Origin: an uncultured Lachnospiraceae bacterium
GTDB taxonomy: Bacteria > Bacillota > Clostridia > Lachnospirales > Lachnospiraceae
Direction of reading: 5' to 3'
Assembly: GCA_947385425.1 (NCBI GenBank)
Contig: CANDKY010000028.1
Span: 1-39,683 of the forward strand
Length of the DNA stretch: 39,683 nucleotides
The notes beneath the pieces were generated by a model. It did not search any database and had not been told where the DNA came from. It worked only from the letters and a program-made list of their open reading frames with translations. Made by a program: the position numbers and the translations under genes. This document shows positions 1 to 39,683 of the stretch, piece by piece. The first letter of the stretch is position 1, and the number at the start of each line of letters is the position of its first letter.

Positions 1-63
1 ATAAATTTTTCATAAACTTTTCTCCGCCTGCATCTCGTGTTCCAAATCTTTTCCCTCCCCATA

Positions 64-92
64 TTGAACTCCATGCCTTTTTCGTGTATAAT
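64..92 (+). promoter_or_regulatory. Promoter of the toxin-antitoxin operon
   Basis: A sigma-70 type promoter is readable: TTGAAC at 64-69, a 17-base spacer and a consensus TATAAT at 87-92. It lies about 58 bases before the antitoxin start, which has its own AGGAG ribosome binding site. Transcription would begin near position 99, at the edge of the dyad at 101-121. Confidence 0.7.
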
Positions 93-100
93 CTCATCTA

Positions 101-121
101 TAGGGAAGAAAACTTTCCCTA
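101..121. promoter_or_regulatory. Dyad operator at the toxin-antitoxin start site
   Basis: TAGGGAA at 101-107 and TTCCCTA at 115-121 form a perfect 7-base inverted repeat with a 7-base spacer, just after the -10 box. A half-site-like CTTTCCC recurs directly before the antitoxin start codon. Type II antitoxins usually bind such dyads to repress their own operon, so autoregulation is the likely role (inference). Confidence 0.5.
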
Positions 122-149
122 AGACCCGATCACGAGAGGAGACTTTCCC

Positions 150-392
150 ATGAGCACTTTAGACGCAACCGTTTCCATGCTGGAGGCAATGCCGGAGGAT
201 GCCCGGATCAAGGTCATGGAATTCACACAGGAGCTGTTCACTTCAAGGAAGCCGGCAAACCCGTTCGTCCCGGTCAGCGAAGGGCAGGTTCTTTCCGACC
301 TCGCCGAATCCCGCCGACAGATTGCCAGCGGGCAGGGACTCAACATGGAAGACGCACTGAACAGGATGGGGAAAAAGCATGGATTCATATGA
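150..392 (+). CDS. RelB/Phd-like antitoxin of a type II toxin-antitoxin pair
   Basis: An 80-residue acidic protein. The N-terminal part (about residues 5-32) resembles the short helical segment of small antitoxins of the DUF2281/RelB kind. The C-terminal part reads LSDLAESRRQIASGQ followed by a helix, a pattern common in antitoxins paired with RelE/ParE toxins. The start has an AGGAG site 8 bases upstream. Its 3' end overlaps the toxin gene by 14 bases, which implies translational coupling. It should bind and neutralise the toxin and bind the dyad at 101-121. The pairing is well supported by context; the exact antitoxin family is less certain. Confidence 0.75.
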   Translation: MSTLDATVSMLEAMPEDARIKVMEFTQELFTSRKPANPFVPVSEGQVLSDLAESRRQIASGQGLNMEDALNRMGKKHGFI

Positions 393-711
393 TGTGATCA
401 TCTCGCCAAAAGCCTTGGCACAGCTGGAAAGCTATATTGACTATCTGCAATATACCCTGCTGAATGACCAGGCCGCCCGCAATGTGTGGCAGGATGCCCT
501 TGAAACGCGGGATCGGCTTTCAAGAGTGGCTGGAAGCCTGAAATATTGTACCCATCCAAAGTTGAAAAAAGCAGGATACCGCTCCATCAGCTTCATGCGG
601 CACCGCTATCTTATGCTTTACCGCATTGAGGGTACAAGCGTTTATGTGGATGCCATATACCATCAGCTTCAGGATTATGAAAATACCTTTGCAGATGAGT
701 TAAACCAATAA
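379..711 (+). CDS. RelE/ParE-superfamily toxin
   Basis: A 110-residue protein with the RelE/ParE fold pattern. It opens with a strand ending in ISPKALAQLESYIDYL, typical of the first helix in the family. A central basic segment (KLKKAGYRSISF) and the paired strands RYLMLYRIEG and VYVDAIYHQLQDYE follow; the last is the usual C-terminal strand with H, Q and D. Length matches the family (90-110 residues). RelE members cleave mRNA on the ribosome and ParE members poison gyrase; sequence reading alone does not decide between these. The gene overlaps the upstream antitoxin and is closed by a terminator. Confidence 0.8.
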   Translation: MDSYDVIISPKALAQLESYIDYLQYTLLNDQAARNVWQDALETRDRLSRVAGSLKYCTHPKLKKAGYRSISFMRHRYLMLYRIEGTSVYVDAIYHQLQDYENTFADELNQ

Positions 712-715
712 AACA

Positions 716-765
716 GAAAGCCGAAATGAAGGTAAGATCCATTCCGGCTTTCCGCTTATCTTTTA
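716..765. terminator. Bidirectional intrinsic terminator after the toxin gene
   Basis: A 13-base stem with one mismatch (716-728 pairing with 740-752, core GAAAGCC/GGCTTTC) is followed on the plus strand by a T-rich stretch. It starts 4 bases after the toxin stop and also sits at the 3' end of the minus-strand recombinase remnant. Confidence 0.7.
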
Positions 766-1080
766 TTCTGTTTCATCCCCAAAGCCCCAATGGATCTCCA
801 TCCGGCCGTCCGGATACAGGAATACGTCCTCCACGAACTTCTCCCACATCTCTTCCGTCATCTCCGTGACTTCGAGAAAAGACTTTACCGTCTCGATCTT
901 CTCAGCCGCCTCATCGTCAGAATCCTTTGCCAGCTGTTCCGCCATGCCCGCATCGGATATCTTCTGCTCCAGCTCTGCGATTTCCGCATCATAACCCCGC
1001 TTCCTCTCTTTGAATGTCTTCCGGTCAATGCTCCGGTCAGCCAGTTTCTCGAAGAGTATCTGCTTTGCCTTCCTGTATTT
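763..1080 (-). pseudogene. C-terminal remnant of a large serine recombinase
   Basis: The minus-strand frame reads about 105 residues. A charged coiled-coil-like segment (LADRSIDRKTFKERKRGYD, then EIAELEQKI) is followed by EMWEKFVEDVFLYPDGRMEI, typical of the far C-terminus of large serine recombinases found in Clostridia integrative elements. The catalytic N-terminal domain and the zinc-ribbon domain are absent: the frame hits a TGA just upstream, at about 1080. It should therefore be non-functional debris of a former mobile element. It is in a different frame from the fragment that follows it upstream. Confidence 0.6.
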
Positions 1081-1490
1081 TCACATCCTCTCCGGGTGAT
1101 GATGAAATGCCAGACCGAAAGAAGAAACTGCCTCGCATTAAGCTTCGGAAAGTCTAACAGATCCTCCTTACATATCGTTCCGCCTCTAGGCTGCATATAG
1201 AAGCCCATCTCATCATCTATGTCTTCATCCAGGTAAATGACTTCCAACAGGGCTCGTACCAGATGTTCTCCCAAATCAGTCTGATCCAAATACACATCGA
1301 TGAATTTGTCCATCACTTCCAATGCGCCAGCATAGTCATCTTTCACTTTCGCATCGAAAGCGTCTATCAGAGTCTGTGATTCAAACTGCAGCCAGTCAGT
1401 GCTGTTCGTTTTACAGAAGTAAACGGTAAAAAATGCGTACCGTGCATAATAGAAGAAATTTGTATATAATGGCCTTGAGAATAATCTATC
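1081..1490 (-). pseudogene. Unrecognised gene fragment fused to the recombinase remnant
   Basis: An open minus-strand frame of about 135 residues without a credible start codon of its own. A GTG at 1346 would give only an internal part. Readable features are an aromatic-rich stretch (FFYYARYAFFTVYFC), an acidic helical region ending in LVRALLEVIYLDEDID, and LNARQFLLSVWHFIITRR near the junction. I do not recognise the family. The frame is lost where the recombinase tail begins, so this appears to be a truncated gene joined to other mobile-element DNA. It may still be transcribed, but nothing supports a product. Confidence 0.35.
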
Positions 1491-1497
1491 TCAAGGC
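1472..1497. terminator. Perfect 9-bp hairpin between remnants
   Basis: GCCTTGAGA at 1472-1480 pairs perfectly with TCTCAAGGC at 1489-1497 around an 8-base loop, followed on the plus strand by a short T/A-rich tract. It may be a terminator or the end structure of an inserted element; the weak T-run leaves this open. Confidence 0.45.
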
Positions 1498-1549
1498 TAT
1501 TATTAGTTACTCATACTTCGCACACTGAAAAACGTAGGATTCCTAGAAA

Positions 1550-1982
1550 TCAAACGGCTTTTGGCATCTGAAAACGAATTTTCCAGTTTTCAGGCAGCTT
1601 GCTGATAAAAAGGCATACCAGTTCCGTCACCTGGGCCTCCGATGCATGGAAGTATTCCCTTACGCTGCCAAGCAGGGTATCTATCATAAGCACGATGGCA
1701 CAGTCAATGAGGTCGTTGACTATTTCGCGCTGGACACCATAGAACAGATCCTCAAGGCTGCGGTTGTCGCTGTTCTTGAAACGCTCTACGGAAAGTATCA
1801 TGTACCGTATCGCCACCACCACCATATGGGAAGTGATTGCATCATAACTCGTGCTGTGGCACTCTGTCCGCAGCTTCAGGTAGCTTTTGGTGAGTTTGAA
1901 GTAAGTCTCGATGTTCCAGCGTAGCGTGTACGCTTCCAGGATCTCTCTTTCGGACAGGGACATATCCGTGCATACGAAGCAC
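1550..1982 (-). pseudogene. C-terminal fragment of an IS4-superfamily DDE transposase
   Basis: About 143 residues of transposase remain. The start FVCTDMSLSEREILEAYTLR, followed by WNIETYF and KLTKSYLKL, is the characteristic stretch carrying the catalytic glutamate of IS4-type transposases (Y-x-x-R-W-x-I-E-x-Y-F). The rest is the family's helical tail. The first two catalytic aspartates are missing because the fragment begins at the junction with the kinase gene around 1982. No complete insertion sequence is present, so a deletion or rearrangement followed insertion. It is in a different frame from the kinase, so the fusion does not make a chimeric transposase. Confidence 0.75.
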
Positions 1983-2474
1983 ACCCAATGCCAGGGCAAT
2001 ATTATAATCAATCAGGCAGATGTCCCCATCCGGGTGGAGCATGATATTGGCCGGCTTGATGTCTCCATGAAGAATACCATATGGCGGCCTGCTGTGCAGA
2101 TAGGCCAATGCATCCAGCAGTTGGCATGCCCATTTTACGGCATCTGCCTGCGATATCTGCCGCCCCTCTGCCAGAAGCTTATCAAAGCTTTCTCCCTCTA
2201 TGTAATCCATGACGGTATACACCATACCGTCTTCCTGAATAAAATCATAGACCTGCGGGACATTGGTATGGCTCAGATTCTTCAGCATATCCACTTCCCG
2301 GCGCAGCGACTCCGTCCCTGCACTCAGTTTCCGTTTATCTGCTTTCAATACCACGTCCTTTTCCAGGCGCATATGCCTGCCCAGATAAACAACCCCTCCG
2401 CCCCCGGCTCCTATCTTTTCTTTTATTTCATAACATATATACCCGCTACTACCTGAGACATCTTCCCAAACCAT
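1983..2474 (-). pseudogene. Ser/Thr protein kinase truncated by transposase DNA
   Basis: The N-terminal lobe and part of the C-lobe of a Hanks-type kinase survive. There is a glycine-rich loop (GAGGGGVVYLG), the VVLK lysine, a helix-C glutamate (RREVDML), the catalytic loop HGDIKPANIML and LIDYN in place of DFG. Reading then passes into transposase-derived DNA around 1982, before the activation segment and APE motif, so the product should be inactive. It is closely related to the intact kinase at 8435-10600 and shares the unusual HGD and D-F/Y-N motifs. The start could be ATG 2474 or TTG 2486; the GGGGGAGGT run sits very close to the ATG. It is the last member of the block downstream of the PP2C gene. 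Confidence 0.8.
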
Positions 2475-2500
2475 ACCTCCCCCCAATATTGAGCAGTTCC

Positions 2501-2653
2501 TTATCGAATGCCATACTCCTGTTCCAGATTGTTCTTAAGCTTTTTCCCTGTAACACGAAAAATTGCAGCACTGATTCCTGCAGCCAGAATCGCTATAGCC
2601 ATCATCACGATACCACCATAAAACAAGCATTCGCTTACCGATAAACCGAACAT
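2501..2653 (-). CDS. Small single-pass membrane peptide (copy A)
   Basis: Fifty residues: a short N-terminus, a hydrophobic segment (about residues 12-32, GGIVMMAIAILAAGISAAIF), then a basic-to-charged tail (GKKLKNNLEQEYGIR). It lies between the membrane TPR gene and the truncated kinase, in the same orientation. The layout matches the 46-residue peptide at 5840-5980: one membrane helix, a basic stop-transfer patch and an amphipathic tail ending in E-Y. I do not recognise a named family. A role as a small partner subunit of the membrane kinases is inference from the repeated placement. Confidence 0.6.
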   Translation of the reverse strand: MFGLSVSECLFYGGIVMMAIAILAAGISAAIFRVTGKKLKNNLEQEYGIR

Positions 2654-2677
2654 ACACTATTCCTTCCCTTCGCCCAG

Positions 2678-3229
2678 TCAGCCGATCTTACAGAGCAATC
2701 CGGAAATATCCTTCCAGACATCAGAAATACCATCCACCACCGTAGATGCCTTCTCTACCCACCCAAGAAACATATCCAAACCCTGCACACAGAAATCCGT
2801 CAATCCTGCAACTCCTTCAAAATCACTGTTTGCCTTTGCCATGTTCCGGAATTGCCTGAGTCCCGCTTCCGCCTCAATGACTTTCTTCTGAATTTGGCCA
2901 AAAACACATTTTTCCTCTGCCTCTTCCATGACCTCTTCAGCCATATCCGGTTCCTCCAAAGCAGTATAGACTTCCGCCAGGCCAAGATACGCTTCATAAT
3001 CCGTTTCATCCATCTGTATAATATTTTCAAAAACTACTTCTGCCTGTTCATAATTCATATCTGAAAGGTATCGGTATCCCAGATCCAATTGCTCCGAATG
3101 CTTATCCCCCGACACCTTGCCATATGCATAGAGTTGGATAAAGAGAAACGCAACAACAAACACGGTTCCGCCTGCCAATAACCTTTTTATTTTTCTATTC
3201 ACCGCCGCCCCAGCCTTTCCGGATGGCAT
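2678..3229 (-). CDS. Membrane-anchored TPR protein (short paralogue)
   Basis: 183 residues. An N-terminal basic stretch and a membrane helix (about residues 19-36) are followed by two TPR-like repeats (about 45-108), including EQLDLGYRYL and YEAYLGLAEVYTAL. These align well by eye with the TPRs of the surface protein at 10761-12959 (AQLDLGKRYA, LEAYLGLADAYMAL). The C-terminal third is helical without clear repeats. The gene starts 6 bases after the phosphatase stop; an internal GTG at 3202 is an alternative start. TPRs suggest a scaffold for protein contacts at the membrane. Partners are unknown; the kinase and phosphatase neighbours are obvious candidates. Confidence 0.7.
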   Translation of the reverse strand: MPSGKAGAAVNRKIKRLLAGGTVFVVAFLFIQLYAYGKVSGDKHSEQLDLGYRYLSDMNYEQAEVVFENIIQMDETDYEAYLGLAEVYTALEEPDMAEEVMEEAEEKCVFGQIQKKVIEAEAGLRQFRNMAKANSDFEGVAGLTDFCVQGLDMFLGWVEKASTVVDGISDVWKDISGLLCKIG

Positions 3230-3235
3230 TCACAC

Positions 3236-4111
3236 TCACACATCCAACACCGGCATGTAATATGCCTTAACCAACACCGCCGTTATATTATCCCTTTCCC
3301 CCCGTGCTTTCACCATGGAAACAGCGTCCGCCAGCCGCCTTTTCATAGCTGCCCGATCCGAAAAAAACTCCGGCTTCATCCATTCCTTTATTTCACCATC
3401 CGAAAGTTCATGAATAAAGCCATCGGAACATAAGAGGAAAACCGCATCCCTCTCAATCCTCCCCGCCTGATATACCACACGCAGGGATTTTGCCCCTCCG
3501 ATACACTGCAGAATAATGTTCCTGCGTTTATCATGCTTTGCCGCTTCACTGGACAGCCTCCCTGCCCTCACTTCCTGCGCCACGAAACTTTGATCCTCCG
3601 TGATCTGCCGCAGTTCCCCATCCATGCAATATGCCCTGCTGTCACCCACCTGCGCTGTTATATATTCCCTGTCCCAAATCAAAAGCAGCGTCAATGTTGT
3701 CCCAACCTGTATCCCATTCTCCCTGGCATACTCATAAATCATCCGGTTCTGCGCCTGTACACAGCTTTCTATTCCGCTGTGAAGGCAATCCATAATCTGC
3801 CTGCCATCTTTACCCTGCATTTCCCTGCCAATCGTATAATCAAACCAATGGTTGAGCGACTGGATGGTACTTTTGCTCGCATAATCCCCTTCCTGCATTC
3901 CTCCCACCCCATCACACACTGCTGCCAACAGCAGGGAATGCCCCCCTGTCTTCATCATTCTAACACAACAGGCATCCTGATTGACTTTTCGGCATATCCC
4001 CATATCTGTCTGCATTTCCGAAATAAACCGTATCCCATCCTCCGGAATCTGCCTGGCAACTCCGCATCTATCCAATATCCGTATTGTTTTTTCCTCCATC
4101 GCCTGCCCCAA
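3236..4111 (-). CDS. PP2C-family Ser/Thr protein phosphatase
   Basis: A cytoplasmic, stand-alone PP2C (PPM) domain covers about residues 28-285. The metal-binding motifs are all present: NQDA (D46), VCDGVGG (D67, G68), GTTLTLLL, VGDSRAY (D157), CSDGF (D230) and RDN (D274). There is no transmembrane segment, so it should remove phosphate from Ser/Thr residues in the cytosol, with the neighbouring kinases and FHA proteins as likely partners. The annotated start is TTG; ATG at 4099 (residue 5) is equally possible. A 192-base gap separates it from the VWA-FHA gene upstream. The pairing with two kinases and FHA proteins is the core of a phospho-signalling module. Family assignment is secure. Confidence 0.93.
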   Translation of the reverse strand: MGQAMEEKTIRILDRCGVARQIPEDGIRFISEMQTDMGICRKVNQDACCVRMMKTGGHSLLLAAVCDGVGGMQEGDYASKSTIQSLNHWFDYTIGREMQGKDGRQIMDCLHSGIESCVQAQNRMIYEYARENGIQVGTTLTLLLIWDREYITAQVGDSRAYCMDGELRQITEDQSFVAQEVRAGRLSSEAAKHDKRRNIILQCIGGAKSLRVVYQAGRIERDAVFLLCSDGFIHELSDGEIKEWMKPEFFSDRAAMKRRLADAVSMVKARGERDNITAVLVKAYYMPVLDV

Positions 4112-4303
4112 TTCCTCATCCCTGCCGCTGCTTTTCCCATCCCGTACTTGTACCCCTGCCGCATCACAGCACTAAGGCCCCTAACGGCCATAAAAATCCA
4201 AAACGTAAATTATGCAGAAAAATAAGCCGCCTGCATTTAGAGCATACCGGAAAAATATTTCCCGCAATCTATAATCTCATTCTTCTTTGTTCCAGACCCG
4301 AAA

Positions 4304-5812
4304 TCAGATAGGCATAATTTCCACATAAAACTCCACTTCTCCCATCCTGACTGTATTTCCCGAGATAATTTCCGTTTCCTCCTGAATCATCCTTCCATCA
4401 ACAAAAGTATGGTTCGCCGAACGTAAATCACGTACATAAAAACGGTTATTTCTGCTGTAGAACTCACAATGCTGCCCGGAAACGGTAAGGTTATAATCCA
4501 CCGGAATCTGTACCATATCAATATTCCGCCCAACCGCCACATGGCGGTCCAACGGATACCGGAATACCCTCTCCGGATTTATCCTATCCCTCAAGACCAG
4601 CAGATACCGTCCCTCCGGAACTGCTGCCGCTTCCTCCTGTCTGATCTCTTTTGGTACTTCCGGCACTGCTTTTCTGCCTTTCTTTTTCACTGCCACTGCC
4701 GGCTTTTTCTCTTCTTTCCCTGTATTCCCTCTTCTTTTATTATAAATAAAGAGCAGAACTGCTGCCAAAAGCGCGAAAACAACCCCCGCCAGTTTTCCGG
4801 TTCCAATCCCTGAAACCTCCGGTTCCTGCGGCTCTGGTTCTATCTCCGGTTCAGGTTCCGGCACAGGCTCTGGTTCAGGTTCCGGCTCTTCCTCCGGTTC
4901 AGATTCCGGTTCCTCCTCCACCAATGTAAAAGGCATGGATGCTTCTCCTGTCACTTCCACATCCCCATCCTCTGTATGTATGTTCAACAGCACATGCCGG
5001 TTATCCCCATCCATAACTTTTTCCGGCACATCCATCCGGATACCACATATCCCGGAGAAATCATGGATTCCAGCCACAATCTCCCCAACCTCACCATAAT
5101 CCTCAATCAGAAATTCCTTCCCGCCTGTCATCCGCGACAAGGCAAACATATTTTTTAATTCCTCAGAGTTTTCCTTGTAGACATGCCCGATTGTATAGAC
5201 CGGACGGGATGTCTCATTCAGTTTGGCTGCCAGTTCCTCTTTTGTGATACCAATTGCTTTATTGTCCACACCATCTGAAATAATGATAAATCTGGTATAT
5301 GCTGTATCATTCTGGATATCCCCCAGCATTTGAAACACAAAATCTGTCAGATAAGTATCCTGATTTTGAAATTCCATCCCCTCTATCAGCGTCAAAAGCA
5401 CATCCTCCCCCTTTGCCCTTTCCGCCAGAAACTGAATTTCCTCCCCAAACAGTGCAAAGCTGACTTCCTCCTGCTCCGGTATTCCCTGCACATACTGCCG
5501 CAGGATTTCTTTAATATTCCCACGGTTTTCCTCTGTAACGGACAGAGAATTATCCACCATAATAATGGTATGGACGGAAATATTTTCCGGCTGTATTACC
5601 TCCACATTTTCACAGGGATATTGGGCAACCTGCCCTTCCGCATCATTTACCTTACTGCCGCACTCAATATAGGCCACTACCGCCTTCCCATCCGCCACAA
5701 TCTGCATAAGACGGCCGTCTGCTGCCGCATATGCCTGTCCCATGCCGCCAAAAGCTATCCATACCGCAAGCACTGCTATCCATATGTTCCACCTATGCCT
5801 TACCCACTCCAA
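4304..5812 (-). CDS. Transmembrane receptor-like protein: extracellular VWA, Glu/Pro stalk, cytoplasmic FHA
   Basis: 502 residues, starting at TTG with AGGAGGG just upstream. Order: signal peptide (1-30, ending AYAA); von Willebrand A domain (about 80-255) with MIDAS residues D87-x-S89-x-S91, a candidate T near 153-156 and D180 in ISDGVD; a Glu/Pro-rich stalk (about 299-332); a membrane helix (about 341-357); a basic linker; and a C-terminal FHA domain (about 402-500) with VGRN 427-430, SGQH 445-448 and N467. The VWA part should face outside and bind metal-dependent ligands, while FHA should read phospho-threonine inside. It sits between the PP2C gene and a small membrane peptide gene. A role in carrying surface contact to the kinase circuit is inferred. 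Confidence 0.88.
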   Translation of the reverse strand: MEWVRHRWNIWIAVLAVWIAFGGMGQAYAAADGRLMQIVADGKAVVAYIECGSKVNDAEGQVAQYPCENVEVIQPENISVHTIIMVDNSLSVTEENRGNIKEILRQYVQGIPEQEEVSFALFGEEIQFLAERAKGEDVLLTLIEGMEFQNQDTYLTDFVFQMLGDIQNDTAYTRFIIISDGVDNKAIGITKEELAAKLNETSRPVYTIGHVYKENSEELKNMFALSRMTGGKEFLIEDYGEVGEIVAGIHDFSGICGIRMDVPEKVMDGDNRHVLLNIHTEDGDVEVTGEASMPFTLVEEEPESEPEEEPEPEPEPVPEPEPEIEPEPQEPEVSGIGTGKLAGVVFALLAAVLLFIYNKRRGNTGKEEKKPAVAVKKKGRKAVPEVPKEIRQEEAAAVPEGRYLLVLRDRINPERVFRYPLDRHVAVGRNIDMVQIPVDYNLTVSGQHCEFYSRNNRFYVRDLRSANHTFVDGRMIQEETEIISGNTVRMGEVEFYVEIMPI

Positions 5813-5839
5813 TTTTCTCCCTCCTATTCCCGTCCTGTA

Positions 5840-5980
5840 TCAGCTTTGGTTTTTGTATTCCCCATTTATCTTCTCTATTAATTTCGCCCTCTGCTTCCCG
5901 AAGAGAGCCACCGCCAGCGCCAATCCGGCCGCCCCGGCTACGCACAGCACGATGCCTGCTGCCATTAAAATACTTCCCAT
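5840..5980 (-). CDS. Small single-pass membrane peptide (copy B)
   Basis: Forty-six residues: an Ala/Gly/Leu/Val-rich membrane helix (about 5-27), FGKQRAK as a basic stop-transfer patch, and a charged tail (LIEKINGEYKNQS). A strong GAGGAGG site lies 7 bases before the ATG. It precedes the VWA-FHA gene by 27 bases and follows the GLUG lipoprotein gene in the same direction. Its design repeats that of the 50-residue peptide at 2501-2653, although sequence identity is low. The family is unknown; possibly a small regulatory or assembly subunit. Confidence 0.65.
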   Translation of the reverse strand: MGSILMAAGIVLCVAGAAGLALAVALFGKQRAKLIEKINGEYKNQS

Positions 5981-6085
5981 ACCAGTTCCTCCTCACATAT
6001 GAAACATTTCCTCCAAAAATATTTTCACATATACACTATCCATTTCTCCATTTTTTATTTCTTATTCTGTATTTTTCCATGCTGC

Positions 6086-8413
6086 TTAACCAGTATAAGC
6101 GTTACCTTCATAAATACATATACTCGTGATTTCTCCTCCCTCTGAACCATAACCAATACGATAGTTACCTGGCGCATCACCTGTAGCAAATGAATAATCA
6201 TTTACTCTCACAAAGCCATATTTTTTCAATGTCTCTTCCGCTTCTTTTTCCTTCATTCCCGGATATAATCCCAATAACGTCATATTGCCAGCTTGCTGAT
6301 TCTCATAATATAATATACCGCTATTGTCCATATAAAACGTAAATGCAGGTATATCATCATAGCTTCCTTCATAAACATATCCTTCTTCTACTTCCTTAAA
6401 ATCTATACCACAACCAGATGCCAGACCATCCATTAATTCCATTCCATATACACCTTCCATTTCCATAAATACTTCGCCTATATCTAAATCCATATCTCTT
6501 TTCAGCATATCATGGTAATAACGAAGGTATACTCCTGTATAGACACTATAATTACGTGCCATTAATGCTCTCCACTGTATATCCCCGGAAAAATCATTTT
6601 CCTTTTTCCAATCATCCATGTATTCAATCTCTGCTTCCTTTATCACCTCATTTTTATCTAAATCATAACTATAAACAAAAACCTCTATGAAATCCGGTCC
6701 CTTTATCAAAAGTTCCTCCTGCCCGTCCTTGTCTATATCCACAATCGCATATTCATAAAATGTTTCACCATCATACTCTTTCGTGTTCGGAGAATAATAT
6801 TCCTTTTCTGTATCTTCCGGCCAATATCCTCCGAGACTGAAGGCTGCAAGCATATCCGTATAGCGCTGCATTAGTACAATATCTTTTTCATCCATACTTG
6901 CCGCCATATTATCCAGAACATCATCGTAATACGCCATTACCCGCTCCGCTTCATCTACCCCATAAGGATGCGGAAACCCGCCATACAATTCATTGATCCC
7001 CCATGCAGAGGGATAACTAAAGTCCGGTAAATTCTCCCGAATGTCTTTCATTACTTCGACAGGTATTTGCCCTATACAATAATATCCCGTACAGTCATAA
7101 AAAGGTGTTGAATCATTAATCTGCGGCCTTGTATAATATTCCAGTTCCTCATTTCCTATATTCAGGCAGTTCCTGATTTTGCATGTGCCGTAATTTAATT
7201 CAATCCCCCCACAGACACCCCCGCCTGAATTATCACCTGATAAAATCACTTCTGCCGTATTCAGGCAGTCTTCTATTCTCATCGTCAATATCTTATTTTG
7301 ACCGCTGAATGTAATAAAATCCACTTCTCCACAGATGGCTCCTGCCAGCTTATTCCCTGTCACATTATTATAATTTGCACATTGCCGTATTATGTAATTC
7401 TTGCTGGATGCCTTAACTTCATCCCTGCTGCCAATCCTTCCTACAATCCCTCCCACAGAATAATCGGAAGAGTCGGATGTAGACACTTCCCCATAATTAA
7501 AACACCGATTTATTGTCAGAAGTACCTGATATTGTAAGTCTCCATAACGGTTATGCACAGAGCCAATCAGGCCTCCAACCCCGCCTTCCAAATAACCTTC
7601 TCCGGTAATATTTCCATAATTTTCACAATTATAAATATATACACTACCCAAAGCCGCCGATTGACTGCCCAAATATACATCCCCGGCAAGGCCTCCTGCA
7701 CCACCTTCATTTGACGCGGCATCAGATATAACATCCGCGTTATTATAGCAATATTGGATATTTATAAAAGTCTGCTCCGGTGGAACTATACTGCCGACAA
7801 GCCCTCCCCTCCCCTGGACACTGCCTGTAACATAACAATTACTTATTGTTCCGGAAATCATCTGATCTGCTAATGCAGCATCAGATACATTTACATTTTC
7901 CAGGCCCAGATTCTGTACCGTACCGGACAGCTTTCCCAAAAGGCATGATGACAGGTTCGAAATCACATGATAGTTTCCATCCAACATACCTTTAAAATCT
8001 GATTTCTTCCATATTGCACCTGAAAAATCCAAATCAGACATTAAAATATAATTTCCATCTATATCCTCTGTTACTTTTTGCAAATCATCCAAGGAATATA
8101 TCCCTACATAACCTTCCGGAACATCCACAAGAGCTTCCTCTGCCACTATAAAACCTTCTCTTTCCCCTTTACCCGTTACAAACAATTCTGTTTGTCCACT
8201 CTCATGTGTTTCAGCCATATTTTCATCAGACATTTGGCTTGAATCTACAGCGGATGGTTCCAACACATCTTCTCTGTTATTCTCTTCGTGATCCTCTTTC
8301 CCTGTTTCTACAGGCTTATCTGATTGATTTTTGGAGCTGCCACATCCACATAAAATAAGAGTAATGGCTTGAAAATATAACATTATTATAATAAACATAC
8401 GTTTCCTGCCCAT
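6086..8413 (-). CDS. GLUG-repeat surface lipoprotein
   Basis: 775 residues. A lipoprotein signal ends in L-C-G-C (lipidated Cys at about residue 24), followed by a charged low-complexity linker (25-95). The middle (about 125-440) holds repeated beta-helix style units with GLUG-like cores (GGLVGS, GGLAGD, GGLIGS, GGIVGR) alternating with N/Y-rich strands such as CYNNADV and FNYGEV. The last third (about 480-775) is a mixed acidic domain I cannot name. GLUG repeats occur in bacterial surface and adhesin-like proteins. It is exported, probably anchored on the outer face of the membrane, and encoded between the kinase and the VWA-FHA receptor, so it may be a ligand or surface partner. Substrate is unknown. 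Confidence 0.75.
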   Translation of the reverse strand: MGRKRMFIIIMLYFQAITLILCGCGSSKNQSDKPVETGKEDHEENNREDVLEPSAVDSSQMSDENMAETHESGQTELFVTGKGEREGFIVAEEALVDVPEGYVGIYSLDDLQKVTEDIDGNYILMSDLDFSGAIWKKSDFKGMLDGNYHVISNLSSCLLGKLSGTVQNLGLENVNVSDAALADQMISGTISNCYVTGSVQGRGGLVGSIVPPEQTFINIQYCYNNADVISDAASNEGGAGGLAGDVYLGSQSAALGSVYIYNCENYGNITGEGYLEGGVGGLIGSVHNRYGDLQYQVLLTINRCFNYGEVSTSDSSDYSVGGIVGRIGSRDEVKASSKNYIIRQCANYNNVTGNKLAGAICGEVDFITFSGQNKILTMRIEDCLNTAEVILSGDNSGGGVCGGIELNYGTCKIRNCLNIGNEELEYYTRPQINDSTPFYDCTGYYCIGQIPVEVMKDIRENLPDFSYPSAWGINELYGGFPHPYGVDEAERVMAYYDDVLDNMAASMDEKDIVLMQRYTDMLAAFSLGGYWPEDTEKEYYSPNTKEYDGETFYEYAIVDIDKDGQEELLIKGPDFIEVFVYSYDLDKNEVIKEAEIEYMDDWKKENDFSGDIQWRALMARNYSVYTGVYLRYYHDMLKRDMDLDIGEVFMEMEGVYGMELMDGLASGCGIDFKEVEEGYVYEGSYDDIPAFTFYMDNSGILYYENQQAGNMTLLGLYPGMKEKEAEETLKKYGFVRVNDYSFATGDAPGNYRIGYGSEGGEITSICIYEGNAYTG

Positions 8414-8434
8414 AAAATCATCCCTCCTCTCTTC

Positions 8435-10600
8435 TCACTCCGTTAACCAACCCGCCTGTACCAATTCCGCATAAATTTTCTCCAAAAGCGGCATTTCCGA
8501 ATCTTCCTCCCCCGCCTGTTTATACAATTCCACAGCTTTTTTATAGCTATCCTCGAATCCATGGTAATCCCGCTCTTCCACTTCCTTATCTGCCTGCTCA
8601 TCCGCTTCCAGGAAAGCCTTCCGTTTATAAGAAATATAATTTTCTCCGTATAAATCCAACGCCTGGTCTATCATTTCATGCGCATGTTCAAATTCCCTGG
8701 CCTGCTCATACAAAATCGTAAGATTTATATAAGTCTGGTAAGATGACATACCATTACTGATAATATCCTGAAATACCTGTATTGCTTTCCGACTGTATTG
8801 CATGTCATCCGTATTGGCTTCCAGATTAATATACATTTGCGCCAGACGTTCATACAGCAGCCCGGTACTGCCAAGCGGCAGTTCCCGGATAGCCTTTTCC
8901 AACATGGCCGCACTGTCCAGCAGCGCTTCCGTACTGTTTTTATCCAAGTCACAGTAAAAAACATATGCCCGCATACGGATCGAATCATCCGCAGTCAATG
9001 CCAGGCATTTTTGAAACATTTCCCTTGCCGTTTCTATGTCATTCCGGCTTTTTGCTATTTCTCCCTGGACGAGATAAATCTGGTCTTCCGCCAACCCTTT
9101 GCCAATCGCCCTGTCCAACACCTCTTTTGCGTCCCCGCTCCTTCCGTTTCCTGCGTAAGCAATGGCGAGGTCGCGATAAACTGCCGTATTTTCCGTATCA
9201 TACTCCAAAGCTGTTTCCAATGCTTCCGCCGCTTTCCCATAATCCAAAGTCTCATAATAGCAATTCCCCATCAGCAAATACAGATTCGCCATCGTCACCC
9301 TATCCTCAAACGGACCCTTCCCCAACAACGACTGTATCTCATCCATGCAGCCCTCAAAATCACCCTGCCGGTACATCCAGACTGCCTTTTCATAATGTGC
9401 CCGGGGATTCTCGCTGTCCATGGCAAGGCATGCCGTATAATTTTCCTCAAACATATCCTGATTATACTCTGCAACAGCCTCTTCCAATTTTGAAATATAT
9501 GCTGTATACTGTTCCTCCCGCTCTGTACGGCTGATATTCTTTCCTGCAAAAATCAACACAATCCCTGCCAGAAAAACAGCAAAAGAAAACAGCAGTTCAA
9601 CCCTCTGTTTCCACAATAAACGCTTATATCTTCCATCCAGCTTTGCAATCTGATCCAATGCTTTCAGCATCTTCACCGCTGACTGGAAACGGTCTTCCTT
9701 CCTATATTCCATAGCTGTCACCAGGATATACGCAAACGCTTCCGATGACAATTCGCTCAGCTCTTCCATGTCCAATTCCGCCCTGCCGTCCTCAGGCCTC
9801 CTGCCGGTCAACAGATGATACAACGTAGCCCCCAGGCTGTATATGTCGGAACGTACATCAATCCGTTGCTCCGGATTATCAACAAATATACTGTCCATGG
9901 TAGTATCCAGAAAAGCAGTCGCCTGCCCGTCACGCCCCTCCTGCGTCAGGCACAACGTTTCCGTCACGCCCCCCATATTTACAATGGCATTTCCTTCTCC
10001 TTCTTTTAACCCTGCCTGCTGTTGTAACCTCTCTTTGATTTCCTCCACCAACGCCTTCTGCTCCGGCGCCGCATATCCTTTGCTGTAGCCAATGGCCATA
10101 AGTTCGTTCTGCTCAAAAAACCCGGAAATATTAAAATCAATCAGACAGACATTATCTTCCGGCGTCAACATGACATTGGCCGGTTTGATATCCCCATGCA
10201 AAATGGGGATATCCTGCCCATGCAGATAAACCAGCGCCTCACACAGCTGCCGTGCATATTTCACCACTTTTTCCTTTGTAAACCGGACATTCCTCTTCAA
10301 CAGTTGCTGGAAAGATTCCCCAGGTATAAAATCAATCACAGTATAAACCTCATCGCCTGTATCCAGAAAATCATACACCTGCGGCAGATAAGAATTGCGG
10401 AGATTTTTCAGTATATTGACCTCCTGCCGGTTTTTCAATTCGTTCCGGGATTTCATATGCATCCTCTTAATGACTACTTCCTTCTGCAGCCGTTTGTGGT
10501 ACGCCTTATAAACCGAACCGCCCCCGCCTTCCCCGATCTGCCCGATAATATCATAAGTATCCTTTAACTTTTCCTGAATGTTTGCCGTAACATCTTTCAT
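8435..10600 (-). CDS. Transmembrane Ser/Thr kinase with extracytoplasmic TPR domain
   Basis: 721 residues. The kinase domain (about 16-320) shows GEGGGGSVY, K45, helix-C E60, catalytic H135-G136-D137 with K139 and N142, D155-F-N, APE 178-180 and the helix-F motif SDIYSLGATLYHLLTG. HGD replaces HRD (an RD-minus kinase) and DFN replaces DFG; all catalytic residues are kept. About 60 extra residues (roughly 182-245), Thr-rich in places, separate APE from helix F. A membrane helix spans about 336-353, and the rest is a run of TPRs, predicted outside. It should autophosphorylate and phosphorylate FHA partners, with PP2C reversing this. It is not a PASTA-type PrkC; the external sensor is TPR-based. 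Family secure, substrates inferred. Confidence 0.92.
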   Translation of the reverse strand: MKDVTANIQEKLKDTYDIIGQIGEGGGGSVYKAYHKRLQKEVVIKRMHMKSRNELKNRQEVNILKNLRNSYLPQVYDFLDTGDEVYTVIDFIPGESFQQLLKRNVRFTKEKVVKYARQLCEALVYLHGQDIPILHGDIKPANVMLTPEDNVCLIDFNISGFFEQNELMAIGYSKGYAAPEQKALVEEIKERLQQQAGLKEGEGNAIVNMGGVTETLCLTQEGRDGQATAFLDTTMDSIFVDNPEQRIDVRSDIYSLGATLYHLLTGRRPEDGRAELDMEELSELSSEAFAYILVTAMEYRKEDRFQSAVKMLKALDQIAKLDGRYKRLLWKQRVELLFSFAVFLAGIVLIFAGKNISRTEREEQYTAYISKLEEAVAEYNQDMFEENYTACLAMDSENPRAHYEKAVWMYRQGDFEGCMDEIQSLLGKGPFEDRVTMANLYLLMGNCYYETLDYGKAAEALETALEYDTENTAVYRDLAIAYAGNGRSGDAKEVLDRAIGKGLAEDQIYLVQGEIAKSRNDIETAREMFQKCLALTADDSIRMRAYVFYCDLDKNSTEALLDSAAMLEKAIRELPLGSTGLLYERLAQMYINLEANTDDMQYSRKAIQVFQDIISNGMSSYQTYINLTILYEQAREFEHAHEMIDQALDLYGENYISYKRKAFLEADEQADKEVEERDYHGFEDSYKKAVELYKQAGEEDSEMPLLEKIYAELVQAGWLTE

Positions 10601-10760
10601 ACCTGTCCAACCTGTCTTTCCGTATGTAATACACTGCTTTTTGATTCTTTACTTATATCCCTGTTCTGATTCCTCTGTTCGATTTTTCTGCGATTTATAA
10701 TGTCCCCTATTTTTTTTGTCCTTTATTCCCTTCTTTCCTTCCTTTGTACTTTTCCAATGT

Positions 10761-12959
10761 TTACGGATTCCCTTCCGTATCTGCAGCTATCCCATCTCCT
10801 GTAGTCTTCGCCACATTCCCGGATACTCCCGTACTTCCATCCGGCTTAATTCCCGTACTTTCCTCTGCTCCCGTTCCTGTCGTGATTCCTTCCACTTCGT
10901 CCATTTCTGTTCCTGCATCAGGCCCTTCCATCAGGCCTGTCTCCAATCCCTCTTCGGAAAATTCTCCATCCTCGATAATTTCCCTGTTATACTCATCCAA
11001 CTGGAGCATTTTCATTTTCAAACTATATATATTTGTGTTGTCATACGTATAGGGCGCACGTTCTTCCGGGCCATAACCATCTCCCGGATAAATCTTATCT
11101 GATGAAAAATCAATATAATTTACCGGTTCTATCACACCATTTTTAATATTGAAAACATGCCATGTCCTGCCCGGCATATTGGGCACCGATGCCTCATAAA
11201 CCAGCCCTTCTTTCCCATATACCTGGACTTTTGCACCGGATTCGCTCAATACCATATCTCCGCCGCCCGAATAATTGTGTACAATATATCTTTGTTCTTT
11301 TGTGGTATCAATATTAGCGGTAATTGTCTCCGGACCATAACCCCCCATATGATCTATATCCAACGTTACCGTCTGTGAGAGATTCCTCCACCGGAACCAG
11401 CAAATATGATATGGGGTTCCATCGCTGTCCTCCCCGAAAAAGTGCGAATCCAGAATCGAAGGCTGTGCTCCCCAGCTCATCACAATCCTATATTGATTTT
11501 CACTTTGGAGCAAAGGAGACATGGCGGCCTGTGTTGTATATTCCTTTCCGGACACTGTCAATAAATGATAGATAGTAACATACCCGTCCTTCTGCATGGA
11601 AACGGTATAATAACCTGCATGGGGCACCTCTATCAAAGCCTTTCCACTGGCATCCGTTTCTCCCGTTGCCACAGAATCCCCCAATTGATTTGAGTTTACA
11701 AAACCTTCATAAAAATTAACAACAGCGTTTCCCACTGCACCTGCAGTAACCGCATCCATTATGTTTATCTTTACTGTCGTTTTTTCCTTTCCCTGCTCTG
11801 TCGTCAGTAAAACAGGGTTATAATATAAAATTTCCCCATCTGCCACCTGAAGCCCTTCCTTATATAATTCCTCAAAATCCGGCCCTGAAAATATTGCCAC
11901 ATATTCCCCCGGTTTTAAGGAGAGCGAATAATTCCCCCCTATATCCGTCACGGTAGTCTTCACTTCATTATTTTCCACATTTCCCGCCGGTTTCAATGTC
12001 ACATTAATATCCTGCAATGGCTCATTATCATTCGTACCTCTTACAGTTCCACTGATACCTGTCGTTATTATTTCTTCCTCATTCCCGGTATTATCATCCG
12101 GTGTCTCTCCCGCCCCACTATTATCGCTGTCATCACCGGAATTGTCATCATCGCCTTCATTCTCATCCCCATTATCATCAGAACCGCTTTCTTCCCCGTC
12201 AGAATCACTGTTCCCGCTATCAGAGTCCTCATTACTTTCATTAGAATTATCATACTGCAAAATATTTTCCATAACATTCCCATATATGCTTCCCGGCCCG
12301 CCTTCTTCATTTGTCTCCGCAGGCACTGCCAACGGAATTATATTTCCTGTTTCTGCCGGAACCACTGGTTTTATCACAGTTGGCATGGCTCTTTTCGCTA
12401 TTTCATCCTCAATTTCAGCTTCCGGTTCCTCTTCCTGTGGCTCCTGTTCCTGCGCTTCATCTTCCGGGGCGCTCACATTCCCCTCATGGCTGGCGGCATC
12501 CTCCTGCGGCGTCTCATACCCCTCCAGCATGGCAAGAAAATCCTCTGAGCCGGTATTTTCATACCCCTCCCTCAGTACCTTTATGTAACTCTCCATATTT
12601 CCATTAGAAAAATAAAAATTCGCAAGCTGTGTATATACATCCAGCTCCTGCGGCAGCATTTCCTTTGCCTTTTCCATTATTTCTATTGCCTTGTCCGGCT
12701 GTCCCAATGCCATATAAGCATCTGCTAATCCCAGATAAGCTTCTAAACAATAAGGATCGATTCCCAAAGCCGCCTCATAAGCTATCACTGCATTTTCATA
12801 ATCCAGCTCTGAAGCATACCTTTTCCCCAAATCCAACTGTGCCTGCAAATCATTTCCTCCGGATCCGCCCGTGCTGACCATTACCACAACAACTGCCGCT
12901 ATTACTGCCAGTGCCAGCAATGCGCCAATAAAAAACTTCGATTTCAATACATTCTTCAT
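10761..12959 (-). CDS. Membrane-anchored TPR / carboxypeptidase-regulatory-like surface protein
   Basis: The ATG at 12959 (GGAGGG upstream) is preferred over one five codons earlier. A short cytoplasmic tail and a membrane helix (about residues 8-28) are followed by TPRs (about 38-150), very similar to those at 2678-3229. Next come a Glu-rich and an Asp/Ser/Asn-rich linker (about 165-300). A carboxypeptidase-regulatory-like beta-sandwich (TGISGTVRG through SLSLKPGEYVAIF, about 298-370) and a second related unit precede a beta-rich C-terminal region. The long acidic linker suggests an extended stalk outside the cell. It lies directly upstream of the kinase gene, with 160 bases between. Function is unknown; surface scaffold or adhesin is a reasonable guess. 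Confidence 0.75.
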   Translation of the reverse strand: MKNVLKSKFFIGALLALAVIAAVVVVMVSTGGSGGNDLQAQLDLGKRYASELDYENAVIAYEAALGIDPYCLEAYLGLADAYMALGQPDKAIEIMEKAKEMLPQELDVYTQLANFYFSNGNMESYIKVLREGYENTGSEDFLAMLEGYETPQEDAASHEGNVSAPEDEAQEQEPQEEEPEAEIEDEIAKRAMPTVIKPVVPAETGNIIPLAVPAETNEEGGPGSIYGNVMENILQYDNSNESNEDSDSGNSDSDGEESGSDDNGDENEGDDDNSGDDSDNSGAGETPDDNTGNEEEIITTGISGTVRGTNDNEPLQDINVTLKPAGNVENNEVKTTVTDIGGNYSLSLKPGEYVAIFSGPDFEELYKEGLQVADGEILYYNPVLLTTEQGKEKTTVKINIMDAVTAGAVGNAVVNFYEGFVNSNQLGDSVATGETDASGKALIEVPHAGYYTVSMQKDGYVTIYHLLTVSGKEYTTQAAMSPLLQSENQYRIVMSWGAQPSILDSHFFGEDSDGTPYHICWFRWRNLSQTVTLDIDHMGGYGPETITANIDTTKEQRYIVHNYSGGGDMVLSESGAKVQVYGKEGLVYEASVPNMPGRTWHVFNIKNGVIEPVNYIDFSSDKIYPGDGYGPEERAPYTYDNTNIYSLKMKMLQLDEYNREIIEDGEFSEEGLETGLMEGPDAGTEMDEVEGITTGTGAEESTGIKPDGSTGVSGNVAKTTGDGIAADTEGNP

Positions 12960-13024
12960 CCTCTTTCCCTCCATTCCATCACCACATCAGTCCATCCCGG
13001 TTCTGCACTTCTTTATACCTGCAA

Positions 13025-14896
13025 TTACCTTCCATATTTCGAAAATACAAAATCCTCATTGGCAAATTTCAGAATCATACCGTCATATACAGCTTCCCGC
13101 ACTCCCGGCTGAAGACGCCGCCCATTGATGAAGCTTCCATTCTTTGACTGGTTATCTTCCAGATAATATTCCCCGTTCACATGGGACAGCACGGCATGGT
13201 TCCGGCTGACGGCATGGTTATCATAAATGCAGATATCCGCTGCCGTCCCGGAACCAACCATTACCCGTTCCCTCTCCATCCGATAGACAGCACCGTCCCG
13301 TCTGCGAATCAGACAGGCCGCAGGCTGAACCGGAAGCTCCGGCTGTTCCAGCATCATGGTACATTCCTCATCCTCCTCCATCCCGGACATATTCCCTCTC
13401 ATCCCCACATCTGCCGCATATGGGTTTAAACCGCTTTGATACGGTTTTTCCACTGCATATGTATAAAAACCCGCATCCTGGCTGGTATATGGCAGGTTTT
13501 CCCGGCTTCCGCCCTGCATAACGGTTGGCATATCTCCCTGTACGGCCATCGGCATACCCGCCCGTCCGGTTCCTGCCACATTTCCCTGCGCCATCACCAG
13601 TATACCCATCTGCCCGGCCCCTGTCTCATTCCCATGCGCCATAAATGGTGCGACTGTCTGTGCGGTTCCTGCCATATTCCCCTGTCCTGTCGGCACACCT
13701 GTCTCCGTCTGCATTCCGGCATATCCTCCGGCCTGCCCGTTCGCATATGTCATACTGGCAGGTTCAGGCATCATAACCGTATTCTCATAGCTTTCATACA
13801 ACCCATCTAGTTTATCCCTGGCCGCACTTCCTATATTTCCGCTTGTCTCGGGCTGCATCTGGTATTCCCCTCCTGCATCATCTGACTGGCCTGTTTTCCT
13901 TTTCCCCGGTATTAAAAATGCATTCTGCTTCCCGAATGCACTCTGTTTCTGCGAAGCGTCTTGTTTTTTGCCATCCCTTTTAAAAAAGCCTTTTTTTCCT
14001 TCTTTTGAGGACGCCTTTTTTTCCGTTTCCTTTTTTCTCTTCTCCTTCTTTTCCGAACCCTTTCCCGTGCCTATGGCTTCATTTCCTTCCCTTTCCGACA
14101 TTCCCTGTACCGGTATCGGGACAACGGCCTTTCCGCCCGGTTCCCTTCCGGGAATATTAACCACTGGGATTCTTGATCCGGACGGTGCCTTTTTCAAAAC
14201 CCCCTTTTCCGTCCCTCCGGAACTCATACCCCTGCCTATACCTTGTGGCGGAGGAGCCGCCATAGCCACATTCTCCTGTCCCGCTGAAGCCGGTTCCTTT
14301 TCCTGGGAATGCCATTCCGGAGCGGTTCCCGAAATACCTGTACTCTTTTTCAGTATTTCCCTGAAATCAGACAATTTCCTTATCCCGTCCCTGCTGAATG
14401 CATTTAAAATATCGAACAAATAAGTGTCTCTTTCCTGATAGTCCGGCTGTACCCTACCCACAATCTCCTGCAAAAATACAATCTGATCTTTCTGGAACAT
14501 ATGGTCAAACGGCAAGTACAGCAACATGCAATTCCCCTGTCTGTCCAGATAAACATATTCCCAATCCAAAAGCAAATGCTTCATATCAAGCATATAGGCA
14601 TCCACTTCTTCAAACGCATTGGCAAGGCTGTTAAACAGAAAGAGCACATCCTTTTTCACCCGCGGCCTGGCAAGCCATCCGCTTAACTTCATTAAACCGG
14701 TAATATCAAATTGAACAAACTGCTGGTCATCCCTATTGACAACCTGTGCCTGAATTATATTCACCATATGATTGTGAGCCATCATCTTTAAGGCAAACGT
14801 ATCCATTTTAAGCTGTTCCCCCATATCTGCCACAAGATATGCCGTTTCGCCCACATTTTGCTGCAGCAGCCTGAACTTCCCGTCCCTAACCTCCAT
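13025..14896 (-). CDS. DUF6382 and FHA domain protein with long low-complexity linker
   Basis: The ATG at 14896 is chosen because AAAGGAGG precedes it by 10 bases; the frame opens earlier without a comparable site. About 623 residues: an N-terminal DUF6382-like domain (about 1-185), a Lys/Glu-rich stretch, a long Gly/Met/Gln-rich linker with recurring TG-Q-GNMAGT-like units, and a C-terminal FHA domain (about 520-620) with VGSG, SRNHA and NQSKNGSFING. FHA reads phospho-threonine, so this should be a cytoplasmic adaptor tying the kinase to the pilus machine. DUF6382-FHA proteins typically sit beside Tad genes in Clostridia (recalled, not checked). It lies between the WG-repeat gene and the TPR surface protein gene. 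Confidence 0.82.
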   Translation of the reverse strand: MEVRDGKFRLLQQNVGETAYLVADMGEQLKMDTFALKMMAHNHMVNIIQAQVVNRDDQQFVQFDITGLMKLSGWLARPRVKKDVLFLFNSLANAFEEVDAYMLDMKHLLLDWEYVYLDRQGNCMLLYLPFDHMFQKDQIVFLQEIVGRVQPDYQERDTYLFDILNAFSRDGIRKLSDFREILKKSTGISGTAPEWHSQEKEPASAGQENVAMAAPPPQGIGRGMSSGGTEKGVLKKAPSGSRIPVVNIPGREPGGKAVVPIPVQGMSEREGNEAIGTGKGSEKKEKRKKETEKKASSKEGKKGFFKRDGKKQDASQKQSAFGKQNAFLIPGKRKTGQSDDAGGEYQMQPETSGNIGSAARDKLDGLYESYENTVMMPEPASMTYANGQAGGYAGMQTETGVPTGQGNMAGTAQTVAPFMAHGNETGAGQMGILVMAQGNVAGTGRAGMPMAVQGDMPTVMQGGSRENLPYTSQDAGFYTYAVEKPYQSGLNPYAADVGMRGNMSGMEEDEECTMMLEQPELPVQPAACLIRRRDGAVYRMERERVMVGSGTAADICIYDNHAVSRNHAVLSHVNGEYYLEDNQSKNGSFINGRRLQPGVREAVYDGMILKFANEDFVFSKYGR

Positions 14897-14940
14897 GTCC
14901 CAATGCCTCCTTTTGTCTGCGCCTCTGTCCTCCGTCCCTG

Positions 14941-16236
14941 TCAATCCGCAATCTTAAGCTGGAGCAGCGTCCATGTGCTGCCATGGCACACAGGTGCAAC
15001 CCCATCTGCAGCCATAAGCCCGGCGTCATCAAAGACAGGCCGGATTGCCATATAATTATCCTGGTCAATGTACCCCCACAATCCATCCTTTTTAACTGCC
15101 GCATAACCATTAGTAAAAGATTTCGCATCTTCATAACCACAGGCAATTTTCTGTTCCTCCTCCTGGTCAATATATCCCCATTTCCCATCCATACACACCG
15201 CACACATGCCGTCAGCCTCAAACGCCCTGACATCCTCATAAACCTGTTCAGATAACCGTTCTCCCTTTTCATTTACAAAAAAGAAAACATCTCCCTGCTT
15301 CACGGCAACCATTTTACTGACACTGCATATTCCCCTGCTGTTTCTTGCCACCTCATCATAAATAAAATCTGTCACCAATTCCCCGCTACGGCTAATCAAT
15401 GCCCATTTCTCCCCCTGTTTTACCGCGCCAACCCCTTCGCAAATGGGCGTTGCACTATCGTAAATAAATTCCGTTTTCTCCTTAAAGCTCTTATCCAGAT
15501 AACCATATTTTCCATCCTTCACAGCCACTATCCTGCTCTGGGAGACAATCCCCAGGGAGTCATACCCTCCCTCCGGCATTTTCGTCTTATATCCCTTCCG
15601 GTTGATAAAAAAGCATTCCTCCCCATCCCTTACCGGAATCCAGTCGGTATCCTTCCCGTCAAAAGCGATCTCATCATAGACAGCTTCCACCACCGGCTTC
15701 CCATCCAGCCCTACTAATCCCCGTTTTCCTTCCTGCTCATAAACCGCATACTCCCCGGCAAAGTCATAAATTCTTCCATAAGCGCAGGCCCGTTCCACGT
15801 ATGTTCCTTTTACCGCATCATAATACTGCGCCACAACCTCACTGTCCGGATACTTTTCATGCCATCCTCCTACCAGATCTATCACACTGTCCTCGGATAG
15901 ATACTCCTGCGTAAATTCATACAGTTTCACCACATCCCTCTCCAACGGGCCATACACTGCAATGATAGACTCCATCTTCTTCCGGTACTCTTTGTAATCT
16001 CCCATGGCAAAATAGGCATCTGCAATATACTCTTCCAACTCTGCCGTTTCCCCTTTGACACCTTTCGCATCTTCATACCGGGCAACAGCGTCCAGGTACA
16101 GCCCCTTTTCCTCCAGCCGCTGTGCCTCTGCAAGAATAGAATTGTATTTCTTTTCATTCCCAATCCAGGAAGACAGCGTAATATACCACGCCAGTCCTAG
16201 CAAAACAACCATAACAATCGAAAGATTCCTTTTCAT
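14941..16236 (-). CDS. WG-repeat protein with N-terminal membrane anchor
   Basis: The ATG at 16236 follows GGAAAGG at good spacing. About 431 residues: a membrane helix (about 4-22), a helical TPR-like region (about 30-140), then beta repeats of the WG/KWG type to the end. Repeat signatures include KYGYLDKSF, KWALISRSG, KWGYIDQEE and LWGYIDQDN, each followed by a Y/F-D-(D/E)-A spacer about 20 residues on. WG repeats are thought to form propeller- or solenoid-like structures for protein contact, usually outside the cytoplasm. It links the prepilin peptidase gene to the signalling genes. The last repeat is degenerate. A specific role is unknown. Confidence 0.8.
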   Translation of the reverse strand: MKRNLSIVMVVLLGLAWYITLSSWIGNEKKYNSILAEAQRLEEKGLYLDAVARYEDAKGVKGETAELEEYIADAYFAMGDYKEYRKKMESIIAVYGPLERDVVKLYEFTQEYLSEDSVIDLVGGWHEKYPDSEVVAQYYDAVKGTYVERACAYGRIYDFAGEYAVYEQEGKRGLVGLDGKPVVEAVYDEIAFDGKDTDWIPVRDGEECFFINRKGYKTKMPEGGYDSLGIVSQSRIVAVKDGKYGYLDKSFKEKTEFIYDSATPICEGVGAVKQGEKWALISRSGELVTDFIYDEVARNSRGICSVSKMVAVKQGDVFFFVNEKGERLSEQVYEDVRAFEADGMCAVCMDGKWGYIDQEEEQKIACGYEDAKSFTNGYAAVKKDGLWGYIDQDNYMAIRPVFDDAGLMAADGVAPVCHGSTWTLLQLKIAD

Positions 16237-16284
16237 AAATTTTACCTTTCCACATGTCATATCCCTTTTGGCACAAACCCGTTT

Positions 16285-16989
16285 TCACGCTCCGATCAAC
16301 AGGACAGCCAATGTCCCCAATGCCAGAAAAGGGCCGAACGCAATTTCATCCTTCATGCCTTTTTTCTTCCGCAATACCTGAAAAACCCCATAAAAGGCAG
16401 ATAAGATCAGCGAAACTACCATAACCAGATAAGCGCTCCCCACACCCAGGCACATGCCGATAACCGCTACAAGCTTCACATCCCCCATGCCTATGGCATG
16501 TCCTGACAACACATATGCCACATAAAAAACAGCGCCGCTTACCATCCCGCCAAACAACGTAAATTTCAGATTCTCCATCCGCAGAGCCGAGAGGAGAAAC
16601 ATTTCCGCAAGAAACAATACGCTTCTGCATAACAAAAGATACACAAGCCATCGGTTAGGGATCCTCTTTTCCCTTGCATCTTCCCACGCAATGGGATACA
16701 AAATGGCTAACAGCATCACATAACGCACTGTCTTAAGCGGCCCATAGCCATATTGCATAAACAGCCATGTCAATCCCGTGCATACTGCCAGGCAGAGTAT
16801 CAGCGCAATCCCCCGCCGTTTATCCATGCGGACAAGAAACTGCCGCCGGTTTTCCCTTTTTTCTTCTGCCCCCCGCATTAACGCCTCTTTGGCTTCTTCC
16901 ATTTTCAAATCATACCGGCACATCAAATTCCAGAAATAACACAGAATACCTGACGCCACTGCCACACCAACAAACATAACCCTCACCAT
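16285..16989 (-). CDS. tadV: Type IV prepilin peptidase (A24 family, TadV/CpaA-like)
   Basis: An aspartic membrane peptidase that should cleave the leader of the Flp-like pilin and TadE-type pseudopilins. Several membrane helices are visible. The two catalytic aspartates occur in the usual contexts: WEDAREKRIPN (about D104) and GMGDVKL (about D170), the latter being the family's GxGD motif. It is about 235 residues, with the core domain in the second half. The ATG at 16989 forms an ATGGTGA overlap with the stop of the preceding TadE-like gene, a coupling signal; GTG at 17007 is an alternative. Family is secure and its position inside the Tad set supports the assignment. Confidence 0.88.
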   Translation of the reverse strand: MVRVMFVGVAVASGILCYFWNLMCRYDLKMEEAKEALMRGAEEKRENRRQFLVRMDKRRGIALILCLAVCTGLTWLFMQYGYGPLKTVRYVMLLAILYPIAWEDAREKRIPNRWLVYLLLCRSVLFLAEMFLLSALRMENLKFTLFGGMVSGAVFYVAYVLSGHAIGMGDVKLVAVIGMCLGVGSAYLVMVVSLILSAFYGVFQVLRKKKGMKDEIAFGPFLALGTLAVLLIGA

Positions 16990-17723
16990 AGCGATGTCTT
17001 CGCACACACCTTGTACCGTCTCGGTTCCAACTCAAAGATCCCCAGATGGAAATCTATCGTATACACAATCGAAACCTCCAGTTCCGGCATCCCGCCGCTG
17101 GACGAATTTGCCCACTTACTATCGCCGAACTCTAAACCACCCATGCCGCCGTCAATCCCCAAATCTTCCAAATATTCATCCGCACTCTTGGACGACATAT
17201 TTTCTATCTGTTCCTCCACAATCCCTTCCACAATGGCCGCAATTGCCATATCGCTCAGCATATCCGCACCCATTGTCTTAATCAGGCTGAAAATATTATC
17301 CATCAAAGCGTCCGGATCGCCAAAAAATTCACCGGCATGCTGCCCCGCCTGCTGTACCGAACCAATCACATTTCCGCCGCCCCTGATTGTTTCCCCAACC
17401 GCTTTTACATCGTCCAGCAGACTGCCTGCATCTGCCGCAAACTCCGCTGCCTGTGTTGAAGTACTGACACGCTTCTCCACAATCCCTGTCTTCGTCAGTA
17501 CATAGCTGTATTGTGAAATTTCCCTGGCCGCCTCTGTTGCCGCATACTGTAGGATAACCTGAGCCCTGGCAATCTGGATTAAATCCATCATCGCTAAATA
17601 AAATACAATAAAAATCACCAGGAAAATGGAAGCTTCCAGGGTAATGCTCCCTTTTTCTTTGCCCTTTCCTATCCCACCGGCCTTTCCCGGCCGCGTCAAA
17701 CGCCTAATACCCCTGTATCCCAT
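16983..17723 (-). CDS. TadE-like pseudopilin
   Basis: 246 residues. A basic N-terminus ends in KGSITLEASIFLVIFIVFYL, a type IV pilin-like N-terminal helix with the glutamate expected in the pseudopilin leader region. One membrane helix (about 25-47) precedes a mostly helical extracytoplasmic domain and a short beta C-terminus. TadE/TadF proteins are minor pilins processed by the prepilin peptidase. Its gene overlaps the DUF5702 gene upstream by 20 bases and the peptidase gene downstream, indicating tight coupling. The member type (TadE or TadF) cannot be settled by eye. Confidence 0.78.
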   Translation of the reverse strand: MGYRGIRRLTRPGKAGGIGKGKEKGSITLEASIFLVIFIVFYLAMMDLIQIARAQVILQYAATEAAREISQYSYVLTKTGIVEKRVSTSTQAAEFAADAGSLLDDVKAVGETIRGGGNVIGSVQQAGQHAGEFFGDPDALMDNIFSLIKTMGADMLSDMAIAAIVEGIVEEQIENMSSKSADEYLEDLGIDGGMGGLEFGDSKWANSSSGGMPELEVSIVYTIDFHLGIFELEPRRYKVCAKTSLW

Positions 17724-20334
17724 GATAATCTACCTTAAATGCTTCCCTGTCATAAGCAACATCATATCCCGCGCCACCCAGCCTCTGCAAAAAGAACGTG
17801 TCTATATAAAGTGTGGCATCCACGGAAACCATCGTGTACATATCCTTTAACGTATTCTCCGGTTTCGCCTTTTTTTCCGTCAAATTCAGTTCAATGCAGT
17901 CCGCCGCCCGCCCTAACAGTTTCGTCTGCTGGGACGGGATATACATATTCACACACACCAATATCCACAAATAGTCCTCATAAATAAACCCTGACCCGTC
18001 GTCATCGTAAGGCACCGGTCTGGATAACAGCCAATTCTTCCATTTACTTTGCCTTTTAATCAGCGGCACCGCTTTCCCTTCTACCACCAGGTCTGTCACA
18101 TTATCCACGGTCTCCACCGTAGCGACGATTGCCAGCAAAGCACCCCTAATTGCCGTCCTCCCTACCATCCCCACAGGGAAAAGGGCCGCAATCGTCCCTG
18201 CCTGCCTACCCAGCTCGCTGTCCGTAAAGGCAAAGGACATATTGAAGACAAAATTAGCGGCAAACAAAATCGCCTTTGTCTTATTGATATTGCTTTTCAC
18301 ATTCGGACTGCCCCACAGGATATACTCCACTTCCGCCCGGTACAACGCATTTTTTTTCAATGCCGCCCTGCTTAAAGACTGCGGTTCTTCAATCGCACTT
18401 CCGTCCCGCTCACGGTTTACCGTATAGTAGGAAAACATGCCCATCACATATTCCGTGCAGTACAATGGCTCGAGCGCGCTCTCCGCAAACTTCCCCATCA
18501 TAGAACCGAGGGAAGCCATCTGTGACAGCGATGCATTTTCCCGGTTCAGATTTTTGCTGCCGCTCTCCGACGCTTTTTTCCTGGACTCTTTATCATCCAG
18601 GCTTCCTTCCGCCTGAATGGCATCACCTGCATAATCCCCTTCTGCCGCAATCCCCAGCCACACGGAGGGAAGAGCGTTTCCACCGATATCCCTGACATTG
18701 AGGTCTTCGATATCCGATGTGGCCAACAGTGTATTCCATTGCTCCATCTTCGTTGTCAGCTTATTTTTCCATGTCGAGGCCTGTGAATTAGCCGCAGACT
18801 CGTTGGCGCTGTCCGTATTACAATAGGTATCTTTCAATTTTTTTATAAACGGATCCCTCTCATCCACGGTCAAATCAATGTCCCCGGATAAAACAGCCAT
18901 ATCTGCCGTATGGTAATGCCCAAAAAAATTACCGGCTGCGGCGCTTACCTCCCCGCCTTCCATAATCTGCCCGTAATCCGCTCCCCCCATGAAAACCGAT
19001 TTCGAAGAAATATCATAATCCACACGGTATTCCATAAAAGTAACCTGGTCCAACAGCCCCAGCACATCGTCAAAATAAACCCTGTTCTGTATGGTCTTCG
19101 CCTCATAGTCAGCAATTATACCGTTATTCTCAAATAAACCGCTTATTTCATCAATGCTTTTCCGGTAAGCGCTTTTGGAAGCGTCATTGGAAAGGTTATT
19201 CACCGCTGCCTTCCAATCCTCATACTTTCCTCTGCTGCCTTCCAACGCATCCCTTATCTCATTCAGCTTATCCGCCACTTCCGTGCAGCACTCGCTGCCT
19301 TCCCTGGCATATTCCCGCTGCACATGCATGGAAGAATAGGACTCTTCCACAAGCCGGTCCAATTCCCGCCCTATGATTTCTATCCCTTCCTCCATATTGG
19401 CCTCTGCGTTCCCGTAATCCGAAATCAGGCGCTCGTTTTCCTCATACTCATCACTCTCAGGATCCAGGTTATCCAGCAATTCCTGCGTATTCTTCCCGTT
19501 CATAAAATTAGTGATGCGCTTCATTTTTATCAGATTCGACACCGTATCCGGGGTAATGCTGCTTACATCGCAGCTTAAATCAACCATTTCCTCCATCAGG
19601 TCCTTCATTTCCCCCGATGCGCTATCCGTACAATGTGTCAGTCTATAATAAGACACTGCCAACAGTGTGATTTTTTCATAATTCTGTTCTGTGCTTGTCA
19701 CTAATCCGTTCAGATAGGCTTTCGTGCCGATGGCATTGACATAAGTTACCTGCCTGTCCGCCAGCCCGTTCAATTCATCCAATAACTTTTGGACATCGTT
19801 CAAATCCTTCTCAAATTTCAACTGGGCATCTGCGGCTGCCTTCTCTTCCTCCAAAGTCTCCAGTTCACCCACCCTATCCTCCATGGCCCGCCCGACCAGG
19901 GTAACCGGTGCGCGGTACTTCATATATTCCAGCACTTCCTGCTTAAAGACTTCCGTCTGATAAATTTCTGTATCCACAAGGTCCGAAGCGTGGAACCCGC
20001 CCTCCGTCAGTTCCAGGTACACCAGCGCCTTGCTGAAATCTTCCCCGGAAACACCGCAGGCGTTCAGCGACATCTCAAAACAGTCCTTCATAATGCTTTC
20101 CACTTCCTCTGCCGTATCCGCCATTGCCAACAGGCCATACGCTGCATTTAACTGCTCATGGTAATTGGATAAAGCAGCATTCATCGCCAGATCCCCTGCT
20201 TCGGAAACGAGATTCTTACTCGCCAGTATCCGGCTCCCGTCAACCATAACTCCGCTGAATATAAACATCGGGATTAAAATCAAAGTCAGAAAGACCGCAA
20301 TCGCCCCATCATGTTTTCTGCAAAAATTTGTCAT
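17704..20334 (-). CDS. DUF5702 protein of the Tad locus (TadG-like)
   Basis: About 876 residues from ATG 20334. An earlier ATG at 20412 lies inside a stable hairpin and lacks a clear binding site. The N-terminus (FCRKHDGAIAVFLTL, then a hydrophobic helix to about residue 32, then VMVDGSRILASKNLV) is the signature of TadG-like/DUF5702 proteins: one membrane helix, then a large outer domain. The rest is helical, with a coiled-coil-like region (about 165-410) and a hydrophobic stretch near 735-765. It is probably a minor pilus component or a tip or anchoring protein. Placement between two TadE-like genes fits. Detailed function is unknown. Confidence 0.82.
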   Translation of the reverse strand: MTNFCRKHDGAIAVFLTLILIPMFIFSGVMVDGSRILASKNLVSEAGDLAMNAALSNYHEQLNAAYGLLAMADTAEEVESIMKDCFEMSLNACGVSGEDFSKALVYLELTEGGFHASDLVDTEIYQTEVFKQEVLEYMKYRAPVTLVGRAMEDRVGELETLEEEKAAADAQLKFEKDLNDVQKLLDELNGLADRQVTYVNAIGTKAYLNGLVTSTEQNYEKITLLAVSYYRLTHCTDSASGEMKDLMEEMVDLSCDVSSITPDTVSNLIKMKRITNFMNGKNTQELLDNLDPESDEYEENERLISDYGNAEANMEEGIEIIGRELDRLVEESYSSMHVQREYAREGSECCTEVADKLNEIRDALEGSRGKYEDWKAAVNNLSNDASKSAYRKSIDEISGLFENNGIIADYEAKTIQNRVYFDDVLGLLDQVTFMEYRVDYDISSKSVFMGGADYGQIMEGGEVSAAAGNFFGHYHTADMAVLSGDIDLTVDERDPFIKKLKDTYCNTDSANESAANSQASTWKNKLTTKMEQWNTLLATSDIEDLNVRDIGGNALPSVWLGIAAEGDYAGDAIQAEGSLDDKESRKKASESGSKNLNRENASLSQMASLGSMMGKFAESALEPLYCTEYVMGMFSYYTVNRERDGSAIEEPQSLSRAALKKNALYRAEVEYILWGSPNVKSNINKTKAILFAANFVFNMSFAFTDSELGRQAGTIAALFPVGMVGRTAIRGALLAIVATVETVDNVTDLVVEGKAVPLIKRQSKWKNWLLSRPVPYDDDGSGFIYEDYLWILVCVNMYIPSQQTKLLGRAADCIELNLTEKKAKPENTLKDMYTMVSVDATLYIDTFFLQRLGGAGYDVAYDREAFKVDYHGIQGY

Positions 20335-20407
20335 TTCCCCACCCCAGCCGGCTCCTTCGGAACCGGAATTATACTTTCTGCTTCCTTCCATAAAATGTTG
20401 GTAAACA

Positions 20408-20438
20408 GCCATGCCCGGAAATATGCTCCGGGTATGGC
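20408..20438 (-). promoter_or_regulatory. Intercistronic hairpin between TadE-like and DUF5702 genes
   Basis: A 12-bp stem with one G-U pair (20408-20419 with 20427-20438, core CCCGGA/TCCGGG) begins immediately after the TadE-like stop codon. On the transcript there is no U-run, so it is not a standard terminator. It could stabilise the upstream pilin mRNA or mask the in-frame ATG at 20412, which lies inside the stem. Confidence 0.55.
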
Positions 20439-21098
20439 CTAAAATACATATGTCCGGATTCCGTCCATGATTTTTTCCAAATCGCCCTGGATACCCAGTT
20501 TTTCACTTACAATCGTAAGAGCATCCCCTGCCAGGTCCACCATACGCACAAACGTTGCCGGATCCAGCGCCACAGCGGACGCCGACTGCTTGTACGCCAG
20601 GGAATCCGGATAGCCAAAATAACGCATAACCCCCGGCGTAGGGAACCGGAACGTCACCTCGGCCATAATCCGCGTGGAAAACAATCCCCTCTCGACAGAT
20701 ACCGTATTGTCCGCATAAGCCCCTCCGGCCAGCAGCAGCGTGCTTTCCGCCACTGTATCCATAAAACCCTGCAGCTCATCCCCACTGGTCCATGCCCCAT
20801 ACCCGGCCAATTCCCGGTACAGCACGAACAAATCCCTGTGGGCCGCTTCATAATACCGGTTCACATCCGCAGGATCCGAAGAAAAATCAATTGCCTTTTC
20901 CCTGTACTCCCCCAGTTCCTGATAGCCCGGGTTCGCCAGGACATGCGCCCCCTGGTGCGCCACACGCTGCACCTGATAGAGCATCGCCATCTCCTGAAGT
21001 TTAAATAAACCTAAATAAAGCAAGGCAAATACGGTCATCAGCACGATAGGAAAAACGATGGCCGCCTCTACCATAACTGCGCCTGTTTCTTTTTTCAT
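20439..21098 (-). CDS. TadE-like pseudopilin
   Basis: About 219 residues from ATG 21098 (AGGA nine bases upstream); an in-frame ATG at 21116 is an alternative. The N-terminus KKETGAVMVEAAIVFPIVLM is a textbook TadE leader and membrane helix, with the conserved glutamate inside GAVMVEAAI. A globular outer domain follows. It is a substrate for the prepilin peptidase and a minor pilin in Tad systems. The gene follows the Flp-like pilin gene by about 30 bases. It differs from the second TadE-like gene at 16983-17723 in the outer domain. Confidence 0.85.
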   Translation of the reverse strand: MKKETGAVMVEAAIVFPIVLMTVFALLYLGLFKLQEMAMLYQVQRVAHQGAHVLANPGYQELGEYREKAIDFSSDPADVNRYYEAAHRDLFVLYRELAGYGAWTSGDELQGFMDTVAESTLLLAGGAYADNTVSVERGLFSTRIMAEVTFRFPTPGVMRYFGYPDSLAYKQSASAVALDPATFVRMVDLAGDALTIVSEKLGIQGDLEKIMDGIRTYVF

Positions 21099-21129
21099 AG
21101 TTTGGAGTCCTGTCATTCGCAATTAACCA

Positions 21130-21339
21130 TTACCCTATAAAATCTGTAAATTGCTCAAACACTGCCTCAACTGCTGCCGTTAACTGCTCCCTGAAAATAG
21201 CGGCAATTGCTATCACGATGACCATAAGCAAAATGATTTCCACAAATCCAACACCTCCTTCCTCATTAAGCAGTTCCTCCAGCTTTCCCCGCAAAACCTG
21301 TCCCATCTGCAGTTTCTTAATCCGTAAAAATGTCTTCAT
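21130..21339 (-). CDS. flp: Flp-like type IVb major pilin
   Basis: 69 residues: a basic leader (KTFLRIKKLQMGQVLRGK), an acidic patch, then EEGGVGFVEIILLMVIVIAIAAIF, a pilin-type helix with glycine before the hydrophobic run and a nearby glutamate. A short amphipathic C-terminus follows. Size and layout match Flp1-like pilins of Clostridia. Cleavage probably falls at the glycine before FVE; the exact residue is not certain. As the likely major pilin it would be needed in the largest amount, and it is separated from tadC by 365 bases, unlike its neighbours. That fits a promoter or processing site of its own, but I cannot identify one. Confidence 0.8.
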   Translation of the reverse strand: MKTFLRIKKLQMGQVLRGKLEELLNEEGGVGFVEIILLMVIVIAIAAIFREQLTAAVEAVFEQFTDFIG

Positions 21340-21704
21340 GTCTCTTCCCTCTCTTCTTTCCCTTTCCTCTTTTTTCTGTGACCATAGCCTGTTTCCATAA
21401 ATCTGAATCTATCCCTGCGGCACTCCCCTTTCGCATAATTCGCAAGGGCATCCGGGAACGTAATCCTCCCCTTCTTCCTTTTCCGGAATCCGGAAGAATA
21501 CCTGTTTGTTTCTTCCGACCCGCATAATTATGCCTGAAACATGCCGCAGATACCGGGACCTTTCCCTGCCTGCCCTGTTCCTGCAATTTCATTCCTGCAA
21601 TCCCATCCGCATAGCTTCCTACATGCACTCCCGTCCATGCACTTTACATATATACGATTGCCTTCCTGCCATTACAGCCACACAGTCGGAACCGGGTCTC
21701 CGTT
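21340..21704 (-). other. Long leader before the pilin gene, no gene seen
   Basis: This 365-base spacer interrupts an otherwise tight operon. It contains two palindromes: GCATAATTATGC (21522-21533, perfect) and TTCCGG-AAT-CCGGAA (21481-21495). A third AATTATGC half-site lies on the minus strand near 21431-21443. No convincing sigma-70 promoter or intrinsic terminator is visible. A minus-strand frame across part of it has no family resemblance and was not called. Confidence 0.4.
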
Positions 21705-22571
21705 TTACAACCCCGAAATAATCGGAGCCATAACCATAAATAAAATACCGATGAAGATAATAACCGTCGGAAGCAGAAGCTCGGAATTCGCCTTCTCCCC
21801 CTTCTGCTTCACCAGGTTACGTTTTTCCATCCACAGTTCATCTGCCATATCCTTCAAAAACATGGTCAGTTCCGCCGCACCTTTTTCCAACCCCTGCACC
21901 ACCATGGAGGAAAACTTCCGTATCTCCTTGATCCCGCACCGTTCGGCAAACTCCCGGTACGCCGCCGCTTCCGGCACACCATTGTCAAGCTGGATGGCCG
22001 TAAGCTGCATTTCCTGAAACAATACCGTGTCAGACTGCCCCGCAATCATGTTCCACGCATCACGCAGCAGCATCCCCGAATTTACAAGCAGTGTCATCTT
22101 CGACAATACCTGTGGGAACTCCGCCAGGATTTCCTCCCTCCTTGCCGTCAGCTTGTCCTTAAAGCTTTCATTCATATACCACACAAAAATCGCTGCAAGG
22201 ACTGCCCCAAAAAACAACGCAACTGGATTGTTTTCCAGAAGCGCCAGCAGAAAAATAATCGGAAGTACCGTAATCACATAAGTGATCTTCCCGCCTACCG
22301 ACACATAGTAATAATATTCGGCATACTTTTTCCCATACACTTCGGACATCAGTTTAATCTTCTTCCGGGACGCATCCGACTTGATATTGAAATGAATAAT
22401 CTCCATAATCTGAAAACCTATGTAAAACAATTCGCTCAGATAATAATCATCTGCATTAATTGAAGATGTCACTTCCTCAAACTTTTCCTCATATTTAAGC
22501 GCCACTGCCACCCAGAACAATACCGCCACCGTAGTCGGCAACAACATGGCAAGCTGAAATGTACTCTGCAT
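21705..22571 (-). CDS. tadC: Tad inner-membrane platform protein TadC
   Basis: 288 residues with the type II secretion system F (T2SSF) domain (about 150-275), including ILAEFPQVLSKMTLLVNSG, LLRDAW and the closing GEKANSELLLPTVIIFIGIL. Hydrophobic helices occur at about 6-24, 96-128 and 265-286. It forms the membrane platform with TadB on which the TadA ATPase acts. The start ATG follows GGCGGGGGAG. The gene begins 15 bases after tadB. Family and position agree fully. Confidence 0.9.
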   Translation of the reverse strand: MQSTFQLAMLLPTTVAVLFWVAVALKYEEKFEEVTSSINADDYYLSELFYIGFQIMEIIHFNIKSDASRKKIKLMSEVYGKKYAEYYYYVSVGGKITYVITVLPIIFLLALLENNPVALFFGAVLAAIFVWYMNESFKDKLTARREEILAEFPQVLSKMTLLVNSGMLLRDAWNMIAGQSDTVLFQEMQLTAIQLDNGVPEAAAYREFAERCGIKEIRKFSSMVVQGLEKGAAELTMFLKDMADELWMEKRNLVKQKGEKANSELLLPTVIIFIGILFMVMAPIISGL

Positions 22572-22586
22572 GCTCCCCCGCCTTCC

Positions 22587-23384
22587 TTATATCTTAATAT
22601 CCGTAAATTTCCGTCCCAGATGATAAGCCAGATAAAACATTCCCAGTGCAATCACCTTAATCCCTACATTGACAGGCGTATTGGATGCCGCCGTCATATC
22701 GCTGCCCATCCCCCCCAGGCTGACCAGAATCACTAACGGCATGACCATCATTATATTCAGTTCATTTTTATTCCCCGCTATGATCGTCTGGATCTCCATC
22801 TCTATCTCAATTTTGTCATTGATCACATCCCTCGTGGCCGCAATGATTTTCTGTATATTTGCCCCCTGCAGCGATACCCGGAAAACATCCGCAAAGCTGG
22901 CGATATCCTCCAAGCCGCTGCGGTTGGCAAAATTGGAAAGCAAATCTTCAATAGCTATATTATTCTCCATCCCGGTTACAAGAATTGCCAATTCCGTTGT
23001 AATATCCGCCTGATCCCCGTAAATCTGTTCCAAGTCATTCCACGCATCCCGAAAAGAATCCAGCGTGTTCTTCCCTGTTGCATAGGAAGTAGTCAGGGAT
23101 TCCAGTAAATCCTTAAACTGCAGAAGCAACTCCTTTTTCCGTTTTTTCTGCCTGCTCTCCCTGTAAATCCCCTGCGCCAGCACCGCCACAGCAGCGGCAG
23201 CCGCCACCGTCACAACAATACTATGAAAAAACAGATATGATACCACCCCGCCTATCCCTGCGCCAATCAGCCCCGCAATCATCCGGTCACTAGCTGACAT
23301 ATAGTAAATATGATAATCATCACCACCGCCAATCAAAGACTCTATTGGCTCATATACGTCTTTCTCTTTTTTAAAAAGCTCCAT
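22587..23384 (-). CDS. tadB: Tad inner-membrane platform protein TadB
   Basis: About 265 residues from ATG 23384 (AGAGGTG upstream); a longer in-frame start at 23426 lacks a good site. An N-terminal cytoplasmic stretch precedes two membrane helices (about 35-80). The T2SSF domain (about 90-235) contains LLLQFKDLLESLTTSYATGK, GLEDIASFADVFR and EMEIQTIIAGNKNELNIM. Helices near the C-terminus close the fold. It acts as the second platform protein with TadC. It follows tadA with a 48-base gap. Confidence 0.9.
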   Translation of the reverse strand: MELFKKEKDVYEPIESLIGGGDDYHIYYMSASDRMIAGLIGAGIGGVVSYLFFHSIVVTVAAAAAVAVLAQGIYRESRQKKRKKELLLQFKDLLESLTTSYATGKNTLDSFRDAWNDLEQIYGDQADITTELAILVTGMENNIAIEDLLSNFANRSGLEDIASFADVFRVSLQGANIQKIIAATRDVINDKIEIEMEIQTIIAGNKNELNIMMVMPLVILVSLGGMGSDMTAASNTPVNVGIKVIALGMFYLAYHLGRKFTDIKI

Positions 23385-23432
23385 GCCCCACCTCTTCTGC
23401 AAACTTTTTGCAAGCATACTTATCAATCACAC

Positions 23433-24671
23433 TTATATCTTCCCCTTATACCCCATCAACTTCAGCTTAAAATCATTCACCAGCAGATTTTCTGTCCTTT
23501 CCAGCACCCCGTCCACCCGTTCCACTGTGGATGTTTCACTCTCCCGAAATACATAAAGCGGATTAAGCTGTATCGCCCCATTTTCATATCCCACTACTTC
23601 CGTGATCTCCATTGTCTTCCTGGAACGGTCCCGCAGCCTGGACAGATGGACAATAATATCCACCGCCGACGCAATCTGCTGCCTGACCGCATCCAAGGGA
23701 AGCCCATCCGCCCCGGTCAGAACCATAGTCTCCAAACGGCTTAACATATCCCTGGCGGAATTGGCATGCCCGGTGGATAAGGATCCGTCATGCCCCGTAT
23801 TCATCGCCTGCAGCATATCCAGTGCCTCCGCCCCGCGGACCTCTCCCACCACGATACGATCCGGACGCATACGTAGTGCCGACTTAATCAAATCCCGGAT
23901 ACTGACAACGCCTACTCCTGCCGTATTGGCATTCCTCGTCTCCAAACTCACCAAGTTATCTACATTCACAATCTGCAGTTCCGCCGAGTCCTCAATCGTA
24001 ATCACGCGCTCATCAGAAGGGATGAAATTGGAAATCGCATTCAGGAAAGTCGTTTTCCCGGAGCCTGTACCCCCGCATATAAAAATATTATATTTTGCCT
24101 TCACCAACAGTTTCAGCACATCCGCAATCTGCGGTGTAATTGAACCATATTGGATCAGTTTTTCCACCGTCATCGGATCTTTGGAGAACTTCCTAATTGT
24201 GACAATAGGCCCTTTCAGTGAAATAGGCGGTAAAACCACATTCACGCGGGAACCATCCGGCAGTCTGGTATCCACAATCGGATTCGCCTGGGTTACCTCC
24301 CGGCCCGCCAGCGCCACTATCCGCTGGATCACATCCTGCAGCTTTTCCTCACTTTCAAAATGCTCTTCCAGCCTGCTCAGCCTGCCGGACTTCTCAATAA
24401 AAATCTCTTTAGGGCCGTTTATCATAACCTCCGTAACCGTATCATCATTAATGATCGTATCCAAAAGCCCAAAACCACGGATGGAGCTAAAGATCTGGTC
24501 AGCCAGGAACGCTTTATCCTCTATAGGCACGTACTTCCCGTTAAAATATCGGTTCACCTCATCCCTGACCTGCTTTTCCAGCGCTTCATCCGGCACCTTT
24601 TTCAAGTTAATATCTGCCAGTATCCTCTTTCTGATATTTTCCTGTACTTCCGTATTTCTCTCCTGCGCCAT
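23433..24671 (-). CDS. tadA: Tad pilus assembly ATPase TadA/CpaF
   Basis: 412 residues from ATG 24671, preceded by GGGGAGGTG; the frame extends upstream into repeat DNA and that part was not used. It is a hexameric secretion ATPase of the type II/IV superfamily. The N-terminal domain (about 1-170) precedes the ATPase domain with Walker A GGTGSGKT (about 200-207), RIVVGEVRG around the Walker B (about 272-280) and the His-box GHDGSLSTGHAN (about 293-304). It powers pilin assembly on TadB/TadC. The 125-base gap to tadZ contains a partial copy of the repeat found upstream of tadZ. Confidence 0.95.
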   Translation of the reverse strand: MAQERNTEVQENIRKRILADINLKKVPDEALEKQVRDEVNRYFNGKYVPIEDKAFLADQIFSSIRGFGLLDTIINDDTVTEVMINGPKEIFIEKSGRLSRLEEHFESEEKLQDVIQRIVALAGREVTQANPIVDTRLPDGSRVNVVLPPISLKGPIVTIRKFSKDPMTVEKLIQYGSITPQIADVLKLLVKAKYNIFICGGTGSGKTTFLNAISNFIPSDERVITIEDSAELQIVNVDNLVSLETRNANTAGVGVVSIRDLIKSALRMRPDRIVVGEVRGAEALDMLQAMNTGHDGSLSTGHANSARDMLSRLETMVLTGADGLPLDAVRQQIASAVDIIVHLSRLRDRSRKTMEITEVVGYENGAIQLNPLYVFRESETSTVERVDGVLERTENLLVNDFKLKLMGYKGKI

Positions 24672-24727
24672 CCGGCACCTCCCCACAACTGTTGTATTTT
24701 TTTCTGGCATCCGCACTCCCGGCATAC

Positions 24728-24747
24728 GCTCCATCCGGCCGAAAATC
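24728..24747. repeat. Partial copy of the tadZ-upstream repeat
   Basis: Twelve bases, CGCTCCATCCGG, followed by a further near-matching 8 bases (18 of 20 identical overall) repeat the outer part of the inverted-repeat arms at 25888-25921 and 26015-26048. It lies in the tadZ-tadA gap. There is only one arm here and similarity fades inward, so it is a solo or decayed copy. Confidence 0.5.
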
Positions 24748-24796
24748 TGGCGTATAGTAGGACTTATCCAGCATAAGTTATTTGCATACAGTTCCC

Positions 24797-25867
24797 TTAC
24801 CGAATCGCCTGCAGTAACTCCATATCTGCCAGCTTATCTACGATACCCGCAAAATTCCCGTTTTCAATTAACGGAAAAGCGCCCGCTACACGGATTTGTG
24901 AAATCACCTCCGGAAGAGGGGCATTTTTCAGCGTCCGGTTAATATAAATCTGCAGTTTTGAAACAATATCCAGCTTCTTCGTCTCCTCCACCGCCTGCAC
25001 GTAGTCCAGATAGCGCAACAGCTTCACCCTGTCCACCTCACCGGTTCCCGTCACCATAGCGATACGGTTAACCATAGACATCACCGTAATTTCCTTTTCC
25101 TGTAACCCATTTCCTAAATCAACGATTACTCTGTCATAATTCTTTGACGCTTCTATAGCTTTCAGAAGCTCCTTCATATCCTCCGCCGATAATGTCTGCA
25201 AGTCCATAGGATTGGCACATTCCTTAAAATAGTAGGTTCCCGCCCCATCTCTGGATACAGAACTCTCAATCTTCAAATCCAGGGTATTGCGCCTGCTCTT
25301 AACCGCATAAATCAGTTCATCCATCCCCGGCTTCTCATCCCCTGAAAATACAAGCCCGCACGTCCCTAAATCCTCCAGATTCAAATACAGCACCTTTTCC
25401 ATCCGGGAACACGCCTTTGCCGCTGCACAGGCCACAGTCGAAGCGCCGCTCCCGCCGCCTGCCGATACAAAGGCAATAAATGTAGTCTTCCCGCTTACAA
25501 TGGCCAGATTCTCATAATGGACATGCTCCTTTTTTGCATATAAATCCAACAAATCCCTGTAAATCTGATCTGCCCTCTGGTATTTCCCAATCTGCCGTTC
25601 CCCTTCCTCCTGCCATCCCGCATCCTCCGCCAGATAAGCCCACAGACACCCTTCTGTGTATTTGTGTTCCAATTCCTGCATCACTGCCTGCATTTCTCTG
25701 CCTACCAAAATAAGATCAGCCATATCCGACTGAAAAATCTGCTCCAGATAGACAGACTGTGTATAAACATTCCACTGGAATTTATCATAATAGTGGGAAT
25801 TGAAGTAATTTACCAGCTTTTCGCAATACAAGGTATCTTCCGAACATATAAACACTTTAATTTTCAT
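24797..25867 (-). CDS. tadZ: TadZ/CpaE-like ParA-family protein
   Basis: 356 residues from ATG 25867 (GGGGAAAG upstream). The frame stays open further back through the repeat element and that part is not believed coding. A receiver-like N-terminal domain (about 1-120) comes before a MinD/ParA-type domain with a deviant P-loop, SAGGGSGAST at about 135-144, which lacks the usual lysines. A Walker B-like VIVDLGNG follows. TadZ proteins place the Tad machine in the cell; the lysine-poor P-loop suggests nucleotide binding with weak or no hydrolysis (inference). First structural gene of the Tad block. Confidence 0.85.
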   Translation of the reverse strand: MKIKVFICSEDTLYCEKLVNYFNSHYYDKFQWNVYTQSVYLEQIFQSDMADLILVGREMQAVMQELEHKYTEGCLWAYLAEDAGWQEEGERQIGKYQRADQIYRDLLDLYAKKEHVHYENLAIVSGKTTFIAFVSAGGGSGASTVACAAAKACSRMEKVLYLNLEDLGTCGLVFSGDEKPGMDELIYAVKSRRNTLDLKIESSVSRDGAGTYYFKECANPMDLQTLSAEDMKELLKAIEASKNYDRVIVDLGNGLQEKEITVMSMVNRIAMVTGTGEVDRVKLLRYLDYVQAVEETKKLDIVSKLQIYINRTLKNAPLPEVISQIRVAGAFPLIENGNFAGIVDKLADMELLQAIR

Positions 25868-25887
25868 AAGCTTTCCCCATATATACC

Positions 25888-26048
25888 AGCGCTCCATCCG
25901 GTCGGAAATTAGATTTCCGCTCTGCCTGTTCCGCACCATTGCCGCGTTAAAATTTCCAGTCGATACACCACATCGCCGTCGAAATTTTGCCTTACACCGG
26001 CACGAACCATGCAAAGCGGAAATCTAATTTCTGACCGGATGGAGCGCT
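25888..26048. repeat. 161-bp inverted-repeat element directly upstream of tadZ
   Basis: Arms 25888-25921 and 26015-26048 are 34 bases each with one mismatch; similarity extends about 4 bases further inward with one more mismatch. The centre (25926-26010) has an inner dyad AAAATTTC/GAAATTTT around a near-palindromic loop. The left arm contains a perfect small dyad (CGGAAAT-TAG-ATTTCCG). No target-site duplication is obvious. It could be a MITE-like insertion, an RNA stem in the tadZ leader, or an invertible segment used by the nearby serine recombinase. Nothing in one static sequence separates these. Confidence 0.75.
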
Positions 26049-26140
26049 AACAGGATAAGTACTGCTACTTTCAAATTTCATACATAAAAACTCCCCATTT
26101 CACCATAAAACATAGTTCCTTTTACACTGTTTCACAAAGC

Positions 26141-26247
26141 AGACTTTTTGAAACAGATATATTATAATAAAAAACAGCAGGAAAAATTTTCCCTGCATGC
26201 AATAAATTCCTTATTAAAGGATCCATCAAATATGTTTCAAAAAGTCT
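26141..26247. repeat. Second inverted-repeat pair upstream of tadZ
   Basis: AGACTTTTTGAAACA at 26141-26155 is repeated perfectly inverted at 26233-26247, with near matches 2-3 bases beyond each arm. The 77-base interval contains the hairpin called as a terminator at 26169-26196. A further inverted CTGTTTC/GAAACAG pair (26127-26156) overlaps the left arm. Confidence 0.65.
26169..26196 (-). terminator. Intrinsic terminator downstream of the recombinase gene
   Basis: On the minus strand, GCAGGGAAAA pairs with TTTTTCCTGC and is followed by TGTTTTTT. This should end transcription coming from the recombinase gene, so the tad genes need a promoter between about 25870 and 26165. TTGTGA-17-TATGTT is a weak candidate on the minus strand, reading from about 26137 to 26109. 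Confidence 0.55.
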
Positions 26248-26334
26248 ACATTTTAACACAAATTTTTTCATTTTTCCCTCTGCATATCGCAGGCAGGGAT
26301 TATGGTACTGCACCATAAAGAGTTTGAAAGGAAC

Positions 26335-26411
26335 TTTCAGCCCCCCGCATGACCACTACCGCCACTACTGATATTTTGTATTTGCACTCATATCACGAAC
26401 GGGGGGTGAAA
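26335..26411. repeat. Third inverted-repeat pair, just past the recombinase stop
   Basis: TTTCA-G-CCCCCCG at 26335-26347 is inverted at 26400-26411 (CGGGGGG-TGAAA), differing by one inserted base. The right arm begins 7 bases from the recombinase stop codon. The 369-base interval 26049-26417 holds no gene, only these repeats, the terminator and small dyads such as TTATGGT/ACCATAA near 26300-26318. Confidence 0.55.
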
Positions 26412-26417
26412 AAACAT

Positions 26418-27020
26418 TCAGACCTCCCTCCCATGTTCCCTGCACCGGCGGTAAAATGTAGAATAACTGATATGCAGACGATCCGCTGCCGCGCGCACTG
26501 AAATCCGTCCTGCTTTCCATTCCGCAAAGATTTCATCAAATGCTCCCGGCATCTCTATCCTCCTGCGCCCAAAACGTATGCCGTTGCGCCTGGCTATGGC
26601 AATCCCCTCCGCCTGCCTGCTCTTGATAAAAGAATGCTCCGTTTCCGCCACATAAGCCAGAATTTGTAAAACCAGATCCGCCATAAAGATTCCTGTCAGA
26701 TCCGCATTTGCTGAAGTAGTATTCAGTAACGGCATATCAAGCACAATAATATTCACTTCCATTTCTTTCACAATCCTGCGCCATTCCTCCAATATCTCCT
26801 GGTAATTCCTTCCCAGCCTGTCTATGCTTTTAATATATATTTCATCCCCTTTTTCCAACCGGGCCGTCAAAGCATAATATGCCGGACGTTTAAAGTTCCG
26901 CCCGGACACTTTATCAACATAAATGTCCTGCCTCCCTATCCCTGCCTCCTGCATAGCCTCGATCTGCCTTTCCGGGTTCTGGTCTTTTGACGAAACCCTG
27001 ACATAACCATACTTTTTCAT
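26418..27020 (-). CDS. Small serine recombinase (resolvase/invertase family)
   Basis: 200 residues, the usual size of resolvases and DNA invertases. The catalytic domain (about 1-140) starts KKYGYVRVSSKDQNPERQ with the nucleophile at S10, then KSIDRLGRNYQEI and the helix-E region. The C-terminal helix-turn-helix is ISVRAAADRLHISYSTFYRR. An AGGAGAAAGG site precedes the ATG. Members cut both strands at short dyads to resolve cointegrates or invert DNA. The gene is co-directional with the tad operon and three inverted-repeat pairs lie just downstream, so an invertase role there is attractive but unproven; it may instead be a leftover transposon resolvase. Confidence 0.9.
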   Translation of the reverse strand: MKKYGYVRVSSKDQNPERQIEAMQEAGIGRQDIYVDKVSGRNFKRPAYYALTARLEKGDEIYIKSIDRLGRNYQEILEEWRRIVKEMEVNIIVLDMPLLNTTSANADLTGIFMADLVLQILAYVAETEHSFIKSRQAEGIAIARRNGIRFGRRRIEMPGAFDEIFAEWKAGRISVRAAADRLHISYSTFYRRCREHGREV

Positions 27021-27038
27021 ATGCCCTTTCTCCTTCTG

Positions 27039-27164
27039 TTATATATTCAGGTTCTTTGATACGGAAACCTGTAACCGCTCCTTATATTGCAGTCTTTTTC
27101 CCCTCTGCGCCTTCCGCGTATCCTTTTCCGTCATCCCCGCTTCCCGTCTCTTTAAACTGAACAT
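27039..27164 (-). CDS. Small basic protein upstream of the recombinase gene
   Basis: 41 residues (FSLKRREAGMTEKDTRKAQR, then KRLQYKERLQ and a short tail), highly charged and probably helical. GGAGG lies 8 bases before the ATG at 27164, and the stop is 18 bases before the recombinase start, so the two may be co-transcribed. A longer start at 27221 is possible but has a poorer site. No family recognised. Confidence 0.35.
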   Translation of the reverse strand: MFSLKRREAGMTEKDTRKAQRGKRLQYKERLQVSVSKNLNI

Positions 27165-27309
27165 GGTCATTACCTCCATCCTAATCCTATGTATAATCGC
27201 CATGGGGCTGTACCAGCTCATCCAAACCCTGGAACATTACTGCGAAAGCCGTTTTTAGAATTCCGGCGTCCCTTTGCGGCATCCTTCCTCCGCATGGGCC
27301 TGTACATGC

Positions 27310-27347
27310 AAAAAACCCCCGTCCCCCGGCTCCGGGGGATTCAGGGG
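27310..27347 (-). terminator. Terminator of the chemoreceptor gene
   Basis: On the minus strand a very GC-rich stem (inner CCCCCG/CGGGGG, outer CCCC/GGGG) is followed by six T residues. It lies about 45 bases after the chemoreceptor stop and isolates it from the recombinase unit. Confidence 0.8.
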
Positions 27348-27393
27348 TCTTCCCTTCCCACGCAATCTGATAAATTTATTTCTGCACAGTTCC

Positions 27394-29214
27394 TTACAAC
27401 TGGAACTTACCCGCCTCTTCATTCTGCTTACGGCTCAGTTCCACCAGTCCCTGCGTATCCTCACTGCATTCGCTCAGCGTCTGGGACAGAAGCGCCATGC
27501 TCGCGCTTGTCTCCTCCGTCGATGCCGCATTCTCTTCCACTACGCTCGCCAGGCTGTTAACGGAATCCGTTACAATCTGCTTCAGGGAATTTAATACCTC
27601 CGTCTGATCACCGATTTCCTTGGTCACATCCTCTACCAGCGACACCTCGCTGCTCAGGCTGCGGAATGCCTCCCTTGTCTCCGCCAGACACGCCTGCTGC
27701 TTCTGCACATTGCGCGTTACTTCCTCCATCTTACTTACAGAACTTACCACATTGTTGATCAGCTCTTTCACGATAGTCTCAATTTCCTTGGCATTGCCCG
27801 AAGACTCCTCCGAAAGATTCCTGATTTCTTCCGCCACTACGGCAAACCCTCTGCCCGCATCACCGGCCCTTGCCGCCTCTATGCTGGCATTCAGTGAAAG
27901 CAGGTTCGTCTGCCCTGCCAGGCCCTTGATAATTTCCACCGCCTTGTTGATGCTCGCCGCTGAATCATTGTTCCGGTTCGTCTGTTCCGATACAATCTCA
28001 ATCGTCTCAATCGTCAGTTTCGTAATCCGCTCCAATTCCTTAATGCTTTCCGAAGCCCCGGCCGTATGCTTCGTCATAGCTGATACGGTTTCCTCCAATT
28101 GCTGGACATCATTCTTTTCCACCTCAATGACTCCGCCCAGCTCCTTGATCTTATCATTCACCGTCTCTGTCTCATTTGCCTGATCCGTAGCCCCCTTTGC
28201 CAGATCCTCAATCGCCTGGTTGGTATTCTGGATGCTCTCCGAAATATGTTCAAACTTCTCACTGAACTTTTCGCTGCTCCGGCTTAGCGTCTCCCCGGCG
28301 TGAATCATGCTTCCCAGCATATTCGCCAGAGACTGCCGCACATTTTCAAGCGAACGCGCCATCTCCCCGATTTCATCCGCCCGCTTCATCAATGAAGGAT
28401 TCACCGAAAAACTCAGATCACCCAAAGCCGCCTGGCGCAAATTGCCCTCCACCATTTTAATGCCCCTGGTAATCCTCATTCCGCCTAAAGCAGACAGCAC
28501 CAGCGCCGCTATCAGCAGCACCGTCGCCATAATGCCGTAAAATGTCAGCATAGCGGTAAATTCTTCCTCAATATGTACCTTCATGCCGTCAATTTTCGCA
28601 TTCATGTCATCCACATAATTCCCTGTGGCAACCGCCCATCCCCACGGCTCAAACATCTCCGAATAAGCAACCTTGGGCGCCACTGTCACTCCATCCGATT
28701 TGGTAAAATAGAACTCATGGAACCCGCCCCCGTTTTCCGCGCCGGATACCACAGTCTGCGTAACCTTAACGCCGTTCTGGTCTGTCAGATCATACCTGTT
28801 ATCCCCCTCCTGCTCCGTCAGGATCGGATGCATCACCAATATATAATCTTTCCCGTCTATCCAGATATAACCCGACGCGTCATCCCTATAACGCATAACA
28901 CGAACCGCATCCTTTGCCAGCTCCTGCGCCTCCTCCACAGTCAGCTCCCCGGACTGGCTCCTTTCATAATAAAACTGAATCACTCCTAACGCACCCTGCA
29001 CCTGGGATTTAATCTCCATCAAATACCCATCCATCATGGACTCTTCATATAACTGCTCAGACTCACTCATGGACTGACGCAGATAATAAACGCCCAGACC
29101 GGCCAGACCGGCCGCTGAAACCGCAATCATAACGAATATAATAGAAATCAACATAACCGTTAAGCTCCGGAACCCCTTTGTACCCTGTGTCATACTCCTT
29201 TCTCTTTCCGCCAT
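27394..29214 (-). CDS. Methyl-accepting chemotaxis protein with single Cache domain
   Basis: 606 residues. Membrane helices at about 18-45 and 222-245 frame an outer sCache-type sensor with the typical [15 protein letters not shown] and [13 protein letters not shown] stretches. A HAMP region (about 245-300) and a long signalling coiled coil follow, with the conserved hairpin tip [20 protein letters not shown]. It would sense a small ligand and control CheA, or a dedicated non-flagellar pathway. No che genes are in the window, so it is an orphan locally. It has its own promoter and terminator and is not part of the pilus operon, although it is next to it. A GGAGG site precedes the ATG. Confidence 0.93.
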
Positions 29215-29253
29215 AGCTGCACCTCCAATTTTTCTTATGCCTTTCTTCTTTTT

Positions 29254-29281
29254 ATTATATACTTATTCTACGTAAAGTCAA
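29254..29281 (-). promoter_or_regulatory. Promoter of the chemoreceptor gene
   Basis: Minus strand: TTGACT (29276-29281), a 16-base spacer and consensus TATAAT (29254-29259), about 40 bases before the start codon. No flagellar sigma-28 pattern is needed to explain it. Confidence 0.75.
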
Positions 29282-29349
29282 TCAGCAAATATCCATAGAT
29301 CGAATATTGAACAAAAAACAGTCCTTTTCTCTCCAAAAAGTGTGCAATT

Positions 29350-30783
29350 TTACGGAAACCACAGGCATACCTCATGCCCTTTTTCCTGAATCCGGAAAAC
29401 CCCCTTATGGGCAAGCACAATCTGCTTTACGATACGAAGCCCCATAATGTGAGGCCCTTCACCCTCCCGGAACGTTTCCCCGTAAACTTCCCCTTTCCCC
29501 GTATCCTCCTTTTCACGGGAAGGTTCTTCCGTCAAATACCTTATAATCCCGTCGCCGATCCCGCACCCGTCGTCCTTTACACTTATCCGCAGGCCGCCGT
29601 CTTTTTGCCGGGCTGACAGGCAGATCCGGCATCCTGACGGGTTATGGCGGATGCTGTTGTTTAACAGATTTCCCACAGCCCGCATAATCAGCCTTTCATC
29701 CCCCTCCATCTGATATCCCTCCAGCTCCGGCCCGATATCCGGTATCAGCTCGTACTGCTCCCCCGGCTCCTGATTTATGATCTCCGCCGCGAGCTGCCGC
29801 AAAAGGGAAGCCGGATAAAAAAGGCTGATCCGCAAAGGCTGCATATGGTATTCCAATTTGGAAGCCAGGTTTAAATCCTCGATCAACTGCCTGATTTTAA
29901 GGCTCTGCCCCCTTATTACCGCCGCCTTTTCCCTTTCCTGTACACTTAAATTCCCGCTTTTTTCCAGTTCATCGGCATATCCCATAATCATGGAAAGAGG
30001 CGTCCGGATATCATGGGACACCCCGGATATCCACTCCGTCCTTGCCGTATCCCTTTTTTCCAGCGCATTTCTCTGCGCTTCTAAAATATCAGAAGCCCTG
30101 TTAAGCTGCGCCGCAAGGCTGGATGCCGTGCCCCTTTCCCCAAGATGTATTTTCCGGTTTTCGGACAGGGCGCAGATCCCTTCCGAGAGCGGCTTTAACG
30201 ATTTGTAATAACGGTATCCCAAAAAGATCACCACCAGAAATACCGTAACCAGGTTCATCACGACAAAAATCCCCACATAAGCCAAGGAATCATTCATGAA
30301 ACCAACAGACACTTCCATGGAATATTTCCACACGCTGTTTTTGGGGCGCCCTGCCACCAAAAGGCCCTTTTGCGTGCGCAGCAGTTTGACCGGATAGTCC
30401 TCCAGATACCAGCGGGTAAAGCCCGCCACCTCCCCCAGGGTATAATGCCCTTTCAGTTCCGGCGGTTTATTCCACGAATACACCACATCCCCCTTATCAT
30501 CCAAAACCAGCAGAAATATGAAATCCCTGCTTTCCAGGTATTCCTTTATTTCTGCCGTCATGACGAACCCCTCCGCAGGCTTCCCGGAAACTTCCCCATC
30601 CACTATCCCTTCCAGCTCCCGCAGGCCCCTGGGGAACATATTGCTGTCGCCTGCCAGATGATAAGCGCCAAAGGCCAGTAATCCCCCCAGGTTCACCGCA
30701 ATCAAAAACACCGCTATGACCCATGTTATCCCGATATACCTGCCGTATATTTTCAATAAATCCCTCATCCATCTCCTCCGCAT
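29350..30783 (-). CDS. Sensor histidine kinase of an antimicrobial-peptide type two-component system
   Basis: 477 residues. Membrane helices at about 19-41 and 169-189 frame an extracytoplasmic domain of about 125 residues. A HAMP-like linker leads to the HisKA box WISGVSHDIRTPLSMIMGY with phospho-acceptor H257. The ATPase domain shows NLLNNSIRHNPSG (N box), DDGCGIGDGI (G1) and HIMGLRIVKQIV. It should phosphorylate the response regulator encoded just upstream in the same direction. Together with the divergent LanFEG-type transporter this matches antimicrobial-peptide resistance systems such as CprABC-CprKR of Clostridioides difficile (comparison from memory). Ligand is unknown. Confidence 0.9.
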   Translation of the reverse strand: MRRRWMRDLLKIYGRYIGITWVIAVFLIAVNLGGLLAFGAYHLAGDSNMFPRGLRELEGIVDGEVSGKPAEGFVMTAEIKEYLESRDFIFLLVLDDKGDVVYSWNKPPELKGHYTLGEVAGFTRWYLEDYPVKLLRTQKGLLVAGRPKNSVWKYSMEVSVGFMNDSLAYVGIFVVMNLVTVFLVVIFLGYRYYKSLKPLSEGICALSENRKIHLGERGTASSLAAQLNRASDILEAQRNALEKRDTARTEWISGVSHDIRTPLSMIMGYADELEKSGNLSVQEREKAAVIRGQSLKIRQLIEDLNLASKLEYHMQPLRISLFYPASLLRQLAAEIINQEPGEQYELIPDIGPELEGYQMEGDERLIMRAVGNLLNNSIRHNPSGCRICLSARQKDGGLRISVKDDGCGIGDGIIRYLTEEPSREKEDTGKGEVYGETFREGEGPHIMGLRIVKQIVLAHKGVFRIQEKGHEVCLWFP

Positions 30784-30882
30784 TTAGAATACAGTCGCTT
30801 CACCGCTTTGCACGATATTAAAGCAAACGGCATAACAAATCCCTGCTTCCGTTTCCTGCCAAAGCCATACACAAAAGCCGGC

Positions 30883-31596
30883 CTACACTTTCAGCTTATA
30901 TCCCAGCCCCCGCACGGTCAGAAGGAACTGCGGCTTAGATGGGTTTTCCTCTATCTTCTCCCGGAGCCGCCGGATATGCACCATAATCGTATTTTCGTAA
31001 CCGAAGTAATTATCCTCCCACACTGCCTGGCAAAGCTGGTCAAAGGTCACTATGTTTCCCCTGTTTTCCCAGAGTTTTCGTAAAATTGACAATTCTTTGG
31101 CGGTCAATGAAATTTCCCTGTCCGCCCACCCGGCCACGCCGCTTTTAAAATCCACCCTGCACGCTCCAAGTATTAACACCTCCTCCCGCAATGCCGGACT
31201 GCCCTTGGGAAAATATGTCCTTTTTAATATGGCGCTGATCCGAAGGATCAATTCCCTTGGCAAAAAAGGCTTGACCATATAATCATCCGCCCCAAGCCCA
31301 AGCCCCAGAAGACGGTCGCAGTCCTCATCCCTTGCGGAAAGGAACAATACCGGCACCTCCGACACCGTCCTTATTTTCTGCATCAGTGAAAAACCGTCGC
31401 CGTCCGGAAGGTTAATATCCAAAATCACAATTTCCGGCTCTCTTTTCCGGAAATACTCCTCCGCCTCCCCGGCGCTGCCGGCACAATCTATAAAAAGGAA
31501 GCCCTCCCGTTCCAAAATTCCCTTGACCATTTTTAAAAATTCCCTGTTGTCGTCCACCAAAAGCAATACACTCTCAAAAATATTTTTCATGCCCAC
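30883..31596 (-). CDS. OmpR-family response regulator
   Basis: 237 residues. The receiver domain (about 8-120) has the acidic pair DD at 15-16, the phospho-acceptor D60 in VILDINLPDGDG and K109 in MVKPF. The winged-helix output domain follows (about 135-235), with LTAKELSILRKLWENRG and IMVHIRRLREKI. It is probably phosphorylated by the kinase at 29350-30783 and acts at the divergent region 31597-31764. The GTG at 31596 has GGAGG at 6 bases; ATG 31590 is an alternative. Family is certain; target is inferred from the divergent layout. Confidence 0.93.
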   Translation of the reverse strand: MGMKNIFESVLLLVDDNREFLKMVKGILEREGFLFIDCAGSAGEAEEYFRKREPEIVILDINLPDGDGFSLMQKIRTVSEVPVLFLSARDEDCDRLLGLGLGADDYMVKPFLPRELILRISAILKRTYFPKGSPALREEVLILGACRVDFKSGVAGWADREISLTAKELSILRKLWENRGNIVTFDQLCQAVWEDNYFGYENTIMVHIRRLREKIEENPSKPQFLLTVRGLGYKLKV

Positions 31597-31675
31597 ATCC
31601 CGCCTCCAATTCTCCCTTCCATTGTATCATTCCGCTATTCCTCCCGTAAACAATCCGCCCCAAATTTAAGGTAAA

Positions 31676-31719
31676 CGTAAGGCAGCTTTCATCTTCCCGT
31701 AAGGGACGCCCTGTATACT
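31676..31719 (+). promoter_or_regulatory. Probable activator-dependent promoter of the LanFEG genes
   Basis: A -10 box TATACT (31714-31719) has no good -35 box. Instead, two direct CGTAAGG repeats lie at 31676-31682 and 31698-31704, 22 bases apart and ending at the expected -35 region; GTAAAC also occurs twice upstream. Such a layout is typical of response-regulator activated promoters, with the divergent regulator as the natural candidate. Confidence 0.5.
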
Positions 31720-31764
31720 CCTTTTGAACGGAAAAATTTAAAGGGAGAAGAAAGGAAGGCATCT

Positions 31765-32709
31765 ATGAACCAAAAAAATGCTGTAATTAAAACAAAAAAC
31801 CTTACCAAAAGCTACTCGTCCGCCCACGCTGTCCAGGAGGTAAACCTCGCCGTGCCGGAAGGATGCATTTACGGATTCTTAGGCCCCAACGGCGCCGGAA
31901 AAAGCACCACCATGAAAATGCTTCTCGGGCTGATCAAACCTACCGACGGGGATATCACCGTTTTGGGAACACCGCTTGTCCGTGCCGGCAAATCCGCAAA
32001 GGAAAAAGAACGGCTCTCAGTCCTTAAGCAGACCGGTTCCCTGATTGAATCCCCCTCCTACTACGGCCATCTCACCGGAAGGGAAAACCTGGAGATACTC
32101 TGCACGCTGAAAAACGTGCCCCAGTCGGAAATCAGCGAAGCCCTTTCCATTGTAAGGATGGAAAAGCAGCAGGACAAGAAAGCCGCGCACTATTCCCTTG
32201 GCATGAAACAGCGCCTGGGACTGGCAGGCGCCCTGCTTGGGCATCCAAAGCTTCTCCTTTTGGACGAACCCACCAACGGCCTTGATCCCGCCGGAATACA
32301 GGAAATGCGGGAACTGGTGCGTTCCCTGCCGGAAACCTGCCATATGACAGTCATGGTATCCAGCCATCTTTTAAGCGAAATTGACCAGATGGCGGACTAT
32401 GCAGGCATCATCAATAAAGGAAGGCTTATTTACCAGGACAGCCTTTTGCGCCTTCATGAATACAGCAGGCGGCAGCTTTGCCTGCGCACCGATAATAACA
32501 GCCGCGCAATGGCCGTATTAAACGAAAACCGGATTGACTGCAGGCTGGAAGGAGGATTTTTAACCTTTGCGGAAACCGCCGATGAAAAAACCGCTTATTT
32601 AATCTCCGCGCTGGTAAAAGAAGGGATCGGTATTTTACGGGTAGAGGAACGCCAGAAATCCCTGGAAGATATCTTCCTGGAACTGACCGGAAAGCAGGTG
32701 AGCTTATGA
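31765..32709 (+). CDS. ABC transporter ATPase, lantibiotic-immunity type (LanF/BcrA-like)
   Basis: 314 residues. The nucleotide-binding domain has Walker A GPNGAGKST (about 40-48), a glutamate instead of glutamine in the Q-loop region (SLIESPSYYG, E95), signature YSLGMKQRL and Walker B LLLLDEPTNGLD. The E-loop is a known mark of lantibiotic self-protection transporters. The C-terminal part is a short regulatory tail. It works with the two permeases that follow; its stop overlaps the next start (ATGA). AAGGAAGG precedes the ATG. Likely role: removing bacitracin- or lantibiotic-like peptides from the membrane. Confidence 0.9.
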   Translation: MNQKNAVIKTKNLTKSYSSAHAVQEVNLAVPEGCIYGFLGPNGAGKSTTMKMLLGLIKPTDGDITVLGTPLVRAGKSAKEKERLSVLKQTGSLIESPSYYGHLTGRENLEILCTLKNVPQSEISEALSIVRMEKQQDKKAAHYSLGMKQRLGLAGALLGHPKLLLLDEPTNGLDPAGIQEMRELVRSLPETCHMTVMVSSHLLSEIDQMADYAGIINKGRLIYQDSLLRLHEYSRRQLCLRTDNNSRAMAVLNENRIDCRLEGGFLTFAETADEKTAYLISALVKEGIGILRVEERQKSLEDIFLELTGKQVSL

Positions 32710-33470
32710 TAAGATTACTTATAACGGAACTGAAAAAGACGCGCCGCCGCCATACCGGCCTTGTTTACGGGGCGGCTCTGGGCCTGATGCTCGTATGGGC
32801 TCTCTGGGCCATGTCCAAAATGGAAAACCGCAATAACGTGATTACACAGCAGGGATACTATTATCTCCTTGCAAATTTCCCCCTCATGAATTCCTTCCTC
32901 CTCCCTGTCATCATTGCCTGTGCGGAAAGCAGGCTCTGCGATATAGAAGTGAAAGGAAATACCTTTAAGCTCCTGTGCACCCTGCAGCCAAGGCGCAGCA
33001 TTTACCACATAAAACTGCTGGTAAGTTTCCTGTACCTTCTTCTCTTTACAACTGCACAGACCGCCCTGATCCGCGGGCTCTGCGGCCTTTTCCATGTGAA
33101 ACAGCCCTGTCCCGCGCAGCATATGCTTTTTTTCTTCCTGGCAAACCTGACCGTGGGAACGGTGCTGGTTATCATCCAGCAATCCCTGTCCCTTTTGTCA
33201 GACAACCAGTTGTTCCCCCTGTTTGTCGGGGTGGGCGGAACCTTTGTGGGCATTTTTTCCGGCTTCCTGCCCCAAATCCCCATCCAGCGCCTGCTACCCT
33301 GGGGCTATTACTCGGTTTTTCTCACCGTCGGCCTCAACTATGAACAAACCACCCGTACAATCACCTATTATCCGGTTCCTTTTGCTTACCGATCCTATAT
33401 CGGTTTTGCCGTCTTCGGAATCATCGCTTACCTGATTGGTAAAGACAGATTTATGAAAAAGGAGGTCTGA
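32706..33470 (+). CDS. LanE-type permease subunit of the peptide-resistance ABC transporter
   Basis: 254 residues with about six membrane helices. The first follows a basic N-terminus (RLLITELKKTRRRH) typical of the MutE/EpiE permease family. GNTFKLLCTLQPRRSIYHIKLL is the cytoplasmic coupling stretch usual in the family, and the next helices come in pairs. It has a four-base overlap with the ATPase gene and is followed by the second permease after 3 bases. It should form half of the membrane channel. Family resemblance is clear; specificity cannot be read from sequence. Confidence 0.82.
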   Translation: MIRLLITELKKTRRRHTGLVYGAALGLMLVWALWAMSKMENRNNVITQQGYYYLLANFPLMNSFLLPVIIACAESRLCDIEVKGNTFKLLCTLQPRRSIYHIKLLVSFLYLLLFTTAQTALIRGLCGLFHVKQPCPAQHMLFFFLANLTVGTVLVIIQQSLSLLSDNQLFPLFVGVGGTFVGIFSGFLPQIPIQRLLPWGYYSVFLTVGLNYEQTTRTITYYPVPFAYRSYIGFAVFGIIAYLIGKDRFMKKEV

Positions 33471-33473
33471 GAT

Positions 33474-34205
33474 ATGCTGGCTGTATGTATCAAAAGTGAA
33501 AACCTGAAAATAAGGCGTTCCTATATCTGGCTGGCCTTTTTGTTCATCCCTGTTGTCCCTGCCGTTATGGGTACCCAGAATTATCTGAATAACTTAGGGA
33601 TGCTGAAAAATGAATGGTATTCCCTGTGGACGCAGGTTACTTTATTTTACACTGATTTCTTCTTTGCACCACTGGTTGCCATTTACTGCAGTTACCTCTG
33701 GCGGCTGGAAAACCAGAATAAAAACCGCCATCTGCTCCTGACAGCACCGGTAAAAGCCTGTGATATCTTTCTGGGAAAGCTTGCCGTTATTATAAGGATT
33801 ACCCTGCTGACACAGTTATGGATTTTTGCTTTATATCTGATCGCCGGGAAGCTGGCCCGCCTGCCCGGTTTCCCTCCCCCGCTGCTTTTCCTTTACATTG
33901 CCCGGGGATGCCTTGGCGGGATAGCCGTGGCGGCTGTACAGCTCCTTATTTCCATGCAGCTTCGCAGCTTTGCCGCGCCTGTTGCCATTGCCTGCATCGG
34001 AAGCATTACCGGTTTTTTAGCCTCCAATTCCAGATTCGCCGTATATTACCCTTATTCCCTCATGGTGGTCGGCATGAATGCAAATAAATCGGAGGATATG
34101 CTCTCCGGGAACGGCGCTGTATTTTTCATAAGCTGCCTGGCATATCTGACCCTGTCCTGCACGGCGGCAATCCTGCTGCTCAAAAGGCAGGATGTGAAGG
34201 CCTGA
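33474..34205 (+). CDS. LanG-type permease subunit of the peptide-resistance ABC transporter
   Basis: 243 residues with about six membrane helices. The motif LKIRRSYIWLAFLFIPVVPA begins the first helix. NKNRHLLLTAPVKACDIFLGK is the coupling stretch matching MutG/EpiG permeases. An AAAGGAGG site lies in the end of the preceding gene. It forms the second half of the LanEG channel. No lantibiotic structural or modification gene occurs in the window, so the transporter appears to serve resistance rather than producer immunity (inference). Confidence 0.82.
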   Translation: MLAVCIKSENLKIRRSYIWLAFLFIPVVPAVMGTQNYLNNLGMLKNEWYSLWTQVTLFYTDFFFAPLVAIYCSYLWRLENQNKNRHLLLTAPVKACDIFLGKLAVIIRITLLTQLWIFALYLIAGKLARLPGFPPPLLFLYIARGCLGGIAVAAVQLLISMQLRSFAAPVAIACIGSITGFLASNSRFAVYYPYSLMVVGMNANKSEDMLSGNGAVFFISCLAYLTLSCTAAILLLKRQDVKA

Positions 34206-34207
34206 CA

Positions 34208-34253
34208 GTTATGGCATTGGTATATTTCCATGCGGTGTATCAATGCCATTAAC
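34208..34253. terminator. Stem-loop after the LanFEG genes
   Basis: ATGGCATTG (34211-34219) pairs perfectly with CAATGCCAT (34241-34249), with three more pairs across a bulge; the loop is about 21 bases. There is no U-run, so it is a possible transcript end or stabiliser rather than a firm terminator. Confidence 0.4.
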
Positions 34254-34429
34254 TTAAATTCCCCGGGATACCGTTCCATATATATCCCGAAACAAATCTT
34301 GACAAAACAGTATAGACCTAAAAAGGCGATGCCCCCCCTTTTCATAACTTAAAATATGATGGCTGACAGTTCGGAGGGGAATATGGAGGATTTCTTCATT
34401 GCTATACTAAAGAAAAAGGGGCGATTCTA

Positions 34430-34537
34430 ATGACGACTGAATACAGGAATTGGCAAGAGAAATTTATGGATGTAAATTTTGTTGATCAGCGTTTAAAAAA
34501 CCGCTTGTTCGGTACCTTCATGCTTTTTATATGGTAA
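34430..34537 (+). pseudogene. N-terminal remnant of an IS4/Tn5-like transposase
   Basis: Thirty-five codons: a W-x-x-E-x-F helix then FVDQRLKNRLF, the DNA-binding start typical of Tn5-related transposases, ending in a stop. Further broken frames without a start lie to about 34740, such as AEVSKAANRRLLDSLQDIV. The rest of 34538-35037 holds no intact gene, only the stem-loop and direct repeats noted separately. Non-functional. Confidence 0.45.
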
Positions 34538-34750
34538 AAAGCACTCTGTAGTGTTTATAGACAGGAACCCATTACCTGTACCGATATGCGGAAGTGTCAA
34601 AAGCCGCAAACAGAAGACTGCTGGATTCCTTGCAGGACATCGTCCCGGCAGGCAGTCTTGAACGGGAGATCAATGAAGTCTGCGGGAAAAAGACGGTCCT
34701 TTGCTTCACCTTTACTAATTTCATATGTATCTCCAAACCAGACATATAAA

Positions 34751-34778
34751 TATACTCCCATACGACTATGGGAGTATA
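34751..34778. repeat. Perfect 12-bp stem with 4-base loop
   Basis: TATACTCCCATA (34751-34762) pairs without mismatch with TATGGGAGTATA (34767-34778) around CGAC. No T-run follows on the plus strand. It could be a recombination or regulatory structure, or a terminator reading leftward, where T/A-rich DNA follows. Confidence 0.6.
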
Positions 34779-34787
34779 CGTAAATAT

Positions 34788-34867
34788 GGATAATATTCTC
34801 CGCCGTTATCCCCGGCTTTACATCACTTACACGTGGACAATATTCTTGGCCGTTATCCCCGGCTTTA
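34788..34867. repeat. Two 33-bp direct repeats, period 47
   Basis: Units at 34788-34820 and 34835-34867 share 30 of 33 bases, including GTTATCCCCGGCTTTA. The first unit also holds a GGATAA/TTATCC dyad that is broken by one change in the second. No coding frame explains them. Confidence 0.7.
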
Positions 34868-35037
34868 AAAACATACCTGCGTTAACAGCTTCCTGCCTTA
34901 TATACCCGGCATTAAGGAACAGTTCCTAACCATAATACGCAAAGCCCTCAAAATCATGAAAAAGCTTCATATAATTATGATATGGCAATGACCATAAAAA
35001 GTCAATTCTATAATCTTTAAAAACCCCAAAAAAACAG

Positions 35038-35066
35038 TTGACAATCCCGAAAATAAAGCGTATGCT
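35038..35066 (+). promoter_or_regulatory. Strong promoter for the small ORF / ABC exporter leader
   Basis: Consensus TTGACA (35038-35043), a 17-base spacer and TATGCT (35061-35066). Transcription would start near 35073, giving a leader of about 115 bases before the small ORF. Confidence 0.75.
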
Positions 35067-35084
35067 ATGGATACATTTAGCAAT

Positions 35085-35143
35085 CAGGTTAAAAATACCA
35101 GATTATAATTAACCGGCTAAAATATCAGGTTAAAATTAACCGG
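35085..35143. promoter_or_regulatory. Operator-like palindromic repeats downstream of the promoter
   Basis: An 18-base palindromic unit, CAGGTTAAAATTAACCGG, is intact at 35126-35143, with a close copy at 35099-35116 (CAGATTATAATTAACCGG) and a half copy at 35085. The two full copies are 27 bases apart. Placement between promoter and ribosome binding site suggests a repressor roadblock; no regulator gene is adjacent. Confidence 0.55.
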
Positions 35144-35188
35144 AAAAACATAATCAAACCTATAAATACAAGGAAGGAGGCTAAGAAT

Positions 35189-35296
35189 ATGACAACAAGT
35201 AAATCCAGAAACAATACCTTACAACTGAATTATTTTACTGCAAGAATTGCCTCCGGAATATCAGATCCAGCGGAATACCAGGCATCATGGCCGTAA
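35189..35296 (+). CDS. 35-residue leader-type peptide
   Basis: Reads TTSKSRNNTLQLNYFTARIA after the initiator Met, then SGISDPAEYQASWP. It has AAGGAGG 8 bases before its ATG, a consensus promoter and operator-like palindromes upstream, and an intrinsic terminator 51 bases after its stop. It thus has the parts of a complete gene. It has no membrane segment and no Cys. I do not recognise the sequence. It may be a true small protein, or a leader peptide whose translation controls read-through into the ABC exporter gene 329 bases downstream. Confidence 0.55.
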   Translation: MTTSKSRNNTLQLNYFTARIASGISDPAEYQASWP

Positions 35297-35347
35297 CACG
35301 CTCCCCATGATTTATCCAGTATCCTGATACCTCTCTGATAACTGCCG

Positions 35348-35375
35348 CGGTTCCGTTTTCACGAGCCGTTTTTTT
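35348..35375 (+). terminator. Intrinsic terminator / attenuator before the ABC exporter
   Basis: CGGTTC (35348-35353) pairs with GAGCCG (35363-35368), one G-U pair, followed by seven T residues. A second stem, roughly CAGTATC/GATAACTG, lies just before it. It either ends the small gene or acts as an attenuator. Nothing else is visible in 35376-35624 apart from AAAGGA upstream of the exporter start. Confidence 0.65.
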
Positions 35376-35624
35376 ATTGCCAGCCGGTGCGGTTCTACGC
35401 AGCGGCTTTTGTTATGTTTCGGAAACTTTGGCGTCCAGGCGCATGTATTGCGATAAACCGGCCCGCAAAACGCGGCAGCGCCTGTTACGCACACGGCATT
35501 TCCCACTGAAGGCATTCCCATACCGCAAACAAAAAACGCTACAAAACACCCGGCACCCCGGAATAAAAATCCAGGGGCGGGATTTAAAGCATAATAAAAT
35601 TTAAGAAAGGACTTACACACTGAC

Positions 35625-37418
35625 ATGAAACAGAAAAAATTATCCACCTACATATGGGAACAGCGTTTCCGCTACCTGTTTGCCGCTTTCTGCCTGGTCA
35701 TGGGCGTATCTTTGGATCTGATATCGCCGCAGCTCACCAAACGAATCATCGATGATGTCATTGTCGGCGGACAGCTTGAAAAACTGAATTTCCTTCTGGC
35801 AGGCATACTGACCGTAGGCGTAGGGCGCTTTTTCTTCCAGTATTTCAAAGAATACACCTTTGATATCACCGGGATCCGGATTGCCGCGAAGATGCGCCGC
35901 CACCTGTTTGACCATATCCAGTCCCTGAGCGCGGACTTTTTTGACCGCACGAACACCGGGGAACTGATGGCGCGGCTCAAGGACGATATCGACCGCATCT
36001 GCGACGGGCTTACTTTCGTCGGCATGCTGTTGCTGGAAGTCACTGTCCATACCTCCATCATCCTGTTTTTTATGTACCGCCTGGATGCCAGGCTGGCAGT
36101 CGTCCCGACAGCCGCCATGGTTATCGCGGCCACGATCGCCGTTACCATGGAGAAAAAACTGGACAGCGTTTATGAGGCGATCAGCGAAGAAACCGCCACT
36201 TTAAACACCATCGCGGAAGAAAATCTGGCAGGCGTGCGCACTGTGAAAGCATTTGCACGGGAAAAATTTGAGATAAAGAAATTCCTTTCCCATAACAAAA
36301 AATATTATGACCTGAATATGCGGCAGTCGAAAATATTTGTGACCTACTATCCGTACCTTTCGTTCATTACGAAACTGCTGCCGCTGATCATCCTGCTTTT
36401 CGGCGGTTATCTGACCATGCAGGGCGAACTTTCCCTCGGCTCCCTCGGCGCATTTGTGGAATATTCCATGAATATCGTCTGGCCCATGGAAATGCTCGGC
36501 TGGCTGACTAACAGCTTTTCCGCCGCCGTGGCCTCCAACCGGAAACTGAACAGGATTTACGCGGAAAAACCAAGCATCGTGGAAAAGGAATCCCCGATCC
36601 TCCTGGAAAAGGTACACGGACGGATTGCCTTTTCCCATGTTTCCTTTTCCAAACTGGATCCCGGCGCCACCGTCCCTTATGAAATACTCAAAGATATTTC
36701 CTTTGCAGTGGAAGAAGGGAAATCGCTGGGCATTATGGGAGCCACCGGAGCCGGGAAAAGCTCCATTATCCACCTGCTCCAGCGCTTTTATGACACAACG
36801 GAAGGTTCCGTGCGCATTGACGGCGTCGATGTAAAGGATTTAAGCCTGGAACAGCTCCGGGGCAGCATTTCACTGGTTATGCAGGATGTATTTCTTTTCT
36901 CGGACACCATCACGGAAAATGTGAAGCTGGGCAAGCGCGAAAGGCTGGACCGCCATGCCGTCATCCATGCCTCCAGGGAGGCACAGGCTTCAGGCTTCAT
37001 CGAACAGATGGATAAACAGTACGATACGGTTATCGGCGAGCGCGGCGTCGGGCTGTCCGGCGGACAGAAACAGCGCATCAGCATCGCCAGGGCCCTTGCG
37101 AAGAAAAATCCCATCCTCGTGCTGGACGATTCCACTTCCGCGCTGGATATGGAAACGGAACAGCTAATCCAGGATACCCTGCGCCGCCTGGAAAATACCA
37201 CGAAAATCATCATCGCCCACCGCATCAGTTCCGTGATGCATGCCGATGAAATCATTGTCCTGGAAAACGGTTCCATCAAAGAAAGAGGGACCCACGAAAC
37301 CCTGATGGCCCTGCGGGGGCTTTACTACCAGACCTACGCAGCCCAATACCAGGGTACGGAAAGCAATTTGGTGAAATGTCAAGAGGAAAATAAAAAAGAT
37401 TTTCTGGAAGAAGGGTAA
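35625..37418 (+). CDS. ABC half-exporter (MsbA/LmrA-type fold) with degenerate Walker B
   Basis: 597 residues. Six membrane helices (about 15-300), then the ATPase domain with Walker A GATGAGKSS (372-380), Q420 in the Q-loop, signature LSGGQ (477-481) and Walker B ILVLDD (497-502). Aspartate replaces the catalytic glutamate. That change marks the degenerate-site subunit of heterodimeric exporters such as BmrCD-type pairs (established for the class), yet no partner gene is in the window; an IS110 element begins right after it. Substrate is probably a drug or peptide (inference). The spacing from AAAGGA to the ATG is long, about 13 bases. The tail after about residue 570 is short and charged. 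Confidence 0.9.
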   Translation: MKQKKLSTYIWEQRFRYLFAAFCLVMGVSLDLISPQLTKRIIDDVIVGGQLEKLNFLLAGILTVGVGRFFFQYFKEYTFDITGIRIAAKMRRHLFDHIQSLSADFFDRTNTGELMARLKDDIDRICDGLTFVGMLLLEVTVHTSIILFFMYRLDARLAVVPTAAMVIAATIAVTMEKKLDSVYEAISEETATLNTIAEENLAGVRTVKAFAREKFEIKKFLSHNKKYYDLNMRQSKIFVTYYPYLSFITKLLPLIILLFGGYLTMQGELSLGSLGAFVEYSMNIVWPMEMLGWLTNSFSAAVASNRKLNRIYAEKPSIVEKESPILLEKVHGRIAFSHVSFSKLDPGATVPYEILKDISFAVEEGKSLGIMGATGAGKSSIIHLLQRFYDTTEGSVRIDGVDVKDLSLEQLRGSISLVMQDVFLFSDTITENVKLGKRERLDRHAVIHASREAQASGFIEQMDKQYDTVIGERGVGLSGGQKQRISIARALAKKNPILVLDDSTSALDMETEQLIQDTLRRLENTTKIIIAHRISSVMHADEIIVLENGSIKERGTHETLMALRGLYYQTYAAQYQGTESNLVKCQEENKKDFLEEG

Positions 37419-37470
37419 CTTTAATAGACCTACTGTCCAAAAAGAACGTAAGTTCTGTATTCGCTATGGA

Positions 37471-38754
37471 TTACCTACTCTTTTCCACAGAGTAGAGTTT
37501 GCCATTGGCCAGCAGTCCAAAAAGCATACGTATCAGTTTACGGGAAGTCAACGCGAGTGCTCGTTTGTGCTGATGGGTTCTCACCTCAGCAAATTTCTTG
37601 TCATAAAAGGCTTTGTATTCCGGGCAATGCTGTATCACGCTACCGGCGGCTTCGACCATGTAATACCGCAAGTAGCGGTTGCCGGCCTTATTCATGGGCG
37701 TATCTTCCGCCTCGAACTCGCCGGACTGGTTTTCCCTCCAGACGATGCCGCAGTATTTGGCAAGGGCATCATGGCTCTTGAAGCACTTGATGGTGCCAAG
37801 CTCAGCAAGTATGCCGCTAGCATAGACCGGGCCGATGCCGGGTACGGAGGTCAGGATCTGGTACTCCGTGGGATTGAGGCCCTTTACAGCCCTCTGGATT
37901 GCAGCGTTTATGGCTTTCAGCTCCTTTTCAAAGGCGCTGATGCAGTTAAAGGAACAGCCAATTGAGACAGTCAGCGGTTCGTAAAGGCACTTATCCAGCC
38001 GATAGGAGTCCTGAGCGGCCTTCTGGAGCAGGTAAGTGGTCTGCTCCGGGTCGGCGATACGCCCACGGCTTTTGGAACTGATAAAAGTAACCAGTTCATC
38101 CACGGATGCATCCACAATGTCTTCTGTGGAGAGATAGTCCGTCAGGACTGCTTCTGCCGTGGCGCCATACTTGTCAGAGAAAGGATGCTCGTCCTTGTCC
38201 AGCATGGCAAACTCGCTGAACTTAAGAAAAATGTTGTTCAGCATGTAGGTCTTTTCCCGTGCAATGCATTCCGTGATATGGAGCCTGTGCCGGGTAAGCC
38301 GCTGCAAGGCGAGGTACTGTGCGCCCCTCCAGGGTTCCGTATGGATGCGCCCTACCCTTGCAAAGTCAGCGATGACAAAGGAATCAATGCCATCGTTCTT
38401 GTCAAGGGAGTTAAAGGACTTCTTATACTGCTTCACCTCATTGGGGTTGAGACAGTAGACCTTTGTGGAGAAAGGAGCCAACTTTTCGGAGGTGGACAGG
38501 TAGTTGGCGATATGTACGCCGTAAAAGCCTGTGGACTCCAGCCCGATGATGACGGCGTGGAACTCATGGTGCTGTGAAAGCACCTGGGCGACCATCTCTT
38601 CCATCTGCTCTGCACCGCCCTGTGCGTTAGGCACGGGAACCATCCTGATCAGGAAGTCCTGGTCGAAGTTGAGGGCAGAGATGACGTTGGTGCGGGAACC
38701 GATGTCGATTCCCACAAAAAGCGTTGACAGGTAATCAATTTTTATCTTCTTCAT
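37471..38754 (-). CDS. IS110-family transposase (bridge-RNA guided recombinase)
   Basis: 427 residues. The N-terminal RuvC-like DEDD domain shows GIDIGS (D17), GLESTGFYG (E73) and NDGIDSFVIADFAR (D121/D124). A helical middle precedes the C-terminal Tnp_20 domain with SVPGIGPVYASGILAELG, whose S313 is the likely nucleophile, and KYCGI. All parts appear intact, so the element may be active. It pairs with the RNA encoded upstream to choose donor and target. The gene is followed by about 50 bases of presumed right end and then the exporter gene on the other strand. Confidence 0.93.
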   Translation of the reverse strand: MKKIKIDYLSTLFVGIDIGSRTNVISALNFDQDFLIRMVPVPNAQGGAEQMEEMVAQVLSQHHEFHAVIIGLESTGFYGVHIANYLSTSEKLAPFSTKVYCLNPNEVKQYKKSFNSLDKNDGIDSFVIADFARVGRIHTEPWRGAQYLALQRLTRHRLHITECIAREKTYMLNNIFLKFSEFAMLDKDEHPFSDKYGATAEAVLTDYLSTEDIVDASVDELVTFISSKSRGRIADPEQTTYLLQKAAQDSYRLDKCLYEPLTVSIGCSFNCISAFEKELKAINAAIQRAVKGLNPTEYQILTSVPGIGPVYASGILAELGTIKCFKSHDALAKYCGIVWRENQSGEFEAEDTPMNKAGNRYLRYYMVEAAGSVIQHCPEYKAFYDKKFAEVRTHQHKRALALTSRKLIRMLFGLLANGKLYSVEKSR

Positions 38755-39005
38755 GTGTAATCACCACCTTTCCGATAAGGATGGGGAACAGGGGCCAAAG
38801 CTTATCCCGGCCCGGGGTACCAGCTGCAACCTCGCGTTATCAGCACTGGTCCAGGAGAAATACCCTGCTGGAGGCTAGACCTGGCGGTGCAGCATTTGTG
38901 TAAGCAGTCAAGGTACGGCGGTGCGGGCTGCATGCTTTCTAAGCAATAGCGGACGCTTTGCAGGAGTGAGACAGCAGTACCTTAGCCCAGGTTCCACTGG
39001 GGACC
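38755..39005 (-). ncRNA. Probable bridge RNA region of the IS110 element
   Basis: The 250 bases before the transposase hold no gene but many short complementary segments, for example CCCAG/CTGGG around the 5' end and a GC-rich CCCGGGCCGGG cluster near the 3' end. IS110-group elements encode a structured guide RNA exactly here (established for the family). I have not folded it, and the target and donor loops cannot be assigned by eye. The region 38755-39046 otherwise holds nothing else visible. Confidence 0.5.
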
Positions 39006-39046
39006 ATTATAGCACCGGGAGGCTCTGGAAAAAAGTATAAGTAACG

Positions 39047-39131
39047 TATAGATGGAAAAGGATGGACCAGCATTTATATGGAGAAAGGGAGAAACCCTCC
39101 AGACCTCCATCAGAATATCCTTACATCTATA
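39047..39131. repeat. Stem-loop repeat, copy 1
   Basis: TATAGATG at 39047-39054 pairs with CATCTATA at 39124-39131. Inside, AAGGAT pairs with ATCCTT, ATGGAG with CTCCAT, and GGG with CCC, giving a long branched-free hairpin. Copy 2 lies 32 bases on. Confidence 0.65.
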
Positions 39132-39163
39132 TAGAAAGAAATGAGAACGGTAACTATTAACTG

Positions 39164-39218
39164 TATAGATGGGAAAGGATAGAGAGGGACTCCTCTGAGA
39201 ACTCATCCTACATCTATA
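39164..39218. repeat. Stem-loop repeat, copy 2 (shorter)
   Basis: Same outer TATAGATG/CATCTATA pair (39164-39171 and 39211-39218) and AGGAT/ATCCT, with a different inner stem (AGAGG/CCTCT). The outer sequence is conserved while the inside varies, and pairing is kept, which argues for selection on structure. Confidence 0.65.
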
Positions 39219-39227
39219 TCAAAAAAG

Positions 39228-39267
39228 AATAAGTCTATAGCCTATTTTGATTGGCTATAAACTTATT
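39228..39267. promoter_or_regulatory. 15-bp stem-loop before the small helical gene
   Basis: 39228-39242 pairs with 39253-39267 over 15 positions with one mismatch or G-U pair; the loop is 10 bases. It lies 19 bases before the start of the next gene, so it may affect its translation or end an upstream transcript. Confidence 0.5.
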
Positions 39268-39286
39268 ATACGAGCAATTTGGTGAA

Positions 39287-39577
39287 ATGAAAATGGAAAG
39301 AGAAGAAATTTATGAGATGGTGATCCGGGAGATGACAGAAACCGCAGTGCGAGAGCGTAACGAGCAGTCACCGGAGGAGCAGGAACTGCAGGACAAGGTG
39401 GCCAGACTGAGTAAGGAGATGCAGGAGAAGATCAAAGACCTGCCGGAGGATGTGAAGAAATCTATCACGGATTATGTGGAGGCGACACTGCTGGCGGCGG
39501 ATCACGACTGCCTGTATCTGTATGAGCAGGGAGCGAAGGACTGCGTGGCGCTGCTGAAGAAGCTGGGTGTGCTGTAA
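39287..39577 (+). CDS. Small acidic helical protein of unknown function
   Basis: 96 residues from ATG 39287; the ATG two codons later is also possible, and a TTG at 39251 lies inside the stem-loop. Highly charged and predicted mostly helical: EREEIYEMVIREMTETAVRE, a Gln/Glu/Lys coiled-coil-like middle, and a closing YLYEQGAKDCVALLKKLGVL. The tail resembles small DUF6809-like Lachnospiraceae proteins, a weak memory-based match. No strong ribosome site (only GGTGA). The first bases overlap one copy of the 17-base direct repeat. After the stop, 39578-39683 shows only a small TATGCC/GGCATA dyad near the window end. Confidence 0.6.
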   Translation: MKMEREEIYEMVIREMTETAVRERNEQSPEEQELQDKVARLSKEMQEKIKDLPEDVKKSITDYVEATLLAADHDCLYLYEQGAKDCVALLKKLGVL

Positions 39578-39683
39578 TAGAGGAGAAAATGCACTGTCGA
39601 ACATTTCGGTGATAATAAAATTAAAAATGGGTGCAGATAATTTTTGTTGGTTTTTATGCCCTGATAAGAAAAGGCATACGCTT

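Follow-up and report, generated by a model that had tools for sequence, protein, structure and literature searches.

In the threonine phosphorylation pathway of type VI secretion (T6SS), a kinase, a phosphatase and an FHA protein control a secretion machine; GarA/OdhI-like switches place a phosphorylatable threonine motif beside a phosphothreonine-binding FHA domain. The T6SS pathway is also summarised in the discussion of a study of type VII secretion (T7SS) variants, whose authors propose phospho-control of those variants as well (PMC11217815). As described there, T7SSe and T7SSf loci encode, like the locus reported here, a DUF6382-FHA protein (TseJ/TsfJ), a membrane kinase (TseD), a PPM phosphatase (TseF) and small single-transmembrane (TM) proteins, and the T7SSc VWA protein TscE parallels a VWA gene of our locus. 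Among Tad systems, Kil of Myxococcus xanthus similarly joins a Tad-like machine to several FHA proteins, and its authors suggest a signalling cascade; the words ‘kinase’ and ‘phosphatase’ have no occurrence in the main text of that report (PMC8460266).

The window analysed here, a stretch of 39,683 nucleotides from an uncultured Lachnospiraceae bacterium (GenBank assembly GCA_947385425.1, contig CANDKY010000028.1), had been described in an initial annotation as holding a Tad set that runs in one direction into signalling and surface genes. Pfam, gene order and matches to its nearest relative, locus G253, confirmed this arrangement, with all genes on the (–) strand and a reading direction from 25867 to about 1984. 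The tight spacing described for the locus applies to most intergenic gaps (–25 to 62 bp), save those of 365 bp (tadC–flp), 160, 105 and 192 bp. Terminator-like matches occurred at about chance level, with 12 found vs. 13.3 in shuffles for positions 9000–27000 and 10 vs. 7.2 for positions 1–11000. The assigned tadZ start at 25867 proved right, the longer ORF (to 26014) entering a dispersed repeat. An invertible promoter (inverton) at 25888–26048, where a 46-nt inverted repeat lies near a resolvase gene, was considered and rejected: with 53 matches in its own genome, several near full length, the element is a dispersed palindromic repeat. The Tad genes are, in reading direction:

24797..25867 (–), tadZ, receiver-like domain, ATPase (Pfam TadZ-like_ARD 7e-14; 72% identity in G253)
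23433..24734 (–), tadA/cpaF motor ATPase, used as marker for window-kind Tad (Pfam T2SSE 1.2e-61; tadA tree)
22587..23426 (–), tadB (no Pfam match; gene order; 83% to the G253 gene)
21705..22571 (–), tadC (Pfam T2SSF 7e-8)
21130..21339 (–), Flp prepilin, 69 aa (GFVEIILL prepilin motif by eye; 77% in G253)
20439..21122 (–), first TadE-like minor pilin (no Pfam match; position; 86% in G253)
17704..20412 (–), TadG-like large protein (Pfam DUF5702 5e-25)
16983..17723 (–), TadE family protein (Pfam TadE 4e-5)
16285..17007 (–), prepilin peptidase TadV/CpaA (Pfam Peptidase_A24 4e-11)

TadA-type ATPase, TadB/TadC, Flp, prepilin peptidase, TadZ and TadE-type minor pilins are thus all present, with TadB, Flp and the first TadE-like protein assigned by order, by eye and by match to G253, whose tadB matches that of the own contig C5 at 32%. 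A Pfam scan of 20 window proteins revealed no secretin RcpA or other outer-membrane part, an absence expected for a monoderm.

For the remaining genes, Pfam bore out two kinases (one of them broken), a PP2C phosphatase, two FHA proteins, and TPR and WG genes; a small membrane ORF at 5840–5980, the second of its type, is additional to the earlier gene list:

14941..16260 (–), WG-repeat protein, membrane-anchored by one hydrophobic segment (Pfam WG_beta_rep 8e-43)
13025..14944 (–), DUF6382-FHA protein, predicted to consist of a pseudokinase-fold domain, a long linker and FHA (Pfam DUF6382 8.5e-21, FHA 2.2e-14)
14399..14845 (–), its DUF6382 domain, predicted pseudokinase (hhalign, model, Foldseek)
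13769..13786 (–), candidate phospho-acceptor motif ENTVMM in its linker (sequence)
13349..13366 (–), candidate phospho-acceptor motif ECTMML before FHA (by eye; outside the counting expression)
13064..13261 (–), its FHA domain (GR arginine replaced by Ser; site Ser/His/Asn retained)
10761..12974 (–), TPR and carboxypeptidase-regulatory-like (CarboxypepD_reg) protein, membrane-anchored (Pfam)
8435..10600 (–), Hanks kinase STK-TPR, one TM, TPR ectodomain (Pfam Pkinase 4.8e-39 and TPR)
9908..9964 (–), Thr-bearing insert after the kinase APE motif, TETLCL ... ATAFL (by eye)
6086..8413 (–), GLUG-like secreted protein, accessory, not in G253 (named GLUG in the initial annotation; a weak Peptidase_M26_N is the sole Pfam match)
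5840..5980 (–), 46-aa single-TM ORF (sequence)
4304..5812 (–), VWA-FHA protein, one TM (Pfam FHA 8.5e-14; VWA 9.4e-5, just below cut-off)
3236..4111 (–), PP2C phosphatase (Pfam PP2C_2 1.5e-11; Tad-linked PP2C group in the tree)
2678..3229 (–), TPR protein, membrane-anchored (Pfam, TM prediction)
2501..2653 (–), TM50, 50-aa single-TM ORF (relatives precede kinases of 945–1040 aa at Tad and T7SS loci)
1984..2486 (–), second kinase, N-terminal part, broken after the DYN motif (Pfam Pkinase 1.4e-31)
1550..2011 (–), DDE transposase fragment at the kinase break (Pfam DDE_Tnp_1 4e-6)

The broken kinase continues below 2501; it is 78% identical to a kinase on contig C34 of the same genome, and the homology stops at ~1984, at the transposase fragment. 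STK-TPR retains its catalytic motifs (Gly loop, VVIK, HGD, DFN, APE) and is predicted to be active; the PP2C motifs are intact as well. TPR and CarboxypepD_reg-like genes adjoin TPR-type kinases also in G253, G269 and G094 and in the T7SS loci G003 and G013.

Lachnospiraceae hold two kinds of Tad locus, and the arrangement of the window is conserved and kinase-linked. The common kind, present on contig C5 of the same genome, ends in DUF6382-FHA and had a linked kinase or PP2C at none of 19 control loci, for which mostly just 2–4 kb upstream of tadA–tadZ were in view (20 hand-picked loci, several from the window's genus, less G253 C227, which ends early). Window-kind loci with full context carried a linked Hanks kinase in 26/27 and kinase plus PP2C in 23/27 cases, PP2C being absent from four; negatives were checked by whole-genome search besides. 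For the kinase (26/27 vs. 0/19), Fisher's test gave p ~5e-12, a value that ignores shared descent. Within the same 2–4 kb frame, untruncated window-kind loci of the family still showed a kinase in 15/17 and PP2C in 14/17 cases, and exclusion of the window, G253 and G262, the latter two first met via kinase homology, left 23/24 with a kinase and 20/24 with both. The 27 leave out loci at contig ends (G012, G051, G016, G111, G237, L086, L090, L096, L098 and L101), L093 (tadA without other tad genes) and G157; L087, L088 and L091 duplicate G262, G028 and G067, respectively. Of the surface genes that had been counted into the module, WG is typical (25/27 vs. 0/19), but GLUG is missing even in G253.

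In the tadA tree, C5-kind sequences lie on the opposite side from the window's, and the kinase trait takes only two changes among the 46 of 88 rows that were scored (27/46 with kinase), the other 42 including named loci whose flanks hold a kinase. Named loci with a tadA nearer the C5 kind had a kinase in their 10-kb flanks in 5 of 32 cases (L104, L114, L115, L125, L134) and PP2C in none. Loci with a tadA nearer the window's yet at 45–54% identity (other phyla and Bacillus; within L119–L163) were not counted as window kind and had no kinase in view. From a held-out set, for which 18 of 20 new loci were fetched (the sequence stops at tadA in G287 and G404; G547 and G481 were too short to score), the 16 with context, all from other families, yielded nine with a kinase, 11 with PP2C, eight with both and, in G383, neither. 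All nine kinases fell within the 11 loci whose tadA is nearer the window's, a split made at annotation reading and not beforehand. A tree of 34 rows, restricted to kinases with an extractable domain (the G194 extension rows are in neither tree), placed the kinases of window-kind loci in differing groups (TPR type, propeller type and RD type), so the kinase seems to be retained even when its type is replaced.

The signalling genes are thus not found mostly away from tad, the pattern on which the original reading was to founder: kinase, PP2C and DUF6382-FHA accompany window-kind Tad across genera and families. The co-occurrence does not extend to VWA-FHA, which sits mainly in T7SS loci, and DUF6382-FHA is not special to kinase loci, being the last gene of ordinary, kinase-free Tad clusters too.

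Linkage of kinase, phosphatase and phospho-reader suggests that window-kind pili are switched by protein phosphorylation. We lean towards the view that the window belongs to a distinct, widespread clostridial Tad kind with its own phosphothreonine switch licensing Tad assembly. A receptor kinase in the membrane, which in the window has a TPR ectodomain, would sense something extracellular, taken in the initial annotation to be surface contact, and phosphorylate T-x-x-L/M motifs in the DUF6382-FHA linker, perhaps along with the insert after its own APE motif. The FHA domain of the same or a neighbouring copy would then bind the phosphorylated motif and alter the shape or oligomeric state of a DUF6382 pseudokinase–FHA hub, which may lie on the cytoplasmic side of the Tad base. 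The altered hub would license the motor, so that pili are built or retracted, and PP2C would reset the switch.

A pseudokinase fold is predicted for DUF6382. Its structure model (pLDDT 90.4) retrieved, among the best 50 of 1994 Foldseek rows, the Rv3910/MviN pseudokinase as top PDB matches, including the complex with the FHA domain of FhaA (3oun), the best Rv3910 rows reaching TM 0.59–0.61 at a large rmsd of 7.4–8.6; EssB was not among these 50. hhalign aligned DUF6382 with EssB/YukC at Prob 92.2 and score 48.7, compared with at most 20.2 for unrelated families and 18.6 for column-shuffled controls (30 runs), and at a Prob of only 41 with window-kind rows alone. Pfam YukC was not among the 25 families listed by HMMER for 30 DUF6382 members, and a PDB sequence search with the DUF6382 alignment returned a chance match only. 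The window protein has no predicted TM, and hence neither the membrane anchor nor the extracellular helical domain of EssB/YukC. The available text of PMC11217815 does not assign DUF6382 to the pseudokinase fold.

This best structural analogue, MviN–FhaA, is tied to cell wall synthesis (PMC11898655; PDB titles), and large secreted Ig-like, LysM or choline-binding proteins follow the kinase at several loci. Both would fit a kinase, PP2C and FHA set that acts on expression or on cell-wall remodelling for pilus passage rather than on the Tad motor, with pili affected only indirectly; as ordinary Tad clusters keep DUF6382-FHA too, which ties the reader protein to the Tad machine, we regard this as improbable.

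Candidate phosphothreonine motifs adjoin the FHA domain. The expression T[TVE][VILMFY][LMI] (T-x-x-L/M type) matched 29 times in 28 linkers before FHA vs. 1.05 expected (s.d. 1.04), with no match in 9 of the 28, and 13 times vs. 0.82 in 13 held-out linkers, 13/13 lying ≤45 residues before FHA; 465 other proteins of the loci had 167 matches vs. 137 expected. Kinase inserts showed six vs. 0.60 (11 inserts), although STK-TPR of the window has no match to the strict motif. Side counts were 2 vs. 0.11 in four T7 kinase inserts (too few to lean on), 8 vs. 3.1 in WG and 5 vs. 0.5 in three VWA-FHA rows. In 25 TadA proteins, 50 matches vs. 10 expected are read as a conserved ATPase stretch, and probably not a switch. 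FHA site residues were largely conserved (His 29/29, Asn 28/29, Arg/Lys 25/29).

Several features speak against the switch. The window's DUF6382-FHA has Ser in place of the phosphothreonine-binding GR arginine, one kinase of the module is broken, and DUF6382-FHA with a motif persists in ordinary Tad loci that have no linked kinase, so that a housekeeping kinase can suffice for the hub or phosphorylation can be dispensable. The two motifs in the window's linker also lie 140 residues apart, compared with 10–16 elsewhere. Further counterevidence comes from STK-TPR without a strict motif, the 9 of 28 linkers without a motif, the four of 27 loci without PP2C, held-out G383 with neither gene, the kinases flanking five loci on the C5 side and the large rmsd of the Foldseek matches. 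The missing arginine and the kinase-free hub would equally suit a structural hub of the Tad base that needs no phosphorylation, with kinase and PP2C acting mainly on other targets, e.g. envelope proteins; T7SSb has the same pseudokinase and FHA pair (PMC11217815), and binding of EssB to the FHA domain of EssC is reported to be phosphorylation-independent (PMC9600267). Motif enrichment directly before FHA, held-out loci included, conservation of the binding site in most FHA copies and the kinase at 26 of 27 loci argue against a pure scaffold, as does G007, the lone locus without kinase and PP2C, which also lacks the FHA domain. We consider it rather unlikely, and the phosphothreonine gating proposed in the initial annotation partly supported.

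T7SS-type accessory genes in the window comprise DUF6382-FHA, kinase, PP2C, VWA and small TM genes. T7SS loci hold close relatives of VWA-FHA, of TM50 and of the broken kinase. No tad cluster is in view at any of 13 loci with VWA-FHA homologues (E < 1e-20, window excepted), and full-length VWA-FHA occurs among Tad loci only in the window and G253. VWA-FHA, TM50 and the second kinase thus likely originate from T7SS, and the resemblance of VWA-FHA and the broken kinase's cassette to T7SS accessory genes implies that parts move between machines. The comparison loci C90 and G111 are T7SS by Pfam (WXG100 1.2e-11; FtsK_SpoIIIE 1e-55 and 2.4e-52), with YukD at 5e-4, below cut-off.

Could the entire signalling half derive from a T7SS that lost its core genes beside the transposase, its position at tad being accidental? 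Besides the relatives just named, T7SSg/h adjoin Tad genes (PMC11217815), and in G265 a T7SS core directly follows the Tad locus. The TsxC profile, however, had a match in view at just one among 50 distinct loci of the window kind or the held-out set and none in the window, where BLAST revealed no WXG100 or YukD relative either; G253 carries Tad, kinase, VWA-FHA, PP2C and TPR2 in the same order on a contig without T7SS core; and the window's PP2C groups with 14 Tad-linked PP2Cs without T7SS members. A remnant was therefore rejected for the core module, being largely refuted for kinase, PP2C and DUF6382-FHA, and is very unlikely overall.

Returning to the phosphothreonine switch, DUF6382-FHA with its threonine motif, receptor kinase and PP2C may even form a portable unit serving Tad pili and T7SS, two unrelated clostridial envelope machines, a possibility to which we give slightly less than even credence. 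Control by TseD, TseF, TseJ and the small TM protein would in that case not depend on the machine, several genes filed as T7SS parts would have to be regarded with caution as shared controllers, and a receptor kinase would act as the trigger of one kind of Tad pilus. If the switch exists, the Tad pili of Blautia, Catenibacillus and related common gut bacteria would receive a dedicated receptor-kinase input that is absent from the published Tad systems found in the literature searched. DUF6382, a domain of unknown function, becomes a predicted pseudokinase hub, and the matter narrows to whether threonine phosphorylation in its linker decides pilus building.

Compared with T7SSe/f, the machine here is Tad, and the window shows no TsxC ATPase by profile and no WXG100 or YukD relative by BLAST. 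Kinase and FHA are common to the window and the T6SS pathway, whereas the machines are unrelated. The ordinary clostridial Tad locus (G000:C5) shares TadZ-A-B-C, Flp, TadG-like protein, prepilin peptidase and DUF6382-FHA with the window, but the stretch in view there holds neither a linked kinase nor PP2C nor WG. Kil belongs to another phylum and has FHA fused to the ATPase KilF (PMC8460266). Class III CpaF, with its N-terminal FHA, likewise ties FHA to the Tad motor, but by fusion and mostly in betaproteobacteria, whereas the window has a separate pseudokinase protein (PMC12019362). As in our proposal, the MviN pseudokinase is read by FhaA after phosphorylation by a Hanks kinase (3oun; PMC11898655); here, pseudokinase and FHA share one chain in a pilus locus. 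TraF from type IV secretion of the conjugative plasmid pIP501 is likewise an EssB/YukC-like pseudokinase of an envelope machine, but is a membrane protein, and its authors, in the text available, found no FHA partner (PMC13037476). The accessible part of a Bifidobacterium paper (PMC13011404) bears no connection to the locus. What the initial annotation called an undescribed system is one in part: the pairing of Tad with a kinase was not found in the published literature searched and, within these searches, is apparently unpublished, but PMC11217815 already describes the same gene set in T7SS variants, and PMC8460266 reports an enrichment of FHA in the Kil Tad system.

The genes of the window locus all lie on the minus strand, in the following order:

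Minus strand, Tad genes: tadZ, tadA, tadB, tadC, flp, TadE-like protein, large TadG-like protein (DUF5702), tadE and prepilin peptidase
Minus strand, next genes: WG-repeat protein, DUF6382-FHA protein, TPR/carboxypeptidase-regulatory protein and Hanks kinase
Minus strand, last genes: GLUG-like protein, 46-aa TM ORF, VWA-FHA protein, PP2C phosphatase, TPR protein, 50-aa single-TM ORF (TM50) and a broken kinase

The tight spacing noted in the initial annotation was borne out (15 of 19 gaps ≤62 bp), and terminator-like sites occurred at about chance level. The Hanks kinase combines one TM segment with a TPR ectodomain; homology of the broken kinase stops at ~1984, directly past the DYN motif, at the site of a DDE transposase fragment. 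Upstream of tadZ, a 46-nt inverted repeat (25888–26048) represents one copy of a palindromic repeat dispersed through the same genome (53 matches). Just upstream of it lies a second inverted repeat with 31-nt arms (26128–26260), and a resolvase-family recombinase gene (26418–27020) directly precedes the tad operon; resolvase relatives also adjoin tad loci in G551 and G436, two genomes from other families, and lie downstream in G030. Elsewhere, the window carries a complete-looking IS110-family transposase ORF (37471–38754; Pfam DEDD_Tnp_IS110, 2.9e-24) and two small overlapping ORFs (150–711), the second matching ParE_toxin (Pfam 2.8e-6) and the first, with no Pfam match, being the would-be ParE antitoxin.

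A second Tad cluster of the same genome, on contig C5, also contains a DUF6382-FHA gene, there in last position, and represents the ordinary kind. While tadA (E ≤1e-60) was found in at least 243 of 250 sampled family genomes, tadA closer to that of the window was a minority among them (22 loci retrieved) and occurred in 3 of 16 genomes within the genus. A quick-method tree of 88 tadA rows placed the two kinds on two sides (SH-aLRT 93 for the deep branch between them); ten rows from Paenibacillus/Cohnella and a few more fall with the window. At one window-kind locus (L169/L170, G099), repeated short TadG-like pieces and ~250-aa genes form a series between tadC and tadE, perhaps an exchangeable tip-protein array.

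The co-occurrence of tadA with kinase and PP2C genes, suggested initially as a check, was upheld across genomes: both were linked at 23 of 27 window-kind loci with full context, in contrast to none of 19 ordinary loci. Blautia sp. An81, for example, has both genes linked. The 27 comprise the window, G253 and G262 together with 17 family and seven named loci (L084, L085, L089, L092, L094, L095 and L097). Named loci, like the 22 retrieved from the family, had been picked by tadA alone, with their neighbours unseen at that point; G253 and G262, first met via kinase homology, turned out to be the sole further genomes with a window-kind tadA among those sampled in the genus. A kinase was linked in 26 of the 27 and a WG gene in 25 (missing in G117 and G194). 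At G067, G269 (Blautia caecimuris) and G270 the kinase was linked and PP2C absent from that contig; in G009, G265, G267, G271, G029 and G067, kinase and/or PP2C genes lay upstream of tadZ/tadA. The 19 ordinary loci, likewise with full context, had no kinase, PP2C or WG gene, DUF6382 in all 19 and FHA with it in 17; viewed in the same narrow frame, the 17 family loci still showed 15 kinases and 14 PP2Cs. In a second control, a weaker one, 32 named loci whose tadA is nearer that of C5 and whose flanks span ≤10 kb, often cut short, gave five kinases, no PP2C and 25 DUF6382 genes.

Predictions fixed in advance were then applied to 18 held-out loci from other families. Among the 16 with context, nine had a kinase, 11 a PP2C and eight both. 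Splitting these by nearest tadA, a division made afterwards, placed 11 nearer the window kind (DUF6382 10, kinase 9, PP2C 9, both 8, WG 7) and five nearer the ordinary kind (DUF6382 3, kinase 0, PP2C 2, WG 0). The kinase/PP2C trait fades at the class edge, with tadA identity down to ~60%. Two Paenibacillus Tad loci with DUF6382-FHA (L115, L125) have a kinase gene starting ~3–4 kb upstream of tadA, possibly reflecting an independent acquisition of such control. The sole window-kind locus without kinase and PP2C (G007, L189/L190), whose genome encodes its single PP2C and single kinase side by side on another contig, has a DUF6382 protein from which the FHA domain is lost as well, a natural coupled loss.

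Several kinase groups serve window-kind loci. TPR-type kinases (window, G253, G269, G270) grouped with those of G003 and G013, linked to type VII secretion (T7SS). Propeller-type kinases of 950–1040 aa (the propeller match, PQQ_2, was weak and seen for G262) were found in G262, G114, G028, G067, G184, G117, G135, G271 and G272 as well as T7SS-linked G111 and G076; RD-type kinases of 555–660 aa in G099, G008, G073, G130, G088, G009, G266 and as one of those in G265; and others in G029, G030 and as another of G265. At several loci the gene after the kinase encodes a large protein with a signal-like N-terminus, two scanned representatives carrying choline-binding or Ig-like domains. On contig C34 of the window's genome (L081, 12100–19511), an orphan propeller-type kinase of 1170 aa adjoins a 1324-aa LysM protein and is 78% identical to the broken window kinase over 168 aa. 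TM50 relatives immediately precede a kinase in seven loci (Tad loci of the window, G271, G267, G517 and G421; also G111 and G076, which hold VWA-FHA and PP2C as well); in G067 the two are separate.

The initial tie of the VWA-FHA protein to tad was not supported: no tad cluster was in view at 13 homologue loci (E <1e-20; window excluded) from 12 other genomes and contig C90 of the window's own. Ten of these carry a TsxC-type (FtsK-type) ATPase, with none in the viewed stretch of G076, G134 and G166. The C90 T7SS locus encodes DUF6382-FHA (DUF6382 match just below cut-off), a TadZ-like ATPase, YukD, an FtsK-type ATPase, WXG100, VWA-FHA and PP2C. Tad/T7 changes numbered six each in the kinase (33 rows) and PP2C (40 rows) trees; the window PP2C falls in a cluster (support 94) whose 13 other members are all Tad-linked and none from T7SS. 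Among 50 distinct window-kind or held-out loci, TsxC was in view at one, that of Ruminococcus sp. RGIG2051 (G265, L232–L234), where a T7SS core that has a DUF6382-FHA of its own comes immediately after a Tad locus carrying kinase and PP2C.

Inspection of DUF6382-FHA linkers revealed the motif T[TVE][VILMFY][LMI], observed 29 times in window-kind linkers vs. 1.05 (sd 1.04) in shuffles. It was present in 19 of 28 linkers and doubled in 10, spaced 10–16 residues apart just before the FHA domain. The motif was defined after inspection of 22 window-kind loci; the remaining seven, unread at that point, yielded 8 matches in 4. Held-out linkers contained 13 copies vs. 0.82 expected (sd 0.92; no more than 7 in any of 5000 shuffles); these were spread over 8 of 13 linkers and always lay ≤45 residues from the FHA. 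Ordinary Tad linkers carry the motif as well (18 vs. 2.05 in 17 linkers, mostly single), as do named rows L100–L132, including Paenibacillus (10 vs. 2.02 in 21), and post-APE kinase inserts (6 vs. 0.60 in 11); the background in 465 other locus proteins was 167 vs. 137. By eye, the inserts of G094, G184 and G135 show TxxD-like series in its place. The phosphothreonine site proved largely conserved across 29 proteins (including the T7SS-side copy of G265): His was found in 29, Asn in 28, Arg/Lys at the place of the usual binding Arg in 25, and Ser in 17, with Gly in 12 instead. In the window and G253, Ser occupies the place of that Arg, which counts against a strong switch in the window's own copy (GR to GS), whose phosphopeptide binding is predicted to be weak.

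When the profiles of DUF6382 (81 rows) and EssB/YukC (10 rows) were aligned with each other, the probability was 92.2 (score 48.7, 184 columns), falling to 41 using window-kind rows alone. Against the DUF6382 profile, locus kinases scored 30.3, eight unrelated Tad-locus families and FHA ≤20.2, thirty column-shuffled EssB profiles ≤18.6 and reversed EssB 12.6; between the EssB profile and the locus kinases there was no alignment (Prob 1.2). The window domain, modelled with AlphaFold2 (30 sequences; mean pLDDT 90.4, pTM 0.85), retrieved protein kinases from the PDB in all of the best 50 of 1994 Foldseek rows, with Rv3910/MviN pseudokinase structures on top (E 4.2e-6, TM 0.59, rmsd 7.8), one of them bound to FhaA's FHA domain. 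In the literature searched, DUF6382 turned up in a single paper, PMC11217815, which calls it a DUF and, in its available text, does not describe it as a pseudokinase.

Within the accessible portions of the open-access literature searched, we came across no account of kinase and PP2C genes linked to a Tad locus. The closest published systems, as far as the available texts describe them, include T7SS variants (PMC11217815), the Kil system (PMC8460266), class III CpaF with FHA (PMC12019362) and an EssB-like pseudokinase within a conjugation system (PMC13037476). The most economical reading, which we hold to be moderately probable, is that receptor kinase and PP2C would set a phosphothreonine switch on a pseudokinase-FHA hub at the Tad base, with phosphorylation, base position and TadA/TadZ contact all putative. 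That the hub works without phosphorylation appears rather unlikely; such action is described for EssB–EssC, its closest sequence analogue, in the available text of PMC9600267, whereas in MviN–FhaA, its best structural analogue, it is the phosphorylated pseudokinase that is read.
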